Below, in pieces: positions 1-64,000 of a stretch of 64,000 nucleotides of DNA. Under the pieces are notes generated by a model that was not told where the DNA came from, ran no database searches, and worked only from the letters and a program-made list of their open reading frames with translations. The stretch is taken from positions 1-64,000 of IMG/VR virus record IMGVR_UViG_3300037070_005035, one strand, 5' to 3'. The stretch is from a virus. A program made the position numbers and the translations under genes. How positions within the stretch are numbered: position 1 is the first letter of the stretch; each line of letters begins with the position of its first letter.

Positions 1-1463
1 CCAGCCACGGCGGTCAATACGGAACTGATGGATGCATTCAGATTTGTCCCGAGAATAAATCCGGCGGTACCGGCACCGTAGGCGCCCGGGAGAGGGGTCA
101 CCCAGGGATCGCCTCCGGCGCCAGTGATCCAAGCTATATCGCCACGATCACGGATCGCTTGCAAGCTATCGGTCGTGCGGTCGTAAACAGCTACGCCATT
201 ATCCATGATTTGATCGAGGTAAGTCCCGGAAATGACCGCTGGAATACCAACCGCCGTGCCAACCAGATGATCGAGGTTATGGACTACCAGGGCATCATCG
301 ACTTCACTCTGAACTTCAGCGTCCCAAGCTGCGTTCCAAAGAATTGTTGTTCCAGACAGCGAAACCACGGTGGTAGGGTTGGCGATATTTCCCCAATCAA
401 TGCCGGCATTGCCGCCTGCCGTAACATCTAGCGTCATACCAGCACTGGTGGGTGCCAGTCGAGTTGAGACAGCCACGTCCAGGCGGTTGCCGACAATGTT
501 TCCAGCAGTACCAGCCGCGTAGGCGCCTGGCAATGCTGTTCCCCATGGATCACCCGCCGAGCTGGCCGCGACGACGCGCAGGATGGTTTGCTTATTGGCG
601 GCGATACATAACGGCGCCAGGGCGTTTTGCGAGACTTTCATATCCACTGTGACCTCGATGGCCAGCACGTTTCCGGCAGCTACCGGCGTCGTATCACAGC
701 GGACCAGGTAAGTAACAGACCCAGGAATTAACGCTAACGTCGCGGTCCTGTTGGCAACAAACACTCCGGCGTCCGTCAATTCCTGGGCTGAGACAGCAAT
801 GGAGGAGCCATCAACAGCGTCAGGATCAATAGGCTCCCCATCCACCATCATCGTGGCGGTGAACGCAGCAACTTCGCCCACCGCCAAGTCGGAATCGGCA
901 TTGTTGATAACCAAGTCTAGGATCATCATGCCGGTGTGCCACTCGATTGTTTCCCGGTTCGAGTAGCTTTCCAAAACGTTTTCGTCGTAGGTGTGAATAG
1001 CCCACGTAACTCCGCCATCAGCCCCAGCTCCAGTTGGTTCTGTCCCGGAAGAGGTTCCGCCGGCCGTGGCGATCAGGGCCGTCTCATCGGCGATGATCAC
1101 GATATCGTTGATGGCGTAAACGGTGCTCGGCTGCCAGGTGGGAAAGATAGAAGCGAACAGGCTCAGCGAATAGTAGCGATTCGGGCAGTGCAGCTCGACC
1201 GGCAACTGCATGGACATCAACTGCCCATTGCAATAAGTCGTCATTAGCTCGACCTGATCGCGAATGGCGGCACAATTGATATCCGCCCAGGCCGCTCCGC
1301 CCCAAGACCAGACCTTGCCTTCGTACGTCCCGAGCGATGGGGAAACGGCGGTATCGAAGATTGGCGTGCCCGGAACGATGGCGCTATTGTGATTGGCCCT
1401 GATCATCCCGTAGAACTTGCGGGTTCGATCGCCTATGAAATTCTTGACAAGATTCAGCGCCAT
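1..1463 (-). CDS. Tail fibre-like structural protein, C-terminus outside window
   Basis: The minus-strand frame is open from the ATG at 1463 to the left edge, 487 codons with no stop, so the C-terminus is missing. GGAG stands about 9 bases before the ATG. The protein is rich in Ala, Gly, Thr and Val and shows no enzyme motif. A module of the form DPWxTxLPGAYxAGTAG occurs near residues 304 and 452 and once more in the fibre gene at 4405-6174; TTDSLxAIRDRGDxAW is also shared. A segment near residues 113-155 resembles short carbohydrate-binding modules seen in phage fibres. A structural tail or fibre role is inferred from composition, shared modules and neighbours. Confidence 0.7.
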   Translation of the reverse strand, partial: MALNLVKNFIGDRTRKFYGMIRANHNSAIVPGTPIFDTAVSPSLGTYEGKVWSWGGAAWADINCAAIRDQVELMTTYCNGQLMSMQLPVELHCPNRYYSLSLFASIFPTWQPSTVYAINDIVIIADETALIATAGGTSSGTEPTGAGADGGVTWAIHTYDENVLESYSNRETIEWHTGMMILDLVINNADSDLAVGEVAAFTATMMVDGEPIDPDAVDGSSIAVSAQELTDAGVFVANRTATLALIPGSVTYLVRCDTTPVAAGNVLAIEVTVDMKVSQNALAPLCIAANKQTILRVVAASSAGDPWGTALPGAYAAGTAGNIVGNRLDVAVSTRLAPTSAGMTLDVTAGGNAGIDWGNIANPTTVVSLSGTTILWNAAWDAEVQSEVDDALVVHNLDHLVGTAVGIPAVISGTYLDQIMDNGVAVYDRTTDSLQAIRDRGDIAWITGAGGDPWVTPLPGAYGAGTAGFILGTNLNASISSVLTAVA

Positions 1464-1532
1464 CCGTGGATTCTCCGTCTTTCCATAGGATTCTACGGTA
1501 AAAACGGACTGACGAGAAGCTGAAGACGAAAA

Positions 1533-1563
1533 AAGCGGATCGCTAGCCACACGCGACCCGCTT
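1533..1563 (-). terminator. Rho-independent terminator after PEP-CTERM-like gene
   Basis: Read on the minus strand, an 11-bp stem with one G-T wobble closes a 9-base loop and is followed by six T residues (A-run at 1529-1534 on the plus strand). It lies between the exported-protein gene (stop 1610) and the fibre gene start (1463), so it separates the two transcripts. Confidence 0.85.
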
Positions 1564-1609
1564 CTGAATCACCAGGAGAAGTACGGTGACTCACCCCCAG
1601 GTACTGGAA

Positions 1610-2209
1610 TTATAGCCGACGATTGACGAACAATCCAAACAAGGCACCCATGCCAATCACCGTTGACATGACGCCAGCGGGCTCGCAAACAGGAATGGCA
1701 GTTCCCGTCCCGGAGGCACTCGTGAAGAACGAGATATCCGGGTCGCCTGTGGCATCGTCCAAATCAACACCATTTTCCGTGACGACAATTGACTCTACAC
1801 CGCTGAAATCCAGCTCTGTTCCAAACAGCGTCGGAATGCCACCAGTGGATGATACGCCAGTGACGTCACAGAGCATGGCGGCAGTTGGAAATCCGACAAA
1901 CTCCTGCTCCCAACGTGTGCAGTCAATATCGATTGTCACAACTTCCGGGCCATCGAAGCCAGACAGCTTTATTTCCGACGACAATACGGAACCGTCACCA
2001 GAATATGTCGAGGTATCAAATTCAACATCCGCGACGTCCACTGGGACGGCCGGATTACTCAAGTTGATGTCTTCGTAGAGCAGGCTGTCTGGCGCTGAAC
2101 TAGAAATCTCACCCACAGTGAAGGCAAAATCGGTTATCAACACAGCCATCGCAGCGGATGGCGCAAGTGCCAGAACGGCACACAGAACAAGTAATCTTTT
2201 CCAATACAT
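1610..2209 (-). CDS. Exported protein with PEP-CTERM-like sorting signal
   Basis: The start at 2209 has AAGGAG 8 bases upstream and gives an N-terminal signal peptide (MYWKR, a hydrophobic core, AMA cleavage region). The body is acidic and probably beta-rich. The C-terminus has the PEP-CTERM layout: CEPAG, a hydrophobic stretch of about 20 residues, then NRR at the very end. The usual VPEP is VCEP here. In known systems an exosortase/archaeosortase-type enzyme processes such tails during export. An open frame extends upstream to 2260 but would abolish the signal peptide. The gene is alone between terminators at 2267-2283 and 1533-1563, with a palindrome 22-41 bases before its start, so it looks like an independently expressed moron. 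Its function is unknown. Confidence 0.75.
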   Translation of the reverse strand: MYWKRLLVLCAVLALAPSAAMAVLITDFAFTVGEISSSAPDSLLYEDINLSNPAVPVDVADVEFDTSTYSGDGSVLSSEIKLSGFDGPEVVTIDIDCTRWEQEFVGFPTAAMLCDVTGVSSTGGIPTLFGTELDFSGVESIVVTENGVDLDDATGDPDISFFTSASGTGTAIPVCEPAGVMSTVIGMGALFGLFVNRRL

Positions 2210-2230
2210 GAGCGTACTCCTTTTCAAATG

Positions 2231-2250
2231 TGTGGAATAGTATTCCACAA
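2231..2250. promoter_or_regulatory. Dispersed palindrome, copy 1 (TGTGGAATA-G-TATTCCACA)
   Basis: Two perfect 9-base arms around one central base (2231-2249, plus a flanking A). It lies 22-41 bases before the start of the PEP-CTERM-like gene. On the minus strand its centre supplies TACTAT, 17 bases after TTTTCA, so it may be an operator overlapping a weak promoter. Confidence 0.7.
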
Positions 2251-2266
2251 CTACCTCCATGAAAAC

Positions 2267-2283
2267 AAGGCTTTAAGAGCCTT
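2267..2283 (-). terminator. Rho-independent terminator upstream of PEP-CTERM-like gene
   Basis: On the minus strand a 6-bp stem AAGGCT/AGCCTT with a 5-base loop is followed by GTTTT. It insulates the exported-protein gene from the small genes upstream. Confidence 0.65.
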
Positions 2284-2316
2284 CACAAGTTCTGTCCACC
2301 AACTAGTTTCCTCCTT

Positions 2317-2523
2317 TCAGGTCGTGTTGGCCGGGATTGCAGCAGCCAGACTATTGGCATCCGCAATAACTTTATTGCCAAGTTCAATAATCCTGGCTGG
2401 TGCGTTGGCGTTTTCCACGATCAGAGCGCCAAGTAATTAAAACGCCTGTACGGCCGATAAGACCGCATCCGTGTTAGCAGTGACTTTGGTTTCCAGATCG
2501 TCGAGTGCTTCGGTAATTGTCAT
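2317..2523 (-). pseudogene. Small phage gene interrupted by an in-frame TAA
   Basis: An ATG at 2523, after AGGAGA and overlapping the previous stop as ATGA, opens a frame that meets TAA at 2437-2439 after 28 codons. The same frame then continues open for 39 codons to TGA at 2317. The second half (ARIIELGNKVIADANSLAAA, ending NTT) resembles the tail of the adjacent 68-residue protein (ending NTTGEIA), so the whole 67-codon frame looks like a paralogue. One C-to-T change (CAA to TAA) would explain the stop. It is either a recent nonsense mutation, an assembly error, or a readthrough gene; only the 28-residue product is certain. Confidence 0.55.
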
Positions 2524-2726
2524 GCAATTTCTCCTGTGGTATTAACTGCCTCCCGAACGGCACTTTGCAGCTCGGTGGTGGAAGCTTGGATTTTTTCGGC
2601 GATCGATCTCACTTGGGCCGGGTCGCCAGCCGCGGCCATGACCTCAACCATCAGATTGAGGATTTCCAGAACGTAATTGAGCTTGGTATTAACCAGCTTC
2701 AGTACAGCGAATTGATGCGGTTCCAT
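2520..2726 (-). CDS. Small helical phage protein
   Basis: A 68-residue acidic, probably all-helical protein (MEPHQFAVLK start, NTTGEIA end). It sits 7 bases after the CAP-domain gene and its stop overlaps the next ATG. I do not recognise the family. Its C-terminal half resembles the interrupted gene immediately downstream, so the pair probably arose by duplication. Confidence 0.6.
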   Translation of the reverse strand: MEPHQFAVLKLVNTKLNYVLEILNLMVEVMAAAGDPAQVRSIAEKIQASTTELQSAVREAVNTTGEIA

Positions 2727-2733
2727 TGCGGTC

Positions 2734-3471
2734 CTATCTCAAGAATTGCTGAACCCAAAATATCTGGCCAGAATTAGCCAGATAAGCCGCGGCACCCATC
2801 CGAGTATAGCCGGCATTGAGAATATTCGCCCGATGGCCAGAAGAATTCATCCAAGTCTGTAGTGCCTCCGAGGAAGAACGTTGGCCCATGGCGATGTTCT
2901 CCGGGACGCCACCAGCATGCTGCATCCGTTGGTTTCTCGCCATCCACATGGCATGTCTCCGAGCCGATCGCATCAGGCCCCAATCTGCAAGTAGCGGTCG
3001 CCGACCCCAGCGTGCTCGATTCTCGTTAGTGCGGTTGATGACGTTCAGCTCAATAGCCAGCAAGTCTCCCTGCACTGGCTGCACGCTCGTTTGCGGTCGC
3101 ACAATGACCGGGCAGTTCGGCCCGGTACAAGGAGCCTGGTAGTAGATTACTCCCACCGGGACCGGTGCGGGTGCGACTACTGGGCAGGTATCGCAAACTG
3201 GCGGCGCCGCTGGCTGACCTGCACATGATGGTGCCGCGTATCCGGCGCAGCCATGGCTACGCTCTACTCCAGCACAACCATGACTACGAACCTCGCCAGC
3301 ACAGCCGTAAGCTTCGCCAGCACATCCATAGCCACGAGCCTCTCGCCTGGCCATCCTCATTTCCTGTCTCGCCGCTCGGCGAGCCGCCCATCGACCACCC
3401 AAGCAACAATCGGCCTGGATCGAATCGACGCCAAATAACGAACAGATAATGATTAAAAATACTTGCTTCAT
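2734..3471 (-). CDS. Secreted CAP/SCP-domain protein with GCAG repeats
   Basis: A 245-residue protein. Residues 1-20 form a signal peptide. Residues 25-85 are Arg/Ala-rich with five Cys repeats of the form GCAG or SCAG. Residues 86-125 are Pro/Cys-rich. Residues 140-245 are a CAP (SCP/PR-1-like) domain: NENRARWG, HAMWMA with H173, H185, PENIAMG with E191, SSGHRANILN with H213, and a WVQ end. CAP domains are extracellular; their bacterial substrates are largely unknown. Cys-Gly repeats in front of such domains recall planctomycete exported proteins, which supports the host guess. The ATG overlaps the stop of the 48-residue gene upstream (ATGA). Confidence 0.85.
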   Translation of the reverse strand: MKQVFLIIICSLFGVDSIQADCCLGGRWAARRAARQEMRMARREARGYGCAGEAYGCAGEVRSHGCAGVERSHGCAGYAAPSCAGQPAAPPVCDTCPVVAPAPVPVGVIYYQAPCTGPNCPVIVRPQTSVQPVQGDLLAIELNVINRTNENRARWGRRPLLADWGLMRSARRHAMWMARNQRMQHAGGVPENIAMGQRSSSEALQTWMNSSGHRANILNAGYTRMGAAAYLANSGQIFWVQQFLR

Positions 3472-3614
3472 TTCTTCTTCCTCTTCTTGCTAAGTTTTTT
3501 GCCAGTGGAAAAACTTTGATGAGTTGCCGCTTGGCATATCGCGTACGCACTTGCTCCCTTGCCAGCCCTTTTTAGCTTATTGACGCAGCGGTGAACACGG
3601 GTATTTTTCGGCAT
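3468..3614 (-). CDS. Lys-rich 48-residue phage protein
   Basis: The frame runs from the ATG at 3614 to a TGA that overlaps the start of the CAP gene. The protein begins MPKNTRVHRCVNKLKR, has a middle segment AYAICQAATHQS and ends in a tail of nine basic residues. The VHRCVxKLxxxGxxxxxAxAICQ pattern is one I associate with small uncharacterised phage proteins, but no function is known. It overlaps the end of the gene upstream by 38 bases. Confidence 0.6.
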   Translation of the reverse strand: MPKNTRVHRCVNKLKRAGKGASAYAICQAATHQSFSTGKKLSKKRKKK

Positions 3615-3813
3615 GGCACAACTCCATCCACTCATTGGGATCTTGCGATACGAAACTTGGTTCGTAGCTCCAAGTCAGACCCAGACCGGTTTGATAGATC
3701 GCCCTGGCAATACAGGGATTGAATGGCACTATCCTCAACTCGCCATCCTGAGTCCAGCGTACTAGGCATCTCTCGCCGTCCGGCGGTGGATCAAGCAACA
3801 CATCTCGCCACAT
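3577..3813 (-). CDS. Hypothetical protein after a terminator
   Basis: A 78-residue protein starting MWRDVLLDPPPDGERC. The frame is open further up to 3855, but that part carries a strong terminator hairpin, so the start at 3813, just beyond it, is preferred. No promoter between the terminator and this start could be identified with confidence. The family is not recognised. Confidence 0.45.
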   Translation of the reverse strand: MWRDVLLDPPPDGERCLVRWTQDGELRIVPFNPCIARAIYQTGLGLTWSYEPSFVSQDPNEWMELCHAEKYPCSPLRQ

Positions 3814-3833
3814 CGGGTATGTCCATAAAAAAA

Positions 3834-3861
3834 CCAGCGATGTTGGATGGGGCATCGCTGG
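3834..3861 (-). terminator. Strong Rho-independent terminator
   Basis: On the minus strand a perfect 9-bp stem CCAGCGATG/CATCGCTGG with a 10-base loop is followed by seven T residues (3827-3833). It ends transcription arriving from the zinc-ribbon gene upstream. Confidence 0.85.
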
Positions 3862-4116
3862 TCACGAAGGAACGTCCGGAGATCGGAATCTCTGACCGGC
3901 TTATAATATCGGAAAGCCACAGCAATACAATTCCCTTGTTGCCAATCCGACTTTCGGAGGAATATCGCCTGGCGGCACCGCGCGTCCCTGTCAGGCACAT
4001 CTTCGAAAGGTTCCATCCTTACCAGGCGATCCCTCCCCGTGGAATCATGTGTGGACCATATTCCACAAGTCCAGTGCATGCGGATTTTGCCATCCGGAAA
4101 CCACTTCGTCAAGCCT
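3862..4116. other. Stretch without a convincing gene
   Basis: Two minus-strand frames are open here (starts at 4016 and 4000), but both run through the terminator at 3834-3861 and neither has a well-spaced SD. The residue make-up is not persuasive. The only clear element is the palindrome at 4050-4067. Confidence 0.5.
4050..4067. promoter_or_regulatory. Dispersed palindrome, copy 2 (imperfect)
   Basis: TGTGGACCATATTCCACA: the arms TGTGGA/TCCACA are perfect and two inner positions deviate from the family consensus. It follows the stop of the zinc-ribbon gene at 4117. Confidence 0.6.
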
Positions 4117-4401
4117 TTATTCCGATCGATAGCTCTCGATAGTATCCCGCAGGGCCTCCACGACCAGGGGGTAGTTGCCCAAGTCGAGCTTCAGTAAACG
4201 CTCAATAAAGACGTTTTCAAATCCCCTCAAGAACAACCGGCCGTAGTGGCCGCTACGGGTGTTCCAGCCATAAATCGAGCTAAGTCCGCCATAGGGCTGC
4301 GGGCCTGTCGCGCGGCACGTCTCGCAGATGACAACCGATCGGTCGGGGTCCAGGTGTAGGTCATTTTCCCCGCAAAAGGGGCATGGAAAGAGGGCTGGCA
4401 T
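4117..4401 (-). CDS. Lar-like zinc-ribbon protein
   Basis: A 94-residue protein. It begins with CPFCGENDLHLD, then CETCRATGP and a later YGWNTR, which is the layout of the Lar (restriction alleviation) family: two CxxC pairs and a GWN(T/R)R motif. Lar proteins relieve type I restriction of incoming DNA in E. coli prophages; the many phage relatives are mostly untested. Four bases separate it from the fibre gene upstream, with an SD AGAGGAA. The C-terminal 40 residues are outside the conserved core. Confidence 0.7.
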   Translation of the reverse strand: MPALFPCPFCGENDLHLDPDRSVVICETCRATGPQPYGGLSSIYGWNTRSGHYGRLFLRGFENVFIERLLKLDLGNYPLVVEALRDTIESYRSE

Positions 4402-4404
4402 CCG

Positions 4405-6174
4405 TCAGTTCCTCTTGCATTGTCCTCTGGAAATAGACTCCCCCACACTGCCGTGGAGCTGGTGATCGGCAATCGGTTCGTCCAGCACGGCGACAGTAAC
4501 GCCACTCACTGGAGCATCCAGGTTGTTGCCAATGATATTCCCGGCCGTACCAGCGCCGTAAGCACCGGGCAATGGAGTGGTCCAGGGATCACCAGCCGAA
4601 CCAGCCGCGTTCAATGCCGCGCCAGTCGAGCCGGGTCCGAGATGACTAACGATCAGCTCGTCCCAAACCTCATCCACGATCTGATCGATATCGGCTGCCG
4701 TCACGATCCAAGCCGCATCGCCTCGATCGCGAATGGCTTCCAGCGAATCGGTTGTCTGATCGTAAGTGAATGATCCAGCCGTCTTGGTCATCAACTCGTG
4801 AAACACACTGCCCACCGTTGGCGGAGCGGCTCCGTCGATATCCGAGTCCGCAGCCAGCAGCTCATCCAGGCGGACGTCGGCCAGAGCGGTGTCGATCTCA
4901 GTATTGACCGATGCCTTCATAGTAGCCGTCAGGTCTCCAGCGGTCGGAGCATTGGTCAGATTTGTGACGGTGGTAATCGTGCCGGCCGTGATATTCGTCG
5001 TGTTCGCGATCGTACCGCCGGGGAAGGTCGCCGCCAGGAATCCGGTCGGCTGGGTGTAGGTTGCCATGCGGCTGGAGATAGCCGCGTCTAGATTCGTGTT
5101 GACCAGACCCCAGATCGTATCTGTGTCGGCGACTGGATCGCCAATGGCTTGACCGAAACTGCCTTGCGTCTGGTGACCAGTGGCATCCTCGTCCCAAACG
5201 GCGTCAGCAATATCCGCGACGGTTGGACCACCGAATCCAACTGCATCTGGGACACTCCTGAAGCCGACACCAGTACCGTTGCCGAGTCCGTTGAATCCAT
5301 CGGAATCCGTGCCGCCGGTAGCGCAGATGCCATGCCCACCACCAGAAACGCCGCCAGCCGCCAATAGTCCATGAGTGGTACTCGATTGAAACGACACTGC
5401 CACACCCGCCGAATTGGTCACTAAAAACGCCGCTGTGGCTGACGATGAACCAAGTCGTAACTTCGCCGTCGAGCCGCCGTGGTCGACACCATCCGCAAGC
5501 GTAACACCAGCCACGACCGAGCCCACGGAACCCGTCACATTTCCTCCAACGTTGCCAGTCACCGAACCGACAGCACCGGTCACACTCGCTATGGTTACGT
5601 CGCTGGCGACCTTCGCGTCGGTAATTGCATTAGCTTGAATCGAAGCTGCGGTAATCACATCCGTTGCCATGTCCACTGACCTCGTATCAACTCGACCGTT
5701 GGCGTCCTGATTGATTTGTCCAGCCCCCGTGCCGCGTGTGTAAAGTCCGCCAGCGGCTTCAGCGCTGGCGTTGGGCAAGGCCGTTAGCCCCATGCGAACC
5801 GTGTCGAACTTATCGACCGCCACAATTTCCAGTTCGATGGCTACCGGCGCCATGGCCGTTGCCCCTTTCAGCATGATCGTCAGCATGCCAGTAGCGGCAA
5901 CCATCGTGTCGGACAGGTCCAGGCGGTACATGCCAGGCATATTGGCGCTTGACAACTCCACGAAGCCCCCGTCGCTGTGCGCGCCGGTGACGGTTTGCGT
6001 CGCCAGTGTAAGTTGCGTGACGGCCCCCGTGGCACCCTTGCGGTAATAACAAACTAAGCTGGCCGTGTTGAACACTAAGCCCGTCAAACCAGCCCCGGTA
6101 GTCGATGTCGAATCGTTGACGAAGATGTCAATTGTTTGGTCGACAACACCAGCCTTGACTTCGCGTTTGGCCAT
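4405..6174 (-). CDS. Tail fibre-like structural protein
   Basis: A 589-residue protein with an N-terminal domain of about 120 residues of beta type (MAKREVKAGVVDQTIDIFV...). This is followed by the phage-fibre signature DTVRMGLTALPNASAEAAGG, a long Ala/Gly/Thr-rich stalk, a module AGDPWTTPLPGAYGAGTAG near the end, and a charged tail. The module and a preceding TTDSLEAIRDRGDAAW are shared with the partial gene at the left edge. There is no catalytic motif. It is the last gene of a fibre cluster and probably adds to a side fibre or baseplate structure. Confidence 0.75.
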   Translation of the reverse strand: MAKREVKAGVVDQTIDIFVNDSTSTTGAGLTGLVFNTASLVCYYRKGATGAVTQLTLATQTVTGAHSDGGFVELSSANMPGMYRLDLSDTMVAATGMLTIMLKGATAMAPVAIELEIVAVDKFDTVRMGLTALPNASAEAAGGLYTRGTGAGQINQDANGRVDTRSVDMATDVITAASIQANAITDAKVASDVTIASVTGAVGSVTGNVGGNVTGSVGSVVAGVTLADGVDHGGSTAKLRLGSSSATAAFLVTNSAGVAVSFQSSTTHGLLAAGGVSGGGHGICATGGTDSDGFNGLGNGTGVGFRSVPDAVGFGGPTVADIADAVWDEDATGHQTQGSFGQAIGDPVADTDTIWGLVNTNLDAAISSRMATYTQPTGFLAATFPGGTIANTTNITAGTITTVTNLTNAPTAGDLTATMKASVNTEIDTALADVRLDELLAADSDIDGAAPPTVGSVFHELMTKTAGSFTYDQTTDSLEAIRDRGDAAWIVTAADIDQIVDEVWDELIVSHLGPGSTGAALNAAGSAGDPWTTPLPGAYGAGTAGNIIGNNLDAPVSGVTVAVLDEPIADHQLHGSVGESISRGQCKRN

Positions 6175-6177
6175 AGG

Positions 6178-7323
6178 TTATCCTCGCACGCCTCCCACAA
6201 GTCCTGGATGTATAATCATTCCCCCCCCTCCAGAGGGATCGGCATGGCGCAGCGGTCCGATGTCGGAATACCCTGTGCCAAATAATGTCACGCCGGGATA
6301 GCCGGCATTCCGGCACAACGCACCCTCGTTGGTGGTATTATCCAAGCTGAAGTCCGGCGTAGAGACGTTTGTCCATGGATCACCGGTAATGTCGACGTCG
6401 TTTACTCCAGTCGGCCAACCAATCCGTTTCGAACCCGTATGCGTCCCGTATGCGTTATTGGAATTCACGCAAGGAACGACCTTGCCAGCCGCGACGTTAA
6501 CACCGTTTACGTTGTCATGAAAGATCGTATTCATGATGTTAAACGCAGCCAGTGTAGCCGTGTCCTTGTAGACACCCTGACTCGTATTGGAATAAATCGC
6601 GCAGCGGTCCAGACCTAACGCACCCTGTGAAAAGTGAATCGCCCGGTCGCAGTCGCGGATAACCGATCCCATCACCGATACGTTCTGCGAAACAGTAGCA
6701 TGTTCCGACTTGATGCCATCGCTTGTCACGTCGTGGATATAGCAGCTCCGAATCAGGCCCGAACCGGCACTAATCCAAATGCCGTGTTCATTGCAATTCT
6801 TGATTTCAGTTCTCTCGATTAACAGATTTGTGAATGTGTAAGTGACCAGAAAATTGCCGGAGAGGGCACTCTTTAGATTTTCAAAGACACAATCTGAAAT
6901 CACCATCATGTTCGCGTTGCCTGTCCCGGCTGGAATGAAAGCGTTGCCTCGGGTGGCGTGCTGGTGATCGAATTTCAAATGCACAAAGCACAAGCCGGTC
7001 TTGCCACTGACGTCGAATAAATTGACGCCTGAACTGTTGCACGTGATCCTCGGCCTGCCGTCGTCGGCACCGGGCGTAGTCGTATATCCACGGTAAGTAA
7101 TAGCGCCGTTGGTGGCGTTGCCGGAATTGGTGAAAACCTGGGCCGTTGTCAGCGTGTAAGTCGCGCTGGCCTTGATGTGGACCAAGTCCCCAGCAACCGC
7201 GATGGGAGTCCCCGCCGCCGTGTTCGCCGCCCGGTTGATCGTGGCCCAGGCATTACCGGCACCGGCAGTAGTACCGGCATTGGCGTCGTTTCCCACCGCA
7301 CCGTCAACGAAATATGTGGCCAT
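6178..7323 (-). CDS. Right-handed beta-helix tail protein
   Basis: A 381-residue protein starting MATYFVDGAVGNDANAGTTA, the start typical of pectate-lyase-like beta-helix proteins. Repeated short rungs with Asn, Ile and Val follow (SDCVFENLK, IERTEIKNCNEHG, SCYIHDVTSDGI, NTIFHDNVNG). Such folds occur in tailspikes that bind or cleave surface polysaccharide. I see no clear catalytic residues. It lies 4 bases upstream of the fibre gene at 6174 and is likely a fibre component or receptor-binding protein. Confidence 0.75.
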   Translation of the reverse strand: MATYFVDGAVGNDANAGTTAGAGNAWATINRAANTAAGTPIAVAGDLVHIKASATYTLTTAQVFTNSGNATNGAITYRGYTTTPGADDGRPRITCNSSGVNLFDVSGKTGLCFVHLKFDHQHATRGNAFIPAGTGNANMMVISDCVFENLKSALSGNFLVTYTFTNLLIERTEIKNCNEHGIWISAGSGLIRSCYIHDVTSDGIKSEHATVSQNVSVMGSVIRDCDRAIHFSQGALGLDRCAIYSNTSQGVYKDTATLAAFNIMNTIFHDNVNGVNVAAGKVVPCVNSNNAYGTHTGSKRIGWPTGVNDVDITGDPWTNVSTPDFSLDNTTNEGALCRNAGYPGVTLFGTGYSDIGPLRHADPSGGGGMIIHPGLVGGVRG

Positions 7324-7326
7324 CGA

Positions 7327-7647
7327 CTACTGCCCTGGTGAGACGATATGCACGGGCCGCACGCAGCCATCCATGATCACCGGCCATTCGCCATTTCCTT
7401 CAATGAACGTGACAAAGGCCACCATGAATGCGTTGTACGCCAACACATCGTTGGAAGTCATCAAATGCGGCGGTGCGTCGTCGCGCGCATCCGTCCAAGT
7501 GGGACTGGTCGTGAGATTGGCATAGACATCGTCGATCTGCGCCTGATCGTCTTTGCAGGCCAGATAGACATGCCGAAGTTGTTCGCATCGCACGCGAACC
7601 CGTTCGTTGACGAATTGTTGGACTTGCTCATTCGAGGCGGCAGCCAT
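7327..7647 (-). CDS. Conserved phage protein of unknown function
   Basis: A 106-residue protein that is helical in its first half (ASNEQVQQFVNERVRVRCEQ) and contains LAYNAFMVAFVTFIEG. The arrangement resembles small phage proteins often found beside fibre genes. The spacing to the beta-helix gene is 3 bases, so they are translated together. Confidence 0.55.
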   Translation of the reverse strand: MAAASNEQVQQFVNERVRVRCEQLRHVYLACKDDQAQIDDVYANLTTSPTWTDARDDAPPHLMTSNDVLAYNAFMVAFVTFIEGNGEWPVIMDGCVRPVHIVSPGQ

Positions 7648-7675
7648 TTAACCCTCCATGGTTAAGTTGTTTTAC

Positions 7676-8125
7676 TTACGGAGATTGTAACCGTTTCTCA
7701 ATCGCCTCGCGGGTCTTCTCGTGCTCTTTCTGATTGTGATTTCGCACATCAACGCCATCTTTCAACAATGCCTCACGGGTCTTCCCGTGCTCAGACTGCA
7801 TAACCGCCGTGGCTTCCAGCTCAGTCGAGGTAATCACTTCGCGGGTCTTAGAGTGCTCGGTCGTGAACGTCGCATTCAGCGCTTGCAACAGAGCTGGCAG
7901 TTGAGTGCTGTTCTCGGCGACCTTCTCAATCGATTTTGCCTGCATAGCATTCGTCGACTCGACGGAATCGATAAATTTATTCTGTCTTTCAATCATCGTG
8001 CTGCCCAGCACGTATACCACAAAGCCCAACGCGATACTCGTAAAAATCGGGAACCCCAAATCTCGAATCGCGGACACCACGAGTTTTTGCTTCTCTTCAT
8101 CTGGCATGTCGCCAAATCCAATCAT
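7676..8125 (-). CDS. Membrane-anchored coiled-coil protein
   Basis: From the ATG at 8125 the protein has 149 residues. One transmembrane segment (FPIFTSIALGFVVYVLGSTM) lies near residues 25-45. A long coiled coil follows, with three copies of an EHxKTREx unit in the C-terminal third. The frame continues upstream to 8281, but that part overlaps the next gene. No good SD precedes 8125, so the start is uncertain. Its place among small membrane proteins beside a peptidase suggests a role in lysis or host membrane interaction; this is inference. Confidence 0.55.
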   Translation of the reverse strand: MIGFGDMPDEEKQKLVVSAIRDLGFPIFTSIALGFVVYVLGSTMIERQNKFIDSVESTNAMQAKSIEKVAENSTQLPALLQALNATFTTEHSKTREVITSTELEATAVMQSEHGKTREALLKDGVDVRNHNQKEHEKTREAIEKRLQSP

Positions 8126-8201
8126 GGAAAAAGTGTGTGAGCTATCCAAGCGGGTAACAATTGAATTCAGTAGACCATGAACAGACGAATACCACCAACG
8201 T

Positions 8202-8396
8202 CTAGTTCGTTCCCGGTAACTTGAACTGCCCGACAACAAAGGCGAAAAATCCCGCCGCGACTCCTTTTTCAATTTCATCATAGGATGGGTCCGATGCTAA
8301 AAACATCAACACCGCGATCGCGCAGATTGTGATCACGGCCAATTCCACCAAGCGAGCCCACCACGGATTTGGCTTGACTATCTCATCCAGCTTCAT
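8202..8396 (-). CDS. Small membrane protein
   Basis: The start at 8396 follows a run of eight G residues at SD distance and gives 64 residues (MKLDEIVKPNPWWARLVE). There is one clear membrane segment (LAVITICAIAVLMFLA) and a second weaker hydrophobic stretch near the C-terminus. It could be a holin component; nothing specific proves this. Confidence 0.6.
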   Translation of the reverse strand: MKLDEIVKPNPWWARLVELAVITICAIAVLMFLASDPSYDEIEKGVAAGFFAFVVGQFKLPGTN

Positions 8397-8409
8397 TCGC
8401 CCCCCCCAT

Positions 8410-8658
8410 TCATTTTGCGTTTCTTGGGCCATCGTGCGTATCAATCCACCGCCCCAGCAAGATGAACATAAATGCGAAAATAGAAAGACAGACCGCCGAA
8501 TTCGGCGCCATGCCCTCTATATGCTCATCACCCCAACGATACAGTACCTGCAATTCCAGCAAGTAACCAATCCAGGTGGTAAGGCAAATCACCCATACCA
8601 CGACACTGCCGAAATATAAAACGCCAACAGTGAATTTACGCATGCCCCGACTTACCAT
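8410..8658 (-). CDS. Two-helix membrane protein
   Basis: Up to 82 residues with two membrane segments (VGVLYFGSVVVWVICL and VCLSIFAFMFILLG) joined by an acidic loop. The start may be 8658, overlapping the previous stop, or the ATG at 8643, which is 1 base after GGGG. It is the second of three adjacent small membrane proteins that may form a holin-type lysis unit. Confidence 0.55.
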   Translation of the reverse strand: MVSRGMRKFTVGVLYFGSVVVWVICLTTWIGYLLELQVLYRWGDEHIEGMAPNSAVCLSIFAFMFILLGRWIDTHDGPRNAK

Positions 8659-8879
8659 TTAACAATTGGATGCCCCACAAACGCGAGTAGCACATTGATT
8701 ATCAAGAGCACAGCACCTACGACTAAAATAACCCGCACAACCTTGTTGAAAGGCTCCGGCAGCTTCAAGTAGTCGCACAACCAGAATAACAATCCGAAGA
8801 TCAATCCAAAAATAATCAGGTAGACAATGGTGTGGACGATCGCGGCGCCTTCGATTTGTAGCAGCAGCATGGATATCAC
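8652..8879 (-). CDS. Two-helix membrane protein, holin-like
   Basis: A 75-residue protein: a short N-terminus, a membrane helix (YLIIFGLIFGLLFWLCDYL), the loop KLPEPFNKVVRV, and a second helix (ILVVGAVLLIINVLLAFVG). The D-Y-L-x-L-P-E-P-F-N-K loop between two helices is a pattern I recall from many phage membrane proteins, often near lysis genes. Its ATG overlaps the end of the gene upstream. Confidence 0.6.
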   Translation of the reverse strand: MISMLLLQIEGAAIVHTIVYLIIFGLIFGLLFWLCDYLKLPEPFNKVVRVILVVGAVLLIINVLLAFVGHPIVKW

Positions 8880-9229
8880 GATTTCCCCTGAAAGTAGTTC
8901 AAGACAATTTGAATCAAGGCTTGCACGACAAAATCCATCCGTGGTATGAAGTCCCCACCGCCAATTGATCTTGCCGCTTCTCTCGTGGGCATCTCTTTAG
9001 CTAGAAACTCGTCAATCGTCTTGGATAGCGCCGGGTCCGCGTCAACCTCGGTCTCCAGGCCACGACTCCCGAATACCATACCACCATGGCCTGACGAAAG
9101 TGCCAGCCAGCCGCCAGCAACATACTGTGCATGAGGCAAGGCTTCAGCAGTCAGCAACTTGCCTTGGCGCCACAGTGGGAACAGGTCATTCCGCAAGCAG
9201 TCTAGGATTTCTGGATAAGTCAGATTCAT
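8876..9229 (-). CDS. Hypothetical protein
   Basis: The ATG at 9229 gives 117 residues (MNLTYPEILDCLRNDLFPLW...FVVQALIQIVLNYFQGKS). The longer frame to 9307 lacks an SD. The middle contains AGGWLALSSGHGGMVFG and a helical acidic segment; the C-terminus is hydrophobic and helical. The family is not recognised. The oppositely oriented HNH gene begins about 100 bases upstream. Confidence 0.5.
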   Translation of the reverse strand: MNLTYPEILDCLRNDLFPLWRQGKLLTAEALPHAQYVAGGWLALSSGHGGMVFGSRGLETEVDADPALSKTIDEFLAKEMPTREAARSIGGGDFIPRMDFVVQALIQIVLNYFQGKS

Positions 9230-9334
9230 TGGATTCTCTCTGATTGATGTCGTGATATAATGGGCGAACCAAACGGGCGTTGAAGCACCCGTTGGTTCTG
9301 ACCACAACTGTCCTTGAAACGGAAGGAGCTTGTC

Positions 9335-9826
9335 ATGGCTAAGCGCCAGTCTAACAAAAGTCGCGCTGACTCACTTGCAAAGCGATTCAAGAAACGCACA
9401 TCAGACTCGCATTCAAACAATGGATGCATAATATGGCTTGGATGCTCGGACGGAAGATACGGAAAAATCAACGACAACGCCACTCGCAAAATGCTTTACG
9501 CCCATAGGGTGGCCTACGAATTGAAGTTCGGACCAATTCCAGACGGAATGCATGTTCTTCATAAATGCGACGTCCCGCTGTGCGTGAATCCAGATCATTT
9601 GTTTTTAGGAACCAACGACGATAATCATGCGGATTGCGTTACAAAAAATCGGCAATCAAAAGGCGAACATCGACCTAATTCAAAACTAACTGATCTGATT
9701 GTTGCGGAGATGCGAAAGCGACATTACGTGAACAAGGAAACAATTCGGTCTTTGGCAAGTGAATTTGGAGTCTGTCAGCAAACTGCGGAAAAGGCGATTT
9801 ATGGACAAACATGGAAGCATGTCTAA
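9335..9826 (+). CDS. HNH homing endonuclease with HTH tail
   Basis: The start at 9335 has GGAAGGAG about 7 bases upstream and gives 163 residues. The HNH_3-type core is clear: AHRVAYELKFGPIPDGM, VLHKCDVPLCVNPDHL and FLGTNDDN. The C-terminal part (SKLTDLIVAEM..., RSLASEFGVCQQTAEKAI) is a helix-turn-helix like those on free-standing homing endonucleases. Such enzymes nick or cut DNA at a target and spread into it. It is the only plus-strand gene in the left half and its stop overlaps the end of the peptidase gene, as expected of a mobile insertion. Confidence 0.88.
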   Translation: MAKRQSNKSRADSLAKRFKKRTSDSHSNNGCIIWLGCSDGRYGKINDNATRKMLYAHRVAYELKFGPIPDGMHVLHKCDVPLCVNPDHLFLGTNDDNHADCVTKNRQSKGEHRPNSKLTDLIVAEMRKRHYVNKETIRSLASEFGVCQQTAEKAIYGQTWKHV

Positions 9827-11100
9827 ACGAGTGGCTTAGGGACAATGTTGTACACTCCGCTGCTCCCCACCTTTGGGATGACTATGTAGTAGTTTTGGTC
9901 TATCTTTAATTCACCACGAATCGCTATCTTGGCTCCTACTTGCTCCGCGTACAAGTCACCGGAGATGTTAACGCCGGGAGCGGGCGTTGGCCCTACGGCG
10001 GCAAATCCAACTGCCCAAGGCAGCCACGAATAATCAAGGCTAGCGTGTCGCACTATTTGCGATGCGGTCCAGACCCATGTCCCTTGTGGTTTTTCGCCAT
10101 ACAAATGTCGCGGCCAATACTCGTCAGCGCATTCACCCTTCCACCCCGCGCCCCATGTCTGTCCCATCAGCACGATACTGTCATCATCACCAATGACTGT
10201 TCCCACTTTATCCCTAAACCACTTCTTGCCTTCATCGCTATCGTCGCAGCCGACAAGGCTTTGCATGTGCGGGCCAACAGGCCCAACCACAAATGGTTTA
10301 CTGCTGCCACTTGTTTTGGTGCCACTCGTATGCAACACGCCGCCAGCCGCACAAAGCTTTCGAATTTCTTTTACTCCACCCTGGAATTTCGTAATCGCCC
10401 CGTCCGCGTAAGCATGGTGGGCGGCGGTGTATTCCTTTATCCAACTCGGAATGCCAGTCCTGCACCACTGGCGGGCGACAATCCGTTCGTTCTCATCGTC
10501 GTCAGTAAAGTCGATTGAGTTACTAGCCAGGTCGTACTTGATTCGGAAAGCAACGCCAACCCTGCGGGCCACCGTAGCAATTCCCGAGCCACTCCAACCG
10601 TCCGAACAATAGCCGCGATCGGCGTATTTATACCAAGCGCTGCAATGCTTAAACGTTTCTGGTTTATCGCCCCTAGCCGCCAGGGCTTCGGGGTGCGCCG
10701 CACGCCACCCAAATAGGGCAGTTTCGTGTTCACCACAAGAGGCATCAACACATGACCCAAAATCTTGCGCGTTGGAAAAAGGCTTTATTCCCTTGCCGTC
10801 CCACAACTCCAACGCATGCCTAAAATTCGCACTGCACTTACCAATCCCATCATCCGCCAACAGCGGGGCCACATCGCCAAATAGCTTGATCCGGCCAGGG
10901 GTGTCATGCAGGAATTCGTCGGCTGTGAATTTAGCCGCGCGCCGGGACCACTCCGGATGTTCTTCGGTGTCCTGGAAAGCCCCGATGAAGTTCGATTTGT
11001 AGCAAGACTCCAGCAGCTCGGCCGAGTCGCCGTTGCCATTGGCAAACGCGATGTCGAAACGGTTGGATTCCGGGATTATATCAGCAAGGAAATTACTCAC
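9823..11100 (-). CDS. Papain-like (C1-type) cysteine peptidase
   Basis: A 425-residue protein. NAQDFGSCVDAS carries Q112 and C117 in the papain arrangement (oxyanion Gln five residues before the nucleophile). GPVGPHMQ holds candidate H278, and MGQTWGAGW at 312-320 matches the papain NSWG motif with Gln for Asn. The C-terminal 60 residues form a separate beta-rich domain. No signal peptide is visible. Papain-like enzymes occur in some phages, where they may cut peptide cross-links or virion proteins; a lysin role is suggested by the membrane proteins downstream, but not shown. The start overlaps the preceding stop. Confidence 0.7.
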   Translation of the reverse strand: MSNFLADIIPESNRFDIAFANGNGDSAELLESCYKSNFIGAFQDTEEHPEWSRRAAKFTADEFLHDTPGRIKLFGDVAPLLADDGIGKCSANFRHALELWDGKGIKPFSNAQDFGSCVDASCGEHETALFGWRAAHPEALAARGDKPETFKHCSAWYKYADRGYCSDGWSGSGIATVARRVGVAFRIKYDLASNSIDFTDDDENERIVARQWCRTGIPSWIKEYTAAHHAYADGAITKFQGGVKEIRKLCAAGGVLHTSGTKTSGSSKPFVVGPVGPHMQSLVGCDDSDEGKKWFRDKVGTVIGDDDSIVLMGQTWGAGWKGECADEYWPRHLYGEKPQGTWVWTASQIVRHASLDYSWLPWAVGFAAVGPTPAPGVNISGDLYAEQVGAKIAIRGELKIDQNYYIVIPKVGSSGVYNIVPKPLV

Positions 11101-11804
11101 GGCTTCAGCCTCGCAATCAGCTCCAGGATGATCTTGATGATTTCCAGAATCATTGCCAGATCGATCGCCTGTACATCCGCAGGTACACTGGCTTCCAGTC
11201 CGTCCGAGACCTCAGTAAGAAGCTTCGCGTAATCCTGAACAGTCCCGCCCTCCTGGGCGACGGCTACCCACAGCGTGCTGATCGCATCACGGGTTGGCTG
11301 CCACGCCGACCGGGCTACTGACGAGGTCAGCAATAGATCCGCGCCCGTGCGGACGCCGAATAGCAACGCTTCCGGGCTCGTGATTTTCCCAGAGGCTACC
11401 TCTTTTGCCAAACCGTCGTAGAGTGCCGCTAGTTGCTGTGCATTCTTGGCTCGGTCGGGATCGGAGACGATCAGGGCCAGTCGCTGGACCGTCTTGGCCC
11501 TCTCCGTCAACTCGACCGGGCCTGGCGGAGGGTTTGGCGGGCCTGGCGGCTTTCCAACTTCGACCACTTGTGCCGGTACAACGGATGCCACGCCGTTCTT
11601 AATGGTCAGTACATAAGTTCCATCAGTCTCGTACAAGACCACCACGGCCTTGGATTCCGAGTAGGCCGCGGAATTGACGGACAGGGCGACTAGAACCGCC
11701 AGGGTTTGCCGTAACGATGATTTCCGAATGACCAGCAGAGGAAATAAAAGCAGGCCACCAGCCCCGTCACGAACCCGATCAAGAACACTCCGATCAGCGA
11801 CCAC
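11097..11804 (-). CDS. Secreted or membrane-attached helical protein
   Basis: A frame of up to 235 codons from a GTG at 11804. The first part overlaps another small gene in a different frame, so the real start is probably further in, near a hydrophobic segment (LAVLVALSVNSAAYS) that would act as signal peptide or anchor. A short beta part, a Pro-rich linker (PPGPPNPPPGP) and a helical domain of about 125 residues follow. Signal plus Pro linker beside a peptidase suggests a periplasmic or spanin-like part, which is speculative. Confidence 0.5.
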   Translation of the reverse strand: MVADRSVLDRVRDGAGGLLLFPLLVIRKSSLRQTLAVLVALSVNSAAYSESKAVVVLYETDGTYVLTIKNGVASVVPAQVVEVGKPPGPPNPPPGPVELTERAKTVQRLALIVSDPDRAKNAQQLAALYDGLAKEVASGKITSPEALLFGVRTGADLLLTSSVARSAWQPTRDAISTLWVAVAQEGGTVQDYAKLLTEVSDGLEASVPADVQAIDLAMILEIIKIILELIARLKP

Positions 11805-11806
11805 AT
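11690..11806 (-). CDS. 38-residue membrane peptide
   Basis: The ATG at 11806 has GGAAGG at good spacing. The product MWSLIGVFLIGFVTG... is one membrane helix followed by a basic tail ending KPWRF. It overlaps the N-terminal part of the next gene in another frame, as holin/spanin-type genes often do. Function unknown. Confidence 0.5.
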   Translation of the reverse strand: MWSLIGVFLIGFVTGLVACFYFLCWSFGNHRYGKPWRF

Positions 11807-11819
11807 GACACCTTCCTTT

Positions 11820-11891
11820 TCATTGCCGAAAGATAAGCAATCCAATCCACAGTAGCAGCAACACAATCAAAAGCAGCGAGGGCCAGGACAT
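11820..11891 (-). CDS. 23-residue hydrophobic peptide
   Basis: The frame from the ATG at 11891 encodes MSWPSLLLIVLLLLWIGLL and ends IFRQ, almost pure membrane helix. There is no clear SD. It stops 13 bases before the next small membrane gene. It may be real or a chance frame. Confidence 0.3.
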   Translation of the reverse strand: MSWPSLLLIVLLLLWIGLLIFRQ

Positions 11892-11927
11892 GGATATACA
11901 TATAATGGGTGGCCTTGCGCCACCAGA

Positions 11928-13637
11928 TCAATGCTCCGTTCTTGACAATTCATACCAAGTTGTTGTACGCAAAATAAATATCATCCCGCAATGTCCGCTC
12001 GGTGTGAAGTTAGTCCCGCCAGCCAACTGGATATCGGCAGTGGAGTCCACAATCGTATCGTCACTGTCCAGCAACACATACAGGATCTGACCCTCAACGC
12101 CATTGATGAACTTATCAACAGTCGTAGGACCGGACGCCATGGTAATAAAACTCTTGTTGCTGACATCCAGGTCGTTTGAGCCATCCGGTGTCTGGGCTGG
12201 ATTGTGTTCATGAACCACGGCATTGTGCAGATAGTTGCGATTTACTTCAGATCGCATTGTCTCCGCACCGCCAACAGAGATGCCAACTTGATCAGCCGCT
12301 GGAGAATAGACGCCAGTATTGGGATCGCCATTAAAAGACACTGACGGCGAACCGACTGTACCCAGATGAAGAGTGCTGATTCGGTTATTCGTCATTGCTA
12401 GTGTCGTCGTGGCGATGTGATTGCCTAGGTTGTCGGCGCCGCCGACCTGCTCACGCCACACCGAACCATCAAGTGCGAACAACCGCACGGCCGGACCAGC
12501 AATATTGGCACCGCTGATTGTCGCGATCGTCGCCCCATTATTGACCTGATGAGTACTGGCGATCAAAACGGTCAACTCCTGCCCTTCCACACCGCCCGTG
12601 AAGTTGGTGATCGCCGTCGTCCCGCCCGTCTTCACTCGCACCGAGCCCTGTGTGCTGGGTGTCGCGCTGTTGGCCATCGTGATCCAACGGAAGCCACCCA
12701 TTCGCATCCAGGCCGACCAACTAGTTCCGTTGTGATTTCGCTGAGCGGTCATCATGACGTCGTTGGGACCATCAATTAGCTCCGCTTGCTGAAGTATGTT
12801 ATTCGTCGATCCATTACTTTCCGCACGCACGGTAAGCCATACCGTATCGTCGATCAGCGTGTCAGGCTGATTGGAAAACCAGCTTGGACCATTGGCGATA
12901 TTGTCGGCGGTAATCTCGAATCGGCCGGGAGTTAAATACGAATCCAAGGTAATGGTGGCGGATAGATCATGGATCAAATTTCCGCCAGGACCTTGTTCCA
13001 TCCAGACCGTGCCATCCCGCACGAAGGCGCGCAGACCAGGACCATTGATAGCTGCCCCATTCGTGGTGGCAATTGTGGCATTGTTGGCAATGGACTGACC
13101 AGCCGTAAGATCCACATACAGTAACTGCCCGTCGACACCGCCATTGAAATTCGTGACCTGGGTTGCACCTCCAAGCTTGACAGTAGTCAAACCCGCAACA
13201 CTGGGCGTTGCTCCGTCGGGTAGCGTGGTCCAGGTAAAATCGATCGCTTGAGTACCCATCTGAAGAGTTGTGGTGGCGATGTGGTTGCCGAGATTGTCCG
13301 CACCGCCAGAGGTAACTGGTACCCAGCCGGTAGCAGCCGCCCCAGTTTCCTTCAGGTAGAGAATGGTTCCCGCAACACCGTCCGTTCGCATGTAGACCGA
13401 ACCAACTGGTGCAGTGACCACAGTTTCCGGCGACCCCGTCCCCGCTGCGATCGTCGCACTGACGCCGTCGATCTGAACCACTCGGCCATTGGTATCGACC
13501 TTCATCAGATCCACGCCAGCCAGCGTTCGAATTGTGTAGGACGTGCCGCGATCCTCCAGGCGAAACCCAGTGCCGTGGTAAACGGACACGGCGCCCAGCG
13601 ACGCAATAACAGCAAAAAACAGCAGCCAGCGTTTCAT
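11928..13637 (-). CDS. Fibre protein with N-terminal signal-like segment
   Basis: A 569-residue protein. It starts MKRWLLFFAVIASLGAVSVY, a signal-like hydrophobic N-terminus shared with the next gene upstream. The body is Gly/Thr/Asn-rich beta structure with internal repeats: GGADNLGNHIATTTLxM occurs twice, and NGGVDGQ/NGVEGQ occurs three times. This is typical of trimeric fibres. It lies 1 base after the stop of the tailspike-like gene. A signal sequence on a phage fibre is unusual. It may instead be a membrane-proximal anchor or mark a protein displayed by the lysogen. Confidence 0.65.
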   Translation of the reverse strand: MKRWLLFFAVIASLGAVSVYHGTGFRLEDRGTSYTIRTLAGVDLMKVDTNGRVVQIDGVSATIAAGTGSPETVVTAPVGSVYMRTDGVAGTILYLKETGAAATGWVPVTSGGADNLGNHIATTTLQMGTQAIDFTWTTLPDGATPSVAGLTTVKLGGATQVTNFNGGVDGQLLYVDLTAGQSIANNATIATTNGAAINGPGLRAFVRDGTVWMEQGPGGNLIHDLSATITLDSYLTPGRFEITADNIANGPSWFSNQPDTLIDDTVWLTVRAESNGSTNNILQQAELIDGPNDVMMTAQRNHNGTSWSAWMRMGGFRWITMANSATPSTQGSVRVKTGGTTAITNFTGGVEGQELTVLIASTHQVNNGATIATISGANIAGPAVRLFALDGSVWREQVGGADNLGNHIATTTLAMTNNRISTLHLGTVGSPSVSFNGDPNTGVYSPAADQVGISVGGAETMRSEVNRNYLHNAVVHEHNPAQTPDGSNDLDVSNKSFITMASGPTTVDKFINGVEGQILYVLLDSDDTIVDSTADIQLAGGTNFTPSGHCGMIFILRTTTWYELSRTEH

Positions 13638-13638
13638 A

Positions 13639-15870
13639 TCAAAATTCCAGATAGTAAATTCTCAACCGCAAGTCATCCTCGACCTGCCCGATGCCATTAT
13701 CGGCCCGCCAGACTTCCAGGTAATCGCCAGCCGAGTACCAAGACTTCTCGCCGCGAATGTTATCGAAACCGGTGAAGGGAGCCGTACCGGCATCGGCCGT
13801 GAATGCGACCGCTCCGAATGCTACATCGTCCGGCGAGATCAATCCCTCGCAGGTGAAGTAATCAGTATTGGCAGTACGTGCCGCATAGGTCTGTACCGGC
13901 AGGATCGTAATGCTGGTTTTGACTGTCGCCACGTCACGACGAACGATGTAAACGTTGTTGTTCGTGGCGTCGTTCTGAAAACCCTTGTGAACGAATTCGT
14001 ATCGTGGAATGTAGCGACGGGTGGGAACCCTCCAGCGAAAGATCAATGGCGAGGCACTGGCAATATCAGATTCGTCACCAACGATGCGGAGTTCCTCCGA
14101 TTTCAGCCAGCGCGGCGTTGGAATGCCAGGTGTGCCGGTTGGTGCGGCGGCAGATAGAATCTCTTGATCAGCAGCGACTGGACCAGGCAGCTTGGAATCA
14201 GCCGACCAGTTGTAGATCTTCAGTCCAGATATTTCATCAATGCCAGCATGATCAAATACATCCATGGCGCGGCTGAAATCGGTACTAATCGGATTGTCAC
14301 AGGGATTATCAAGCAGCAGGTTCTGTATTCGAAATCCAGTTAAAGAATGAGTCGCCGCGGACGGAAACTCAGACTTGATGATGAACCCGCCGCCCAGGTC
14401 CCTGATTTGAACATTGCGAATCGTGACATTCCTTACATCCGACTGTCCGGCGTCCGGCGTGTCCTCGACAATTCGCAGCCCTTGCTGAATGTGTCGTCCG
14501 TCAGTGGCGGGAGCGCCGTTGATTCCATTCTTCGCATCGTCCATCACGATGTCATGAATGTCGATATCCTGGATCGTGTTGGTGAACCCTACTTCGTCAA
14601 AGGATTGAATCTGCATGAACGAAGAACCGGACGCGGCGCCATTTAACTGGCGAGCGGAGATAATGCCATTACCAACACTAACCTTGCGCAGTGTCGAGTT
14701 CTTGCGGGCAGTCAACCAAATCAAATGATCCGCACCTACCTTAGTTGGATCACTGGTACGAAATGTAAATCCATTCACCGTGATGTTCTCGATTGTACCG
14801 CCCAGATAAGCTGGATCGGTCGCACTGTAGCCCGCCTTGAAAAACACTAAGCTGTTGCAGTTTTCAGCAATCAGATTGGTCATCGTCACGTTGCGAATAA
14901 AGCCTGTGATCTGAGAGCCCAGGGTGAGACCGGCAAATGATCCTTTGACATAGATATTGCTCAGCCGCCAGTTCTCGCAATCACCACCGGTCGTTGACTT
15001 TAAGGCAATGCCGTCATCGTCCTGTGCGTAATCCAAGTACCAACTATCACAGTCGATATTCTTTCCGATTAATAGCACGCCGGCACTACCAGACAACGGG
15101 CTAAAGTAGAAATTCCGGAGCACGCAACGATTGGCGTTGATCACCCGAATCGCATTCTCGCCGTCAATGTCAGCCGGCTCGAAAGTCGGCCCTGGATCTG
15201 GAACTGTGAACCGGAGATTCTCCAAGAGACAGTCAGATCCCGACAGTGACTGGATACCGTGGTATCCCAAACCATCAATCAAAGCCTCATCCGTGCGATG
15301 CATTGTCAAATTACGAACGACGCAGTTATTGTTCGGAACATTGACATGCACGTTCTCGAATGTCGAACCCTGGCCGTCAAGTGTGACGTTCGCTGGAATC
15401 GTGATCACCGCGTGTCCGCAGTCATATATTCCACGCGGACAGATCACCAGTCCGCCGCCAAGATTTCCAATAGCAGTCAGGGCTGCTTGGATTTCCTGGG
15501 ACTGATCGCCGCTTCCATCAGGCACCGCGTTAAACCACTGGATGTTGGCATACGATTTGTCGGCGGCAAACAATCGAGCATTGGCGCCGCCGGGCGCGGC
15601 ATATAAAAACCCGTTATCAGCCGTGCCGCCCAACCCCGCCGAATAGATCAACACCTGGCCACTGCCATCGCCAACTGTATGAGCTGTCGACCGACGCAGG
15701 GTAACAAGCTTCTCGCCTTCTCTTAAATTAGTCAGTGCCATCAGTGTGGCGGATTCAGCGTTGGCCACCGTGCGATACCTGCCGTCAACAGCCTGTCCGC
15801 TGACTGGCAGCGGCTGCGCGTAGGCAGTCCCGGAAAAGAGCAAAGCAAATAAGATCAGCCAGCGTTTCAT
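13639..15870 (-). CDS. Tailspike-like beta-helix protein, GH28-like motif
   Basis: A 743-residue protein. Residues 1-19 (MKRWLILFALLFSGTAYAQ) form a clear signal peptide. FNAVPDGSGDQSQEIQAAL at 113-131 is the pectate-lyase-3/tailspike head signature. A long right-handed beta-helix follows to about residue 560, and YAQDDDGIALKS near 282-292 resembles the catalytic Asp motif of glycoside hydrolase family 28. A C-terminal domain of about 150 residues is beta-rich. The likely role is binding and perhaps cleavage of a host surface polysaccharide. The signal peptide, shared with the adjacent gene, is odd for a virion protein. Confidence 0.75.
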   Translation of the reverse strand: MKRWLILFALLFSGTAYAQPLPVSGQAVDGRYRTVANAESATLMALTNLREGEKLVTLRRSTAHTVGDGSGQVLIYSAGLGGTADNGFLYAAPGGANARLFAADKSYANIQWFNAVPDGSGDQSQEIQAALTAIGNLGGGLVICPRGIYDCGHAVITIPANVTLDGQGSTFENVHVNVPNNNCVVRNLTMHRTDEALIDGLGYHGIQSLSGSDCLLENLRFTVPDPGPTFEPADIDGENAIRVINANRCVLRNFYFSPLSGSAGVLLIGKNIDCDSWYLDYAQDDDGIALKSTTGGDCENWRLSNIYVKGSFAGLTLGSQITGFIRNVTMTNLIAENCNSLVFFKAGYSATDPAYLGGTIENITVNGFTFRTSDPTKVGADHLIWLTARKNSTLRKVSVGNGIISARQLNGAASGSSFMQIQSFDEVGFTNTIQDIDIHDIVMDDAKNGINGAPATDGRHIQQGLRIVEDTPDAGQSDVRNVTIRNVQIRDLGGGFIIKSEFPSAATHSLTGFRIQNLLLDNPCDNPISTDFSRAMDVFDHAGIDEISGLKIYNWSADSKLPGPVAADQEILSAAAPTGTPGIPTPRWLKSEELRIVGDESDIASASPLIFRWRVPTRRYIPRYEFVHKGFQNDATNNNVYIVRRDVATVKTSITILPVQTYAARTANTDYFTCEGLISPDDVAFGAVAFTADAGTAPFTGFDNIRGEKSWYSAGDYLEVWRADNGIGQVEDDLRLRIYYLEF

Positions 15871-15875
15871 ATCTA

Positions 15876-17519
15876 TCAGTCCGTGATGTTCTTGGCGGCG
15901 TAAGCCGTGTTGTAGTTCCCGGTCTCCGGCGCGGCCACGCCAATGCTGCCGGCACCATAGTCCCGCATTTGATTGTTATAGATGCCAAGATCGGCAACGG
16001 CCGCACCAGTAAGTGCGATAATCGATGTCGCATTGGCGGTTTTGTCTAAGTTATTGGCACGGATAACATTTCTCGTAGTGGCAGTTGATCCACCAATCAA
16101 AATTCCACTGCTTCCACCAGGTATTTCCAGCTTTATTTTAGTGGCGGCTCCCGCATGGCCAACACACTGATTTCCATCTATTTGTATGCCGCGCCCGTCT
16201 TGAATAAGCACTTCAGTCAGACATCGACGAAAAACGTTGTTCTTAATGATCGTGCGATCGGTATGTGCTGAGGGATTAGTGATGTCATCAACTGAGTTCT
16301 CGATACCATACACGGAATCTTCGAATACATTCCCCTCCACGACGCAGTCCGGCGCGGTAATCTTGCAGCCGTGTGAATTGAATGGAGAAGCGGAATCAAG
16401 TCTGGCGTAGTTGTTGCGAACAATTGATGCGCGCCCTCGCATATTAAACGCATAGAGCCCAGTCGTCGTCGCATGCCGACCGCCAAAGACCTGATTGTTC
16501 TCGAATCTGGCCCCGTAACTTTCAGCATGCGTATCAAACATCGTTGTCGATGCTGGCGAAACATATCCTTCTCCACCGCCCTTGGCTGTGCAGTGGTGAA
16601 TATAATAGCCCTTACCAGTCCCGTATCGATTGGCGCCACTGTCCCATCCGCCGGTTGTGACTGGATGCCTGGAAAAGCCGAATGTACAGCCACGAATTTC
16701 CACGTTGTTATTGATGCCAAGCACAATGCCGTAGGTCAGCGAAGGCGATGGCATCCTGACCCTCACGATCTGGCAATCATCAATCAGAACCGTGTCACAG
16801 AAGCTGACCGAAATCTGTCCACCACCATCGATTTTAATTCCCTGAATGGAAGAATCACCCAGACTGTACAAGGCGATTCCAGCCGCACCGTTCGTCCCGT
16901 CACCCAGTAGCTCGAAATTCTCAATGCGAACGCGCTTGTAATCTTCGATTAAGTAAATCTTTGGATTCGTCGTGGTCATATCATCAATCGCACGAGTGTC
17001 GAGATAAACCGTAGAACCAGGCGTGGGTTTCTCAATCACCCTAAAAACTTCACCCGGCCTGTTCTGACCACCGGTCGACCAGACATGCGAAACAAACTTA
17101 CTGTTGAGAGAACTGTCGTCCCAGATCAGCACAAGGTTTCCCTGCATTAAGCTAAGACCGGGATCAGTGATGGTATTGGAGTTTTCGGCAATGCCGCCAG
17201 TTAAAACTGTTGGTGTAATTGAGTCGGGATGAAAGTACCGCCCAAATAGCAGATTCCCAGTACCACTCAATGTGATTGTTGAACGATTCGATCCAACCAA
17301 AGATGCCGTGGTGAATGGCGTAGTGGCCTTGGTGAAATTGAGTTCTGCATTGACCGCCAATGTAAAACCAGTCTCAACCAACTTGATCATGCCGCACGGA
17401 TTGTTGTGAATGTGCGTGATCGCCGCATTCATGTTGGCCATGTCTGTTGTCGGATTGCCTGTCGGCTTGACGTGGATCGTCTCTTCCACATCAGTCGGGA
17501 TCGTGAATTTCTCAGTCAT
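15876..17519 (-). CDS. Right-handed beta-helix fibre protein
   Basis: From the ATG at 17519 the protein has 547 residues (MTEKFTIPTDVEETIHVKPT). The longer frame to 17651 runs back into the collagen-like gene and is rejected. Repeated rungs (VRIENFELLGDG, SSIQGIKIDGGG, VLIDDCQIVRV, VEIRGCTFGF, IRANNLDKT) show a parallel beta-helix. No catalytic pair is obvious. It lies 7 bases after the collagen-like fibre gene and ends 6 bases before the tailspike-like gene, so all are co-transcribed. Confidence 0.75.
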   Translation of the reverse strand: MTEKFTIPTDVEETIHVKPTGNPTTDMANMNAAITHIHNNPCGMIKLVETGFTLAVNAELNFTKATTPFTTASLVGSNRSTITLSGTGNLLFGRYFHPDSITPTVLTGGIAENSNTITDPGLSLMQGNLVLIWDDSSLNSKFVSHVWSTGGQNRPGEVFRVIEKPTPGSTVYLDTRAIDDMTTTNPKIYLIEDYKRVRIENFELLGDGTNGAAGIALYSLGDSSIQGIKIDGGGQISVSFCDTVLIDDCQIVRVRMPSPSLTYGIVLGINNNVEIRGCTFGFSRHPVTTGGWDSGANRYGTGKGYYIHHCTAKGGGEGYVSPASTTMFDTHAESYGARFENNQVFGGRHATTTGLYAFNMRGRASIVRNNYARLDSASPFNSHGCKITAPDCVVEGNVFEDSVYGIENSVDDITNPSAHTDRTIIKNNVFRRCLTEVLIQDGRGIQIDGNQCVGHAGAATKIKLEIPGGSSGILIGGSTATTRNVIRANNLDKTANATSIIALTGAAVADLGIYNNQMRDYGAGSIGVAAPETGNYNTAYAAKNITD

Positions 17520-17526
17520 GAATAGC

Positions 17527-19077
17527 CTATACGGGATACATGAAATGAATGACTTCCCCCGTCGCCAGGGGAGGATCGCCAGCCCCTGGGGCTGACACAT
17601 TGGGCGGGGTATTCCAGACAATCGAAGCGCCGGCCTGTAGAAAATGCACACTTACAACGCAACCCGCCAAGTTCGGCCGCGTAATATGGACGGTATTCAA
17701 GGCCAGTGGAGTTGATGGCAGCAGAAAGCTTTGTGAAGCGGCCTCGCCCACGGTGATCGTGTGAATCCCAAACGTCACGCCGCCCACTGCTGGAGAAAAC
17801 CACTCCTGGGCCGTCGCCCCGGCATTCATACGAAGCTGCTGGAGACCGGTACCCTTGGGGATGCGGATTAAGTCGGTACCGTCGTGGCCCAACAAGTCGC
17901 CCTGTGTTGTAAGCGGCAGATCAAGACCAGTGGCGCCAGTGCCGCGCGGATAATCCAACACGAAGACCTGGGAGTGCAGCGCGATATCACTCACGCCGAT
18001 ATAGTAGAAGACTTCCTCTTCGCCTTCATCAGCATGTTCGTAAAGCTCAGTCGTGCTATTCCAGGTATATAGCCGGTCGTTGTCATTCGCTCCATAAATG
18101 AGCGGGCTACCAGGCAGGAGCGAAGTCAGGACGTTGGCGACTTCAGACGAGGAAAAAACTTCGATGTGATTGACATCCGGCACACCGCGCAATGTGGCGA
18201 TCTTCTGCACGTCATTATCAATCGCGGAAACCACCACATACGGCTTGCCATCAGCCGCCCAGGCGATTTGCTTGCCATTCGAGGCCGTCGTTAGGCCGTG
18301 AGCTGGACTGTATACAGTCTGTACGGCAGTGCCATCCGCACCATCCGCTCCATCGGCTCCATCGGCGCCCGGATCGCCCTGTGGTCCAGGATCGCCCTGG
18401 ATACCCTGAATGCCCTGGAGGCCCTGGATACCCTGAATGCCTTGAATGCCCTGTGCGCCGTCTTCGCCATCAACTCCATCAATGCCATTGGTGCCGTTGG
18501 TGCCGTTGGTACCATTAGTTCCAGGAATGCCCTGTATCCCCTGGATACCTTGCGTCCCGGGAGCACCCGCAATTCCCTGGATTCCCTGAACACCTTGAAT
18601 GCCTTGCGGACCTTGCGGACCAACGATCTGGCCGACGTCGACGTAGATCGAGCCATTGCAGACCCACAGGTGGCCAGTATCCTCAGTGATGAGCCCCTCT
18701 CCAGCAACAGCACAACTTCCCGGCAAGCTCCCGGCATCCGGCACACTGCCGGTAATGGTGACACTGGAGCCATCCATTCCGTCCATGCCTGGAACACCCT
18801 GCGCTCCCGCCACGCCCTGGATGCCCTGGATACCCTGTAAGCCGTCCGCGCCGTCCTCGCCATCAATACCATTGGTGCCATCAATACCATTGGTGCCGTT
18901 GGTGCCGTTGATGCCATCCTGGCCATCGACTCCAATCGGCCCCTGGGTGCCTTGCGGGCCCTGCTCACCCGGAAGACCTTGCGCGCCTTGTGGTCCCGGC
19001 GGACCTTGCGGACCAGTTCCACCACCGCCTCCACCACCATCGCAACAGTGGCTTTGCCACCAGTCATTGAGATACAT
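17527..19077 (-). CDS. Collagen-like tail fibre
   Basis: A 516-residue protein: MYLNDWWQSHCCD then a Gly run, followed by two blocks of Gly-X-Y repeats (about residues 18-95 and 150-245, many GIQ, GPQ, GTN and GAD triplets). A short globular insert lies between the blocks, and the C-terminal region is beta-rich. Phage collagen-like segments form trimeric shafts. The start MYLNDWWQSHCCDGGG parallels MPVINDWWITDCTTGGG of the fibre at 20780, so the two share an attachment end. Confidence 0.85.
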   Translation of the reverse strand: MYLNDWWQSHCCDGGGGGGGTGPQGPPGPQGAQGLPGEQGPQGTQGPIGVDGQDGINGTNGTNGIDGTNGIDGEDGADGLQGIQGIQGVAGAQGVPGMDGMDGSSVTITGSVPDAGSLPGSCAVAGEGLITEDTGHLWVCNGSIYVDVGQIVGPQGPQGIQGVQGIQGIAGAPGTQGIQGIQGIPGTNGTNGTNGTNGIDGVDGEDGAQGIQGIQGIQGLQGIQGIQGDPGPQGDPGADGADGADGADGTAVQTVYSPAHGLTTASNGKQIAWAADGKPYVVVSAIDNDVQKIATLRGVPDVNHIEVFSSSEVANVLTSLLPGSPLIYGANDNDRLYTWNSTTELYEHADEGEEEVFYYIGVSDIALHSQVFVLDYPRGTGATGLDLPLTTQGDLLGHDGTDLIRIPKGTGLQQLRMNAGATAQEWFSPAVGGVTFGIHTITVGEAASQSFLLPSTPLALNTVHITRPNLAGCVVSVHFLQAGASIVWNTPPNVSAPGAGDPPLATGEVIHFMYPV

Positions 19078-19112
19078 AGCGATAATCCATTATCTTTTTT
19101 GCATCGATCATC

Positions 19113-19655
19113 CTAAACGACACGCAGCCAGTGCATGATCGAACCCGCGTTGGCATATGACTTGAGTATGATCTCCGTGGACTCCAGGGAAGATACAACC
19201 AGGTCTATCGTACATGGACCCAATACAAAAGCCTTAATCGAGGCACACACAATATACCCGCTCCGCTTCATGCTGAGGAAATGCTTGGCCACCGATCCAC
19301 CATCCCGCCGCAATTCGACTTCCGTCGTCTGGGCCGCGCTAAGAACTGTATTCGGGAATTCCACAAACATCACGGCCGATACCAACCAGGTCCCAGTCTC
19401 CTCAATCTCGAAAGTATCAATGGGATCTGTTGAAGTAGTGAGGGCCACGTCACTGGCCAATTCCTGCTGGCCATACCCAGGCGCCGGGCCGACTGGAAAC
19501 GCGATCCAATCCGCCCCATCGAAGTAACGGAACTTGTCGATCGTGCTATCGTACAGCCAGGAGCCGACCTGAGCCGCCGGGGGATCGGTCAGTGCATTGA
19601 TCTGTGTCGTCGTGCCACGGGCCGGTCGCTTTTTCCCACTGGTGATAATGGCCAT
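19113..19655 (-). CDS. Fibre-tip-like protein, paralogue 1
   Basis: A 180-residue protein. The N-terminal third (RGTTTQINALTDPPAAQVGS..YDSTIDKFRYFDGADW) describes a short stalk cap; the rest alternates beta strands with VELRRDGGS and KHFLSMKRSG, as in jelly-roll tips. The layout (parameter-like head, YFDGADW, beta sandwich) is shared with the next two genes. Its start overlaps the preceding stop (TAATG). Confidence 0.6.
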   Translation of the reverse strand: MAIITSGKKRPARGTTTQINALTDPPAAQVGSWLYDSTIDKFRYFDGADWIAFPVGPAPGYGQQELASDVALTTSTDPIDTFEIEETGTWLVSAVMFVEFPNTVLSAAQTTEVELRRDGGSVAKHFLSMKRSGYIVCASIKAFVLGPCTIDLVVSSLESTEIILKSYANAGSIMHWLRVV

Positions 19656-20200
19656 TAGAAATCGATCCTTTGCCAGTCGGCCTTGGTCCCACCATTGGTC
19701 TCGGAAAGGATCTTGGCCGTCGTCGTCAGCGAGATCGCCCGCAGCTTGACTATCTCATCCGTGGTGGTCGTGGTCACGTGTCGCCGCAAGGTGGCTGGGA
19801 AAATCACCTGGCCCGTATCTGAGCTTTTCAGGACCGCTTTGGCCAGCTCGACATTGGATGAATCAGTCAGTTTGAGCGTGACTGTGTCCGGATCATTCAT
19901 CTCACACGTGGCATATACCGAAACCCGCCACACGCCAGGTGTTGGCAGCGTATACGAGTCGATATCCTGCTCCGTGCTGGCGACCGTAATTGCCACGTCA
20001 GATGGCAGCCCCTCAATCTCGATACCAGTCAGCGGAAAGATCGTCAGCGGCAGCCAGGCCGTGGCCGAGCGATAGTACCAAGTATCGTTGGTCGTGTTGA
20101 AAATGAAGTAGCCTTCATCGGCCGCACCCAAACCGGTAATCGCATCACGCTGAGTCTGCGTCATGCGCGCCGGTCGGAAGGGGCCCAGGCACTTCACCAT
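19655..20200 (-). CDS. Fibre-tip-like protein, paralogue 2
   Basis: The start at 20200 (MVKCLGPFRPARMTQTQRDA) gives 181 residues; the longer frame to 20293 overlaps the gene upstream. TQTQRDAITGLGAADEGYFI and NDTWYYRSATAWLPL align with TTAQRDAIGTPDAHEGGPII and ARLEYWGVTEAQWLPF of the next gene. The C-terminal half contains VTLKLTDSSNVELAKA, matching VLTKLTDSADVELSHA there. Probably a beta-sandwich tip. Confidence 0.65.
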   Translation of the reverse strand: MVKCLGPFRPARMTQTQRDAITGLGAADEGYFIFNTTNDTWYYRSATAWLPLTIFPLTGIEIEGLPSDVAITVASTEQDIDSYTLPTPGVWRVSVYATCEMNDPDTVTLKLTDSSNVELAKAVLKSSDTGQVIFPATLRRHVTTTTTDEIVKLRAISLTTTAKILSETNGGTKADWQRIDF

Positions 20201-20204
20201 GAAA

Positions 20205-20783
20205 TCACTCCAACACCTTGTGGCAATACATTTGCGACCGAGATCCGCCAGTGGCTTGCACACCACCCAAAGGAGTACCAGTGCGAATAGCACGAGTCTT
20301 GATCGTCTCGCTGCCGCCAGTCGTATCGACGATCGTATTAACTGTCACACTGAAGTAATACTGCTCGCTGGTGGAGGCTGGTCGCTTGGCCTTCACAAGC
20401 GCGTGTGATAGCTCAACATCAGCGCTATCAGTCAACTTCGTTAGTACACTGGTGTCGGCGTCGTCCAAGAAGGTGGCGCCGATGGCCATCGTCAGCAGGC
20501 CCTCGACAAAGAAGATTCCGCCAGCCGGCACGACCAGACTCATGATGTCGGTATCGACGAGATTGATGCCGACATTCGGCGAGAGTTGGACGAATTCGGT
20601 GTCACCAGGAAAAGATTGATCGAATGGCAGCCACTGGGCCTCAGTCACACCCCAGTATTCTAGCCTGGCCAGCGTACTATGCCAGATAATCGGCCCGCCT
20701 TCATGGGCATCCGGTGTCCCGATCGCATCCCGCTGAGCGGTCGTCAGGATCACTGGTGATATTTTGCCTAAAGTGGCGGTCAT
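20205..20783 (-). CDS. Fibre-tip-like protein, paralogue 3
   Basis: A 192-residue protein, paralogous to the gene just downstream (shared QRDAI, WLPF and LTDSADVELS segments). A predicted beta-rich C-terminus suggests a fibre tip. The ATG overlaps the stop of the collagen-like fibre gene. Confidence 0.65.
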   Translation of the reverse strand: MTATLGKISPVILTTAQRDAIGTPDAHEGGPIIWHSTLARLEYWGVTEAQWLPFDQSFPGDTEFVQLSPNVGINLVDTDIMSLVVPAGGIFFVEGLLTMAIGATFLDDADTSVLTKLTDSADVELSHALVKAKRPASTSEQYYFSVTVNTIVDTTGGSETIKTRAIRTGTPLGGVQATGGSRSQMYCHKVLE

Positions 20784-22402
20784 GGCAACTCACATTTCAC
20801 CATCACGACTTTACCATCGAATTGAGAACCATCGGTGACCCGCATGTGCAGGTCTCCACCACTGGCCGGAACAACCAAGGCCCGATCGATATTCACCAGT
20901 TCATAACCATCGCCGAAGTCGGCATAGAACTGCACCGTGTAATGCTCGCCACAACCATGGGTCGATTCCGGAATCGTCATCGCCGAGTAGCCGCCGCTCG
21001 GCGTGCCCCAATCAGCAATCAGGAACTCCTCGACGTAAGTCGTCGCACCGGCGGCTGTGCTGGTGAATGTGATCTCATCAGGATTACTGAGCGTGATCGT
21101 CATCCCAGTACCAGGAACCAGCGTTAGCGTATCCGTCACGGAATCCGCCACCGCACTGCCACCAGTCGAAATAGCGATCGTCTCGAAAAGATTCTGATTC
21201 GTATTGGGCGATGAGTTAGTAATCGTGATCGTATCAGCCGCGCTAAGCGTGATCGCGATACCAGTCCCTGGAACAAGAGTGAGCGTATCTGTCGGAGAAT
21301 CCGCCACCGCACTGCCACCAGTCGAAATCGCCACCGTCTCAAATAGATTCTGATTGACGTTCGGTGCCGTATTGGTGATCGTAATCGTGTCAGTAGTCGC
21401 ATTGGTAGTAATCGCGATCCCCGTGCCATTCACCAGCGTCAGCGTATCGGTTGCGCTATCGGCCACAATGCTCGATTGGGTGGCCACCGCAATTGTCTCG
21501 AATAAATTCTGATTCGTATTCGGCGCCGTGTTAGTAATCGTAATCGTGTCAGTAGCCGCATTAGTGGTAATCGCGATTCCAGTACCGTTGACCAACGTTA
21601 ACGTATCGGTCGCACTGTCAGCCACAATACTGGACTGAGTAGCGACGGCGATTGTTTCGAATAGATTCTGCACACCGCCCGGCGAGGTGTTGGTGATCGT
21701 GATTTGGTCAGCCGCGCTGAGAGTGATTGCTATGCCAGTTCCCGGAACAAGAGTCAGCGTATCAGTTGGGGAATCGGCTACCGCACTACCACCAGTGGAA
21801 ATGGCTACAGTCTCGAAGAGATTTTGATTCGCTCCAAACGGCGCATCAAAATGAAAGTCCCAAGCGGCCCCATCGTATGTCCAGGCACGCACTAGATTAT
21901 CGTACCGCTCAATGTGCGAATCACCCTCGATCGGCCCCGCTGGCGGAGTAACCGGTGCCGCGCCAGGAGCACCGGCGGCACCTACCTCGACTGAGAATGT
22001 CTGGTTGCCATCCGCTTCGGCGTCACTGCCATCAACGCCATTTGTACCGTTGGTGCCATTGGTGCCATTCGTGCCATTGGTACCATTGGTCCCATTAACG
22101 CCATGGCAGATGTAGAACAATTGATCGACTTCGCCGACCGCCAATGTGCCGTCGCCGTTATCGTCCACGCCGACTTCGATCTTCCAGCCGCCGCCCGGGC
22201 AATTCACGCCGACCGCCTCGACCGTGGCCTTGATCAGACTGTTATTGCCATCATCACCGTCGATGCCATTCGTGCCATTCGTGCCAGCCGTGCCGGGATT
22301 ACCTTGTGGGCCAGTCGGGCCAGGCGGACAATCCTCGCACGTACCCGTGCCACCACCACCCGTCGTGCAATCAGTAATCCACCAATCATTTATTACTGGC
22401 AT
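20780..22402 (-). CDS. Collagen-like fibre with five tandem beta repeats
   Basis: A 540-residue protein: MPVINDWW head, short Gly-X-Y collagen blocks including a run of NGT triplets, and a globular insert. Five consecutive repeats of about 45-48 residues follow, each of the form NQNLFETxAxxT...VADSxTDTLTLVxGTGIAIT. The C-terminal domain is about 80 residues. The repeats at the DNA level are highly similar, so copy number could change by recombination. A trimeric fibre shaft is likely. Confidence 0.8.
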   Translation of the reverse strand: MPVINDWWITDCTTGGGGTGTCEDCPPGPTGPQGNPGTAGTNGTNGIDGDDGNNSLIKATVEAVGVNCPGGGWKIEVGVDDNGDGTLAVGEVDQLFYICHGVNGTNGTNGTNGTNGTNGTNGVDGSDAEADGNQTFSVEVGAAGAPGAAPVTPPAGPIEGDSHIERYDNLVRAWTYDGAAWDFHFDAPFGANQNLFETVAISTGGSAVADSPTDTLTLVPGTGIAITLSAADQITITNTSPGGVQNLFETIAVATQSSIVADSATDTLTLVNGTGIAITTNAATDTITITNTAPNTNQNLFETIAVATQSSIVADSATDTLTLVNGTGIAITTNATTDTITITNTAPNVNQNLFETVAISTGGSAVADSPTDTLTLVPGTGIAITLSAADTITITNSSPNTNQNLFETIAISTGGSAVADSVTDTLTLVPGTGMTITLSNPDEITFTSTAAGATTYVEEFLIADWGTPSGGYSAMTIPESTHGCGEHYTVQFYADFGDGYELVNIDRALVVPASGGDLHMRVTDGSQFDGKVVMVKCELP

Positions 22403-22823
22403 GGTTGAATACCCGTTCGATAACTAATGGATCAGCACTATCAGCACCCATCCAGCGGCGCTTAAATCGCCGGTCGTACTCCTCACGCACTTGTTTAATA
22501 TTCGAGGTGTGGTCGTACTCCGAGAAATAAATCGGGGCCTTGCTGGGATCGGTCACATATCGCTTATCGTACACACGATAGGGATACTCTCCACGAAATC
22601 GCTGCTGCAACCAGCCTTGTACCATCTTGATAGCTTGCAGTTGCACATCATCTGGGTCAGTCCGCTGATGAAAGAAAGTCCCCACCGCCTGCCGCATGGA
22701 AACAATCGTCTGCTTTAGGTCGTTGACTTCGTTCAGCAACTCCTTGACATCCGGTTCGGATTCGCGAGCTGGCTTGACCTTGATCTTAGGGGCCGGCTTT
22801 TCATCAAAAGGCACTTCATCCAT
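22386..22823 (-). CDS. Virion-associated hypothetical protein with coiled coil
   Basis: The ATG at 22823 has GGAG nine bases upstream and gives 145 residues (MDEVPFDEKPAPKIKV...). A Pro/Lys-rich start, one coiled-coil segment (VKELLNEVNDLKQTIVSMRQ), then a charged helical domain rich in Tyr and Arg follow. It lies just after the terminator that closes the capsid operon and overlaps the fibre gene downstream. Not recognised. Confidence 0.55.
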   Translation of the reverse strand: MDEVPFDEKPAPKIKVKPARESEPDVKELLNEVNDLKQTIVSMRQAVGTFFHQRTDPDDVQLQAIKMVQGWLQQRFRGEYPYRVYDKRYVTDPSKAPIYFSEYDHTSNIKQVREEYDRRFKRRWMGADSADPLVIERVFNHASNK

Positions 22824-22848
22824 GAAACTCAACTCCATTTTTGAAAAA

Positions 22849-22880
22849 AGCCGGCAGCACAGTCAGTCGCGCTACCGGCT
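22849..22880 (-). terminator. Strong Rho-independent terminator after capsid gene
   Basis: On the minus strand a 10-bp stem (one G-T wobble) AGCCGGTAGC/GCTGCCGGCT with a 12-base loop is followed by six T residues. It lies 19 bases after the candidate major capsid gene and is a natural end of the head operon. Confidence 0.9.
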
Positions 22881-22898
22881 GGCGAACCAGGGTTGCTT

Positions 22899-24317
22899 TT
22901 AAACAATCGGGTTGATCGAGGCATCGAAGCCACGAACCAGAACCGTCATCCAGGGACGGGACCAGCCTGGACCTCGCTTGTAGCGATAGACCCGGCGGAA
23001 GAGGATGCCGCGCTCGAGGTAGGCTTCGGTATCAGTACCGGACAGCTCATCCGTAATGATGTCGAAGTCGACCATCCACGAAAACGTGTCTTTAAAGTTC
23101 TTGGAGACAAGGTAAGTATTGGCCGACCAGGCTTCCGCCGTGGCATCATTCTCAGCCGGGCCGAATTCCGTTACACCGCCCGCCCCATCCGGGCACTCAA
23201 ACGTGCAGGTGCGGTAAAACTGGGTCAACTCGTCTTTCATGTAGGCCGAGTATTTTACAGCCGCCGACCAGCCATCACGCGCGGCGCGGGGAGTCGTAAT
23301 TTCAGTCGTGCAGGCATCACCTGTATGCACAAGCTGGGAACCAGCCGCGATCAAGTGTTGATAGGAGTTGATCTGGCATCGCCAGGGAATAGCGAGCTGG
23401 AAATCTCCAGGACAATCCACTGGATCACAAGAGAATGGATCACGGGCCTTTTCCCAAATCTGCTCGATCGCGCACAACAGGGCGTCGTTGCAGCCAGTCA
23501 GTTTGTACTGTGGCCCGCAGACCACATTCGACCACTGACCGCCTTGCGACGCTTGGTAGCCGGATTGGAAGATCACGTCGTCAAGCTGGAATGGATAGGA
23601 ACATCCAAGGCAACCATCCAGGCCAAACATGATCCGCACCCGCGACTTCTCATCCTCACGACCAAAGCCGCGCCGAATCGCCCCGTCCATGAGATCAGAT
23701 ACTTGTTCCGTGCCACCCACGCAACGCAGGTTGCGATGGAGGGCGAAGCCGATCTTACTGGTACACAGCCGCGGCATCTTCCAGCAACGGGTGTCACCCA
23801 GGCCGACCCACAGGATTTCCATGTCGTCTTCGGAATCCTCATCGCAGGGGGCTGCGATACGCGGTTCGATGATCTCGCAGACTCGGCGGTTATCAAAATC
23901 TGAGCAAGTTCGATCGACCCGCGTAAAGCAGTCGGCCAAGTTGAACGGTGATGCCTGACAGGCAAGCTGAGAAAAGGTTGTCTGCACACACCGATCAAAA
24001 TACTGATCCCAGTTGGAAGCCTTGATCGCGATAGCCGCTTCCCGCAACTCGGAAGCATTCGGGCTACGGGCAAAGATACCAGCCGGGTTGTGGGGAAGCT
24101 GAGCCAGCGTTCGTTCAAAGACGTAATCCAGATCAACGTTTTGAATCCTCCACGGCTCAGCCTTCTTGTCCTGAAAGCCTTGCGTGAATTCATCCTCGAA
24201 TCGTTCGAGCACGGCTCCCGCCGCCTCTTCAGTCTTGCACTCCTTGATGGCGGTGCCACCGTCCAGGCCATCCTGGAAAGACTTGACTAGAAAATCATTG
24301 ACATTGACGGTGGGCAT
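22899..24317 (-). CDS. Probable major capsid protein
   Basis: A 472-residue acidic protein without enzyme motifs (MPTVNVNDFLVKSFQDGLDG...), with many Cys. Its size and its place directly after the portal, protease/scaffold and decoration-like genes, and before a terminator, are those of a major head protein. I cannot confirm an HK97 fold from sequence. An alternative is another abundant head or neck protein. Confidence 0.6.
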   Translation of the reverse strand: MPTVNVNDFLVKSFQDGLDGGTAIKECKTEEAAGAVLERFEDEFTQGFQDKKAEPWRIQNVDLDYVFERTLAQLPHNPAGIFARSPNASELREAAIAIKASNWDQYFDRCVQTTFSQLACQASPFNLADCFTRVDRTCSDFDNRRVCEIIEPRIAAPCDEDSEDDMEILWVGLGDTRCWKMPRLCTSKIGFALHRNLRCVGGTEQVSDLMDGAIRRGFGREDEKSRVRIMFGLDGCLGCSYPFQLDDVIFQSGYQASQGGQWSNVVCGPQYKLTGCNDALLCAIEQIWEKARDPFSCDPVDCPGDFQLAIPWRCQINSYQHLIAAGSQLVHTGDACTTEITTPRAARDGWSAAVKYSAYMKDELTQFYRTCTFECPDGAGGVTEFGPAENDATAEAWSANTYLVSKNFKDTFSWMVDFDIITDELSGTDTEAYLERGILFRRVYRYKRGPGWSRPWMTVLVRGFDASINPIV

Positions 24318-24362
24318 CTCTTCCTCCTTGAAGACGAACGTAAACGAGTGAAAACGAATTAT

Positions 24363-24941
24363 TTAGTCAGTCGCGCAACCACAAGCCGGGTTGCACCAAC
24401 GAGCCACAATCTTTTGGCCGAGCGGATACACATGGGCCGCAAAAGCGGTACCAGTCGAGACATCGATCTTGGCAGCGTCGACAGCACAGCCATCATCAGC
24501 GAACGGGCCACACAGCGGAGGGTCCTGGCAGACCGTCAAGACCGCGTTGGCGCCGCCCGTGACGGCGAATTTGTGATTGGAGACATTGCCATCGGTATCA
24601 ATGAACGGAGCCAGCAGCGTACCTTTCGGCGCGGCCACCGCTGCCGAGAGATAAACCTCCACGGCGCCGGCATGATAAACAGTGACCTTCTTACCACTCG
24701 TGACACCAGTTCCGCGGGCATGCCAACTCGCATCCGAGTAACCCACGAAAGCGGCGGCCGCGGCGGCTACCGTGGTAAAGCTGGAGAACGGCCGCACCAT
24801 GCCATTGGCATCCGCACCCAACGGCGGACGATCGACACCCACACCATAGTGCGGGTCAGTCAGATAACGAGATTTGCGGGAATCGTCGTCCGATACCCAC
24901 ATGCCGAGAATATCACTACAAACACCAGGCAATAGCGCCAT
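24363..24941 (-). CDS. Probable head decoration protein
   Basis: A 192-residue protein (MALLPGVCSDILGMWVSDDD...). An Ala-rich segment (TTVAAAAAAFVGYS), TSGKKVTVYHAG and PKGTLLAPFIDTDGN suggest a beta-rich small capsid-associated protein. It sits between the protease/scaffold and the capsid gene, where lambda-D-type proteins are found. GGAG precedes the ATG, and a perfect 20-base palindrome stands 26-45 bases upstream. Confidence 0.5.
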   Translation of the reverse strand: MALLPGVCSDILGMWVSDDDSRKSRYLTDPHYGVGVDRPPLGADANGMVRPFSSFTTVAAAAAAFVGYSDASWHARGTGVTSGKKVTVYHAGAVEVYLSAAVAAPKGTLLAPFIDTDGNVSNHKFAVTGGANAVLTVCQDPPLCGPFADDGCAVDAAKIDVSTGTAFAAHVYPLGQKIVARWCNPACGCATD

Positions 24942-24966
24942 AATAGGCTCCTTTTTCAGTACGCGG

Positions 24967-24986
24967 CTGTGGAATATATTCCACAG
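24967..24986. promoter_or_regulatory. Dispersed palindrome, copy 3 (perfect 20 bases)
   Basis: CTGTGGAATATATTCCACAG reads the same on both strands. It lies in the 57-base gap between the protease/scaffold stop and the decoration-protein start, and its centre is TATATT. Confidence 0.8.
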
Positions 24987-24998
24987 CGATGGTTAACT

Positions 24999-26000
24999 TT
25001 AGCGCGAGCTTTTATGCAAAAATGGCTGGCGCTTATAGGACGAAATTTGTGCCTTGAGATCGGCATCAACAAAGCCGCTGCCTTGTTTGGGAGTCTCGCT
25101 GGCCGGCTTTTTATCAGCATCAGCCACCGACTCGCGAATCTCTTCTTGTGATTTAATGATGGCCGTAATCTTGGTCTGACGATCAGCCGTCTCAGGCAGG
25201 GCCAGCAGGGCATCGGCCAGCTCATTGGTCAGCTTGCGATTCAGAGTGGCGGCTTCTTGGATCAGGGCATCCTTTCGCTCGCGGACGGTAATGGAATCCG
25301 TTAGTTCGGCGACCTTCAGTTCCAGCTCCTTGATCTTGGATGCGCGGGAGTCTAGCTCCGATTGGAGATTAACGACTTTCTCGAGCGCGCCGCCGGTCTG
25401 TTGGCAGGAACACTCCTTCAGGCTTTCCTTATTGAGCTGCTCGTAAACGGCCGGATAGTGCTTCTTCACATCGGCCGCTTCGCGAATTTCGACTTCCATG
25501 TCCTGCTTCCCTTCATAGAGACCTTTGTTAACACCGCCAGCCCCGATGATCAGGCACATCTGGCGAACTTCGGTTACATCATCAATCACCCGACCCCGGC
25601 GAGTCTCCTCGAAGACAGCCTTGCCGGTCGGAATCTCGTGCGAGAATTTTATGAGATGCGGACGGCGCTCGGCGTCGTCAACGAGTTTATCATACAGAGA
25701 ATCCTTGCGATTCAGCTCGGCATCGCCGCGAATTTCCCAATTACCAGACGGATCTCGACCCAACACGGGACGCCGCACACAGCCGATGAGATGCTCGTAT
25801 CCCTTCGAGTCGTGATTGCGGACGATAGCCAACCCGTCATAGAAACCAACCAACTTCTTCATCGCTTTTTCAGAATAACGATAGCCGTTGGTCGAGACTT
25901 CGCCGTGCAGCCGCACGCTGGGCAGCACCCCATTAGACGGGTCTGGTTTGATATCACGCTGGACGTGACCAGCTTCGATGATCGTTTCGGAGTTGAGCAA
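24999..26000 (-). CDS. Prohead protease fused to scaffold
   Basis: A 333-residue protein. Residues 1-165 look like a prohead protease: RNHDSKGYEHLIGCV with a candidate His, and FSHEIPTGKAVFEE further on. Residues 200-333 form a long charged coiled coil (KVVNLQSELDSRASKIKELE...) like a scaffold. A protease that removes its own scaffold tail after assembly is common in tailed phages. It follows the portal gene and precedes the head proteins. Confidence 0.7.
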   Translation of the reverse strand: MLNSETIIEAGHVQRDIKPDPSNGVLPSVRLHGEVSTNGYRYSEKAMKKLVGFYDGLAIVRNHDSKGYEHLIGCVRRPVLGRDPSGNWEIRGDAELNRKDSLYDKLVDDAERRPHLIKFSHEIPTGKAVFEETRRGRVIDDVTEVRQMCLIIGAGGVNKGLYEGKQDMEVEIREAADVKKHYPAVYEQLNKESLKECSCQQTGGALEKVVNLQSELDSRASKIKELELKVAELTDSITVRERKDALIQEAATLNRKLTNELADALLALPETADRQTKITAIIKSQEEIRESVADADKKPASETPKQGSGFVDADLKAQISSYKRQPFLHKSSR

Positions 26001-26058
26001 GATGGCCTCTTCCCTGGATCGCCATTTTGTCTACTCACACCTTGTTTGTCGGTGGTTT

Positions 26059-26256
26059 TCAAATGATTGTCAATACCGCGTCACCACCACCCACCACGAA
26101 TTCGCCCGTGCCGGTATGGGCAGCCAGCTCGGCGCTGGCATCCAATAAGGTATCAATCAATACTACGTTCGGCGCATTCAAGCGGCTCGTCAAGCAAGTC
26201 CAATACAAATTCAAATCGTATGGCAAGAAGGCATCACTGTTCCATATTTCCGCCAT
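26059..26256 (-). CDS. Small head-region protein
   Basis: The ATG at 26256 has AGGAGGG upstream and yields 65 residues (MAEIWNSDAFLPYDLNLYWT...). It overlaps the portal gene end by 23 bases and ends just before the protease gene. Not recognised; it may be a head accessory protein. Confidence 0.6.
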   Translation of the reverse strand: MAEIWNSDAFLPYDLNLYWTCLTSRLNAPNVVLIDTLLDASAELAAHTGTGEFVVGGGDAVLTII

Positions 26257-27688
26257 TATCAGGCCCTCCTGGCGATGAATTGGGCTCCGGCTCCTTGGGC
26301 TCCTGGTCGAGATCGAACTCGGCCTGGACGTGATCCACGCCCACCGACTGCCGCACCTGTCGCTTGGATTTGATGCCAGCTTCAAGCAGGCTTAGCTCGC
26401 TCTCGACATCCTTATTATGGTCGCGGGAATGAGCAATCGGGTAATTCGGAATCAGTTCATAGGTCATGCGTAGATTGTCTTCATCGGCGCCCACGATCTT
26501 CCACAACACCTCCCTGTCCGCATGAAATAGCTTGGCCTGATCACGCTGGACACGGCGGTCGAATGGATCTCCGGCGGCCACCAACGACGAACGGTTGCCG
26601 GTATTGGCGTCCGCCGTGATCATGAATTCAGGAATATCACTGACGTTGCCAATAAACCGCTGCTCCTGCTGAATGATCTCAACGTTATCTTTCGCCGAAG
26701 TTGAAATGCCTGGCATTTCGACTCTGAATCCCTTGGCATGCGTCACACCCGGCGATTGCGGCCGACCTTCGTTCTCATCCTGCTTGATCTTTTTATTGCG
26801 GGCGATCAACTCGATATCCGAAATCATCGTGCTCTGGTCGTAGTTGTAGATGGCCGCATGCTCCGCCTGCACAAGAGCTAGGTCAATCATGGCGCCATTG
26901 ATCTCATCGATACCAGCCACGTGACACAACGCCCAGTAGAACCTGGGGATGCCGCGAGGATCATTGCGATCAACACCATCCTTGCAGTGCTGGACCTTGC
27001 GGCCGTCAATCCACTCCCAGACATCACCGCCATCTCTACCCTGCTTTGGGAGTAGATGCCAATAGCCTAAGACAATCCGGACATCCTGTGGATCAAAGAC
27101 AATGCCGAGCATGCCGACCGGTTGATTCAGTTTTTGCATCGCCTGGATGATTGGCGTTGGCACTTCTTCGATATTGGTGATCCGCTGAATATCAGTCGGA
27201 TTCTCGATGTGTTCCGGCTCCAGGAAAGTGATATCAATCCCCGTAGCCGTATCCCAGACGCGGCGGAAGAATTCGCCATCCCGAATGAATCGATAAAAGC
27301 TCTCCTCTTGAATCTGGTACCAGAACAGCGCCTCCAGGGCGAGTTCGAGCCGGAGGGTGAGGGCGTCCGCGCCGGCCAGTTGCGTCTTGAGCAGCCGCTT
27401 GTTCTTGACCGGGAGCCGCCTCGGGGAGAAGCGATAGGTGTGCCCGGTGCAGATCACGTAAGAGAGTAGCTTTTGGGTGGCCGCGATGATGGTCGGCTTG
27501 GTGGCCGCCCAGCGGCCGGAGTCGCGGACCTTGCGAAGGGTCGACTTGCACTTGTAGGGCAGCGTCCGCTTCTTGCCGGCATCGCCCCAGTCGATGGAGA
27601 TTCCGAACTTCTCAGCTAGAGAGTCGGCGCTGAGGCGATGCTGGCGAGCCTCGAAACGTTCACGTATTTCCTCGACTGTGATCGGCAT
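26234..27688 (-). CDS. Phage portal protein
   Basis: A 484-residue protein. Its size and features fit a portal subunit, the dodecameric ring through which DNA enters the head: an N-terminal helical part, EESFYRFIRDGEFFRRVWDT, FLEPEHIENP, and QQEQRFIGNVSDIPEFMITADANTGNRSSLVAAGDPFDRRVQRDQ in the crown and stem region. A Pro/Asp-rich C-terminus follows. The spacing to the next small gene upstream is 23 bases. Confidence 0.8.
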   Translation of the reverse strand: MPITVEEIRERFEARQHRLSADSLAEKFGISIDWGDAGKKRTLPYKCKSTLRKVRDSGRWAATKPTIIAATQKLLSYVICTGHTYRFSPRRLPVKNKRLLKTQLAGADALTLRLELALEALFWYQIQEESFYRFIRDGEFFRRVWDTATGIDITFLEPEHIENPTDIQRITNIEEVPTPIIQAMQKLNQPVGMLGIVFDPQDVRIVLGYWHLLPKQGRDGGDVWEWIDGRKVQHCKDGVDRNDPRGIPRFYWALCHVAGIDEINGAMIDLALVQAEHAAIYNYDQSTMISDIELIARNKKIKQDENEGRPQSPGVTHAKGFRVEMPGISTSAKDNVEIIQQEQRFIGNVSDIPEFMITADANTGNRSSLVAAGDPFDRRVQRDQAKLFHADREVLWKIVGADEDNLRMTYELIPNYPIAHSRDHNKDVESELSLLEAGIKSKRQVRQSVGVDHVQAEFDLDQEPKEPEPNSSPGGPDNGGNMEQ

Positions 27689-27711
27689 GTGACATCCTTG
27701 TCGTCAATGAA

Positions 27712-27918
27712 TCAGGCCATTTCCTCAACATGGCCATGGCGTCGCATTAAGTTATTCCTGGCGGCACTCAATGCGACAATAACCTGTTTCAGCCTGTCGA
27801 TTTCGTCTTCCATATCCATATTGCGGGCTGTGTCATAACCAAACTTCGCAACCGGATCTTTGGCCATAACTGACTGGAAATTATATTCTAGAGACCGGCG
27901 ATAGAATTGATTATCCAT
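27712..27918 (-). CDS. Hypothetical small helical protein
   Basis: A 68-residue protein (MDNQFYRRSLEYNFQSVMAK...), helical, with MEDEIDRLKQVIVALSAARN as a likely coiled coil. Its ATG abuts the stop of the gene upstream. Function unknown; possibly related to packaging or head assembly by position. Confidence 0.5.
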   Translation of the reverse strand: MDNQFYRRSLEYNFQSVMAKDPVAKFGYDTARNMDMEDEIDRLKQVIVALSAARNNLMRRHGHVEEMA

Positions 27919-28179
27919 TTACTCACCACGGTTCCAGTTTCCATCACCAAGCGTGTAGCAGCGCTTAGTATAGGCCCTGCTCGATGAATCAGGAACTTCC
28001 GCGCGCAGAAATTCAGTCCACGATCGACCGTGCCTGAATTCGACGTGCTTCCTCATTAGTCTGGCTGCCTGGACTCCAGACCCTGGATCTTTTCCACGCT
28101 GGCCTCGCGCGTTGACGATGATCTTCCATTCGCACCATGGGCACAAGAGATCCCAGGCGGACGGCTGTTCACGCGGCAT
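27919..28179 (-). CDS. C2H2-like zinc-binding small protein
   Basis: An 86-residue protein with LLCPWCEWKI then RKHVEFRHGRSW, giving a possible CxxC-HxxxxH zinc site. The C-terminus is basic and polar. It may bind DNA. It overlaps the gene upstream. Confidence 0.5.
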   Translation of the reverse strand: MPREQPSAWDLLCPWCEWKIIVNARGQRGKDPGSGVQAARLMRKHVEFRHGRSWTEFLRAEVPDSSSRAYTKRCYTLGDGNWNRGE

Positions 28180-28387
28180 CGTTCTTCTCCCGTTCCTTCA
28201 GCATCGAATCTTGCTTTCGTTCCGCTTCAATTTGCCGGACTGCGTATTCGATATCTTGTCTCACGGAGTCATAAACACATCTCAGCAATGCCCTCTCGCA
28301 ACTCCCTTGGGCGAGGGCCTTCTCTAAACTGAGGACGCGGAACGGAATGTCTCGCAGAACTCTAATCGCGTCCGCTGGCTCACACAT
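28169..28387 (-). CDS. Hypothetical small protein
   Basis: A 72-residue helical protein (MCEPADAIRVLRDIPFRVLS...), with two Cys and an acidic-basic C-terminal helix ending KEREKNDAA. The overlaps with both neighbours are 8-11 bases, so it belongs to the accessory operon. Not recognised. Confidence 0.45.
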   Translation of the reverse strand: MCEPADAIRVLRDIPFRVLSLEKALAQGSCERALLRCVYDSVRQDIEYAVRQIEAERKQDSMLKEREKNDAA

Positions 28388-28658
28388 GTTTTTCCCGTTC
28401 CTTCATCATCGCGTCGGCCATCTTGTAACACCTTGCGGCGGCAACCTCGTCAGATTCGTATGGATAGTCCATGGTGCCTTGCATCGCCAGCCCCGCGAAG
28501 TGATCGCGCAGACTGTGCGAAGAACACTTATGCTGGGCTATCCATTCCCGCGACAGTTGCAGTTTTTCGCACGTCAGTTGCAATCCAAAGTGGTCCACAA
28601 ACGGGACGCCGCACGCTTTGCAAACTGGATTGGGATCTACTAGTTGTTCAAGCGGCAT
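28380..28658 (-). CDS. Hypothetical protein with CxxC
   Basis: A 92-residue protein. VCKACGVPFVDHFG near residue 12 and a later Cys/His pair could bind zinc. It ends in a KEREKHV helix similar to the end of the next gene downstream (KEREKNDAA), hinting at shared ancestry of their C-termini. Function unknown. Confidence 0.5.
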   Translation of the reverse strand: MPLEQLVDPNPVCKACGVPFVDHFGLQLTCEKLQLSREWIAQHKCSSHSLRDHFAGLAMQGTMDYPYESDEVAAARCYKMADAMMKEREKHV

Positions 28659-28848
28659 CGTTTCCTCCGGGCGGCTTGTCGATAAAGTATTCCACCAGAT
28701 GCTCGTCCGGCTGCTCCTGTTGGATCTTCACGAAGAATCCTTGCAGGGCCTCATCCATGGTAGCGCCAAGACCGCGGCTATTGTATCCCTTAGCCCAAGC
28801 CGACCAGCGACCGGCCTTGCCCTGCTCGACGTGGATAATGATTTTCAT
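28648..28848 (-). CDS. Hypothetical protein
   Basis: The ATG at 28848 overlaps the stop of a tiny membrane gene (ATGA) and gives 66 residues (MKIIIHVEQGKAGRWSAWAK...). It has an alternating beta start and an amphipathic helix (MDEALQGFFVKIQQ), with a pattern resembling HicB-type small proteins (KGYNSRGLGATMDEAL). That similarity is weak. Longer upstream frames lack an SD. Confidence 0.45.
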   Translation of the reverse strand: MKIIIHVEQGKAGRWSAWAKGYNSRGLGATMDEALQGFFVKIQQEQPDEHLVEYFIDKPPGGNDAA

Positions 28849-28934
28849 CTTGGCCACCACAAGTACACAACATACAACAGCACCCCCAGCACGCCGCAAA
28901 GTACGCCAACCATAATAAATGCAATAGCCTTCAT
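28845..28934 (-). CDS. 29-residue membrane peptide
   Basis: From the ATG at 28934: MKAIAFIMVGVLCGVLGVLL then YVVYLWWPR, a single membrane helix with positive ends. GGAG lies upstream and its stop overlaps the next ATG, which supports translation. Function unknown. Confidence 0.5.
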   Translation of the reverse strand: MKAIAFIMVGVLCGVLGVLLYVVYLWWPR

Positions 28935-28972
28935 TCTTCACAGGCTCCTCCGGAGCCTCCTCTTTTGGGTGG

Positions 28973-29182
28973 TCAGCCGCGGCGCCTCCACTGGGGAACT
29001 TCGACTTTCACAAATTCGTTACCACGCTTGCGCCACCAGGCACTGGCTCTCTGAGTTCCATCCATTTCATACTCCCGCAGGCAGAGCGGGCACATTAGAA
29101 ACACCAGATCGGCACGTCCCTCAGTCCGCCGCATGCGGAACGTCAGCAGCTTCCGATCGCAACACAAACCATCCGTGATCAT
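28973..29182 (-). CDS. Small zinc-ribbon-like protein
   Basis: A 69-residue basic protein with LCCDRKLLTF and LMCPLCLREYEM, two Cys pairs about 23 residues apart, so a zinc ribbon is likely. It overlaps the gene upstream by 4 bases. Confidence 0.5.
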   Translation of the reverse strand: MITDGLCCDRKLLTFRMRRTEGRADLVFLMCPLCLREYEMDGTQRASAWWRKRGNEFVKVEVPQWRRRG

Positions 29183-29412
29183 TTTGCGATAACCCTGATT
29201 GGTGGTTTGACATAGGTCAGTAAGTCAACATCCTCGCCGAGAATAATATCGTAAGCTCCGTACAGGATCTTGCCGGTAACGACATTGCAACGAAGCACAG
29301 AGTCATAATCTCTTCCATCCTGATCAAAAACATCACAGGGAACTGGCAAAGACGCATCCATATTCCAGTCATGCGTCCACTCGCCGGTCCTGTTAGGAGG
29401 AACTTCTTTCAT
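29179..29412 (-). CDS. Hypothetical protein
   Basis: A 77-residue, probably beta protein (VPCDVFDQDGRDYDSVLRCNVVTGKILYGAYDI). The spacing of strands and DGRD recalls small phage proteins of unknown function. It starts at the stop of the gene upstream. Confidence 0.45.
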   Translation of the reverse strand: MKEVPPNRTGEWTHDWNMDASLPVPCDVFDQDGRDYDSVLRCNVVTGKILYGAYDIILGEDVDLLTYVKPPIRVIAK

Positions 29413-29828
29413 CAGTATTGCTGAATCACGCCCTTGGTCACCAACTCGTTCCTGAGATTCTGCATCGGCCCATGGAACTTATTCTCGATATGTGTCATCA
29501 CCATCTTGAAGACACCGCCAGCAATCGCATCGTCAATCAGCCGCTTGCACTCGTCCGAGTGCTCGACTAGCCAGACGTCGACGGACTTCTTGACTTGCTC
29601 CTCCAGCAGCTTCTTGATTTCCTGGACGATCAACGGCGGGCCAGTACGGGTCGTCGAGCCGCCGTGGTACCTAGCTGGCTCGTACTGGTCGGTGAAAAAC
29701 GCCTTCTGCATCGCGGCGTTGACGAGCAGCTTGAGATCGTCATCCGACATCAGGTCGCCGATTGATTCCCGGATACGCTCAAAGACTTTCTCGTTGAATG
29801 ATTTTGTCAGTTCCAGATCAGTTGCCAT
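29412..29828 (-). CDS. Hypothetical helical protein
   Basis: A 138-residue, mostly helical protein (FNEKVFERIRESIGDLMSDD, VQEIKKLLEEQVKKSVDVWL), with a Gly-rich loop RYHGGSTTRTGPP. It is the sort of accessory protein found upstream of portal genes; not recognised. Confidence 0.5.
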   Translation of the reverse strand: MATDLELTKSFNEKVFERIRESIGDLMSDDDLKLLVNAAMQKAFFTDQYEPARYHGGSTTRTGPPLIVQEIKKLLEEQVKKSVDVWLVEHSDECKRLIDDAIAGGVFKMVMTHIENKFHGPMQNLRNELVTKGVIQQY

Positions 29829-30137
29829 TTAATCCTCCCAGTCCAAATCCTCAGCCTCCGCCAGCCAGAGCGGAATCTGGACGTGCGTAAGATGGTCATC
29901 CACTTCCACGTCATCGGCATCGAAATCTCCTGTGCTATCACCCTCCTTAATCGTGGCCTGCTTAATCTGCGAGATGGGAATCCACAGCAGGTGGCCCTGC
30001 TCGCCCAGGCCCCAAGCCTTCTCGGTGATGTGGTAGATCTGCAGATCGATCTTGGCCCACACCAGCCGCTTGGTATCTTCGAAGTCGTCGGAATCATGCT
30101 CACGAAACTTATCCGGCCACTGGGACAGTCCCATCAT
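29829..30137 (-). CDS. Hypothetical acidic protein
   Basis: A 102-residue protein. It has RLVWAKIDLQIYHITEKAWG and IPLWLAEAEDLDWED, an acidic tail and probable beta strands. WIPISQIK suggests a small SH3-like fold in phage accessory proteins, which I cannot verify. Confidence 0.5.
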   Translation of the reverse strand: MMGLSQWPDKFREHDSDDFEDTKRLVWAKIDLQIYHITEKAWGLGEQGHLLWIPISQIKQATIKEGDSTGDFDADDVEVDDHLTHVQIPLWLAEAEDLDWED

Positions 30138-30327
30138 AGCCCTCCCCTAGCATCACTCCGATGTAGTTCCCCAGCGTTCCGTAAGTCGGCATCGGCGAGG
30201 TTCCGAATTCCTTCCTGATCCTGTTTAGAACAGATCGCAACGTCACCTCACGCGGAGTCGTGGCATTGGTGAACTGGGCCAGCTCCAGGAAAAGCTGGTC
30301 AATCACGGTCGTCTCGTTTCTCAACAT
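30109..30327 (-). CDS. Hypothetical protein
   Basis: A 72-residue protein with FLELAQFTNATTPREVTLRS and IRKEFGTSPMPTYGTLGNYI. A helix-turn-helix is conceivable but not clear. It overlaps both neighbours by about 29 bases, so co-translation is likely. Confidence 0.4.
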   Translation of the reverse strand: MLRNETTVIDQLFLELAQFTNATTPREVTLRSVLNRIRKEFGTSPMPTYGTLGNYIGVMLGEGYDGTVPVAG

Positions 30328-30787
30328 GGCAAAGCCTCTTCCAGTGTCGGCACAGCGTCAATTGGCAATCTTTAAGCGGGGCCTCATTGCCATGGTTCGC
30401 AAAATGGTAACCAATGGCGTACTTCGTCGCCAGATCGGCCAGATCATTCAGGCGACAGAGCACAGCGATATCCGAGAAGTGGAAATCAAAGCCGCCGGGG
30501 CCTATGACGTGGCCATTGAGTGAGTTATGCCGGTAGAGTTCTCCACTCCTCTCTGAGGAAGGAAAGGTTTCCGCCGCGGCCACGTGGTCCGGCGGGATCG
30601 GCTGCTGGGGCGGGGCGACGGGGGGCAGACGCACGTACGTCTCCGGGCCGTCCGGGGTATCGACAATGAGATTCGGCGATGAACCCTGCAATCGCCGCTC
30701 GATTCGCTCCAGTCGCCGCGACACATTCATGACGTATCTCATAAAGATGTCAACCAAGTCGTCCATTTCCTTTTCAGTACCGCTCAT
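30299..30787 (-). CDS. Hypothetical protein with Pro-rich middle
   Basis: A 162-residue protein: an N-terminal coiled coil (FMRYVMNVSRRLERIERRLQ), a Pro-rich linker (PPVAPPQQPIPP), and a C-terminal domain with several Cys and His (CRLNDLADLATKYAIGYHF, LTLCRHWKRLCH). The linker is similar in style to that of the protein at 31818-32255. Function unknown. Confidence 0.45.
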   Translation of the reverse strand: MSGTEKEMDDLVDIFMRYVMNVSRRLERIERRLQGSSPNLIVDTPDGPETYVRLPPVAPPQQPIPPDHVAAAETFPSSERSGELYRHNSLNGHVIGPGGFDFHFSDIAVLCRLNDLADLATKYAIGYHFANHGNEAPLKDCQLTLCRHWKRLCHVEKRDDRD

Positions 30788-31002
30788 AGGTCGTTTGTCG
30801 CCTCTTGCCTCTCACTGAGCGATTCGATGTACTCGCCCAGTGCCTTGATTACATTCGGCTCCAGGGCGATACTCTCCCAGCGGTACTCGCGCCTCGTCCG
30901 CAGCCAGATATGGTAACCATCGTGCGAGGCATACACTCCATCACCGATGTAGACCAGCCGCGTCTCACCCACGACGGACGGCATATCATATTCAAGCATC
31001 AC
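30784..31002 (-). CDS. Hypothetical beta protein
   Basis: A 72-residue protein with VYIGDGVYASHDGYHIWLRT and an ALEPNVIKALGEYIE helix, a pattern I recall from small phage proteins without assigned role. It overlaps both neighbours. Confidence 0.5.
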   Translation of the reverse strand: MMLEYDMPSVVGETRLVYIGDGVYASHDGYHIWLRTRREYRWESIALEPNVIKALGEYIESLSERQEATNDL

Positions 31003-31474
31003 TAGGCTCCTTGTTTTTGACTTCAGCCAACTGGCGAGCTAGCTTACGGCACTGGTCCTGGACGTAATCGAGAGTTCGGTAAATTCCGCCACTCAGAAAT
31101 GAAAAGCTACTGAACGGCGGCAGGTCTCCATAGTGACTACAATCGAATCCCAGCCACCACACATCGTGCGGCTCCCCATCTCCCGGCACGTGGCAGATGC
31201 CGCGGCCTTCACCAATCTCATGCGACCGGCAAAAATCAGAGTACGTCAGGCCGCCATGCACATCGACATTCAGCTCCATATAATCGACTTCGAAGAGCGT
31301 GTGCGACGCATCGACGCCGACGTATCCACACCACGCACCACTGCTTGGCGATCGCACCGCCAGGCACGGCAAGCCAGTCTCTTCGTCTGGCCACTGGACC
31401 TTGTCCGGCTCGTCATCCCACTCGCCATGCCCCCAACCGGAACGATCAAGCGTCTTGTACGTCTTAGTTTCCAT
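30992..31474 (-). CDS. Widespread phage protein of unknown function
   Basis: A 160-residue protein. The segments WCGYVGVDASHTLFEVDY, VDVHGGLTYSDFC, WWLGFDCSHYGDLPP and RTLDYVQDQCRKLARQL form a set I recall from many phage and prophage proteins of unknown function. Conserved Asp, His, Cys and Trp residues suggest a metal or substrate site. No reaction is known. Confidence 0.65.
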   Translation of the reverse strand: METKTYKTLDRSGWGHGEWDDEPDKVQWPDEETGLPCLAVRSPSSGAWCGYVGVDASHTLFEVDYMELNVDVHGGLTYSDFCRSHEIGEGRGICHVPGDGEPHDVWWLGFDCSHYGDLPPFSSFSFLSGGIYRTLDYVQDQCRKLARQLAEVKNKEPSDA

Positions 31475-31814
31475 CGCCAGGCTCCTTGATCAGCTTCCAC
31501 AACTCACACTCCGGCATGTGCCCGCGGCCGTGCTCATGGCTGCCGGCGCCCATATCAAGCGATGCGCCATCCGGCAGCCCGTCGCAGATCGGGCACCTGG
31601 GGCAAGTATCACCCGCAAAACCGTAAGCCGTGGCGATCCACTGCAGCCGCTCCAGCATCCGGGCCATATCACGATACCGCTCCAGGAACTTGCCGTGCAG
31701 CTTATCAGCGACCAAGGCGGCCTGGCTGGAATCAAAAACGCCCTTCGGCGCCGGCGTCCAACACATGGATGCCTCGCCAATAGCCATCAGGATCTCGGAT
31801 TTCAACGTGCTCAT
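31464..31814 (-). CDS. Phage protein with C-terminal zinc motif
   Basis: A 116-residue protein. It starts with a helical part (ILMAIGEASMCWTPAPKGVFDSSQ) that recurs in phage proteins of unknown role. The end has CPRCPICDG, then HMPECELWKL, a likely zinc site. It overlaps the gene downstream by 11 bases. Confidence 0.55.
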   Translation of the reverse strand: MSTLKSEILMAIGEASMCWTPAPKGVFDSSQAALVADKLHGKFLERYRDMARMLERLQWIATAYGFAGDTCPRCPICDGLPDGASLDMGAGSHEHGRGHMPECELWKLIKEPGDGN

Positions 31815-31817
31815 TTC

Positions 31818-32255
31818 CTAATCCCCTTCATGAAGTAAGTCACCCAGCAGCTCCCGCATCCGCCGGCAATCAGCATACTCACAAGCCATGATTGGCCCGG
31901 GGTGGCGAGTATTGTGTAACCAACTGGAGTACCGCAGTAGCCAGACGTGCTGCTCATTGAGCCGATCAAGTAAATCCTGGTTGCTATAAGCCTCGAACCC
32001 CAGAGGCCCATGAATGTGATGGTGGCTGAGATAGTACGCCAACTCCTTCCCGGAAGGCGGAACGGTAGTCTCCGCCGGGACGGCCCGGGGCGTGGTGGCG
32101 GGGATCGGCTGGTCCCATAATTCGGAAGAAATAGTTCTCGCCTGATTAACCGGGTCGATCCGCAAGCACTGCTCCACCTGGCCGATAGCGCTCACGATCG
32201 AGTACAAAGCCGACACAATCCGGTCGGTCGACTCTCGAATAGCCTCGTCATTCAT
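31818..32255 (-). CDS. Hypothetical protein
   Basis: A 145-residue protein: an N-terminal helix pair (STDRIVSALYSIVSAIGQVE), a Pro-rich linker (PIPATTPRAVPAETTVPP), and a C-terminal helical domain with paired Cys (CEYADCRRMRELLGD). The linker-plus-domain design resembles the protein at 30299-30787. Not recognised. Confidence 0.45.
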   Translation of the reverse strand: MNDEAIRESTDRIVSALYSIVSAIGQVEQCLRIDPVNQARTISSELWDQPIPATTPRAVPAETTVPPSGKELAYYLSHHHIHGPLGFEAYSNQDLLDRLNEQHVWLLRYSSWLHNTRHPGPIMACEYADCRRMRELLGDLLHEGD

Positions 32256-32475
32256 TGATAATCTCCGCCAGCCGAATCAGCTCATGCGCCATGCCAGGCT
32301 CAAGGTCGCCCTCCTTGAACAGCAGCACCCGTTCGCAATTCTCCCAGATGGCCTCCCGCAAGCACCCACCAGAATCCCGCTCATGCTCCAATACCACAAC
32401 TCTCCTGTACCACCCCAGCGACTTGCATGCTGCCTCAAACTCCTCCCGGATCGGGTTCAGCTCAGCGGGACTCAT
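32248..32475 (-). CDS. Hypothetical protein
   Basis: The ATG at 32475 gives 75 residues (MSPAELNPIREEFEAACKSL...). Mixed alpha/beta, with HERDSGGCLREAIWENCERV. It overlaps both neighbours. An extension to 32499 has no better signal. Function unknown. Confidence 0.45.
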   Translation of the reverse strand: MSPAELNPIREEFEAACKSLGWYRRVVVLEHERDSGGCLREAIWENCERVLLFKEGDLEPGMAHELIRLAEIINE

Positions 32476-32713
32476 GTGCCGCCTCCCTGGCCAAACCAAT
32501 CACCTGCTCAGCCGGCTCGGCGGCCATCTCAAACCCCGATCGATACCCAAACCAGTAGCCAATCCCACAGCCAAGCAAAATCCCGCAAACCCACACTACG
32601 AACAGACACAGCCGGCGCGCGGCAGCATCCTCCCGGACCAACCGACCTGCCAGTTGCCGCATCTCAGATCCCTTGATCGTCTCCTGTAACTCAACCTCAT
32701 TTAGATCCGGCAT
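32462..32713 (-). CDS. Membrane protein with one helix
   Basis: The ATG at 32713 gives 83 residues (MPDLNEVELQETIKGSEMRQ...), with a membrane segment LCLFVVWVCGILLGCGIGYW and a charged helical tail. The longer frame to 32830 runs into the gene upstream. Function unknown. Confidence 0.55.
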   Translation of the reverse strand: MPDLNEVELQETIKGSEMRQLAGRLVREDAAARRLCLFVVWVCGILLGCGIGYWFGYRSGFEMAAEPAEQVIGLAREAAHESR

Positions 32714-32724
32714 CGTATTTTCCT

Positions 32725-32955
32725 TTACAGCCCAAGGCGAGCAGCCTCGACGACAGTCTCGGCATCCTTGAATGTCATGTAAACTTGCTCCCACGGTACC
32801 ATCGGAAAGGAATGCAAACACCAGCAACAAACCAACCCATCAGGAAACACACCAGACTTCAATCGATACGTCCATATCGGCCGCCCACAGGCAGGACACA
32901 TTAACCTCTTGAACTTTTCCCCGTCCACAAAACATGATTCTTCCATTTTCGTCAT
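32725..32955 (-). CDS. Zinc-ribbon protein, first gene of the leftward operon
   Basis: The protein has RLMCPACGRPIWTYRLKSG, then VCCWCLHSF, a four-Cys zinc ribbon, and a helical end. Start codons at 32955 and 32946 lie only about 7-16 bases after the expected transcription start of the promoter at 32969-32996, so the message would be nearly leaderless. The longer frame to 32991 overlaps the promoter and is rejected. Possibly an early regulator; function unknown. Confidence 0.55.
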   Translation of the reverse strand: MTKMEESCFVDGEKFKRLMCPACGRPIWTYRLKSGVFPDGLVCCWCLHSFPMVPWEQVYMTFKDAETVVEAARLGL

Positions 32956-32968
32956 ACCATTTCGCGGC

Positions 32969-32996
32969 ATTATACCAATCCGGCTTTTCACGTCAA
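32969..32996 (-). promoter_or_regulatory. Strong sigma70-like promoter for the leftward operon
   Basis: On the minus strand TTGACG, 16 bases, then TATAAT, with TGG just before the -10 (extended -10 form). It stands before the zinc-ribbon gene and probably drives the accessory and head genes to its left. Confidence 0.85.
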
Positions 32997-34268
32997 CCAG
33001 GCTGGTATGATTCCATCATCCCAATGCGAGTTAACATGAAACCCCGAGGGTATCGCCCACGCCGGGGTGGATAAAAACTCAGACCAATTTCCACCACTAA
33101 CCAAACTCAATAGAAACTCCTTGTTTTTAAGCCTAAACATCACTTCTACACAACTTTCTTGGCAAATCGCTTTACCAACTAACACCAACCACCGAGATAA
33201 CCCCGAATCGCTCCCCAATTTTCCCACCACTTTTTCCACTCTTTTCATCCCAACCAGGTCAAATCGGCACCCATTTCTACCCCCCTTCCTTGTCCTGCTG
33301 GTACAGCGATTCTCCTTGGCGCCTAGAACGCCATCAATTCCTTCCACCCCGTGAAAATCGACTCTACTGGTATGATAGCCAAAACCAATGAACCAAACAA
33401 AGACACCACCCAGACACCCCCGACGCCGCAGCTTACCGAAGCGGCCGACAGAATCTCCCTCCCCATACCGCAAACCACCACAAGACTACTCAGAACCCTA
33501 GAAGGGACCCATAAACAAGCAATAAAGCAAACAATAGCCTCAATAACAGCTCCTAGGTAGAACTAAGCACAAATATGCAAGAAAAGGCCAGAAAAGGAAG
33601 ACTAAATAGAGTCAACAATAGAACCAAGAACAGACAAAGAAACAGAAACTCAGGATAAAACAGGAACCGCCGATAAACACCGCCTCCAGTGGCGCGAGGG
33701 TCCCTCTCCACCCACTGGGCTTTCTGTGTGTGTGGAGGGTCCCTGATTGAATCAAACACCTGCCGTCCGCCAGCAGCCAGTAGCGTCACGATTCTTAGCT
33801 AGATTCGAAATAGACTGGAAAACAAGCTGGTTTTGATGAGAAGCAAGGCAATTGACAAGGCGGAGTTGTGGAATAGTGTTCCACAACTATTGGCCGATGA
33901 CGGAAGGAGATGGCGCAACGTAGTGGCCTAGGAATGCATATAGAGAGCATCTAATGGGCGCATCGCCTTTTGCCACTACTGGTTTCTCTTGCTTCTCTGT
34001 TGCTTCTCTTGAGCGACTTTCGCCCCCTTTGGCTACTCTTCTACCTTCACTCAAATTCCCCTCCCTGCTTCATGCTAGCTTAATTCCTTGTGGCCTAGCC
34101 TACTAGTCTTCCGCTCTTAGTGGTCGATCCGCTGGTTTTAGTCTTGTGGCGCTGACTGGGATTCTGATCGGCCGCTAGCCTTGGACCTTGCATCTTCCTT
34201 GCAGATAGCCTTTTTCTACTGGGAATGCCGCTTATTTTGGAATTCCTGTAAAAAGGAAATAATACCGC
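32997..34268. other. Mostly non-coding region between the divergent halves
   Basis: About 1.3 kb with no confident gene. Frames on both strands exist (minus 32988-33473, plus 33351-33560, minus 33553-33789) but lack SD sites and family features. Seen here: a -10-like TGGTATGAT at 33003-33011 and at 33364-33372, a repeated GAGGGTCCCT near 33698 and 33737, a promoter plus palindrome at 33852-33888, and a pyrimidine-rich stretch with TTGCTTCTCT repeats around 33990-34060. A replication or regulatory region is possible. Confidence 0.5.
33852..33888 (+). promoter_or_regulatory. Promoter overlapped by dispersed palindrome, copy 4
   Basis: TTGACA at 33852-33857, a 16-base gap, then TAGTGT at 33874-33879. 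The palindrome AGTTGTGGAA-TAGTG-TTCCACAACT (33864-33888, perfect 10-base arms) covers the spacer end and the -10. A protein bound there would block the polymerase. A short frame follows (33910) but no convincing gene. Confidence 0.7.
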
Positions 34269-34296
34269 TTGTGTTAATTCACCGATATGGTATAAT
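34269..34296 (+). promoter_or_regulatory. Sigma70-like promoter for the rightward operon
   Basis: TTGTGT, 16 bases, TATAAT, with TGG before the -10. Transcription would start near 34303 and give a leader of about 150 bases before the first gene at 34451. Confidence 0.75.
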
Positions 34297-34340
34297 ACAT
34301 GGGTCAAAGCAAAACGATCCTCTGAAACCGAACTAAAACG

Positions 34341-34412
34341 ATCTCGTCATAGAACAGATCACGGTGTATTCAAGATAACGGGTTGTTTGGACGATCTTTC
34401 GGATGACGAGAT
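34341..34412 (+). promoter_or_regulatory. Leader RNA with long-range stem
   Basis: ATCTCGTCAT (34341-34350) and ATGACGAGAT (34403-34412) are perfect complements 52 bases apart in the leader of the rightward operon. The paired leader would bring the promoter-proximal region close to the start of the first gene. There is no U-run, so it is not a simple terminator. Confidence 0.5.
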
Positions 34413-34418
34413 GGTAAA

Positions 34419-34441
34419 CGATTGACCTACAAAACAAATCG
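34419..34441 (+). promoter_or_regulatory. Repeated leader element, copy 1
   Basis: CGATT-GACCTACAAAACA-AATCG, a 5-bp stem. The core GAYYGACC..AAAAC.A.CGG recurs before the genes at 35302 and 36566. It ends 9 bases before the start codon. Confidence 0.6.
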
Positions 34442-34450
34442 GAGAATAGC

Positions 34451-34717
34451 ATGTCTTCCATAACTGGAATCTACCGCTGTCCAGATAAAACCATCGACAA
34501 TTGGGTCATTAACTGGATGTACCGGCCGGCCGATAGGGATTGCTTGGCGGATCAGCTTAGGCAAATTCGGCAACGTCTAGGTCGGCGCGAAGCTAAAGAA
34601 TTCCGCAACTACTTGCTTTGGATCGGGTGTTATCCGAAATGCGGTCTTTCCGATCGTTCCCGGCGCGAATTGAGAGGAAACCAGTCTGTACTGCGACGAC
34701 TGCGGGGGTCGAATTGA
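34451..34717 (+). CDS. Hypothetical protein, possibly frameshifted
   Basis: An 88-residue protein from an ATG with GGAG upstream (MSSITGIYRCPDKTIDNWVI...). It has a CYPKCG motif near residue 60. A second Cys pair (YCDDCGGRIESAYGDD) is encoded 25 codons further on in another frame, which would complete a zinc ribbon. This hints at an indel in the last third. First gene after the rightward promoter. Confidence 0.45.
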   Translation: MSSITGIYRCPDKTIDNWVINWMYRPADRDCLADQLRQIRQRLGRREAKEFRNYLLWIGCYPKCGLSDRSRRELRGNQSVLRRLRGSN

Positions 34718-34796
34718 ATCGGCTTATGGCGATGATTAGGCAAGTGCGGTTCAGCCTATTCAATGGGCCGCTATTGAAACGATTGGAGAATTTGAA

Positions 34797-35198
34797 ATGG
34801 CAAAGTGCATGTCATTCAGCGACGAATTTTACACTGGCAATTATGAGACTTACGATTGCGTACCTAAGTCGAAAAAGCCGACTAGCGTGATTCAAGCGTT
34901 GTATTCCATGGCCGATGATGATTGGAAAACATTGTGCGACGACACTAGACACGATCCCGAAATATGCGATCCGTGGGAGCTACTGGCGGAGCTACAAGAT
35001 AACGAATCGATGTCTTGTGATCAGTACTCGTCGCCTATTCGGGTTTATCTAAGCGCTTTTGTAAGTGTATTGGTGCATGATTCAAAGCCGCCGCGCGGTT
35101 GGGATAGTGTCGAAACGTCAGTTGAATCCGAATTAAAACTTCCCAATCGACTAGCGCACTTAAAGCTCGGCGAAATGCCATTAAGACCGCTTGACTAG
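34797..35198 (+). CDS. Hypothetical acidic protein
   Basis: A 133-residue protein with GGAG at SD distance (MAKCMSFSDEFYTGNYETYD...). Mostly helical and acidic (MADDDWKTLCDDTRHDPEIC). Not recognised. It precedes the DUF932-like gene in the same operon and is followed by two hairpins. Confidence 0.5.
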   Translation: MAKCMSFSDEFYTGNYETYDCVPKSKKPTSVIQALYSMADDDWKTLCDDTRHDPEICDPWELLAELQDNESMSCDQYSSPIRVYLSAFVSVLVHDSKPPRGWDSVETSVESELKLPNRLAHLKLGEMPLRPLD

Positions 35199-35207
35199 TT
35201 CGGATCG

Positions 35208-35245
35208 CGCCCAGTGCGCTGGGCGTCATTCCGCGCTATTGCGGA
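35208..35245 (+). promoter_or_regulatory. Two tandem hairpins between genes
   Basis: CGCCCAG-TGCG-CTGGGCG (35208-35225), then TCCGC-GCTATT-GCGGA (35230-35245). Neither has a U-run, so mRNA processing or protection is more likely than termination. Confidence 0.5.
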
Positions 35246-35254
35246 CTAGGTGAA

Positions 35255-35278
35255 TCGGTCGACCTACAAAACGACCGA
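35255..35278 (+). promoter_or_regulatory. Repeated leader element, copy 2
   Basis: TCGGTCG-ACCTACAAAA-CGACCGA, a 7-bp stem, followed by ATTGAAA. Same loop as copy 1 but a different, still paired stem. It ends 23 bases before the start at 35302. Confidence 0.65.
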
Positions 35279-35301
35279 ATTGAAACGCAAAGGAATTTGT
35301 T

Positions 35302-36450
35302 ATGTCCACGAATCTCTACGAAGCTTCCAATCAATGGGCGGTACGTCCGGCGGATCAACGTTACGAAACGCTAGACGCGATGTATGACGCATCGCGGGGC
35401 TATCACGCTTCCGCTCGTGTTGCGTCGATACCTTATCGGGATTTGGAATTATCCGATGATGATGGAGAGCTATTACTACTAGGCAAGGAGCGGATCGCGC
35501 GCTTTACCAACTGGTCATTCGGCCAAATTTGTTCGCGGGTTGGCGCGCCGGCCGGATATCTGCGGAGTGTACCGGCGTCGCTTGCGGCGAGTTGCATAAA
35601 TCACGGGTTGTCTGATTTCCCGTTCGACGACGTCGCGCAGATTCTCATGCATGAAAACGGCACGTTGCTGTGCCGAGCGTTTACGTCGGATGACTACTCG
35701 CGGATTTGGAACTGGGAAGTGATTGACCGGCTTCGTGGGCTCGTTGGTGATGGTTGGAGCGTTCCGCCGGCGCGGCCCGCGCAAGCTGGCGCTCCGGGTT
35801 CGCGAGTGGCGACAGCGGCCGATATCGGTCCGCGCACGATCAATCTCCACGTTGGCGATACGATAGCGCCAGCGGGACTCTACGCAAGTGATCACGACAT
35901 GTTCGCGTTTCTGGTCAATGAGCAAGTCACGATTGATGATGGCACCCCAGGTGGATTAGCTCGTGGGGTATTCGTTTCGAATTCCGAAGTCGGCGCGGCC
36001 GCGCTTAAGCTGACTAGATTCCTTTACCGATCGGTTTGTGGAAACCATATCGTTTGGGATGCCAAAGATGTGGAAGAGTTGCGGATCGTTCATCGCGGCA
36101 ATGCTAGCTCGCGATACGGCTACAAACTCACGGCCGAGTTACGCAAGTACGCCTTTGGCAACGTCAGTGACGACGAGTTGCGCATTGTCGAATCCAAGAA
36201 AATTCAGATCGGCCAAACAAAGGATGAAGTCCTCAATACTTTGTTCGCAAAGCGATTGCTTCCCCGTAAGACGCTCGAACTAGCGTACGATCGCGCCGTC
36301 GATGAAGCCGATACGTATCGGGATTTCTCACCCAGGTCCGTGTGGGGTATGGTGCAAGGAATCACGGCTCATTCTCAGACGGAACAATTCGCAGAGAAAC
36401 GAGTTGAGCTAGACAGGGCCGCTGGCAAGCTGATGTCGATGTCCTTCTAA
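35302..36450 (+). CDS. DUF932/TIGR03299-like phage protein
   Basis: A 382-residue protein. The order of segments matches the phage/plasmid-like DUF932 family: FTNWSFGQICSRVGAPAGYL near residue 70, INHGL, LMHENGTLLCRAFTSDDYSR, SDHDMFAFLVNEQ, GVFVSNSEVGAAALKLTRFL and VCGNHIVWDAK. Members are common in phages and plasmids, and their function is unknown. It follows leader element 2 and ends before a strong hairpin. Confidence 0.8.
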   Translation: MSTNLYEASNQWAVRPADQRYETLDAMYDASRGYHASARVASIPYRDLELSDDDGELLLLGKERIARFTNWSFGQICSRVGAPAGYLRSVPASLAASCINHGLSDFPFDDVAQILMHENGTLLCRAFTSDDYSRIWNWEVIDRLRGLVGDGWSVPPARPAQAGAPGSRVATAADIGPRTINLHVGDTIAPAGLYASDHDMFAFLVNEQVTIDDGTPGGLARGVFVSNSEVGAAALKLTRFLYRSVCGNHIVWDAKDVEELRIVHRGNASSRYGYKLTAELRKYAFGNVSDDELRIVESKKIQIGQTKDEVLNTLFAKRLLPRKTLELAYDRAVDEADTYRDFSPRSVWGMVQGITAHSQTEQFAEKRVELDRAAGKLMSMSF

Positions 36451-36465
36451 GTCGGTTTCGAATTC

Positions 36466-36492
36466 GCGCTCACTGGTTTTAGCAGTGAGCGC
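36466..36492 (+). promoter_or_regulatory. Strong intergenic hairpin
   Basis: GCGCTCACT-GGTTTTAGC-AGTGAGCGC: a perfect 9-bp stem after the DUF932-like gene, not followed by a U-run. It may be a processing site or a weak terminator. Confidence 0.6.
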
Positions 36493-36524
36493 ATATTCGC
36501 AACCTTGCGGAAACGGTAATAGGT

Positions 36525-36550
36525 CGACCGATACAACGATCGGATTGAAA
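36525..36550 (+). promoter_or_regulatory. Repeated leader element, copy 3
   Basis: CCGAT-ACAACG-ATCGG (36528-36543) preceded by GGTCGACC and followed by ATTGAAA, the same flanks as copy 2. It ends about 16 bases before the start at 36566. Confidence 0.6.
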
Positions 36551-36565
36551 TGAAGGAAACGAACC

Positions 36566-37102
36566 ATGGCAAGCTATTACAAATTCTTAGGGTATCGTTG
36601 CTACATCCAAAAAAGCGGCAGCTACGATGACTACCGAAAGTTCTACATTGAGCCAATCTCCGGTTACGTGGCGGACGCCGCCAAGCGATACGACAGCGAA
36701 CCAAACGAGTACAACCTCGAACGGCTCAAACTAATCAGGGAACTAGGGCAGAGCGCGAAGTATCTTGACGGCGCGTTCGACGGATCATTCGAAATTCACT
36801 GGCAAGCGGATCGCGAAAACTGGCGCAATAATCAAGGCTGGTACGCGCCGCGGATTGAAACCCGCTTTCACGCTGATTCAATCGCGTTCATGGGAAAGCT
36901 GTCTAAGTTGCTAGGCCATGAACCATCGCCATCGCTCGTAATTGAGACGCTAAACAAGCTGGGACTTAAGCCGGTTTTCCATCGCGGAGAATGCCCGTAC
37001 GGTGCGTGGATATTCGGAGATATGGAAGTCGATCCGGCTGATTGTCCGTTCGAGGATATGGTAATTGAGGAAACCGAAGCCGAGAAAGTCGAGATGGCAT
37101 AG
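36566..37102 (+). CDS. Hypothetical protein
   Basis: A 178-residue protein (MASYYKFLGYRCYIQKSGSY...). Mixed fold, with HADSIAFMGKLSKLLGHE and an acidic end (EETEAEKVEMA). It contains ECPYGAWIFGDMEVDPADCPF, which could hold a metal. Not recognised. It is followed by a terminator-like hairpin. Confidence 0.5.
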   Translation: MASYYKFLGYRCYIQKSGSYDDYRKFYIEPISGYVADAAKRYDSEPNEYNLERLKLIRELGQSAKYLDGAFDGSFEIHWQADRENWRNNQGWYAPRIETRFHADSIAFMGKLSKLLGHEPSPSLVIETLNKLGLKPVFHRGECPYGAWIFGDMEVDPADCPFEDMVIEETEAEKVEMA

Positions 37103-37119
37103 ATATTTAGCGCCAGTGC

Positions 37120-37144
37120 CACGTGGAAGTGATTCCGTGTTTTT
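37120..37144 (+). terminator. Probable terminator
   Basis: CAC(GT)GGAA-GTGA-TTCCGTG, a 7-bp stem with a 2-base bulge, followed by TTTTT. It lies 18 bases after the gene at 36566-37102. Confidence 0.55.
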
Positions 37145-37234
37145 AACTACAAGGCTAGGTGAATTGTCACAACGAAAAGATTCAACAACTTGCATCGGCC
37201 ATCAAGGGAATGCAATTAAAGGAGGATAAGTAAT

Positions 37235-37654
37235 ATGGAACGACGCGCCATGTGGATTTACCAAACGTACTTATTGAACGACAGCGAGAAGCTGATTAAG
37301 TTCTTCTACGATCACGCGGGGTCGTCGCATAACCCAAGCGTGGAAACGCTAGAGCAAGGTCGATTGCGGGGCGCAAAGGAATTGGCCATCGCGGCGTATC
37401 GCGCTATCGACGAGGGGTTGTCGTTCGAATGGAATATCGACCTCGGCGACGACTCGTCTAGTTTCAACGACGACCCGGACCCGTGGCAATTGTGGTACTG
37501 CTGGTGCCGAGATGCGGACGGCAAGGTAGTTGCATCGCTATGCAGTATCGATTTCGGTCGCGATGGTGCGCCATGGGAAGATCCGTATCGGCGCGTCGTC
37601 GAGGCTGAGCTGGCGCAAGAATACTTCGCGTCGGTCGCGGATGAATCACGATAA
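37235..37654 (+). CDS. Hypothetical acidic protein
   Basis: A 139-residue protein with AGGAGG upstream (MERRAMWIYQTYLLNDSEKL...). A C-terminal alpha/beta part contains WQLWYCWCRDADGKVVASLC. Not recognised. The palindrome at 37656 follows its stop directly. Confidence 0.5.
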   Translation: MERRAMWIYQTYLLNDSEKLIKFFYDHAGSSHNPSVETLEQGRLRGAKELAIAAYRAIDEGLSFEWNIDLGDDSSSFNDDPDPWQLWYCWCRDADGKVVASLCSIDFGRDGAPWEDPYRRVVEAELAQEYFASVADESR

Positions 37655-37655
37655 A

Positions 37656-37677
37656 GTTGTGGAACATATTCCACACT
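37656..37677. promoter_or_regulatory. Dispersed palindrome, copy 5
   Basis: AGTTGTGGAACATATTCCACACT: TGTGGAACA/TATTCCACA with one mismatch. It lies between two rightward genes, 57 bases before the start at 37734. Confidence 0.7.
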
Positions 37678-37733
37678 GGCAATCCGGACAGCCAGTTTCA
37701 ATGGTCGGGAATTGAAGCAAAGGAAATTTAAAA

Positions 37734-38129
37734 ATGGCAACCGTAATCCACCTGAATTCCATGCTTGGCGCTATCGTCGAAGTCAAGCGACTATGTCAAT
37801 GCAAGCCAAGTCACAGCGATTCCGTCCAAGTCGAAGTCAAAATTCTATTGCCTTGCGTTGGCCCGTATGGCCCGGAATCAAAGCGGACGGCGTTGCATCC
37901 CGAATTGGAATTCGGCAAACGATTGTACATTGCCGGTGAGTCGCTCGATTGCGATTGGGGACTCTACGAAATCAGCGACTACCGATCACGCTCCGAAACG
38001 TTCATTGACGAAACGTATCACGCGGCGGAGCTGCGCGGGCTGAAGTGGGCGCAAGCGGAAGTTAAGAAGCTGGTCGACGCGATGTTTGTCCGCTCGCAAT
38101 CGCTAGTGTGCGCTGGAGTGGAAGCATGA
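37734..38129 (+). CDS. Hypothetical protein
   Basis: A 131-residue protein with AGGAAAT upstream (MATVIHLNSMLGAIVEVKRL...). Beta-rich first half with several Cys; helical C-terminus (YHAAELRGLKWAQAEVKKLV). Not recognised. Its stop overlaps the next start. Confidence 0.5.
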   Translation: MATVIHLNSMLGAIVEVKRLCQCKPSHSDSVQVEVKILLPCVGPYGPESKRTALHPELEFGKRLYIAGESLDCDWGLYEISDYRSRSETFIDETYHAAELRGLKWAQAEVKKLVDAMFVRSQSLVCAGVEA

Positions 38130-38389
38130 AAACAACAATTAGAGATGGCTTTTGCTTTATCGAAGCTTGCGGCCTGTTACTTAAATTCCCTGCAACTGAT
38201 GATTCCATGTCGGATGATCGCGTGGAAATTCGTTGCGGTGGCTCGCGAGTATTTGTCGAGTATCACGACGACGGGCCATGTGTCGGGAAAGTCGAGTACA
38301 TAACCAATGAGGAACATTGGTCGTCGCCAAATGGCTGTCATGAAGATTGTCCGGCATGCGCGGCGGAAAGTGAAGGATGGAATGATTAA
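38126..38389 (+). CDS. Hypothetical protein with C-terminal Cys cluster
   Basis: The ATG at 38126 overlaps the previous stop (ATGA) and gives 87 residues (MKTTIRDGFCFIEACGLLLK...). It ends GCHEDCPACAAESEG, a possible zinc site. Small beta protein; function unknown. Confidence 0.5.
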   Translation: MKTTIRDGFCFIEACGLLLKFPATDDSMSDDRVEIRCGGSRVFVEYHDDGPCVGKVEYITNEEHWSSPNGCHEDCPACAAESEGWND

Positions 38390-38786
38390 GCTTAACCGCA
38401 GCGGACTAGCTCCGCTCGAATTCAATGGCGAAGTTCTCGCGCAAGTCTCCACGGAAAACTTGCGCGGCGATAAACAAATGCGTTGGTGGGAAATCGGCCT
38501 GTACATGTTGCCGCAACCAAACAAATGGCACGATAAAATCGTGGCGCATATCGGCTATCGAACGCGCTGGAAAGGGGAAGTGGATAGCGACTGGTCGGAA
38601 TCATTCGAATCGGTCGAAGAAGCAAGTGAAGAACTTTCACAGCGCGATCCAATCCCGGCCCGCATCGGCTGGCCGCCACGGAAGGAATACGAGACGAGGC
38701 AGAAAATCCTCATCGATGACTTGCTGGCACAATACGATTGGGCGGTTTCGAAGGTGCTGGAGGAATTCCCGGAGGTACTGAAATGA
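38382..38786 (+). CDS. Hypothetical protein
   Basis: The ATG at 38382, 8 bases before the previous stop and after AAGGATGG, gives 134 residues (MIKLNRSGLAPLEFNGEVLA...). The front half looks beta (LPQPNKWHDKIVAHIGYRTR), the rear helical. I recall similar small proteins in phages but no role. It is followed by a terminator-like hairpin. Confidence 0.5.
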   Translation: MIKLNRSGLAPLEFNGEVLAQVSTENLRGDKQMRWWEIGLYMLPQPNKWHDKIVAHIGYRTRWKGEVDSDWSESFESVEEASEELSQRDPIPARIGWPPRKEYETRQKILIDDLLAQYDWAVSKVLEEFPEVLK

Positions 38787-38800
38787 CGGATCGCCTGACA

Positions 38801-38823
38801 AGGCCACGGATGGCCTATATTTT
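38801..38823 (+). terminator. Probable terminator before PEP-CTERM cargo
   Basis: AGGCCA-CGGA-TGGCCT followed by ATATTTT. It ends the small-gene operon and isolates the exported-protein gene that follows. Confidence 0.6.
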
Positions 38824-38832
38824 GAAACAATC

Positions 38833-38850
38833 TGTGGTCAGTTGACCACA
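38833..38850. promoter_or_regulatory. Dispersed palindrome variant, copy 6
   Basis: TGTGGTCA-GT-TGACCACA: perfect 8-base arms sharing TGTGG/CCACA with the family but TCA/TGA instead of AA(T)/(A)TT. It lies 26-43 bases before the start of the PEP-CTERM gene. Confidence 0.6.
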
Positions 38851-38875
38851 AACCAAGAAAGCAAAAGGTGAAAAC

Positions 38876-39790
38876 ATGAAATGCTTAATGATTCTGATGG
38901 CGTGCCTGATTGCGCCACTTAGCGCGCAGGCGCAACGGTATGGCGGATCGATGCAAGCTGGCCGGCTGGGAATGGAAGTTGGCGGCGGACAGTCATCGTT
39001 CCGTTTCCAAAACCTGATACCGACCTGGCAAGCCGAAATATCGGTGGACAAGACACAGCGCGTCACGCTTCACGAGCTGACGATAAACTACGCCGGGCGA
39101 CTGGATTTTCAAGCCCATGACGGACTGGTCTACATGGATGTCGAGATGACATTGACAGCACCGGATTCGCTCGATCTCAATCCGATTCAAATAGCTCCGC
39201 ATGCATTTGCCATCGAGCGATTTGATTTCGATATGGCGATTAGTGGAACTTACGTCAACCATGGATTTGAAAAACAATTCAGCGCTGATTTTACCGAATC
39301 GACCAGCACGAATGATCTACAACTTTCGTTTGCCAATTTCCCGGCTTCGCTTGTGCTGAGTGAGTTTAGTACGGCTGGTGGAGCTAGATACTGGTCACTT
39401 AATGGACCAATCGAGCTAGAACCGCAGCTATTCATTTACTATGCGACGCATGGCCATGCGGCGGATCTGAACCTGATGCTCCTGCCACTGCCGCCAGAGG
39501 AATTGGAAGATCCGCTGGGCGATTCTAATCGCGACGGACGATTCGATTCCGGCGACTTGGTAGTGGTCTTTCAAGCTGGCCAATATGAGGACTCGCTGAT
39601 ATTCAATTCCACCTGGGAGACGGGCGACTGGAACGGCGACAAGGAATTCGATTCGGGCGATCTGGTCGCGGCATTCACGGCGGGCGAGTATGTCAACCAA
39701 GCGGTTGCCGTGCCTGAGCCAGTGTCGATCGGGCTCGTGGTGGGAGCATTCGTGTGGATGGCATCGCGCATCAGGAAGAGTGTGAAATAA
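38876..39790 (+). CDS. Exported PEP-CTERM protein with dockerin-like repeats
   Basis: A 304-residue protein. Residues 1-20 (MKCLMILMACLIAPLSAQAQ) form a signal peptide. Residues 30-210 are a beta-rich domain with LTLTAPDSL-like strands. Two EF-hand/dockerin-like Asp motifs follow (DSNRDGRFDSGDLV and DWNGDKEFDSGDLV). The end is VPEP, a 20-residue hydrophobic segment and RIRKSVK, a full PEP-CTERM signal. Proteins of this design are typical of planctomycetes, where exosortase-type enzymes process them at the envelope. In a phage they are likely cargo expressed by the lysogen. The gene stands alone between terminators with a palindrome before it. Confidence 0.88.
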   Translation: MKCLMILMACLIAPLSAQAQRYGGSMQAGRLGMEVGGGQSSFRFQNLIPTWQAEISVDKTQRVTLHELTINYAGRLDFQAHDGLVYMDVEMTLTAPDSLDLNPIQIAPHAFAIERFDFDMAISGTYVNHGFEKQFSADFTESTSTNDLQLSFANFPASLVLSEFSTAGGARYWSLNGPIELEPQLFIYYATHGHAADLNLMLLPLPPEELEDPLGDSNRDGRFDSGDLVVVFQAGQYEDSLIFNSTWETGDWNGDKEFDSGDLVAAFTAGEYVNQAVAVPEPVSIGLVVGAFVWMASRIRKSVK

Positions 39791-39827
39791 TTCGGAATCA
39801 CCGGGGCCTCCGTCCCGGTTGTAGTAG

Positions 39828-39867
39828 CGCGTCCCCGTCGACTGCGGGGTCAGGCGGGGCGCGTTTT
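39828..39867 (+). terminator. GC-rich terminator after PEP-CTERM gene
   Basis: CGCG-T-CCCC pairs with GGGGCGCG (one bulged T), with a second small hairpin inside, followed by TTTT. It closes the cargo gene before the nuclease gene at 39881. Confidence 0.7.
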
Positions 39868-39880
39868 AGGATGTGATGCA

Positions 39881-40792
39881 ATGAAGCTGACTAACGACCT
39901 AGGGCTACCCGAACCGCTCGTGGAAGCTGTCAGAAATGATCCGTACTATAGCGCCGGTGATATCAGCGTAACGCGATTGATCAACCCGCCGCAGATTACG
40001 TCGCTGCTGGCCAAGCATCGCGACGAGTTGGTGGAAGATGCGAGCGAGCGGATTTGGTCGCTGGATGGCCAGTCGGTACATGCAATTCTGGAGCGAGCCC
40101 AAACGAAGCGGACGGTGATTGAGCACCGGATGTATATAAAGCGATTGGACTGGATTATCGGTGGTCAACTTGACGTGCTCGACTTAGAAAGCGGGACGCT
40201 GTGGGACTACAAGAAAACATCCGTCTGGAGTGTGGTCGACGGAGTCAAAAAGGAATGGGAACAACAATTAAATCTGCTCCGTGTATTGGTCGAGGAAACG
40301 ACTCCGTGGCTAGTCAAGGAGCTACGGATTTGCGCGATCCTGCGCGACTGGTCACCGACCAAAGCGGGATTCGATAAGGGCTACCCACAGCGACCCGTGA
40401 CGGTCGTCAGGCCGAAGCTATGGTCGATCAGCGAGGCTCGGGAATTCCTCTATGACAGGGTAGAGGCTCACCAATGGGCTATGGCGGGCGACGTGGCTCC
40501 CTGCACCGATGAGGAAAGATGGATCAGCGGCGGGAGCTGGGCCGTGATGAAATCCGGCAGGAAGAAAGCACTGCGATTACTGGAAACTGAGGAAGAGGCC
40601 CGCATGTGGGCCATCAATAACGATTATCGTCTCGCGGATGACGAGATTACGATCGTGCGGCGTGAAGTAAGTTTCAAACGCTGCGAAGCATATTGTCCCG
40701 TTCGGACAGTATGCACACAACCAAGAGAACCCTTAACAAACGAAGGAAACCGAAATGGAATCTCTCTTACAACAACCGCAAGTCATACCTAG
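39881..40792 (+). CDS. Cas4/RecB-like PD-(D/E)XK exonuclease
   Basis: A 303-residue protein. H67 in SVHAILE, GGQLDVLD with D98 and DYKKTS with D109 and K111 form the PD-(D/E)XK core of RecB/Cas4-type exonucleases. C208 (APCTDEERW) and C268, C272 and C278 (RCEAYCPVRTVC) match the four Cys that hold an Fe-S cluster in Cas4-like proteins. The WAVMKSGRKKALRL segment is typical of phage members. The role is probably DNA end resection in recombination or replication. It overlaps the gene downstream. Confidence 0.8.
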   Translation: MKLTNDLGLPEPLVEAVRNDPYYSAGDISVTRLINPPQITSLLAKHRDELVEDASERIWSLDGQSVHAILERAQTKRTVIEHRMYIKRLDWIIGGQLDVLDLESGTLWDYKKTSVWSVVDGVKKEWEQQLNLLRVLVEETTPWLVKELRICAILRDWSPTKAGFDKGYPQRPVTVVRPKLWSISEAREFLYDRVEAHQWAMAGDVAPCTDEERWISGGSWAVMKSGRKKALRLLETEEEARMWAINNDYRLADDEITIVRREVSFKRCEAYCPVRTVCTQPREPLTNEGNRNGISLTTTASHT

Positions 40793-41195
40793 TCTGCATG
40801 AGCAAGTAGCGACACTGGCCGCCAGCAAGCTCGTGCCAGATTCCGACGTCGCGGCGGCGCGCAAATCGGTCCCGGATGGATCGAGCTATCTCGTGTCGGT
40901 CGAATGCGCCATCGACGTCAATGGCCAGGGCTGCCTAATCATCTCCAAGCGGGGCGACCTGTGCTTCGGCCATCGGTCTGAACGGAAGAACAAAAAGCTC
41001 GATGTCGAGCGGCTGATTCGAGCAGTCGTCACGAGCTGCGATGGTGCCACGCTGGATTTGATTAGTCTGAATTACGACTTAGACAGCAATCCTGATCAAG
41101 ATGTCTACTACCGACAAGTATTGCTTGACATGATCACAACCAAGTCAAGCAGCGATGTCTCAGCACCCATCACATTCAATCAACGGGGGGTGTGA
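40755..41195 (+). CDS. Hypothetical protein next to nuclease
   Basis: A 146-residue protein with AAGGAAAC upstream (MESLLQQPQVIPSLHEQVAT...). The centre is beta-rich (SSYLVSVECAIDVNGQGCLI), then helical. It overlaps the nuclease gene by 38 bases, so a linked DNA-processing role is possible. Not recognised. Confidence 0.5.
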   Translation: MESLLQQPQVIPSLHEQVATLAASKLVPDSDVAAARKSVPDGSSYLVSVECAIDVNGQGCLIISKRGDLCFGHRSERKNKKLDVERLIRAVVTSCDGATLDLISLNYDLDSNPDQDVYYRQVLLDMITTKSSSDVSAPITFNQRGV

Positions 41196-41487
41196 GATGC
41201 TGCTGATTCTCGGGATTGTCTTGCTGCTGGCCGCCGGTCAAGCCAAGGGGAAGGACGCTGTCCTGCTGGCTGCCATCGGCGCCGGCATAGTGGTCTGGGT
41301 GATACATCCGGGCTGACCGCGACGTGATTGTTCTGCGGCGATGATGAACGTAATTCTGCTCGTGACAGCGCGGGCAGCGGGCTGGCTGATTAGGTAGACG
41401 GTACAGGTCCGTAGTTTCCAGTCCGCAATCTTTACAGGCATTCGATTTATCCACATTTAGCTGGCGATTACCGTATCTTTTTGCCAT
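41176..41487 (-). CDS. Possible divergent zinc protein next to integrase
   Basis: A 103-residue minus-strand frame from the ATG at 41487 with AGGT upstream: MAKRYGNRQLNVDKSNACKD..., CKDCGLETTD and RCPRCHEQN give a four-Cys zinc site, and the tail is basic then Gln-rich. Divergent to the integrase, it could be an excisionase-like or regulatory protein. It overlaps a plus-strand membrane peptide frame, so one of the two may be spurious. Confidence 0.4.
   Translation of the reverse strand: MAKRYGNRQLNVDKSNACKDCGLETTDLYRLPNQPARCPRCHEQNYVHHRRRTITSRSARMYHPDHYAGADGSQQDSVLPLGLTGGQQQDNPENQQHLTPPVD
41197..41316 (+). CDS. 39-residue membrane peptide
   Basis: The ATG at 41197 follows GGGGGG and the stop of the previous gene by one base. 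The product MLLILGIVLLLAAGQAKGKD... has two hydrophobic stretches around a basic loop. The tight coupling supports translation. Function unknown. Confidence 0.5.
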   Translation: MLLILGIVLLLAAGQAKGKDAVLLAAIGAGIVVWVIHPG

Positions 41488-41514
41488 TGACCTACTCACA
41501 CGATTGGTATTATT

Positions 41515-42531
41515 ATGTCGAGTCTGACGAAACGACCGAGCGGCATTTACTGGCTGCAATTTACCCTTGACGGACGGAAGCATACAAGGAGCCTGGGCCG
41601 GATAGATCGCGGCCTGGCGATGAGCATTTGTGGGAAGTTTGAAACATTGATGAGCGAAGGAAAGACGGGGCAAGCCATGGAGACAGTCACCGCTCAGGTC
41701 GCTCCCGAGCAGCGACAGTCAATGATTCATCTATGGGTGCAAGAATATCTGAAGGCCCTGGGCTGCAAGCCAGCCACGATGAAGACGCACTACCAAACCC
41801 TGGACCTGCTAACGGCTCAGTTCGGCACGTGCTCATTCCGGGATGTGGATTTCACTGGAGCACAAAAATTCGTAGCGTCACTCGGTCGATTCGCCGGGTC
41901 GACGCGGGCGAAGCATATCAGTCGAACCCGGCAATATTTCGATGCCGCAATCGATAGCGGAATCATCAGCAAGAATCCGTTTGAGTCATTTAAGTGCGGT
42001 AGTCAGCACAACCCGACACGATCACATTTCGTCAGCCGGGAGGACTACGAGAAACTCATGGCAGCCGCACCGAACCAAACGCTGAGGACAATCATCTCCT
42101 TGTCGAGAATCGGCGGCCTACGAATTCCGAGCGAGCTGCGCGGGCTCAAGTGGACAGATATCGAAGCGGAAAAGATTTCGATCACGGGACACAAGACAGC
42201 CAGTCGCGCGTTCCCGATGTTCCCGGAGCTGAAGGAAGAACTAAACGCGCTCAGTAGGAATCGCATGAACAATGGTACAGTAATCTCATATGACGGATGT
42301 TTGACCTATGCACTCCGGCAAATCATCCAACTGGCCGGATTGAAACGGTGGCCGAGAATTTGGCACAACATGCGAGCCTCTCGGATTACCGAGCTGAGTG
42401 ACAAATTCCCTGTCCAAGTCGTGTCTACCTGGATGGGAAATTCGCCTGAAATCGCACTTCGACATTATCTCTCAGTGACAGATTCCCACTGGGAACAAGC
42501 CTTAAACGAGACGCGACAGGACAGAACATGA
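41515..42531 (+). CDS. int: Tyrosine recombinase (phage integrase)
   Basis: A 338-residue protein. The N-terminal arm-binding-type part is GIYWLQFTLDGRKHTRSLGR. A core-binding domain follows (about 65-165), then the catalytic domain with R203 (GGLRIPSEL), K227, H284-x-x-R287 (IWHNMRAS), W306 (TWMGN) and nucleophile Y318 (LRHYLSVTD). It would integrate and excise the phage at an att site. The last eight residues (NETRQDRT) are encoded by the start of a GACNN array, so the native C-terminus may have been replaced. A TTGACC/TATTAT pair lies so close to the ATG that it may not be its promoter. Confidence 0.93.
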   Translation: MSSLTKRPSGIYWLQFTLDGRKHTRSLGRIDRGLAMSICGKFETLMSEGKTGQAMETVTAQVAPEQRQSMIHLWVQEYLKALGCKPATMKTHYQTLDLLTAQFGTCSFRDVDFTGAQKFVASLGRFAGSTRAKHISRTRQYFDAAIDSGIISKNPFESFKCGSQHNPTRSHFVSREDYEKLMAAAPNQTLRTIISLSRIGGLRIPSELRGLKWTDIEAEKISITGHKTASRAFPMFPELKEELNALSRNRMNNGTVISYDGCLTYALRQIIQLAGLKRWPRIWHNMRASRITELSDKFPVQVVSTWMGNSPEIALRHYLSVTDSHWEQALNETRQDRT

Positions 42532-42610
42532 CACGACAAGACCGGACTGGGCAAGACCAGACTTGGTCCGACATGACCAGACGTGACGTGACACGACAAG
42601 ACTTGATTTT
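42508..42610 (+). repeat. GACNN array 1
   Basis: About 20 units of the 5-base pattern GACNN, beginning inside the integrase C-terminus and ending GACAAGACTTGATTTT. It precedes csrA. Confidence 0.9.
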
Positions 42611-42613
42611 CAA

Positions 42614-42633
42614 CTGTGGAATATAAACCACAA
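42614..42633. promoter_or_regulatory. Dispersed palindrome, copy 7 (degenerate)
   Basis: CTGTGGAATATAAACCACAA: outer arms TGTGG/CCACA kept, inner right arm changed. It lies between array 1 and csrA, 22-41 bases before its start, with TATAAA at the centre. Confidence 0.55.
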
Positions 42634-42654
42634 CTTTAACCGAAGGATCAACCA

Positions 42655-42909
42655 ATGCTAGTTTTAGGACGACGAAGAAATGAATCAATTACCGTAGTAA
42701 CTCCGAGCGGCGAGCGGATCGATTTTAAAATCGTGACCATCGATGGCGGATACGCGAGAATTGGCATCACGGCCGAGAGGACGATACAAATTTACAGAAG
42801 TGAACTAGGAGAACGAGAACATGGGACTGAAGGACAGATCGGGCGCGAAATGGCTGCAGCTAACACGGGGCCGCTTAGTCCTCAAATCAAAGGACGGAAC
42901 GACCAGTGA
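42655..42909 (+). CDS. csrA: CsrA-family RNA-binding regulator
   Basis: An 84-residue protein. MLVLGRRRNESITVV is the CsrA N-terminus, and GYARIGITAERTIQIYRSEL matches the second half with its RNA-binding Arg. The family core ends near residue 55; about 29 extra residues overlap the next gene in another frame. CsrA dimers bind GGA motifs in mRNA leaders and change translation or stability. A GACNN array and a palindrome precede the gene (AAGG serves as SD). Phage-borne csrA could control phage or host messages. Confidence 0.88.
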   Translation: MLVLGRRRNESITVVTPSGERIDFKIVTIDGGYARIGITAERTIQIYRSELGEREHGTEGQIGREMAAANTGPLSPQIKGRNDQ

Positions 42910-43570
42910 ACATGATTCATTGGAAGGCCGGATAATCGGAATCGATTTCCGTGACAACGTCTACGACGGCAAGACGACCAGACAGATTCATCTGATATTC
43001 GATGATGGAGATGACCAATATCAACTTGCGATCGCGGTTGGGAGCGGATACGGGAAACAGTTGATTCTGAAGCTTGCGACAGCGGACCTGCTCCAGCCAG
43101 TGGAAATCACTCCGACTTTTGCGGAGGATGGGCCGCGCAAGAACTCCGGGATGTTCGTCAGCCAGTTCGGCCAGCATCTAAAACAGCTTTGGACGCGAGA
43201 CAACCCCGGGCCACTACCGCCACTGAAAGAGGTTGTCGTGAAGGGTCAAACAGTCTGGGATGACACCGAGCAGTGTGAGTTTCTGGAAGAGTACGTTACC
43301 AGCCAGCTTGTGCCACAGATTAAGCAGGGCATCACGGTTGAACCAACTGATATGCCGCCAGCAGGCGGCGACACCGAAGCGACCACGGAGCTACTAAAGC
43401 TGATCAGCAAGACTCTGAAGGATGTCCAGCCCGGCGACAACTCGAAGCTGGCAACGATCAAGGCTCGGATCGAGGCCAACAAGGACAAGCTAGGCGGAGA
43501 TTACCCGTTGGCATTGGAGTTGTGGTCGGGAGCGGTCGACAGATTGAAGGAAGATCATACACCGTTTTAA
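42821..43570 (+). CDS. Probable single-stranded DNA-binding protein
   Basis: A 249-residue protein. Residues 20-105 have an OB-fold-like pattern seen in phage SSBs (LEGRIIGIDFRDNVYDGK, IHLIFDDGDDQYQLAIAVGS, KQLILKLATADL). The middle is Pro-rich, then helical, and the protein ends KEDHTPF, an acidic tip ending in Pro-Phe as in SSB C-termini that recruit partners. It overlaps the csrA tail. Together with the Cas4-like nuclease it would serve recombination or replication. Confidence 0.6.
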   Translation: MGLKDRSGAKWLQLTRGRLVLKSKDGTTSEHDSLEGRIIGIDFRDNVYDGKTTRQIHLIFDDGDDQYQLAIAVGSGYGKQLILKLATADLLQPVEITPTFAEDGPRKNSGMFVSQFGQHLKQLWTRDNPGPLPPLKEVVVKGQTVWDDTEQCEFLEEYVTSQLVPQIKQGITVEPTDMPPAGGDTEATTELLKLISKTLKDVQPGDNSKLATIKARIEANKDKLGGDYPLALELWSGAVDRLKEDHTPF

Positions 43571-43572
43571 TC

Positions 43573-43654
43573 CTGACGCGACCTGACGAGACTTGACTGG
43601 ACGAGACGGGATGCGACATGACCCGACCTGACGGGACGCGACAAGACTTGATTT
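43573..43654 (+). repeat. GACNN array 2
   Basis: Starts CCTGACGCGACC and ends GACAAGACTTGATTT directly at the ATG of the next gene, leaving no room for a separate Shine-Dalgarno. Confidence 0.9.
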
Positions 43655-43888
43655 ATGATCACCAGCAAAATCGGACAACTGCTGTATCAGCGAGATGGTT
43701 ATCGAGAACTCGGCGAAGCCGAAAACATGCTGCGAGTACGCGACAAGCTGACCGCGATTGATTCGCTGTTCGAGGAGATGGTGGAGTGCATTGAGGAGTC
43801 AAACTGCAAGTGTAACCACCCTGTCTACAATCCGTGCCGGCGTTGTCGACTGATGCCGCGAATCGAAGAACTCAGAGGGAACGAATGA
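43655..43888 (+). CDS. Cys-rich small protein, paralogue A
   Basis: A 77-residue protein MITSKIGQLLYQRDGYRELG..., with CIEESNCKCNHP and NPCRRCRLMPRIEEL. A helical first half and a Cys cluster suggest a zinc module. It is homologous to the next gene (shared MITSKI, KLTxIDSL, MVExxE, CxC, RIxEL). There is no SD: an array abuts its ATG. Confidence 0.6.
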   Translation: MITSKIGQLLYQRDGYRELGEAENMLRVRDKLTAIDSLFEEMVECIEESNCKCNHPVYNPCRRCRLMPRIEELRGNE

Positions 43889-44121
43889 TCACCAGCAAGA
43901 TTCGCGAGCTGTGGAAAACCATCGACGTCAGCGATGAATACCGGGATCGATACGACGCCAATAGAAAGCTGACCGACATTGATTCGCTGTGGGACGACAT
44001 GGTGGAGTTCGTTGAGGGATCTGGTTGTGCCTGCTTCGACGCATGCGGTCGCAGATGGACAGACGCACCATGTGAGTTCTGTAGTCTGATAACGAGAATC
44101 AAGGAACTCACTGGGAAGTAG
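43885..44121 (+). CDS. Cys-rich small protein, paralogue B
   Basis: The ATG at 43885 overlaps the stop of paralogue A (ATGA), with GAGGGA upstream. 78 residues: MITSKIRELWKTIDVSDEYR..., GSGCACFDACGRRW, PCEFCSLITRIKEL. Tandem duplicate of the gene before it. Function unknown. Confidence 0.65.
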   Translation: MITSKIRELWKTIDVSDEYRDRYDANRKLTDIDSLWDDMVEFVEGSGCACFDACGRRWTDAPCEFCSLITRIKELTGK

Positions 44122-44128
44122 GGTCAGC

Positions 44129-44347
44129 ATGTCGATTGAAATGAATACAAGCGAAGAAGTTGAGTTGCTGAACGGCGAATGCTGGCGGGCAGTTTCCGTC
44201 TGGCACGGGAAAGGCGATTCTTGGTTAACCATCCAAAAAATAATCGACGGAATTGTCTTCATCCGACAAGTTGAGAGATGTGACCTGAAACATCCAAGTC
44301 ACTGTAATTTTATGCTCATTAATCTATGGGAACCCATGGACGAGTGA
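44129..44347 (+). CDS. Hypothetical beta protein
   Basis: A 72-residue protein (MSIEMNTSEEVELLNGECWR...), with WLTIQKIIDGIVFIRQVERC. Small beta-rich fold; not recognised. It starts 7 bases after the previous gene. Confidence 0.5.
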   Translation: MSIEMNTSEEVELLNGECWRAVSVWHGKGDSWLTIQKIIDGIVFIRQVERCDLKHPSHCNFMLINLWEPMDE

Positions 44348-44369
44348 AGCTAGGACAAGGAGCTGCGAA

Positions 44370-44594
44370 ATGGTATTCGCGTTTGTGTTTTTTGTGATTC
44401 TGATTGGCTCTTGGGCGGCCTGGGAATTTATTTCATCGCCAGTCGTCACTGATGATAGATATGAAGAATTCTCGACCCGACATGACATGACGCGACGAGA
44501 CGAGACCGGACTAGGCGAGACGAGACCGGATGGGACAAGACAGGACGTGACGAGACAAGACTTGATTTTTTCCGGAGATAACGACGCCGCATAA
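44370..44594 (+). CDS. Small membrane protein whose 3' half is a GACNN array
   Basis: A 74-residue frame with AAGGAG upstream. Residues 1-22 (MVFAFVFFVILIGSWAAWEF) are a membrane helix. From about residue 35 onward the codons fall in array 3, giving a Thr/Arg/Asp-rich tail (RHDMTRRDETGLG...). The array has probably invaded the gene end and removed the original stop. Confidence 0.5.
   Translation: MVFAFVFFVILIGSWAAWEFISSPVVTDDRYEEFSTRHDMTRRDETGLGETRPDGTRQDVTRQDLIFSGDNDAA
44472..44571 (+). repeat. GACNN array 3
   Basis: About 20 units inside the end of the small membrane gene, ending GACAAGACTTGATTTTTT. A 22-base spacer separates it from array 4. Confidence 0.9.
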
Positions 44595-44716
44595 CTCGAC
44601 CTGACTCGACAGGACATGACGGGACGCGACTTAACTGGACAAGACTCGATCAGACGTGACTCGACCAGATGCGACAGGACCCGATGCGACAGGACCCGAC
44701 AAGACTTGATTTATTT
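44594..44716 (+). repeat. GACNN array 4
   Basis: About 24 units, ending GACAAGACTTGATTTATTT, then AGAGG as SD for the gene at 44734. Contains GATGCGACAGGACCC twice in a row. Confidence 0.9.
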
Positions 44717-44733
44717 AGAAAGAGGCAAAATTG

Positions 44734-45063
44734 ATGGAAATGGGTATCGTGACAATCGACGGGGCAATTCATGGCGAGCGAGGTGAAACACAAAGACTAA
44801 TTGCCGATGAGGGCGTGCGGTGGATCTGCCTGCTGCTCAAAAAGAATGCCGACTACGGCTGCTCTATCTGGGACGAGCCAATGCTATGTCCAGGCATGTC
44901 GTCCTCGTCGGCAATCCTAGTACGGATGGGGGATAAGATCAATCGATTGAAATCGCTGATGGCCACTCATGCCGAAGTATCTGATGAGTCGATCGACGAC
45001 ACGCTACGGGACCTGGGAGCGTACTGCCTACTGCTACTGGCCAATCCGAACAGGAATAAATGA
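44734..45063 (+). CDS. DUF1599-like (nucleotide-modification-associated) protein
   Basis: The ATG at 44734 gives 109 residues. The pattern NADYGCSIWDEPMLCPGMSSSSAILVRMGDKINRLKSL, then DESIDDTLRDLGAYCLLLL, matches the helical DUF1599 family of phages (Lys-Asp-Tyr-Gly, DK-RL and DTL-DL motifs), linked by genome context to nucleotide metabolism or base modification. No substrate is proven. Array 4 lies directly upstream. Confidence 0.65.
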   Translation: MEMGIVTIDGAIHGERGETQRLIADEGVRWICLLLKKNADYGCSIWDEPMLCPGMSSSSAILVRMGDKINRLKSLMATHAEVSDESIDDTLRDLGAYCLLLLANPNRNK

Positions 45064-45287
45064 AAGGAAAGGTGAACATGAAGAACCTGCGCATTGAATT
45101 CCAGGAATACCGCCAAGCCTGTTACGGCGATCAGGAAATTTCTGATGGCCCACTCAGAGAGATCGAGCAGGCATTTCTATCAGGTATACACCTGGCGCTG
45201 AACCGGCCACTGCTGAAGCCGAACATGATCAGCATTCAGAAACAGATCAAAGCCCGCCTACTTGAATTAGGAGCCATCACGAAATGA
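45060..45287 (+). CDS. Hypothetical small protein
   Basis: A 75-residue protein; the first ATG overlaps the previous stop and a second in-frame ATG follows at residue 7 after AAAGG. Helical with QEYRQACYGDQEISDG. Its stop overlaps the next start. Not recognised. Confidence 0.5.
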   Translation: MKGKVNMKNLRIEFQEYRQACYGDQEISDGPLREIEQAFLSGIHLALNRPLLKPNMISIQKQIKARLLELGAITK

Positions 45288-45841
45288 AACACGAAGTCGA
45301 ACTAGGGAAGCTAATCGAATCGCTGCAGCAGCGGGACGCCGTGCATGTGGCAGTGGCGCCGGTAATGGCTGCTGAGGAACTGTATCCAGGTCAGCACATC
45401 GGTTTTGTGGAAGGAACGAATGAACAAGTCAGAGGAGTCGCGAGGCTGATTGGAGTCGTGGACCCATTTCTGGAAAATAATGTTTTACCCGGCCAGAGGT
45501 TCTGGATGTTCCTTTATCCAAATACAATCACTGGCCTGCGGCACGACTGGTCACATCCGGCATTCAATAGCGAGGCCAGCAATCCCACTGGCGATCTAAA
45601 TTTCGATGCCGCCTGTATCGTGGCCAGGATGTGCGGCAAGACATACGAAGCCCTCATGGACGACGCCTATCGATGCGTTGGCAATGGGACCAATAAGTAC
45701 GGCGACTATATCATGGACAACTCCGAGCGGTACAAGGGCGTCGGATATGACTTGTGGAAACAGTTCTGGAAACACTACGAGCAAGTCCATGATGTAAAGC
45801 TGGAAGAAGAATACGACGCGCCTTACACGTGCAGTTGCTAA
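45284..45841 (+). CDS. Hypothetical protein with RFWMFLYP motif
   Basis: A 185-residue protein. The first half (AVAPVMAAEELYPGQHIGFV, VDPFLENNVLPGQRFWMFLYP, NTITGLRHDWSHPAF) resembles a family I have seen in environmental phages and planctomycetes without function. The second half is helical (MCGKTYEALMDDAYRCVG) and acidic, ending TCSC. Confidence 0.5.
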   Translation: MKHEVELGKLIESLQQRDAVHVAVAPVMAAEELYPGQHIGFVEGTNEQVRGVARLIGVVDPFLENNVLPGQRFWMFLYPNTITGLRHDWSHPAFNSEASNPTGDLNFDAACIVARMCGKTYEALMDDAYRCVGNGTNKYGDYIMDNSERYKGVGYDLWKQFWKHYEQVHDVKLEEEYDAPYTCSC

Positions 45842-46052
45842 ATGACCAGGCTCAACTCGACATGACAAGACCGGACACGACAAGACTCGAATCGACTTGA
45901 CGTGACAAGACCGGACTGGGCAAGACATGGCGAGACATGGCGCGATGCGATTAGACGCGACGAGACAAGACACGACCCGACTCGACGAGGCCAGGTTAGA
46001 CATGACTAGATTAGGCCAGACCCGACCCGACGAGACTTGACTTGATTTTTTT
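45842..46052 (+). repeat. GACNN array 5
   Basis: About 42 units, the longest array, starting one base after a stop codon and ending GACTTGACTTGATTTTTTT. It is followed by GAAAGGGG and an ATG that opens only a four-codon frame. Confidence 0.9.
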
Positions 46053-46079
46053 GAAAGGGGACACATGAAACAAACCTGA
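46053..46079 (+). pseudogene. SD-ATG stub of a lost gene between two arrays
   Basis: GAAAGGGG-ACAC-ATGAAACAAACCTGA: a complete SD and start codon followed by only three more sense codons before TGA, which is formed by the CCTGAC start of the next array. This looks like the start of a gene whose body has been replaced by an array. Confidence 0.6.
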
Positions 46080-46167
46080 CAAGACTAGACGAGACGCGAC
46101 AGGACAAGACAGGACCCGACTGGACTAGTTTCGATTTGATCTGATCTGACAAGACTTGATTTTTTTC
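46074..46167 (+). repeat. GACNN array 6
   Basis: Begins CCTGACAAGAC and ends TGACAAGACTTGATTTTTTT, then AAAAGGA and the ATG at 46182. Confidence 0.9.
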
Positions 46168-46181
46168 AAAAGGAAAACCAA

Positions 46182-46757
46182 ATGAAAGCCGCGACTGTAT
46201 TATTGAAAAGCTTACCGGGCAGCGAACTATTCTTCGGCAAGCCCAAGACCTCCAAGAAGCTGGCCAACGAGACGCACGACCAATTCGACCAGAGGACTTG
46301 GAAGGAATCGGTATCGCACCACGAAGGCAAGCTGTTTATCCAGCCATTCGCTTTGAAGAACGGTCTGGAGTCATCAGCAAAATGGCTATCGATACCGATT
46401 CCCGGCGAGGGGAAGAAGACATTCACGAAGCGTTTCGTGAGCGGAATCCTGGTCGTCGATAAGCTGTGGCTGACAGACGACACGGGCAAGGCATTGACCA
46501 TGGAGGACGTGGAACCGCTATCGCTATTCGTCCCCTCCGATGGTGTACGCGGAAGCGGCAAGCGGGTATTTAGGATCTTCCCTTCCGTCAAGTCATGGAT
46601 GGCTTACGCGGAAATTCATGTTATTGATCAGAAGATCGATAAAAAAATTCTAGAGGAGCACCTGACGTGCTGCGGCAATTTCGTTGGATTCGGCTCGATG
46701 CGAGCGCAGAATGGCGGGATCAACGGACGATTCTCGATTGAAGAATTGCAGTTTTAA
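46182..46757 (+). CDS. Conserved phage protein of unknown function
   Basis: A 191-residue protein. DQRTWKESVSHHEGKLFIQP, LKNGLESSAKWLSIPIPGEGK, LFVPSDGVRGSGKRVFRIFP and GNFVGFGSMRAQNGGINGRF form a set I recall from phage proteins of unknown role. The tail with GFGSxR and GGxxGRF resembles RAMP-type nucleic-acid-binding proteins, but this is weak. It stands alone between arrays 6 and 7. Confidence 0.6.
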   Translation: MKAATVLLKSLPGSELFFGKPKTSKKLANETHDQFDQRTWKESVSHHEGKLFIQPFALKNGLESSAKWLSIPIPGEGKKTFTKRFVSGILVVDKLWLTDDTGKALTMEDVEPLSLFVPSDGVRGSGKRVFRIFPSVKSWMAYAEIHVIDQKIDKKILEEHLTCCGNFVGFGSMRAQNGGINGRFSIEELQF

Positions 46758-46758
46758 C

Positions 46759-46841
46759 CTGACGCGACACGGCATGACCAGACATGACATGACGAGACGC
46801 GACAAGACATGACGAGACCGGACGCGACAAGACTTGATTTT
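46759..46841 (+). repeat. GACNN array 7a
   Basis: Starts CTGACGCGAC after a stop codon and ends GACAAGACTTGATTTT. No gene follows; eight bases later array 7b begins, as if a gene between the two had been lost. Confidence 0.9.
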
Positions 46842-46849
46842 ACAAATCA

Positions 46850-46984
46850 ACACGACAAGACGAGACGCGACACGATAGGACAACACAAGACCGGACTCGA
46901 CGGGACGTAACTGGACTGGATCGAACTAGACATGACCCGGCTCGACCTGATTCGACAGGACAACACCTGACAAGACTTGATTTT
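46850..46984 (+). repeat. GACNN array 7b
   Basis: About 27 units, several broken (GGACAACACAAGACC), ending TGACAAGACTTGATTTT. An AGGA and an ATG at 47006 follow. Confidence 0.9.
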
Positions 46985-47005
46985 CAACCTACAGGATAAA
47001 AAAGC

Positions 47006-47527
47006 ATGGAATCATATTCATTTCGACACGGATTGCATCACTCAACCTCGCTGGCCATCGACCTGCTGGAAAAAGGCAAGCCGGGCGACACGATCGACCG
47101 GTCGCGGATGGCTGAGCAGATCGGCGAGCCGTGTGAATGCGGCGAGGTTGGCTATCAGCACGTGCGGAGCGCGATCAATCACGTACTGAACCGATCGGGG
47201 GTGGCCTGGGAATGGGACAGGAATTTGAAAGTCTGGCTATGCCTGGACGATCCGCAGCGCGTGAACAGCCACTCCAGAACCAATAAGGCGGTATCCAGGA
47301 AGGCCCGCAAGGGGCTGCGGCTGGCATCCACGATTAATACGAAAAAGCTATCCAACGACGAGCGGCGCGACCATCAACTGAATATCGTATCCGGCTCGCT
47401 TTCGGTGGCGGCGATTTCGTCGCCATTCAGGACACGATTGGCCAATAGTGGAGTAGGAGACAGGTTGCTGAATACCGACCAGCTCGCCAATCAACTGGCG
47501 GCGATGCTGTCCAATGGCTCAACCTGA
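47006..47527 (+). CDS. Hypothetical protein, possible winged-helix
   Basis: A 173-residue protein. GDTIDRSRMAEQIGEPCECG, then YQHVRSAINHVLNRSGVAWEWDRNLKVWLC has the helix-helix-wing rhythm of a winged HTH. The C-terminal half is basic and polar (SRKARKGLRLAST). It could be a replication or regulatory protein. Its stop codon is formed by the first unit of array 8. Confidence 0.5.
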   Translation: MESYSFRHGLHHSTSLAIDLLEKGKPGDTIDRSRMAEQIGEPCECGEVGYQHVRSAINHVLNRSGVAWEWDRNLKVWLCLDDPQRVNSHSRTNKAVSRKARKGLRLASTINTKKLSNDERRDHQLNIVSGSLSVAAISSPFRTRLANSGVGDRLLNTDQLANQLAAMLSNGST

Positions 47528-47728
47528 CCGGACTGGACATGACATGACTCGATTTGACAAGACTCGACAGGACGAGACTCGGTAGGACATGACAAGACTG
47601 GACGCAACACGACGTGACGGGACAAGACATGACTTGATGAGGCGCGACTGGACTTGACTCGACCTGATAAGACCGGATGCGACACGGTGAGACTTGACGA
47701 GACTTGACTAGACAAGACTTGATTTTTT
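47524..47728 (+). repeat. GACNN array 8
   Basis: Starts CCTGACCGGAC, contributing the TGA stop of the previous gene, and ends GACAAGACTTGATTTTTT. About 41 units, with an internal ACATGACTTGATGAGG that looks like a decayed terminus. Confidence 0.9.
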
Positions 47729-47749
47729 CAAAACGAAAGGAACAAACAA

Positions 47750-47965
47750 ATGGCTTGCCAAACATGCGATCACACGATGCAAGGAATATCACGAGTGTTT
47801 TGGTGTCCGCGCTGCGGAACAATCAAGATGCCTGGCTCGGCACCTGAATTCGAAGCCCCTTCGATCGTTGACAGAGTCCATGCATTCATGAAGTACGCCA
47901 AAGTTGATGGATCAGATCCGTTCGTGGAAAGCATCTACAGGTCACTGGTGGAGTGCGTTGGATGA
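47750..47965 (+). CDS. Small zinc-ribbon protein
   Basis: A 71-residue protein with CQTCDHTMQGI and FWCPRCGTIK, a four-Cys zinc ribbon, followed by a helical tail. AAAGGAAC is the SD. Similar ribbons are common in phages; function unknown. Confidence 0.6.
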   Translation: MACQTCDHTMQGISRVFWCPRCGTIKMPGSAPEFEAPSIVDRVHAFMKYAKVDGSDPFVESIYRSLVECVG

Positions 47966-47972
47966 AATAATC

Positions 47973-48057
47973 CAGACATGACATGGCACGTCACGACTCG
48001 ACATGACAGGACCCAACATGACGGGACGAGCCCTGACAAGACAAGACTTGATTTTTT
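47973..48057 (+). repeat. GACNN array 9
   Basis: About 17 units, ending GACAAGACAAGACTTGATTTTTT, then GAAAG and a TTG start at 48074. Confidence 0.9.
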
Positions 48058-48073
48058 ATTGAAAGAACACCCG

Positions 48074-48427
48074 TTGAATACGGCAATCAAAATAATCGGA
48101 AGCCAAAGTGCTGAGCGACTGGCCGCGATCCGTGGACCGATCCGACCCATTTGGATAAGTGATCAAGAATTAGAAATCATGATTCAGTGTTTGCAGCCAA
48201 GCCCAACCGACATCGACTTCCTGGCTGAGCGGAATATCCGATGGTCAGGGTCTATGTTGGAATCATTGAAGCGGGAGCAGGAGCTACGCAGGAGTAAGAA
48301 GTTGATCCACGACCTGGGAGGGAAGCTGCAATACCAGCTAAAGGCCCATGTCGACACAACGGACACTGTTAAGGAGATCTTAAGTGCCCAGGAAAGAATT
48401 AACGCTATCGAATCATCAGCCATCTAA
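48074..48427 (+). CDS. Hypothetical helical protein, TTG start
   Basis: The TTG at 48074, 8 bases after GAAAG, is preferred to an upstream ATG that lies inside array 9. 117 residues: MNTAIKIIGSQSAERLAAIR..., ISDQELEIMIQCLQP, then a long charged helix (ESLKREQELRRSKKLIHDLG). Possibly a coiled-coil accessory protein. It overlaps the next start by 44 bases. Confidence 0.5.
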   Translation: MNTAIKIIGSQSAERLAAIRGPIRPIWISDQELEIMIQCLQPSPTDIDFLAERNIRWSGSMLESLKREQELRRSKKLIHDLGGKLQYQLKAHVDTTDTVKEILSAQERINAIESSAI

Positions 48428-49289
48428 AGTCGACTTGGCCTGGATGCCGCCTGGCAAGCGGACTCGGCTGGGAGAGATCTCAAGCAGGCTAAAGGAGAAT
48501 GATATTCAAGGGGCCAGGTGGCTAATCATCAAAGCGGAGCTGGTTGCGGAAGCAAAGGGGATTTTCGATGCCCACTCAGGCAAGACGGAAACCTGGGGTG
48601 GCTGGTGTGAGCAGAATGATATGGATCGCAGTTTATCGTACCATCTGATATCGATTTGGGAGAGATTTTCCACCGCCAGTGGGCTGCTGGAGAATTTCAG
48701 CGTATCGGCCATTCGGCATCTGGGGGTGTGTAGCTCGGACCAGCCGGCCAAGCATGCCATCATATTGGCCACGGATGGCGAGTTCGTTTCATTTTCAACG
48801 GCCAAGCAGATTGTATCCAAGTGGACGGAAGGCGGAGCGGCGGCGATGAGCCAAGCTGCTGATGATGACGAAGCGGACGAGGCGCCAGTTAGTAGCGCCC
48901 CCGCCGCTCCGCGGCAACTCCTTCCTGGAGGAAATGATAGTCCTGGGGGAGGCGGGCGGGAGCCGGTGCGGTCTGCCGGAGGAGGCAGGGAATCGGCGCC
49001 GGCCATTAACCGTGGCACGACCGTTTCGTACACACCAGCGACGACTGCAAAACCAATCAAGGAATCCTGCATAGGCAAGGAATTCAATCCGATCAATCAA
49101 ATCATACGTGCGAAGGAAAAGATCAACCAACTAATGCGGATTCTGGATGAAGAGGATCTAAAGCCGACATTAGGCCAGAGGTGGAACGCCGGACTTGTGA
49201 ATCTCTGCGATCAATTACTTAAATCATTGGGAGACGCGGAGAAAAATGTCTATCGAAAACTCGAACAACGGCAGGGGAAAAGAAATTGA
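48384..49289 (+). CDS. Hypothetical DNA-binding-like protein
   Basis: The GTG at 48384 has AAGGAG 8 bases upstream and gives 301 residues. RLGEISSRLKENDIQGARWL and WGGWCEQNDMDRSLSYHLISIWERFSTASG resemble phage DUF3102/ParB-associated proteins in which a helical domain recognises DNA. A low-complexity Ala/Gly/Pro middle (150-215) and a C-terminal helical domain follow. Role unknown; it is next to a regulator gene. Confidence 0.5.
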   Translation: MPRKELTLSNHQPSKVDLAWMPPGKRTRLGEISSRLKENDIQGARWLIIKAELVAEAKGIFDAHSGKTETWGGWCEQNDMDRSLSYHLISIWERFSTASGLLENFSVSAIRHLGVCSSDQPAKHAIILATDGEFVSFSTAKQIVSKWTEGGAAAMSQAADDDEADEAPVSSAPAAPRQLLPGGNDSPGGGGREPVRSAGGGRESAPAINRGTTVSYTPATTAKPIKESCIGKEFNPINQIIRAKEKINQLMRILDEEDLKPTLGQRWNAGLVNLCDQLLKSLGDAEKNVYRKLEQRQGKRN

Positions 49290-49482
49290 TTTTAGGTCCA
49301 TGATAGCCCGTGAGCTGAAGCGCCAAGAAAAGAGCGTGACTTGGTTGGCCCAACAGGGTGGGTGTCCACATCGAAATAGCATTTATCGATTTCTGCGCAA
49401 GGAGCGGGACGTGAGATCAGCGTCATTGGCGGCGATGCTGCGAGCCCTGGGACTTCACATGATCGGACAATATGGAAAATGA
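49246..49482 (+). CDS. XRE-like helix-turn-helix regulator
   Basis: A 78-residue protein with GGAG before the ATG. KSVTWLAQQGGCPHRNSIYR and RDVRSASLAAMLRALGL form a compact five-helix HTH like Cro/CI-type repressors. It overlaps the previous gene. It is the only small HTH regulator in the window, so it is a candidate ligand of the dispersed palindromes; this is inference. Confidence 0.7.
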   Translation: MSIENSNNGRGKEIDFRSMIARELKRQEKSVTWLAQQGGCPHRNSIYRFLRKERDVRSASLAAMLRALGLHMIGQYGK

Positions 49483-49492
49483 CAGATAACAT

Positions 49493-49572
49493 CACGCGAC
49501 TAGACCGGACTAGACATGACGAGATTTGACCGGACTGGATGGGACCAGACGAGACGCCACAAGACTTGATTT
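49493..49572 (+). repeat. GACNN array 10
   Basis: Ends CCAGACGAGACGCCACAAGACTTGATTTA, a terminus repeated exactly at the end of array 11. No gene follows before array 11 begins. Confidence 0.9.
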
Positions 49573-49579
49573 ACATTTG

Positions 49580-49759
49580 AGACAACCCGACGCGACTCGG
49601 CACGACCAGAAGCGACTTGACAGGACGAGACCTGACTAGACAAGACTTGACTAGACCGGACGAGACAAGACTGGACTGGACTTGACCAGACGTGACCTGA
49701 TGGGACTAGGTCTGGCCCGACAAGATGCGACCAGACGAGACGCCACAAGACTTGATTTA
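49580..49759 (+). repeat. GACNN array 11
   Basis: About 36 units, with an internal GACTAGACAAGACTTGACTAG that resembles a terminus. It ends GCCACAAGACTTGATTTA just before the gene at 49774. Confidence 0.9.
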
Positions 49760-49773
49760 CCATGGAGCTTGCA

Positions 49774-50004
49774 ATGGATTTCCTGGCTGACCTCCGCACC
49801 AAGCGTGATCAATTGATATTTGACGACTGGATGGGAGATCGATACGGCATCCTGGTCCGGCCAGACAGTAGCCTGCCGGACTGGGGTGCCAGGCTGGAAA
49901 GCCACGGAGTGGCCGTGGGAGTGGAGGCACATCGATCACTGCTGGAGTACCAGGAGTTCATCCGCAAAGGCCGCTGCTCGATCTCGGATGCCGAGCTGAA
50001 TTAG
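49774..50004 (+). CDS. Hypothetical protein
   Basis: The ATG at 49774 has GGAG 6 bases upstream (the alternative ATG at 49762 has none). 76 residues: MDFLADLRTKRDQLIFDDWM, SLPDWGARLESHGVAVGV and a helical end. Not recognised. The next gene starts 4 bases after its stop. Confidence 0.5.
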   Translation: MDFLADLRTKRDQLIFDDWMGDRYGILVRPDSSLPDWGARLESHGVAVGVEAHRSLLEYQEFIRKGRCSISDAELN

Positions 50005-50008
50005 GGCC

Positions 50009-50203
50009 ATGCCTAAGCGGAAAGAAATAGATTGGGCTCACTGCATCATGTGCGGCATGCCGAGAGTATTTTCCGAAGACCCTGACTTGTGCGCTTTGTG
50101 TTGGTTTGGATGCCAACCCGACGAGATCGCCAATCTTATGACCATCGAATCCGATTGGACTCCAGAACAGGATGCGGAACCGGGATGGCTCGACGAACGA
50201 TAA
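50009..50203 (+). CDS. Small zinc-binding protein
   Basis: A 64-residue protein: HCIMCGMPRVFSEDPDLCAL and CWFGCQPDE give a zinc site of paired Cys; acidic tail. It overlaps the next start by 19 bases. Not recognised. Confidence 0.55.
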   Translation: MPKRKEIDWAHCIMCGMPRVFSEDPDLCALCWFGCQPDEIANLMTIESDWTPEQDAEPGWLDER

Positions 50204-50496
50204 AACACAAGCCAAGAACCGTCAATTCACCGCAATACCGCCATTCAGATGGATCGGTGAATACATTGTTTGACGCCTTGTTGGACTTCGAATCAGATCA
50301 GCACTTCCGCCCACGCCGTACCAAGCCCACCGATGCCCCGCCTGGCACACCGGAAAAGATCTCCGTGCTCTCCACTCGCCTCGAGCGCGGCGAGGAGCTG
50401 CACCACGAGAATGATTACCGCTACCCGACTCCGCCGCATTGGATGATGATCATCCAGGATATCGAAGATGAAGTATTTCAGCAGAAAATGAGGTAA
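50185..50496 (+). CDS. Hypothetical protein
   Basis: The ATG at 50185 gives 103 residues (MARRTIKHKPRTVNSPQYRH...), with a basic front, acidic middle and a helical end (PPHWMMIIQDIEDEVFQQKM). A longer frame from 50089 overlaps the gene before and is rejected. Its stop is followed immediately by a palindrome. Confidence 0.45.
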   Translation: MARRTIKHKPRTVNSPQYRHSDGSVNTLFDALLDFESDQHFRPRRTKPTDAPPGTPEKISVLSTRLERGEELHHENDYRYPTPPHWMMIIQDIEDEVFQQKMR

Positions 50497-50497
50497 A

Positions 50498-50522
50498 AGT
50501 TGTGGAACAGTATTCCACAACT
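50498..50522. promoter_or_regulatory. Dispersed palindrome, copy 8
   Basis: AGTTGTGGAA-CAGTA-TTCCACAACT, perfect 10-base arms with a 5-base centre, the same form as copy 4. It separates the plus-strand gene ending at 50496 from the inverted array 12. Confidence 0.8.
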
Positions 50523-50533
50523 AACGAAAGGGA

Positions 50534-50600
50534 AATCAAGTCTTGTCGCGTCCTGTCGAGTCAAATCGGGTCTTGTCGTATCCTGTCAAGTCGCGTCTTA
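50534..50600 (-). repeat. GACNN array 12, inverted
   Basis: The units read GTCNN on the plus strand. On the minus strand the array ends GACAAGACTTGATTT, the standard terminus, but no minus-strand gene starts after it. It follows the minus-strand gene at 50626-51108, so array orientation follows the flanking gene. Confidence 0.85.
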
Positions 50601-50625
50601 ATTCAGTCAACGTTGCGTCAGCGCG

Positions 50626-51108
50626 CTATTCTCCCCACGTACTTGGTTCCTGCAGTAAATCCAGCAGTAGTTTCAACCTAGGATCACGCTTGGCCGGCTG
50701 CGCTGCCAACCAGATTAAATACTCACGATCAATGGCCATGACTTCGGCTACTGATTTTCCTTTGTACTTGCCAAACCAGAATTTTAGCTCGTCGCCATTA
50801 GGAGCAACATTCGAATCAGCTAGCTCGAAATTACCACTTGCTCGTGCGCGACGGCCAAGATCGCGATCATTGTATTTCGACCAATCATCACGCGGCATCT
50901 CAGCGTTCCCTTGCCGCATCCCAATACGTCTCATACGCTTCGTACAAACATCACGTACATCGATCGCATCCCTACATCGCTTCCAAATCCGTCTCGCGCC
51001 CCGAACCCCAAGCTCGCCGAAGACCGTCGAAGCTGGTACCAACTTTCCGACTTGGAAGGCGCGGGCAACCAGCGTGAGTCGTGTCGTTTCCACTGTTATT
51101 TTCTGCAA
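50626..51108 (-). CDS. Protein with DUF3820-like C-terminal domain
   Basis: A 160-residue protein. The C-terminal 60 residues contain KFWFGKYKGKSVAEVMAIDR and EYLIWLAAQ, the (F)GKYKGxx-EV---DxxYLxWL signature of the DUF3820 small domain that occurs alone or attached to exonucleases. The N-terminal 95 residues are basic and not recognised. It is the only minus-strand gene within the array region. Confidence 0.6.
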   Translation of the reverse strand: MQKITVETTRLTLVARAFQVGKLVPASTVFGELGVRGARRIWKRCRDAIDVRDVCTKRMRRIGMRQGNAEMPRDDWSKYNDRDLGRRARASGNFELADSNVAPNGDELKFWFGKYKGKSVAEVMAIDREYLIWLAAQPAKRDPRLKLLLDLLQEPSTWGE

Positions 51109-51467
51109 TTAGGCAATTGCTAGCATAAAGGGGGCCTAGGAAATAATGTGTAAGTCTTAGCCAGATGGCCCTTTGGCCCCTTATTACCGTCCTAACGAGA
51201 ACGGGCGAGTGCCGCGACCCCTGCGGTCGAAGTTATCTTCGGTTCACCCGGCCTAGATCATGTCATCGTGCCGGTTGTGCATGACTGGCCGGCTTGCCAA
51301 GCCAGCGCTTACAGCCAAGAATTTCATATTGCCAGGCGACCGAACCACCAGCGACCTGGCAATAATCTTTTCACAGCCGTTGTTAGTCATGCTCTCGCGC
51401 TACCACCGAGCTACTAATTACACCGGGAATTCTAACTGTACACGCTTCCCGGACGCGCATTAAAAAA

Positions 51468-51491
51468 CCCCCAGCTTTTGAGGGCTGAGGG
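51468..51491. terminator. Bidirectional Rho-independent terminator
   Basis: CCCCCAGC-TTTTGAGG-GCTGAGGG, an 8-bp stem with one mismatch, with A residues before (51462-51467) and CTGTTTTT after. It can stop transcription from either side. Confidence 0.7.
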
Positions 51492-51695
51492 CTGTTTTTG
51501 CGTTGTACACGGCCACGTGCAAGGACGCAAAGCTTCAAATTGTACATGTCGCCATCCTTGTGATGTGGCCGTGTCTTCCTGACAGAATCTTATCTCACCT
51601 TCACCATCGCGTCAACTTTCCTCTTGTAAAATTTCACGAACATTTCAGATAATCAATCTTAACCGCCCGCGTGGGCGGTTAGCTGTGCCCGCAGC

Positions 51696-51733
51696 GGAGG
51701 TCGATTAGTTTGCCCCATCGGCCTCCAATTTTT
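51696..51733 (+). terminator. Rho-independent terminator
   Basis: GGAGGTCGAT (51696-51705) pairs with ATCGGCCTCC (51717-51726) with one G-T wobble, an 11-base loop, and a T-run at 51729-51733. Confidence 0.75.
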
Positions 51734-51789
51734 CCATCAAAAGCGAAATTACCATCGAAATAGATCGCCGTCTAGTTTTTGGTGAATAA

Positions 51790-52020
51790 TTAAATTTCGT
51801 TTCTGTCTAGGCATATTTCAACGACTTTTCGGCACATTTCAATGTCAAAGAAGCCGATGTAACAATCACCAACTGGTATTTCTAACTGACGTGCGAGCCA
51901 GGACTTAGCGGCACGCCGATCTTCTATATCACCAAAGCTCCAGATCCTGTCGAACGCGGCAATTGCCCTCTTTCTGGCTCCATCAAGCACCATCTCTTGA
52001 CCAAATTCGCACATGCACAT
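51790..52020 (-). CDS. Hypothetical protein under its own promoter
   Basis: The ATG at 52020 gives 76 residues (MCMCEFGQEMVLDGARKRAI...). Helical; contains RQLEIPVGDCYIGFFDIEMC. Not recognised. The longer frame from 52062 overlaps the palindrome and promoter. A promoter at 52059-52087 reads into it. It is the second minus-strand gene in this otherwise plus-strand region. Confidence 0.5.
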   Translation of the reverse strand: MCMCEFGQEMVLDGARKRAIAAFDRIWSFGDIEDRRAAKSWLARQLEIPVGDCYIGFFDIEMCRKVVEICLDRNEI

Positions 52021-52052
52021 TGATAGATTTCCTTTGACATTCGGTTGAAAGT

Positions 52053-52071
52053 TGTGGAACACTATTCCACA
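52053..52071. promoter_or_regulatory. Dispersed palindrome, copy 9
   Basis: TGTGGAA-CACTA-TTCCACA, perfect 7-base arms. It covers the -10 box of the leftward promoter at 52059-52087, 33-51 bases before the start at 52020. Confidence 0.8.
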
Positions 52072-52087
52072 GATGGCTACTTGCCAA
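52059..52087 (-). promoter_or_regulatory. Leftward promoter overlapped by palindrome copy 9
   Basis: On the minus strand TTGGCA, 17 bases, TAGTGT. The -10 lies at the palindrome centre, the same arrangement and same TAGTGT as at 33852-33879. Its -35 overlaps the -35 of the rightward promoter at 52081. Confidence 0.65.
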
Positions 52088-52108
52088 TTATAACCTGATT
52101 GGTATTAT
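52081..52108 (+). promoter_or_regulatory. Rightward promoter, TTGCCA-16-TATTAT
   Basis: TTGCCA, 16 bases, TATTAT with TGG before the -10. The GATTGGTATTAT string is shared with the integrase start region. Transcription would begin near 52115, immediately before a hairpin with a U-rich tail. Confidence 0.7.
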
Positions 52109-52114
52109 TCTCAC

Positions 52115-52175
52115 AGTGGCGGCCGAGTACCGAAAGCGGAAAATTCCCATGCGCGGAAAGGCCGCCTATTTTCTT
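52115..52175 (+). ncRNA. Candidate small RNA or attenuated leader
   Basis: Between the promoter and array 13. GGCGGCC (52118-52124) pairs perfectly with GGCCGCC (52160-52166), followed by TATTTTCTT. The transcript would be about 60 bases: a closed stem with a 35-base purine-rich loop containing GCGGAAA twice. It has its own promoter and terminator-like end and no open frame. It may also act as an attenuator for the genes after array 13. Confidence 0.45.
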
Positions 52176-52248
52176 CCTGACGTGACCTGACGTGACGTGA
52201 CCTGACCAGATCCGACCAGACAGGATGTGACGAGACAAGACTTGATTT
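52176..52248 (+). repeat. GACNN array 13
   Basis: Starts CCTGACGTGACC, contains CAGACAGGATGTGACG and ends GACAAGACTTGATTTT. Last array in the window; the gene at 52285 follows. Confidence 0.9.
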
Positions 52249-52284
52249 TCTCATCCAGACGGAATTCATTTAAGGCCAACTAAA

Positions 52285-52512
52285 ATGATCGACAGCGTCA
52301 ATGGTTGCGAAATCTGCGGATGGAATCTTGGTTCTCTTGACTTAGATCCAGAAGCTGCTGATGAAATCGACCAGCTAATGCTGGAAAGCCTTAGCCAGCC
52401 GAAAGCTCGCTGGACCTGCAGGCAGTGCGGAACAGTCCACAGGAAATTCCTCCAAAAACAGAAGCTGCGACCGCGTCTTGACCATTGCGTCTCTTCAACC
52501 ATTCTGGTATGA
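52285..52512 (+). CDS. Small zinc-ribbon protein
   Basis: A 75-residue protein: CEICGWNLGSLDLD and TCRQCGTVHRK, a four-Cys zinc ribbon with a helical acidic insert. The C-terminal part is basic. Weak AAGG as SD. It precedes the zinc-finger nuclease, whose promoter lies inside its end. Confidence 0.55.
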   Translation: MIDSVNGCEICGWNLGSLDLDPEAADEIDQLMLESLSQPKARWTCRQCGTVHRKFLQKQKLRPRLDHCVSSTILV

Positions 52513-52513
52513 T
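52485..52513 (+). promoter_or_regulatory. Promoter before the zinc-finger nuclease
   Basis: TTGCGT, 17 bases, TATGAT, with TGG before the -10. It lies at the end of the zinc-ribbon gene and about 200 bases before the nuclease start. Confidence 0.55.
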
Positions 52514-52710
52514 CCCGTCATCTCGAAAATGACCCCATCAGGACGGTGGCACGGATGGCCGGAAAAGGATCGATTACGGAAAAGTTCGTTGCCCTACTGC
52601 GGGAGAAATCGATACCGGGGGCGGACCTCTCCCTTGAATATCGCTTTCATTCCTCTAGAATATTGAGATTGGATTACATGTTTTTAAATCTCTGTATTTT
52701 TGAGGAGAAA

Positions 52711-53901
52711 ATGGGAAAGCCTGGACTGCACTTAACAGCCGTTTGTGAAATATGCAAAAGCACGTTTCGACAAGCAAGAATCGATCAGATTTATTGCAGT
52801 TCAAAATGCGGAGGCATTGCTTGGAGGAATCGAAACGAGGCAAGGATTGGGACTAGGACCGGGGTTCTACCCCCCAGATGCAGACAGTGCTTGTCCATAT
52901 TCAAAAGAGAACGTCGCGGCCAGTTTTACTGCTCGAAAACTTGTTGTGAAAAATCGTACAGAGAACGACTGAAAAAGCGAAGCAAATACGGAAAGGGCAA
53001 GAGCTGGGCGAGCGGCACGATTAAAGTGGATCGAGCCGCCTGTGTTAAATGCGGAAACAAGTTTTACTGTCCACCAGTGAGACGGAGGAGGTCTGTATCT
53101 GGAGATGTGTTTTGTTCAGAAAAGTGCAGGGCTCTAGTGATCGCTGAAAAAATTAAGCGAAACCGTCCTGTCCTTGTGTGCTCGTGGTGCGGAATTGAAT
53201 TCACGATTCCACAATGCCTTCGCGGCCGTCGCAAATTTTGTCGAGACGAGTGCCGTCGTGCTGCTAAATCAGCCAAGCCGAAAGCCTGCAAGCAATGCGG
53301 CAAAATGTATGTTGGACCAAATCAGAACTACTGCTCGATGGCTTGTTATGGATTATCAAATACAAAATCCATCAAGGCGAAGGATAAGCAGTGCGTCTGC
53401 GAAACATGCGGGAAGAAATTTACCGGATCGTCTTACGACGCACTGAAAGGCATGTCGAGATTTTGTGGCAGGCGATGCTTCGCGGCTTATAGATCAAAAA
53501 CAGCCAGTGCATCACACAGCTACGCCAAGGGCGGACGCAGGACGGACCTTGACGGGTTATATGTTAGGTCGTCGTGGGAGGCGAATTACGCTCGCTATCT
53601 TAATTTGCGAGTCTCGCGTGGCGAAATCTCTGGGTGGAGTTACGAATCAGATACGTTCGAGTTTCACAAATACAAACGCGGCGTTCGATTCTATACGCCA
53701 GACTTCAAGGTCGTGCTGATTAACGGCGAGATTGAATATCACGAAGTGAAGGGCTACATGGACGGTAGAAGTGCAACGAAGTTAAAGCGAATGGTTAAGC
53801 ACTACCCTGAAGTAAAGGTGGTACTGATTTGTAAGGAAGAGTATTGGGCAATAGAGCTCTCGCATAGTGCTGATATCAAACTATGGGAAAGAAAGAAATG
53901 A
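52711..53901 (+). CDS. Six-zinc-finger PD-(D/E)XK endonuclease
   Basis: The ATG at 52711 follows GAGGAG and gives 396 residues; the frame continues up to 52546 but lacks an SD there. Six modules of the type CxxC-x(11-22)-CxxxC occupy the first 270 residues (CEICKSTF/CSSKC, CRQCLSIF/CSKTCC, CVKCGNKF/CSEKC, CSWCGIEF/CRDEC, CKQCGKMY/CSMAC, CETCGKKF/CGRRC). The last 110 residues are a nuclease: RSSWEANYARYLNL, YTPDFKVV and YHEVKGYMDGRS supply the Asp, Glu and Lys of the PD-(D/E)XK site. It is perhaps a homing or phage-competition endonuclease whose fingers read DNA. Confidence 0.75.
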   Translation: MGKPGLHLTAVCEICKSTFRQARIDQIYCSSKCGGIAWRNRNEARIGTRTGVLPPRCRQCLSIFKRERRGQFYCSKTCCEKSYRERLKKRSKYGKGKSWASGTIKVDRAACVKCGNKFYCPPVRRRRSVSGDVFCSEKCRALVIAEKIKRNRPVLVCSWCGIEFTIPQCLRGRRKFCRDECRRAAKSAKPKACKQCGKMYVGPNQNYCSMACYGLSNTKSIKAKDKQCVCETCGKKFTGSSYDALKGMSRFCGRRCFAAYRSKTASASHSYAKGGRRTDLDGLYVRSSWEANYARYLNLRVSRGEISGWSYESDTFEFHKYKRGVRFYTPDFKVVLINGEIEYHEVKGYMDGRSATKLKRMVKHYPEVKVVLICKEEYWAIELSHSADIKLWERKK

Positions 53902-54194
53902 AGATTCTCTTCTATGTTATACCGGAAGGAAATTCCGTTAGTTACGCAAGCGAGTTCATCCCAAGAGTTGGAGAAAAGATTGTCGTCTTTTATCGTGACG
54001 ATTCAGTTTCATTCAAAGTATTGGAAGTCGCACATTATGTTGATCGCGCCGTGAACGAAGTGGAAGTTGTGTTGAAGGTCAGGAAGTTGGAAGCGGCGGC
54101 CGAGATGGTCAACGAGTTGCTTTGCCTGCCAATGGAACAATTTGTCGAATTGCACCAAAAAGTGGAGCGTCTTGATGGCCGCAAGAATCATTGA
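53898..54194 (+). CDS. Hypothetical beta protein
   Basis: The ATG at 53898 overlaps the nuclease stop (ATGA) and gives 98 residues (MKILFYVIPEGNSVSYASEF...). IPRVGEKIVVFYRDDSVSFKVLEV, then VEVVLKV suggests a small beta-barrel, as in many phage accessory proteins. Function unknown. Confidence 0.5.
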   Translation: MKILFYVIPEGNSVSYASEFIPRVGEKIVVFYRDDSVSFKVLEVAHYVDRAVNEVEVVLKVRKLEAAAEMVNELLCLPMEQFVELHQKVERLDGRKNH

Positions 54195-54393
54195 AGTGTT
54201 TCAACCAGGTTGCCCGGTAATGATAGGCGAAGGTGTTCGGGCCATCATTACTGGAGTTTCAATTCGCGAGCATTGTTACGTCCAGTACGAGTGTTCGTGG
54301 TGGAATGGACGCGATCATAAATGTGAATGGCTGGCGCAAATTGAAGTGGCGAGAATGGACGAGTCGGAATCAATCAAACTAGGGTTTTTATAA
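54175..54393 (+). CDS. Hypothetical small beta protein
   Basis: The ATG at 54175 has GGAG 7 bases upstream and gives 72 residues (MAARIIEVFQPGCPVMIGEG...). VRAIITGVSIREHCYVQYEC, SWWNGRDHKCEWL: an SH3-like small protein common in phages, not characterised. Confidence 0.5.
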   Translation: MAARIIEVFQPGCPVMIGEGVRAIITGVSIREHCYVQYECSWWNGRDHKCEWLAQIEVARMDESESIKLGFL

Positions 54394-54412
54394 TCGAAAG
54401 GAAACGCATTGA

Positions 54413-54667
54413 ATGAAAGTTCTACCCACTAACGGCAAGGTCGTATTCGCCTCCGACGACTTGCGATGTATGGACAAACACATCGACTACTTGTTCGCCA
54501 TCGAGCGGCAGTTCACCAAGGAGTCGGCCGTGCTCTCCCGCGCCCAGTCAGCCCGCAACGCCGTGATGGAACTTCGCAAGGAAGTCTCCGTCTTGGTCAA
54601 CGGCAAGGTCAAGCCCGACCTGCGGCAGCGGGACCTGCTTCAGGATCGCGAGGAAGAAACCGTATGA
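54413..54667 (+). CDS. Hypothetical helical protein
   Basis: An 84-residue protein (MKVLPTNGKVVFASDDLRCM...), with a long helix (IERQFTKESAVLSRAQSARN). Stop overlaps the next start. No family recognised; position before terminase could suggest a packaging role. Confidence 0.45.
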   Translation: MKVLPTNGKVVFASDDLRCMDKHIDYLFAIERQFTKESAVLSRAQSARNAVMELRKEVSVLVNGKVKPDLRQRDLLQDREEETV

Positions 54668-54924
54668 TGGCGGAGCTGAAGGCTTACAACGAGTCTCTCG
54701 ACATCGCGCTGGAGGATTACATGTCCGGCGACGGCACGTCCTTCGAAGAGCATTGTGATAAATGGGGATTGTCAGACAAGATTCCAAATCATCCACTGGC
54801 CAAGCACGGAGCGATTATGAAGATGGTCACAGCCAGGACATCGCTTCCGATGGAGATTAGGCGAAAGGCCAAGGTGTGGCTGGTTGAGAATGGCTTCAGA
54901 TCGTGGGATGACGGGGACGTTTGA
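54664..54924 (+). CDS. Hypothetical protein before terminase
   Basis: The ATG at 54664 overlaps the previous stop and gives 86 residues (MMAELKAYNESLDIALEDYM...). Helical, acidic at the start. It lies directly before the large terminase, where a small subunit could be, but shows no HTH. Confidence 0.5.
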   Translation: MMAELKAYNESLDIALEDYMSGDGTSFEEHCDKWGLSDKIPNHPLAKHGAIMKMVTARTSLPMEIRRKAKVWLVENGFRSWDDGDV

Positions 54925-54927
54925 TTC

Positions 54928-56421
54928 ATGGTCGAGCTGACTGATTTGGAATTCTTGACCGGCGCGCGGATCGCCGATTTGCCAGTCGAGCTGATCCGCC
55001 ACTTGATTGCGGCCAGCCCCCTCTCACTGGGTATGGTCGCCAGGGATGGGCGGATCAAGCCGCACATGCTGCATCAGCATATCGACCGCCATTTCCTGGC
55101 CCTGGGCTACGAGCCGGATAAGCCCAAGCGGATGAGCTTGAACATGCCGCCGCAGACTGGCAAGACATCGAGTCTCATCCACTTCATTATCTGGCACATC
55201 TACCGGCACCCGAATCGCCGGATCATGTACATCACGTACGGAGACAAGCGGGCCATCACCGTGGGCGTCGATACCAAGGGGGTTTTCCAGGAGACGCTCG
55301 GCAAGTACATGGGGCTGGAGCTGGATGCTGATTTAGCTTCCCGCAAGGAATGGAAGCTAAAGGGATTCCATGGCGGATTCATCTCGCGCGGCATCAACGA
55401 ATCGATCTCCGGCTACGAAGCCGACTTGATCATCTTCGACGATCCGTACAAGGATAGCTCGGATGCTTGGTCGGCTACGATGCGGGAATTCATCTGGAAT
55501 CAGTGGAATGCCATCGTCCGATCCAGGCTCAGGCCGCACACCATGATCATCTGCTGCCACACCCGCTGGCACCAGGAGGATCTGACGGGCGAGCTGGACC
55601 GGCTGGAAGAAGCGGGCGGCGACCAGTGGCAACGGCTGAGGGTTCCAGCCATTGCCGACCAGGGCGACGTCTATGATAGTTTCGGCGAACTAATAGTGGC
55701 CGAAGGCATGAGCCCAGAGTGCGAGATCAGCCCGGAGTTCTTCGCGCTCCAGCAGCTCAACCTGCCGACGTTCATCTGGGAGGCGATGTTTCAGCAGCGG
55801 CCCTCCGCGCCGAGTGGTGTTCAGTGGGGGACTAACTGCTTCCCACCGGAAGTCTTCGTGGACGAGTTCCCGACTTGCCTAGAGATCGCGATCGGTGTCG
55901 ACCCGGCTACTGGGAAGGATCTCAGTGACGGCGACTACGCGGCCATCGTCTGCGTCGGCCAGCGTGGCGACGGATTTTTGTATGTCGACGCAGAGATCCA
56001 GCGCGGCGGTCCTTCTGATACCATCGATCTCTTGATTTCATTTATCCGCAAGCTCCATCAGACGGTCAGCATGATCGGCATTGAAAGCATGTCATTCCAG
56101 GATTTTATTCGCCAGATCGGTATGGAGCGATTGATTTCTCACGGTATCTACTCGCCCGTCAAGGGCATGATGCCGACCATGCGTGATCTCCGCACTGGCA
56201 AAGACGTTGTGGTCGACAAGGAAACCCGCATTCAGAGCGGATTGGATTATTGGATCATGGGCAAGCGGCTGCGGTTCGTCCGTGGCGCCGGTACCAGTCT
56301 CTTGGTGAAACAGCTCGAATCCTTTCCAATGAAGGGAAACAAGCGTGATGGTCCCGACGCCCTGGAGATCGCCCTGCGGACTCTCCGGGACTACCGGCTC
56401 ATCCAGGAGGGAATCATCTGA
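54928..56421 (+). CDS. terL: Terminase large subunit
   Basis: A 497-residue protein. Walker A is PPQTGKT at 74-80, Walker B LIIFDD with D171 and D172. A coupling region CCHTRWHQEDLTG follows. The C-terminal nuclease has GVDPATGKDLSDGDYAA (D325) and KRDGPDALEIAL. The ATPase packages DNA through the portal and the nuclease cuts concatemers. It is read rightward, opposite to and 27 kb from the portal gene, so the packaging and head genes are split. It overlaps the next gene. Confidence 0.93.
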   Translation: MVELTDLEFLTGARIADLPVELIRHLIAASPLSLGMVARDGRIKPHMLHQHIDRHFLALGYEPDKPKRMSLNMPPQTGKTSSLIHFIIWHIYRHPNRRIMYITYGDKRAITVGVDTKGVFQETLGKYMGLELDADLASRKEWKLKGFHGGFISRGINESISGYEADLIIFDDPYKDSSDAWSATMREFIWNQWNAIVRSRLRPHTMIICCHTRWHQEDLTGELDRLEEAGGDQWQRLRVPAIADQGDVYDSFGELIVAEGMSPECEISPEFFALQQLNLPTFIWEAMFQQRPSAPSGVQWGTNCFPPEVFVDEFPTCLEIAIGVDPATGKDLSDGDYAAIVCVGQRGDGFLYVDAEIQRGGPSDTIDLLISFIRKLHQTVSMIGIESMSFQDFIRQIGMERLISHGIYSPVKGMMPTMRDLRTGKDVVVDKETRIQSGLDYWIMGKRLRFVRGAGTSLLVKQLESFPMKGNKRDGPDALEIALRTLRDYRLIQEGII

Positions 56422-56633
56422 TGACCAAGCGCACTGTCGACGACCGCCGCGGCATCCTCTACGAGAAAGAGTACATCGAAATCATGCCCCACGATAAGTT
56501 CCGCGAATGCTTTTTCAATCAATGTGTATTCACCGGCCTGGGCGGAGGAAAGTTCATCCGCTGCCGGGTGGTCCATTGCTCAAGCATCACCAAAGAACAG
56601 ATCATTTGCGAACAGTGCGAGATCAAATCGTAA
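56421..56633 (+). CDS. Hypothetical Cys-rich small protein
   Basis: A 70-residue protein (MTKRTVDDRRGILYEKEYIE...). FFNQCVFTGLGGGKFIRCRV, then CSSITKEQIICEQC has the rhythm of a short pentapeptide-type beta-helix with Cys. The ATG overlaps the TerL stop. Function unknown. Confidence 0.55.
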   Translation: MTKRTVDDRRGILYEKEYIEIMPHDKFRECFFNQCVFTGLGGGKFIRCRVVHCSSITKEQIICEQCEIKS

Positions 56634-56971
56634 TGCTGGACCTGCTTCTGTTATCCCTGTTCACGTTCCGGATCGCCAACTTATTCTCCAAGGAAGATGG
56701 CCCCTGGGATATGTTCAAGGGCCTACGGTGGTTGGTCGATGATACAAAATTCTTCAAGAACCTGCTGGATTGCTTCAAGTGTACTTCGGTGTGGGTGGCC
56801 GCTGGACTGGTCGCCTGTTACGATCCGGGCGACTGGGTCAGGATGACTTTCGTCGTATCCGCCGGCGCTATGGTCATTAAGGTCATCTACGATTGGTTCG
56901 ACCATGCCGCCGACCTCCAGGAAATCATGGTGAAAAGTGCCACTCCGCCCGTACCAACAGAAGACAGTTGA
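56633..56971 (+). CDS. DUF1360-like membrane protein
   Basis: The ATG at 56633 overlaps the previous stop (TAATG) and gives 112 residues. LLLLSLFTFRIANLFSKEDGPWDMF and LLDCFKCTSVWVAAGLVACY match DUF1360, a phage/bacterial membrane family with a DGP motif and a C-x-x-C before the second helix. A third hydrophobic stretch follows. Function unknown. Confidence 0.75.
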   Translation: MLDLLLLSLFTFRIANLFSKEDGPWDMFKGLRWLVDDTKFFKNLLDCFKCTSVWVAAGLVACYDPGDWVRMTFVVSAGAMVIKVIYDWFDHAADLQEIMVKSATPPVPTEDS

Positions 56972-59513
56972 GCAGCTCCTGCATCTGGTTCACGGACCCA
57001 GCCGGATACCTCACTGCGTCTTCGGCCCGACCGGTTCTGGTAAGTCGCACATCATCCGCGAGTTCATCGCCCATGCGCATGTCCCGACCGTCGTCTACAC
57101 CAACCGCAAGCTTCTCTTTGACCAGATCCGTGACCACCTGGCCACTGCGGGAGTGGTGGTCGGTCTTCGTGCCGCCGGCCATGACAAACGACTACTGGAA
57201 GATATCCAAGTCGCCATGGTCCAAAGCGAGACCAAGCGGGTCGCCATTGGCCAGCACCGTATGCACAGCGCCAAGCTCGTGATCGTCGACGAAATCCACG
57301 ATAATTGCCAAGGCGGCATTTTGGCTTTGATGCAACAGCACATTCAGCAAGGCGCCTTGGTTGTCGGCTTCACCGCTACGCCGCTGGACATCAACCACAT
57401 CATTAAGAAGATCATCGTCTCGGTGACCTACGACGAGTGCTATCAGAATGGCTGGCTGCTGCCTTGCCACATCTATGAAGTGCAGCGCCCGGATAACAAG
57501 TGGATCAAGAAGGTTCCGGTGGGTGAAGTGCTGATCGAGGGGAAGTATCGGGTCCAGTTTCGGCAACAGATTGTGGGCCGCGTGCTGGATGCCTATCGCC
57601 GTCTCAACCCGCTCCAAGTTCCAACGCTGCTCTTTGCCCCTGATCGTCCCAGCGCTACTTGGTTCGCGCAGCAATTCTGCGACGAAGGAATTAAAGCGGC
57701 TGCCATTGATGGACAAAAGTGCTGGGTGGATGATCGCGACTTTCACGGTACGAAGAAGCGGGAGGAAATCATCCAGCGGCTGAAGGATCGCGACATCAAG
57801 GTGGTCTGCAATCGCTTCGTGCTCACCACGGGCGTCGATATCCCGGAGGTCGGCCACGGCATCTGCGCGACTCCATACGGATCAGTAAAGGTGTTTAGAC
57901 AAGCTTTCGGAAGGATTTTGCGGCCGCACCAGACGCTCAGAAACAGCGTATCCTGGGCTGATCACGGCGGAAATTGTCTCGATGAAATCACAGAGGTGCT
58001 TACCAGCAACGGATGGAAGTCACGAGTTGCAATCGACCAATCCGATCTTGTCGCCGCTTTCAATCCGGAGGACTATTCCGTCACTTGGCAGCCAATCAAT
58101 GAAATCATCAACCGGACATTGCGTGATGGCGAAGAGATGTTCGAGGCCGTTGGTAGGCAATGCGATATTCGTGTTACATCAGGACATCGCATGGTTTTCA
58201 AGAAAAGAAAGAACGCTGGTCGATTTGTCTATTACCCATGCTCGTTCCAAATCGAAACGGCAAAGTATCTTTTCGACGGCGGAAGAAGATTTAAGCTTCC
58301 AGTTTCAGGTTATCAAAAAGCCCCTGGTGTTCCATTGCGCGATTGTGAAATTGAATTTCTCGGCTGGTGGATAACAGACGGGAATCTGTACAGGAATGAA
58401 ATTGTCATTGGCCAGGCAAATCACCAGCCGCACTTCAAGAGATTGGTGAAGTGTCTTGACGAATGCGGGTTTAGTTATCGCCAAGCGGTCGTTCCAGCAC
58501 TTGCGAGGACAATTCACGGCCGCCCAGCCATGTTTCGTGAAACAACTCGATTTGCGATTCCAAAGGGAAATTCCCTTTCGCGTCCACGTTCAGGCTGGGA
58601 ACATCTCGAACCCTACCTCGACAAGAACCTATCGCCTCTGTTGGAAAATTTAGACCACAGGCAGTTTGAGATCTTTCTTCACGGCTGTCATCTAGGCGAT
58701 GGAGACAAGAAAAAAGGAACAGGTGGGTCTTATCGCATTGCAAAAGGTTGCAAGGCATTCATCGAGAGATTGCAAAGCTTGTCCGTCAGGCGGGGCTTTA
58801 AAGCGAATTTAAAAGTCGAAGAATTCATAGATCGCAAACCAATGTACTGTTTGAATATTCAGAAAAAGACTGACCAAAACATTCTTGGCCCAAGTGCCAG
58901 TGTTGGCCAGTGTTATTGGAGGCGATCCACCACCACTCCAGGTGAACGAGTTTGGTGCGTCTCAAATCCAATCGGGACTATCTTCATTCGCCGGAACGGC
59001 AAGGTGGCGGTAGTTGGCAACTGCTTCCGTCTGGGCGACCCGCGCGTCGATATTGATTGGACTCAGACCCCGACTGACCTTGTCATCCAAGATACGATCA
59101 AGGAGCGGATGAAGAGCAAGCCGGAGAGCGAGCCGATCATTTGTCCCAACTGCCACGAGATGCGATTCCCAGGAGAGAGCCAGGAATACAACATGGTCTG
59201 TCCGGCCTGTGGATTCGCCGCCAAGGGTCGTGTGCATCATGTGCTGCAGGTCGACGGTACGCTGCTTCGCAAGACCGGCTACTACTATCCCAAACGGCGA
59301 GTGGCCTCGGAGGATTTGCGTGACAAGTGGCGGAAGTGCTTTTACCGCTGTAAGAACAGTGGCCGCACGATCGCACAGGCCCGCGCGCTCTTCAAGTACG
59401 AGAACTTTTGCGAGCCTGACCCGAACTGGCCGCTGATGCCGAAGAGAATGATCGATCTAAGGCGTAAGATAAAAGATATCCCCAAGGAACATCTTGTGGA
59501 GGATACGAAATGA
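56937..59513 (+). CDS. SF2 DNA helicase split by an intein
   Basis: An 858-residue precursor from a GTG at 56937. The host protein is a superfamily 2 helicase: FGPTGSGKS (Walker A, about 29-37), VDEIH, GFTATP, TTGVDIPEVGHG and FRQAFGRILRP (motif VI). Its C-terminal part has a zinc ribbon (IICPNCHEMRF, VCPACGFAAKG). The intein interrupts GGN|CFRLGD just after motif VI. Excision would leave 509 residues. The closest role is a ResIII/UvsW-type helicase for branched DNA or replication. It overlaps the gene before. Confidence 0.88.
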   Translation: MPLRPYQQKTVEQLLHLVHGPSRIPHCVFGPTGSGKSHIIREFIAHAHVPTVVYTNRKLLFDQIRDHLATAGVVVGLRAAGHDKRLLEDIQVAMVQSETKRVAIGQHRMHSAKLVIVDEIHDNCQGGILALMQQHIQQGALVVGFTATPLDINHIIKKIIVSVTYDECYQNGWLLPCHIYEVQRPDNKWIKKVPVGEVLIEGKYRVQFRQQIVGRVLDAYRRLNPLQVPTLLFAPDRPSATWFAQQFCDEGIKAAAIDGQKCWVDDRDFHGTKKREEIIQRLKDRDIKVVCNRFVLTTGVDIPEVGHGICATPYGSVKVFRQAFGRILRPHQTLRNSVSWADHGGNCLDEITEVLTSNGWKSRVAIDQSDLVAAFNPEDYSVTWQPINEIINRTLRDGEEMFEAVGRQCDIRVTSGHRMVFKKRKNAGRFVYYPCSFQIETAKYLFDGGRRFKLPVSGYQKAPGVPLRDCEIEFLGWWITDGNLYRNEIVIGQANHQPHFKRLVKCLDECGFSYRQAVVPALARTIHGRPAMFRETTRFAIPKGNSLSRPRSGWEHLEPYLDKNLSPLLENLDHRQFEIFLHGCHLGDGDKKKGTGGSYRIAKGCKAFIERLQSLSVRRGFKANLKVEEFIDRKPMYCLNIQKKTDQNILGPSASVGQCYWRRSTTTPGERVWCVSNPIGTIFIRRNGKVAVVGNCFRLGDPRVDIDWTQTPTDLVIQDTIKERMKSKPESEPIICPNCHEMRFPGESQEYNMVCPACGFAAKGRVHHVLQVDGTLLRKTGYYYPKRRVASEDLRDKWRKCFYRCKNSGRTIAQARALFKYENFCEPDPNWPLMPKRMIDLRRKIKDIPKEHLVEDTK
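57975..59021 (+). mobile_element. Intein with LAGLIDADG homing endonuclease
   Basis: 349 codons starting with Cys347 (CLDEITEV, block A). TSGH with H417 is block B. FLGWWITDGN and FLHGCHLGDGDK are the two LAGLIDADG-type dodecapeptides. The end is GKVAVVGN before the +1 Cys. The residue before the terminal Asn is Gly, not the usual His. The endonuclease would cut intein-free alleles and spread the element. Confidence 0.88.
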
Positions 59514-59833
59514 GGACTCTCGATAATTTGACCTGTCCGCAGTGCAAGTCTCTGTTCGTGAATTTCTCATTCCATAGCGGCTATCCACTGGGTCACGGGA
59601 AGCTGCATCGGTTCATGGATCTTGGCGAGCTATGTCTGACCATCCAGACGCAAATCCCGATTGCCGAGCCAGTCGAAGGGAGGCGGATTGGTCGCTACAA
59701 GGTAGGCAGCTATTTCGTCCGGGTCGTGCGCGCCATAGGCTGGAGAAACGCCGCCAGGTTATTCGAGGCTGGCGAGTGTGTGGCCAGATTCAAGTCAATC
59801 AAAAGCGGATTCGGACTCTACGAAATAGTCTGA
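59510..59833 (+). CDS. Hypothetical protein with CxxC
   Basis: A 107-residue protein: MRTLDNLTCPQCKSLFVNFS, then a mixed alpha/beta part (GRYKVGSYFVRVVRAIGWRN). One Cys pair and a His (HSGY) may bind metal. It overlaps the helicase stop (ATGA). Not recognised. Confidence 0.5.
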   Translation: MRTLDNLTCPQCKSLFVNFSFHSGYPLGHGKLHRFMDLGELCLTIQTQIPIAEPVEGRRIGRYKVGSYFVRVVRAIGWRNAARLFEAGECVARFKSIKSGFGLYEIV

Positions 59834-59847
59834 AAGAACTGGTAATC

Positions 59848-60273
59848 ATGGATCATCACAACTCGCGATCACACCTTTCTCCCAGGACCCAGGAGGATAG
59901 GAAAGCTTCCAAGCGGACTCGCTCCGAGCTACGGATGAGGGCCTTGGCGCTCACCAACGCCTGGGACATGCCGGCTGATCTACAGCAGGAAATCGTGTCA
60001 GAGATGCGTAACATGCTCAACAACGGCACGCCCAAGGAGAAGTACCTGGCCGCTTGTACGTTCATCAAGATGGGCGAGATGAATGTCAAGCTCTGCTCGC
60101 TGGATGACGAAGAGGAGACTGGCACGGTCAACCTGACTCAAGTCAATATCTCACCCGAGAACGCACCTCAACTGCACCGCATCCTGGAGCAGATATCCGG
60201 CATCAAGCGGGCGGTGGCACCTGTCGAAGAGATTACGCCGGACACGGACCAGTCACTTCCAGAAACACACTGA
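59848..60273 (+). CDS. Possible terminase small subunit
   Basis: The ATG at 59848 gives 141 residues (MDHHNSRSHLSPRTQEDRKA...). A basic front, then LRMRALALTNAWDMPADLQQ and a helix bundle (IVSEMRNMLNNGTPKEKYLA), as in small terminase-like proteins of environmental phages; acidic C-terminus. No clear HTH. It is the last rightward gene and overlaps a convergent gene by about 40 bases. Confidence 0.45.
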   Translation: MDHHNSRSHLSPRTQEDRKASKRTRSELRMRALALTNAWDMPADLQQEIVSEMRNMLNNGTPKEKYLAACTFIKMGEMNVKLCSLDDEEETGTVNLTQVNISPENAPQLHRILEQISGIKRAVAPVEEITPDTDQSLPETH

Positions 60274-60499
60274 ACATATTGGCGTGAATCTCGGGCAGGC
60301 AGAACGGCGCCATGCCCGGATTGATGACGAGTAGCTTCCCGCCGGGAATGGCCAATGATCGGGAGATGACGACACTGGATTTGACTGATACCATCACCCT
60401 CGCGCCGGGCGCCGTAATGGCCGCTGGCTCCATGGCCAAGCTCTTGGGAGTTGATCGCGGGGCCGCACGAGCAGCCACACCCTGTCCGCAACAAGCCAT
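60233..60499 (-). CDS. Small virion-type beta protein
   Basis: An 88-residue protein with GGAGG 6 bases before the ATG (MACCGQGVAARAAPRSTPKS...). A Pro/Arg start, then RVMVSVKSSVVISRSLAIPG and a beta end. Probably a minor tail protein by position after the 35-residue gene. An opposite frame overlaps but has no SD. Confidence 0.5.
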   Translation of the reverse strand: MACCGQGVAARAAPRSTPKSLAMEPAAITAPGARVMVSVKSSVVISRSLAIPGGKLLVINPGMAPFCLPEIHANMFSVFLEVTGPCPA

Positions 60500-60502
60500 G
60501 GG

Positions 60503-60610
60503 TTACCTCCAGGAGTAGCCTTTCTTCTTCTTGGTTGATCGTTTCTTGGTCGCGACCTTGCGACTGCCGCAGGTCTTACATTTCTTCTTGATCATGAATT
60601 TACCAGGCAT
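60503..60610 (-). CDS. 35-residue basic zinc peptide
   Basis: From the ATG at 60610, after AAGGAGAA: MPGKFMIKKKCKTCGSRKVA, then TKKRSTKKKKGYSWR. One CxxC and eleven Lys. The SD of the next gene (GGAGG) lies at its end, so translation is coupled. Possibly nucleic-acid binding. Confidence 0.6.
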   Translation of the reverse strand: MPGKFMIKKKCKTCGSRKVATKKRSTKKKKGYSWR

Positions 60611-60620
60611 TTGATTCTCC

Positions 60621-61550
60621 TTAAACCGCTGCCACATCGACGACGTTATCAAGTTCATCGAGCATGTATAAATCACTTTGGAAAAAGCACTGCTCTCCGG
60701 ATATGGATGCCTCTAGTTTTACCAGATGCCAAGCATTAACTGGACCGACCAAGGCGTTGATGTAGCCTGTTATATCCAGCTCCCAAAAGTAATTACCAGT
60801 GGTAAAGGTCACTGGCACTAACGAGACTGTCCCGGTGGCTGCCCGGAACTCCGGATGCGTCGGAGCGCTAAGATTCGGCCATATCCCGGAGAGTGTTACC
60901 TTGACTTCCGTAATGGTTGGCGAGACTTGGACTGGGAAGGAGCTTTGCACGCCGCGCAGCCTCCGTTCCGTGACTGGTCGCACCGGGACCATGAACATAT
61001 TGGCCACAAAGTCAGTCAGCCGCGGGAAGCTGTAGTCACTGACCAGCCAGCTTCCAAAGCCGGCTGCCATATTGGTTTCCGTAAATCCCAGCAGCGTTTC
61101 GTCTTCCGGCTCTGGCCCACTCCATTGCGAGCTGTAATTCTTGTACAGACCAATCGGATGAGTCGGCACGTCAGGCTCGTCCGGCGGGCAGCAGAACGGG
61201 AAGGCCATAAAGCGACCTGTTGTCCATTCCCGGTGGACTGGAATTGGCCGATCCGCCAGGGCCTTGAAGTCCAGGAAGTTGTAGACCTTCGTCGTGTAGA
61301 GCTGGACGAACATACTGCCAGAGTAGTGATAGATCTTGGCATCCCCGGAAACCGGCATGATCGATGTCGGGCCGATCGTGGCCGCCGCGATATCAGCCAG
61401 GGGCATGGCGATATACATATCATCCCGTCGCAAATTGCCGGTTAGTCGATCCTGCTGCCCCTCCACGATTGCCAGTCGCGATCTGAGGTTGGCAATAGCT
61501 TCACCCAGGCGGTTGGCGGTCTCTTGGCTGAACAGTCCTAGCTCGGGCAT
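60621..61550 (-). CDS. Tail structural protein
   Basis: A 309-residue protein: a coiled-coil start (ETANRLGEAIANLRSRLAIV), then a beta-rich body with FPFCCPPDEPDVPTHPIGLY and several aromatic strands. Located in a tail operon after the tape measure. It may be a distal tail or fibre-attachment protein. The start overlaps the previous stop. Confidence 0.55.
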   Translation of the reverse strand: MPELGLFSQETANRLGEAIANLRSRLAIVEGQQDRLTGNLRRDDMYIAMPLADIAAATIGPTSIMPVSGDAKIYHYSGSMFVQLYTTKVYNFLDFKALADRPIPVHREWTTGRFMAFPFCCPPDEPDVPTHPIGLYKNYSSQWSGPEPEDETLLGFTETNMAAGFGSWLVSDYSFPRLTDFVANMFMVPVRPVTERRLRGVQSSFPVQVSPTITEVKVTLSGIWPNLSAPTHPEFRAATGTVSLVPVTFTTGNYFWELDITGYINALVGPVNAWHLVKLEASISGEQCFFQSDLYMLDELDNVVDVAAV

Positions 61551-62713
61551 TACGGTGGTAGTATCAGTGGAAAGAGACCAAGGGCGGCGTCTTGGAAATT
61601 AGATGTTGGCAATCGCCAGCGCAGGTAATACTGCACATCCGCAAAGGCCGGAATTGGCTGGCCGTTCAGGTCGAGATTGAATTCCTCGCCGGTATGACCG
61701 TCTCGCTCGATCGGTTTTTGGGGCGGCACTCCGGCAGGCAATGGGGTAGCTGGAATCGTTCCTCCGAAGCCATCTGGTTGACTCGGGCCGGCATTGCGCA
61801 TCTTGCCGGCATTGGCAATATCAAAATACCAGCCGCTCGGCCTGTAGAGCATGATGTATTTCTTTTCCCAGTAGAGCCTGGTCTGCTCCCCAGCGCTTGT
61901 TCGCCAGCGGCGCTGCTTCAGCTCCTTGGTAACAGAAGTCAGCTTGAGCGTATGCTTTTTGAAGTTCTGCTTGAACAATTGTGTTGTCGATAAGTCGAAC
62001 AACAAGTCCTCGTGATTGATTGTGTTTTTGTAGCAAGCGGCGTCATCCGCCTCTAAAACACTGGCTGAGAATTTCGTCAATGTGATCTCGTCATCAATGC
62101 GATCAATTTCAGGCGGTCGTTCAAATAGCGTTCCGGCGGAGTTCTTGATCGCGGTGCATTCGCCTTTCGTTAGGACCACAGAGGCGTTACTGACGTTGCT
62201 CAAGCTTCCATCCGCGATTTCAGTTAGACATGCCTTGCAACTATTGGTATCCAAATCGACGAACGCCCCTAGGAAAATCAGACTACTGGCGCCCATGGAT
62301 CGCGATACTTCTCGAATTGTAATCCGCGGTTCCCATTCCAATGGGTCCTGCTTGTCTTCGCCAGTTGGCGGTTCGTTGCCAGCGGCCCGTTCAGTGTCGT
62401 ACTTGATCGTGACATCCCGGAATGGCACTAGCTCATCATCGCATTCGAGATCGCCAATCTCGATGGTTTTGATAAAGGCGGTTATGTCTGGGTCGTCTGA
62501 ATCAAAGCCGGAATAGTCGTTGTTTATCGGCAAAAACGGCGCTGCGGGAATTGCTAGATGCGTCAGGAGCTTGTTTGGTGACAGGGCTTCGCGATCATTG
62601 GCATCGTCATAGCACTGGATCACAACCGTATATTCGGTCGAATTGCCACCAGTTCCACCGCTGCCAACCTTCTCCATGCCTGTCAGTGATCGCAAGGTGC
62701 GCTTAATCGCCAT
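61550..62713 (-). CDS. Tail structural protein
   Basis: A 387-residue protein (MAIKRTLRSLTGMEKVGSGG...). A beta-rich, acidic front (VVIQCYDDANDREALSPNKL), then WEPRITIREVSRSMGASSLI and a C-terminal WRLPTSNFQDAALGLFPLI. No enzyme motif. Directly follows the tape measure; perhaps a distal tail or baseplate hub protein. Confidence 0.55.
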   Translation of the reverse strand: MAIKRTLRSLTGMEKVGSGGTGGNSTEYTVVIQCYDDANDREALSPNKLLTHLAIPAAPFLPINNDYSGFDSDDPDITAFIKTIEIGDLECDDELVPFRDVTIKYDTERAAGNEPPTGEDKQDPLEWEPRITIREVSRSMGASSLIFLGAFVDLDTNSCKACLTEIADGSLSNVSNASVVLTKGECTAIKNSAGTLFERPPEIDRIDDEITLTKFSASVLEADDAACYKNTINHEDLLFDLSTTQLFKQNFKKHTLKLTSVTKELKQRRWRTSAGEQTRLYWEKKYIMLYRPSGWYFDIANAGKMRNAGPSQPDGFGGTIPATPLPAGVPPQKPIERDGHTGEEFNLDLNGQPIPAFADVQYYLRWRLPTSNFQDAALGLFPLILPP

Positions 62714-62716
62714 TCG

Positions 62717-64000
62717 TTACAGCCCTGGAATAAGAAGGTCAACAAGGTTGAGAGCCACGCTCGCGCGTTCACTGGGCTTGGTCACCAACTTGGCAACTCC
62801 AGCAGCGATATTCTCCAAGGCAATAAAGCTATCTCGTTGCACATTGAGTTGCTGGTGCTCCACGGCGAGTTGCTGATTTTGGGCATTCGCGGAAATTCTG
62901 GCCTGTAGGGATCGTTCTTCCACAGAGCCACGCAAGACGGCATCCGGAGCTTCAACCAGACCTCGCCTGGCTTGCTGAGCGAATGCTTGACCAGCCACTC
63001 CAGCGCCTTCGGTCAGAAATGCGATTGCTTGCCTGATTCCACGCACCAATGGATTAGCGATGTTATTGAAGATCCTCTCGGTATTGAATTCAGCCATCGC
63101 TGCTGGAATGTTTGTACGCAACTTGGTTTCTAGTTTATCTATCAAGTCTTGGTTTGCTTTAATATCGTCGCGATTCTTTTCATTCGTGTCGTCCTGTATT
63201 CTCTTCAAATTACCTGCCAGCCGCTCCAGTTCTGGCAATAACAATCTTTCAAGAAATCCGGTTGATTGAATATTCAAAAACTCAATGAAATTCGTTCTAA
63301 GTTCGTTTAACTTACTCTGTGCCTTTAAGATCGCTTGATCGAACTTAAGGCCAATCAAGTCTGTGGCATCACCAAGATTTGTCATAAGACCAACGGCAAA
63401 TGAAATCGCTTGATTGAAAGTGTCAATCCTGGTCACCCCAAAGCTGTCCTTGATAAATCTATTCACGTTCTTTAGCACTGGACTAGCCAACTCCCTAGCC
63501 TTGTTTAAAACGCTCACAAACGCAGCTACGCCAATCGTGTTGACCGTTATCATAAAGCTCACCATCGTCTCCAAGCCACTTGCAGCCGCATTAAATGCCG
63601 CCTTCAGACTAGTCCCATTTCTAGATATCGCGGCAGTCGCGACTTGTAGGATGGAGACTAGATTCGCCACTGCCGCCCGGATCTTTTCAATACCACCCAC
63701 TTGCTGAAACGCATTGACGAGCGTCTCGACAAATTTCACAACAGGCGCTGCCACCAGAGAAGCCAATGTCGCCCGGACCTCGTCGAAGCGATTGCGAAGG
63801 GCGTTTAACCTCCCCTCCAGGCGGGCTGATGCCCTGCCTGCCTCGTTACCGAAAGTTCGGATCAGTTCGGCGGAAAAGACCTTCCCGAATTCCTGAGCGG
63901 TAATCTGGCCGGTTTTTGTCAGTTGTTCTAGACGTGCCGTCGTGACGCCAAAGGCCCTGGCCGCAATGGCCACCGCTCCTGGCAGGGCTTCACCCAACTG
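62717..64000 (-). CDS. Tape measure protein, N-terminus outside window
   Basis: An open frame from the right edge to 62717, more than 425 residues. QLGEALPGAVAIAARAFGVT at the edge and GQITAQEFGKVFSAELIRTF form a tape-measure signature. Long helices, a hydrophobic middle (VSFMITVNTIGVAAFVSVLN) and a Gln-rich C-terminal coiled coil (NAQNQQLAVEHQQLNVQRDS) follow. It sets tail length. Its presence points to a non-contractile or contractile long tail. Confidence 0.85.
   Translation of the reverse strand, partial: QLGEALPGAVAIAARAFGVTTARLEQLTKTGQITAQEFGKVFSAELIRTFGNEAGRASARLEGRLNALRNRFDEVRATLASLVAAPVVKFVETLVNAFQQVGGIEKIRAAVANLVSILQVATAAISRNGTSLKAAFNAAASGLETMVSFMITVNTIGVAAFVSVLNKARELASPVLKNVNRFIKDSFGVTRIDTFNQAISFAVGLMTNLGDATDLIGLKFDQAILKAQSKLNELRTNFIEFLNIQSTGFLERLLLPELERLAGNLKRIQDDTNEKNRDDIKANQDLIDKLETKLRTNIPAAMAEFNTERIFNNIANPLVRGIRQAIAFLTEGAGVAGQAFAQQARRGLVEAPDAVLRGSVEERSLQARISANAQNQQLAVEHQQLNVQRDSFIALENIAAGVAKLVTKPSERASVALNLVDLLIPGL

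Follow-up and report, generated by a model that had tools for sequence, protein, structure and literature searches.

Dispersed near-identical palindromes in an uncultured bacterial virus as candidate operators of a single regulator

The genome of an uncultured bacterial virus (IMG/VR record IMGVR_UViG_3300037070_005035, here G000) was found to carry a real, near-identical set of eight palindromes, which is set apart from all else in the window. The window, that is the whole stretch of DNA analysed, comprises 64,000 of the 68,260 bases of the record. Judged from the sequence, the eight palindromes would be the operators of one homodimeric regulator, most probably a product of the phage itself that represses genes during the prophage state; the probability of this reading was put at about 0.57. 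The prophage-state repressor was proposed because the record contains a tyrosine integrase gene (41515-42531). The genome-wide operator set of the original prediction fits best with the lack of solo half-sites, the intergenic position of all eight sites, the lack of RNA covariation and the parallel in a second phage record, each of which is described below.

The window was searched for TGTGG-N8/9-CCACA and ten exact matches were obtained. The mean for 200 dinucleotide shuffles was 0.1 (no match in 180, one in 17 and two in 3; maximum 2), and exact-arm pairs at any other spacing from 0 to 19 were absent from the window. When two mismatches were permitted in the N8 class, 26 matches were observed against 27.9 expected; because this mismatched class showed no excess, the significance is limited to the exact form. 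In the matrix scan the eight strong sites scored 30-39, the copy at 38833 scored 17.1 and nothing new appeared above 17, while the top score in 20 random sequences was 20.2 with a matrix that was derived from nine of these sites and is partly circular. The nine copies originally predicted all possess the exact TGTGG/CCACA arms, with the first base of TGTGG at 2231, 4050, 24968, 33867, 37658, 38833, 42615, 50501 and 52053; four of the nine predicted positions were exact and five were off by 1-3 bases. All of these copies are strong except that at 38833. The count of nine was incomplete, as a tenth exact-arm match (23509-23526), detected by scan and matrix inside the structural-block gene 22899-24317, had been missed. 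This match has exact outer arms only and is probably due to chance, outside the set. The membership of the 38833 copy (38833-38850) is doubtful; its exact outer arms enclose GGTCA/TGACC, and it is located 25 bases before 38876-39790, a dockerin-like gene with a sub-threshold PEP-CTERM match.

The unit of the palindromes is a 9-bp half-site, TGTGGAAYA, present in inverted orientation with 0 bp between the halves in four copies and 1 bp in the other four. Identical half-sites are retained at both spacings, giving an 18-bp and a 19-bp class. Across the 68,260-base record there are 14 exact half-sites, all of them inside these palindromes and none solo, where simple base counting would expect about one. 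The sites are near-symmetric and so without orientation, and in the strong sites at 4050 and 42615 the departures are confined to one arm. In the proposed model each subunit would read one half-site and the dimer would accept 0 or 1 bp between them, yielding the two classes. A rigid dimer would not usually accept two spacings, which counts against the model.

The strong sites were all intergenic (8/8; p about 3e-7), the intergenic share of the window being 15.6%. The placement 20-60 bases before a start codon, predicted for most copies, was observed for six of the nine, at 22-58 bases. Besides the doubtful copy, these are the site at 2231-2249 (1-bp centre, TGTGGAATA G TATTCCACA), 24 bases ahead of the probable start of 1610-2206, a minus-strand gene whose product resembles a signal-peptide/PEP-CTERM protein on reading of its sequence and has no Pfam match; the perfect dyad at 24968-24985 (0-bp centre), in the structural block between the minus-strand genes 24999-26000 and 24363-24941 and 26 bases before a start; the site at 37658-37675 (0-bp centre), which follows the 37235-37654 stop by 3 bases and precedes 37734 by 58; the site at 42615-42632 (0-bp centre, imperfect right inner arm), 22 bases ahead of 42655-42909, a gene of the CsrA family; and the site at 52053-52071 (1-bp centre), 32 bases ahead of the probable start of 51790-52020 (DUF3268), likewise on the minus strand. 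The remaining three are placed differently. The site at 4050-4067 (0-bp centre, one imperfect arm) is 49 bases beyond the end of the minus-strand gene 4117-4401 and 194 before 3577-3855; that at 33867-33885 (1-bp centre, 10-bp arms AGTTGTGGAA/TTCCACAACT) lies in the long gap separating the minus and plus gene blocks; and that at 50501-50519 (1-bp centre, 10-bp arms) lies between the converging genes 50089-50496 (plus) and 50626-51108 (minus). CsrA binding sites were also considered and rejected, since the GGA is in the stem and not in the loop.

Promoter elements were confirmed at the two sites for which they had been predicted. On the plus strand, TTGACA (33852-33857) is followed after 16 bases by TAGTGT within the 33867 palindrome (33852-33885 in all), and on the minus strand TTGGCA (52087-52082) is followed after 17 bases by TAGTGT within the 52053 palindrome (52053-52087). 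Matches of 5-6/6 to the -35 element were obtained at 2 of the 16 strong-site orientations, with a chance of 0.0157 each. The broader claim of -10-like centres holds in part, as a good -35 accompanies the hexamer at 33867 and 52053 only and the hexamers largely represent inner half-site ends; at six of the eight strong sites a convincing in-register promoter was absent, which counts against the operator model. The palindromes at 33867 and 52053 overlie the -10 element, and binding of the regulator there would block initiation. At the sites ahead of starts in the gene blocks, and at 50501, the bound protein may shut off a start close by or serve as a roadblock. The activator site of P2 Ogr is TGT-N12-ACA; activator sites of this type were rejected, there being no room at -55 where the start codon is 22-58 bases away.

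A distantly related phage record, G001, contains nine copies of TGTGGAAA(AT/TA)TTTCCACA. These palindromes are perfect, and where AT at the centre gives way to TA, both base pairs change at once. The motif core TGTGGAA is common to both records and precedes genes of both blocks; their proteins are only distantly alike, and no common regulator was found. Among the matches listed for 125 screened viral loci, several core copies were present only in L014, which belongs to G001. A second core copy was found neither in the ten records matching the N3-N4 extended patterns (one without the N5 class, one without the 19-bp class) nor in the fifteen matching the half-site pattern with both spacing classes. 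The scan for a palindrome with AGGAG returned six stretches, two being G001 and four being single copies in other records. No close DNA relative of G000 was found among phages, and queries with the terminase, helicase and HTH proteins gave no viral relative; the 45284-45841 protein retrieved four distant relatives (G027-G030), and the core palindrome TGTGGAA was absent from all of them (0/4), which counts against the operator reading. A regulator class not yet described, from phage or host, tolerant of 18 and 19 bp, silencing at short gaps and serving both G000 and G001, is a tentative and rather doubtful proposal; if true, its set would be the symmetric counterpart of the stoperators of phage L5.

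That the phage has adopted the operators of a host regulator, for example of the IclR kind, is unlikely. The IclR group-2 motif is TGRAACA-N1-2-TGTTYCA, the E. coli AllR motif is KTTGGAAWAWTWTTCCAAC and the family has both even and odd sites (PMC8222616). The inner part of the 19-bp sites, TGGAAYA-S-TRTTCCA, closely matches the group-2 motif, and the even and odd spacing of the inner TGGAAYA...TRTTCCA is shared with IclR/AllR of E. coli; the four 1-bp sites fit the core with Y for C, but the four 0-bp sites, half of the strong set, fall outside N1-2 and do not. Compared with the published motif (PMC8222616), the half-sites of G000 extend outward by 2 bp (TGTGG), with an extra outer TG/CA, and the gap is 0-1 and not 1-2 bp. 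A motif core common to G000 and G001 without a common regulator is as expected of a host protein. However, the extended motif was located at nine scattered genome-contig places, none planctomycete by title, a count that misses degenerate sites and takes a planctomycete as the presumed host; this absence counts against a host regulator because the host regulon should show the motif. Profile searches of G000 and G001 with HTH_3 and HTH_IclR (PF09339) yielded no match over cut-off in either record, a further difference from the IclR system; the best PF09339 score, 14.2 bits (E 0.0028), was that of 33414-33503 in G000.

RNA hairpins in 5' leaders, stabilising messages or tuning translation with the DNA palindrome incidental, are improbable. 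The six sites shortly before starts are in accordance with such hairpins, as are folding of the sites as RNA at -5.8 to -18.5 kcal/mol and the abutment of three of the nine G001 palindromes on GGAGG just before a start. Arm pairing over the nine sites was nevertheless no better than in shuffles (cells paired 154/500, covariation 64/500; a comparison of low power), and the both-side changes at inner arm positions stem only from the doubtful 38833 copy. Arm covariation not above shuffles speaks against a purely RNA-hairpin role, the alternative named in the original prediction. In the matrix scan, half-site conservation extended to those bases that a hairpin would leave as an unpaired loop. The 50501 copy is placed at 3' gene ends, and a distance of 565 bases separates 33867 from a gene. 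The G001 palindromes retain dyad symmetry at the very centre, and their central co-change counts against RNA because an RNA loop could not pair there. Rfam gave no match in the window.

Paired DnaA boxes, which would offer host DnaA many binding places on the phage, are very improbable. The DnaA box consensus is TTWTNCACA, from which the half-site TRTTCCACA differs at one position, and TTTTCCACA, which six of the nine palindromes of G001 contain, is an exact fit. DnaA boxes are normally single and in clusters, whereas the G000 half-sites are never alone; none of the three TTWTNCACA matches in G000 is in a palindrome, and TTATCCACA has a single copy in each of the two records, both outside the sets. 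Plasmid-type partition or replication sites bound by a ParB-like protein are just as far-fetched: dispersed symmetric sites are known in some phage-plasmids and the G001 17814-18689 protein reads like ParB in its sequence, but G000 carries the integrase, its 48384-49289 protein has no Pfam match, and partition does not need a position ahead of start codons.

As a protein to be tested for binding, along with host regulators, the original prediction named the HTH protein at 49246-49482 (plus strand, 78 aa). Its matches to HTH families were weak (Pfam E 0.041; PHROG E 0.0021) and its predicted structure was of low confidence; the gene had no relative in the searches and no palindrome at its own start. 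It may be regarded as a weak candidate binder.

Dispersed operators are known from other temperate phages. The conserved dispersed inverted repeats of Streptomyces phage phiC31 are bound by the phage repressor; the present set is alike in its dispersed inverted repeats and probably differs in sequence. The stoperators of L5 and cluster A are one sequence dispersed over a temperate phage at promoters and in short intergenic gaps (PMC9283540, PMC6550527), and the eight strong sites are likewise dispersed in such gaps. The likeness to L5 drawn in the original prediction holds in idea and not in form, since L5 has more than 20 sites of 13 bp, asymmetric, oriented with transcription and predicted to bind a monomer (PMC9283540, PMC6550527), whereas G000 has eight symmetric 18/19-bp inverted sites. 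The L5-type immunity repressor has an HTH and a stoperator domain; here the HTH searches gave the weak 78-aa candidate and no repressor of L5 type. The C1 operators of P1 are likewise numerous repressor sites scattered over the genome of a temperate phage, but comprise 22 sites with an asymmetric 17-bp consensus (PMC8546580), as against the inverted half-sites here. The general trait of the P1, L5 and phiC31 sets, a repeated specific site at many intergenic places, is present in G000. The motif and dispersed palindromic phage operators were not found among the literature matches listed, which is no proof of their absence from print. The kind of arrangement is known and its shape here, symmetric with two fixed spacings, is unusual. 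Few phages are known to have dispersed operator sets. Those of L5 and P1 use asymmetric sites (PMC9283540, PMC8546580). A symmetric set of this kind in a phage whose host group has been little studied would offer a ready handle on lysogeny control, and its eight sites could serve as clean bait in the search for the regulator.

The exact-arm search of the window revealed ten copies of TGTGG-N8/9-CCACA, with eight bases between the arms at 4050, 23509, 24968, 37658, 38833 and 42615 and nine at 2231, 33867, 50501 and 52053; no other spacing from 0 to 19 was used, and 200 shuffles of the sequence gave at most two such matches. The nine dispersed copies of the original prediction were confirmed in their exact arms, with 23509 as a tenth, but in a matrix derived from nine sites 38833 scored only 17.1 against 30-39 for the eight strong sites. 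Nothing elsewhere exceeded 17, and 20 trials with random sequences reached at most 20.2; because the matrix was trained on the scored sites themselves, its useful result is the empty score range beneath the strong sites. The matrix scan showed no tail of degenerate copies, and the excess of the N8 class over expectation was gone when two mismatches were allowed.

Alignment by arm resolved each strong site into two TGTGGAAYA half-sites face to face, with nothing between them in four sites and a single G or C in four, and a flank preference outside the half-site for A at -3 and G/T at -2/-1. All 14 exact half-sites of the whole record fell within the eight strong palindromes; about one solo copy is expected by simple base counting and none was seen. 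Judged from the sequence, this absence is the pattern of a putative dimer-dependent site and differs from what a monomer site or scattered DnaA boxes would show. The sites are best read (probability about 0.57) as dispersed operators of a dimeric regulator that the phage itself probably encodes. Dispersion over the genome is common to phage P1, whose 22 sites are asymmetric (PMC8546580). The earlier comparison with the stoperators of mycobacteriophage L5 is fair as an analogy; as a family it is wrong because the L5 sites are asymmetric, 13 bp long and predicted to bind a monomer (PMC9283540), whereas the half-sites here are inverted.

By the analyst's gene list, the stretches between genes make up 15.6% of the window and contain 8/8 strong sites, the starts of 1610-2206 and 51790-52020 being chosen as the ATG behind a ribosome-binding site, since their longest reading frames would overlap their palindromes. 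The predicted position 20-60 bases before a start holds for six sites at 22-58 bases (2231, 24968, 37658, 42615, 52053 and the doubtful 38833), but not for 4050 (194 bases), 33867 (565 bases) or 50501, between converging genes. The promoter-like reading stands for two sites, 33867 (plus strand) and 52053 (minus strand): of 16 strong-site orientations, these 2 have a -35 matching in at least 5/6 positions and separated by 16-18 bases from the hexamer within the palindrome, TAGTGT in both (chance of each 0.0157), and the other six strong sites had no good -35 in the same register. A CsrA-family gene (42655-42909) lies directly behind 42615, and under 52053 stands a minus-strand gene (51790-52020) for a DUF3268 protein whose match is confined to positions 63-118 of a profile with 121 positions.

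A candidate for the binding protein, the 78-residue product of 49246-49482, gave weak repressor-type matches (PHROG 4268, E 0.0021; antidote family, E 0.0069; HTH_31, E 0.041) and no convincing relative in the PDB (best E 1.5). Its model had four helices with a mean pLDDT of 55.8, and the start of its gene carries no palindrome. The HTH_3 and HTH_IclR profiles gave nothing over cut-off in this record or in G001, a distantly related phage. A host regulator is an unlikely binder, kept in play because the 19-bp sites, in their inner half, closely match the IclR group-2 motif published in PMC8222616.

The virus record (68,260 bases, 64,000 of them in the window) encodes a large terminase subunit, a portal protein, a tyrosine integrase and a CsrA-family protein; a minus-strand block covers about 1.6-33 kb and a plus-strand block 34.4-60.3 kb, the latter interrupted at 50.6-52.1 kb by a small island on the minus strand. 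The pairing of dockerin and PEP-CTERM is typical of planctomycetes, and the host is probably one, since 38876-39790 encodes a dockerin-like protein with a PEP-CTERM tail match below threshold. The phage also encodes a CAP-superfamily (cysteine-rich secretory) protein at 2734-3471 (Pfam E 3.5e-12). The extended motif TTGTGGAAYA-N0/1-TRTTCCACAA occurred at nine places in genome_contigs, titled as Proteobacteria, an Eggerthellaceae bacterium, Chloroflexi, CPR3, Dormiibacterota and an archaeon. Because no planctomycete was among these nine by title, the motif in this form is apparently not a common host element.

A motif scan of the remaining genome and relatives had been proposed; the 4,260 bases that follow the window in the record held no additional copy, and G001 (50,152 bases) carried a set, standing out among the viral contig matches listed. 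Its nine dispersed palindromes, six TGTGGAAAATTTTCCACA and three TGTGGAAATATTTCCACA beside one unrelated exact-arm match, have the general form TGTGGAAA(AT/TA)TTTCCACA (loci L014 and L152-L154), the central two base pairs changing jointly between the versions. GTGGAA-N4-TTCCAC was counted ten times in that record, which adds one degenerate copy. Three palindromes adjoin GGAGG, a ribosome-binding site, ahead of a start, two lie ahead of minus-strand genes, and that at 22966 follows TTGCGC-17-TATAAT by four bases. Protein likeness to the window is only distant (terminase 27%, helicase 23%, nuclease 34%). The set does not track helicase likeness, because another phage, G028, is closer by helicase and has no set. 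Either the set was transferred, or it arose twice, or both phages met one host regulator.

The reading as RNA hairpins is weakened by the sequence comparison. Folding is possible at all sites, as for any palindrome, and arm pairing in the nine-site alignment was no better than with shuffled 3' letters (cells paired 154/500, covariation 64/500); it was far above that with partners slid by 1-3 columns, which is inevitable for any palindrome. Both-side changes at inner arm positions originate from the doubtful 38833, and the strong sites 4050 and 42615 deviate in one arm with no matching change opposite. Nine sites give the covariation test little power, so the hairpin reading is weakened but keeps a low probability.

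In the minus-strand island, 51130-51640 (minus strand) comprises about 500 bases lacking a convincing gene and is possibly a small RNA. On reading the sequence, a hairpin with a T-run lies near 51470 and a stretch resembling a tRNA near 51390; Rfam at the gathering threshold and ARAGORN found nothing there. Degenerate pentanucleotide arrays, (GACNN)n with units of GAC or GAT plus two bases, form 23 runs at 42570-52248, each five or more units long. They lie in gaps of the plus block or overlap its short reading frames, and one is on the minus strand. Six consecutive units were absent from 164 fetched loci. Many runs terminate in GACAAGACTTGATTT, often just ahead of a start codon, with 11 exact copies and two in which C replaces the first G.

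Follow-up and report, generated by a model that had tools for sequence, protein, structure and literature searches.

GACNN pentamer arrays in a viral genome as the probable guide RNAs of a phage-carried VIPR system

Fourteen arrays of the degenerate pentamer GACNN, each closed by a fixed tail, are very probably the guide RNAs (vrRNAs) of a phage-carried VIPR system, as judged from sequence, predicted folds and comparison with other viral contigs. VIPR (Viral Interference Programmable Repeat) was described in a 2026 preprint (PMC13142463), which reports a RAMP protein together with RNAs of 9–16 repeats, in which GGY alternates with NN ahead of a fixed tail. Double-stranded DNA is recognised through the NN pairs, which skip one base, in most cases the codon wobble base, and the complex represses competing phages and satellites (PMC13142463). 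What is unusual in the phage studied here is the GAC triplet and the large, scattered set of guides, which may amount to a variant of VIPR.

Fourteen pentamer arrays in the window

The window, by which we mean the whole stretch of 64,000 nucleotides analysed, is part of a virus record in IMG/VR that runs to 68,260 bases. A scan of the window for chains of GACNN units, with ten Markov shuffles of the same sequence as the null, confined the arrays to 42505–52248, with scores of 26–89 against no more than 10.6 in the shuffles. Cutting on the conserved end ACTTGATTT gave exactly 14 arrays of 12–41 units each, with a summed length of ∼1.6 kb. The original prediction of fourteen arrays, and of their total length, is borne out, with scores far above the shuffled background. 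Its description of the unit, with GAC kept and the following bases free, also holds: GAC is retained in roughly 60–90% of units, the commonest departures across the family being AAC, GAT and GGC, and all 16 NN pairs are present at near-maximal diversity. The sequence ACTTGATTT is an invariant 3′ tail in 14/14 arrays. A 14-base form, ACAAGACTTGATTT, is exact in 13 of them, all 13 of its occurrences lying inside the array region, and the array ending at 46048 carries the variant tail GACTTGACTTGATTT. In every window array, including the one on the minus strand, the fixed tail is 3′ on the GAC strand.

Thirteen of the arrays are on the plus strand and one on the minus strand, spread over 10 kb among an integrase gene, which adjoins the arrays, a CsrA homologue (42655) and many small genes of unknown function. 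Array 1 (42505–42609, 20 units plus tail) starts within the 3′-terminal part of the integrase ORF and is followed by array 2 (43575–43654, 15 units plus tail). Eight arrays form four back-to-back pairs, each array with its tail. The first pair (44474–44712) consists of array 3 (44474–44568, 18 units) and array 4 (44583–44712, 25 units), and the second (45844–46162) of array 5 (45844–46048, 40 units, with the variant tail) and array 6 (46073–46162, 17 units), which is immediately 5′ of vipr. The third (46756–46983) comprises array 7 (46756–46840, 16 units), whose start is the vipr stop codon, and array 8 (46849–46983, 26 units), immediately 5′ of the accessory gene; the fourth (49488–49758) comprises array 11 (49488–49572, 16 units) and array 12 (49579–49758, 35 units). 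Arrays 11 and 12 resemble each other in their 3′ parts, which points to copying between arrays. Array 9 (47516–47725, 41 units plus tail), array 10 (47975–48054, 15 units plus tail) and array 14 (52179–52248, 13 units plus tail) complete the plus-strand set. The sole minus-strand array, array 13 (50533–50597, 12 units plus tail), has just 3′ of it a terminator-like hairpin, GTTGTGGAATACTGTTCCACAAC followed by TTTT (50499–50521, minus strand).

Nearly all arrays had been placed just ahead of a Shine–Dalgarno sequence and a start codon. This is true of most, the start codon lying 15–45 bases past the array end in most cases, but not of all, since four pairs of arrays stand back to back and array 13 is followed by a hairpin and no gene. 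The CCTGAC beginning ascribed to many arrays is found in about five. About half of the arrays overlap the stop codon upstream of them or begin at most some tens of bases after it. The link to start codons seems to be a by-product of the arrays' position in the gaps between genes, since in relatives they surround a specific gene pair, some are closed by terminators, and in some lineages it is the opposite strand that is present.

The earlier view that the arrays are neither a CRISPR nor a transposon is upheld. Only pentamer arrays are seen in the region, with no CRISPR direct repeats separated by regular unique spacers, and no cas genes were found among ten array-region genes searched in Pfam and PHROGs.

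Vipr, its accessory gene and their association with arrays

The vipr gene (46182–46757, + strand) encodes a RAMP-fold protein of 191 aa with a Gly-rich loop, GFGSMRAQNGGINGRF, and the vap-like accessory gene (47006–47527, + strand) a protein of 173 aa with a winged-helix-like N-terminal part plus helices. A profile of the Vipr family, built from 47 sequences from the array-search loci, gave a single match when compared with the PDB, namely 36pp, ‘SUSP1 Vipr protein’ (E = 1.2e-20), with the alignment spanning the full length. All 47 members match phrog_4652 (function unknown), and a Pfam search of the same 47 returned no convincing family. For the AlphaFold model of the window Vipr (pLDDT 97) the best Foldseek matches are the RAMP proteins type VII Cas7 and type III Csm3, and the protein has the RRM core and G-loop of a Vipr-type RAMP homologue. 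The model of the accessory protein (pLDDT 92) combines a winged-helix-like beginning with long helices, and a fold search gave no good match; the profile of its family gave only weak matches in the PDB, to the DNA-binding domain of O6-methylguanine methyltransferase.

The genome of SUSP1 served as a control. The Vipr profile finds vipr there at 2e-23, the accessory-family profile finds the gene adjoining vipr (E = 1.9e-8), and a GGYNN scan finds pentamer arrays on both sides of vipr and vap. In the Vipr tree the window protein falls in a separate, strongly supported deep clade on a long branch, apart from SUSP1, a placement to which the usual warnings about long branches apply. Close relatives of the window Vipr are almost absent from cultured phages and plasmids.

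The number of viral contigs with seven consecutive exact GACNN units is well above a hundred; about half of them hold plain tandem repeats and the rest diverse arrays like those of the window. A second search pattern, which left out plain repeats, yielded further arrays, giving 161 diverse arrays in 96 loci with the window counted. The presence of like arrays in dozens of unrelated, independent viral contigs excludes an assembly artefact, one of the outcomes that had been named as fatal to the original prediction. Reading frames downstream of the arrays recur at lengths of ∼160–208 aa, and sequence searches with these led to the two protein families. Across the relatives the gene order is array-vipr-array-vap-array or array-vap-array-vipr-array. 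A vipr or accessory gene is present in 63/81 viral loci with diverse arrays as against 2/64 with plain repeats only (Fisher p = 7e-22), and the median distance from array to vipr frame is 7 nt. The link between arrays and gene pair may be tighter still, because loci that lack the genes are often short stretches. Most matches in genome contigs are repeats of low diversity, from genomes of high GC content, that do not accompany vipr. In G099 and G106, the two relatives with a complete list of matches, all arrays lie within ∼2 kb around the pair.

This association bears directly on the proposal that the arrays are cis-acting, start-associated mRNA leaders, read by a TRAP-like protein with a 5-nt period and controlling the genes downstream. 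Most window arrays do stand directly 5′ of a same-strand ribosome-binding site and start codon, a TRAP-like ring would account for fixed triplets with free pairs, and a CsrA homologue is encoded at 42655. Across phages, however, the arrays attach to one particular gene pair and not to genes in general, one of the two proteins is a RAMP homologous to a protein that works with guide RNA, and arrays also trail the last gene and end in terminators. Moreover, free NN pairs in a leader would need no coding-like signature. We consider regulation by leaders improbable. As to the original suggestion that the arrays form RNA leaders, they probably do act as RNA, but are best read as guides.

Two known RNA-binding proteins were considered and rejected. 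TRAP binds (G/U)AG triplets with a two-base spacing; the triplet here is GAC, not (G/U)AG, and no TRAP was found among the region genes searched. Binding of leaders by a TRAP-like protein was set aside once the gene pair emerged and matched Vipr. The core of the CsrA site is ANGGA, which is impossible within GACNN units, where the base two before GGA is always C.

RNA strand, guide code and predicted mechanism

Among the relatives, intrinsic terminators are found 3′ of the GAC strand in 12/90 arrays, compared with 2–3 on the opposite side. In ∼16 loci vipr and GAC are on opposite strands, and in three cases there the terminators follow the non-GAC strand, so that the RNA in these loci may be GUCNN. 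Most of the opposite-strand loci belong to the half of the Vipr tree that contains SUSP1. The middle base of the triplet may accordingly be G, A or U depending on lineage. Several plus-strand arrays of the window abut the stop codon before them, so that a promoter of their own would hardly fit, and their RNAs are therefore probably cut from longer operon transcripts. Neither the window nor 12 related loci gave an Rfam match, and hence no hammerhead ribozymes lie between the arrays at the curated threshold.

The same observations weigh on the idea that the arrays act as double-stranded DNA, presenting GAC on one face every 10 bp to a phage or host protein. This would suit the exact 5-bp period and the occurrence, by lineage, of both orientations relative to vipr. 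The tail at one defined end of each window array and the preference of the relatives' terminators for that end fit RNA instead, and small indels occur between units in the relatives; binding along a helical face is not needed to explain the arrays, and we hold it to be highly improbable. That the arrays are repeats from neutral slippage, or linkers for recombination between gene modules, is scarcely credible, for although some arrays share blocks (as arrays 11 and 12 do towards their 3′ ends), slippage would yield like units, whereas here the triplet is kept with NN near-maximally diverse and the simple same-pentamer repeats of other genomes do not accompany the gene pair.

For guide RNAs of the VIPR kind, the NN pairs are expected to resemble codon positions 1–2 of coding DNA on either strand, and the composition of the arrays supports this, as an indirect test. 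With both strands mixed, NN frequencies correlate with codon positions 1–2 at r = 0.76, with positions 2–3 at 0.45 and with positions 3–1 at −0.11. The fit to positions 1–2 exceeds that to positions 2–3 by 0.020 bits per unit (bootstrap 95% 0.007–0.031), and TA is depleted among the NN pairs (observed/expected 0.56; 95% 0.43–0.70). Strand coherence in 12-unit segments reached z = 3.7 relative to within-phage shuffles; as the phase 2–3 control also gave z = 2.5, the coherence counts as supportive evidence only. Counted from the 3′ end, GAC conservation in the relatives is ∼0.78–0.86 at units 2–12 and ∼0.6 at units 15–16; since conservation drops past ∼12–13 units, a guide of about 12–14 units is suggested, within the 9–16 published for VIPR.

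Searches for targets with one skipped base gave no hits that stood out. In 1.4 Mb of loci nothing rose above shuffles, and an exact 8-unit search of all viral contigs with arrays 2, 3, 7 and 10 gave 83 matches with flanking units at about chance. The best flank extension, 10/18 positions (L297), was not significant among 17 matches. A one-skip search of the families to which the hosts of two related systems belong (Geobacteraceae and Desulfomonile MAGs) likewise found no targets.

Taken with the published system, these data point to the following mechanism. Each array RNA would be a chain of units, a fixed GAC followed by a free NN, and then the fixed 3′ tail (...GACAAGACTTGATTT), the predicted 3′ end of the guide RNA being GACTTGATTT. 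The 191-aa Vipr would line up on this RNA with one subunit per pentamer, gripping the GACs and displaying the NN pairs. These would jointly base-pair with one strand of the DNA target, with a single base, usually at the codon wobble position, skipped from one pair to the next. The complex would block transcription of its targets, probably in competing phages, prophages or satellites, with assistance from the winged-helix-like partner (47006–47527). That the RNAs of the window are made and bound, that one base is skipped and that targets are repressed is inferred by analogy with VIPR, and excision of the array RNAs from longer operon transcripts is probable on the basis of array placement.

More tentatively, and with somewhat less than an even chance of being right, we propose a GAC-triplet lineage of VIPR whose guides are the untranslated regions of many ordinary phage genes and are cut from operon transcripts. 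Each Vipr clade would fix the central base of its triplet (GGY, GAC and, on the vipr strand of other lineages, apparently GUC), giving mutually separate guide codes. With 14 tails, and so probably at least 14 guides, the phage offers a large natural guide set, and its lineage, which has a different fixed triplet, opens tests of the role of the triplet, of the separation of guide sets and of guide excision from ordinary mRNAs. Furthermore, pentamer arrays provide a simple DNA signature for finding further VIPR systems.

Comparison with known systems

The start-associated sequences of cluster K mycobacteriophages, which had been put forward as the nearest analogue, share with the arrays a recurrent sequence 5′ of start codons in a phage. 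They are short and unlike an array, a distinction taken from the description in the original prediction, and the VIPR guide RNAs are nearer (PMC13142463).

Class 1 CRISPR-Cas systems share the fold of Vipr in their Cas7/Csm3 RAMP backbone and, as we infer, a protein filament along the guide RNA. They differ in that a VIPR guide is read as separated pairs and not as a continuous spacer, and the VIPR authors regard theirs as the first known guide code that is not read continuously (PMC13142463).

The VIPR of Escherichia phage SUSP1 (type II; PDB 36pp) has a homologous RAMP protein of ∼190–200 aa, an adjacent accessory gene from the same family as the 173-aa protein of the window, and phage-encoded pentamer arrays, with a fixed triplet, free NN and a fixed 3′ tail, flanking the gene pair. 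It has four guides beside vipr, whereas the window has 14 arrays over 10 kb among ordinary genes, several of which, at 25–41 units, exceed the published 9–16 repeats (PMC13142463). The triplet is GGY in SUSP1 and GAC in the window. The preprint names seven VIPR types and defines the arrays by ‘GGY/NN motifs, or a related consensus’ (PMC13142463); the window falls under this definition only through its second clause, and the GAC triplet could already be among the ‘related consensus’ types.

Strand of the arrays in other lineages

In the loci L017, L031, L034, L056, L082, L102, L124, L125, L185, L216, L256 and L263, vipr, the gene for the RAMP-fold protein, is on one strand and the GACNN arrays are on the other. 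Hairpin tails are present in L017, L056, L082, L102 and L185, suggesting that the guide RNA in lineages with this opposed arrangement takes the form GUCNN.

Array length, plain repeats and a non-significant one-skip match

A single run in L185 (4675-6559), on a contig of a Gemmatales MAG, comprises 386 pentamer units (1.9 kb) and adjoins a vipr homologue. Plain GACCC-type repeats were seen in contigs L021, L040, L044, L050, L123, L126 and L128, with flanking sequence (ATTGAACCCC...) common to L040, L044, L050, L123 and L126; L021 and L040 also carry a vipr homologue 1-3 kb away. For array 3 (44474-44568, + strand), the best extended one-skip match, in which one target base is skipped between successive NN pairs, was L297:635-685 (26/34 positions); given the other hits that this search produced, the match was not significant.

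Surroundings of the arrays in the window

Imperfect, mutually related inverted repeats (GTTGTGGAA...TTCCACAAC) occur at 42612-42640, 50499-50521 and 52050-52073, the second forming a terminator-like hairpin after array 13 (50533-50597, - strand). Array 1 (42505-42609) is directly followed by a CsrA homologue (42655-42909; Pfam CsrA, E=2.8e-13) and directly preceded by a tyrosine integrase-like ORF (41515-42531), whose stop codon it contains; this ORF suggests a temperate phage or an integrated element. Proteins with collagen triple-helix repeats, encoded at 17527-19077 and 20780-22402 (- strand), are probably virion fibres.
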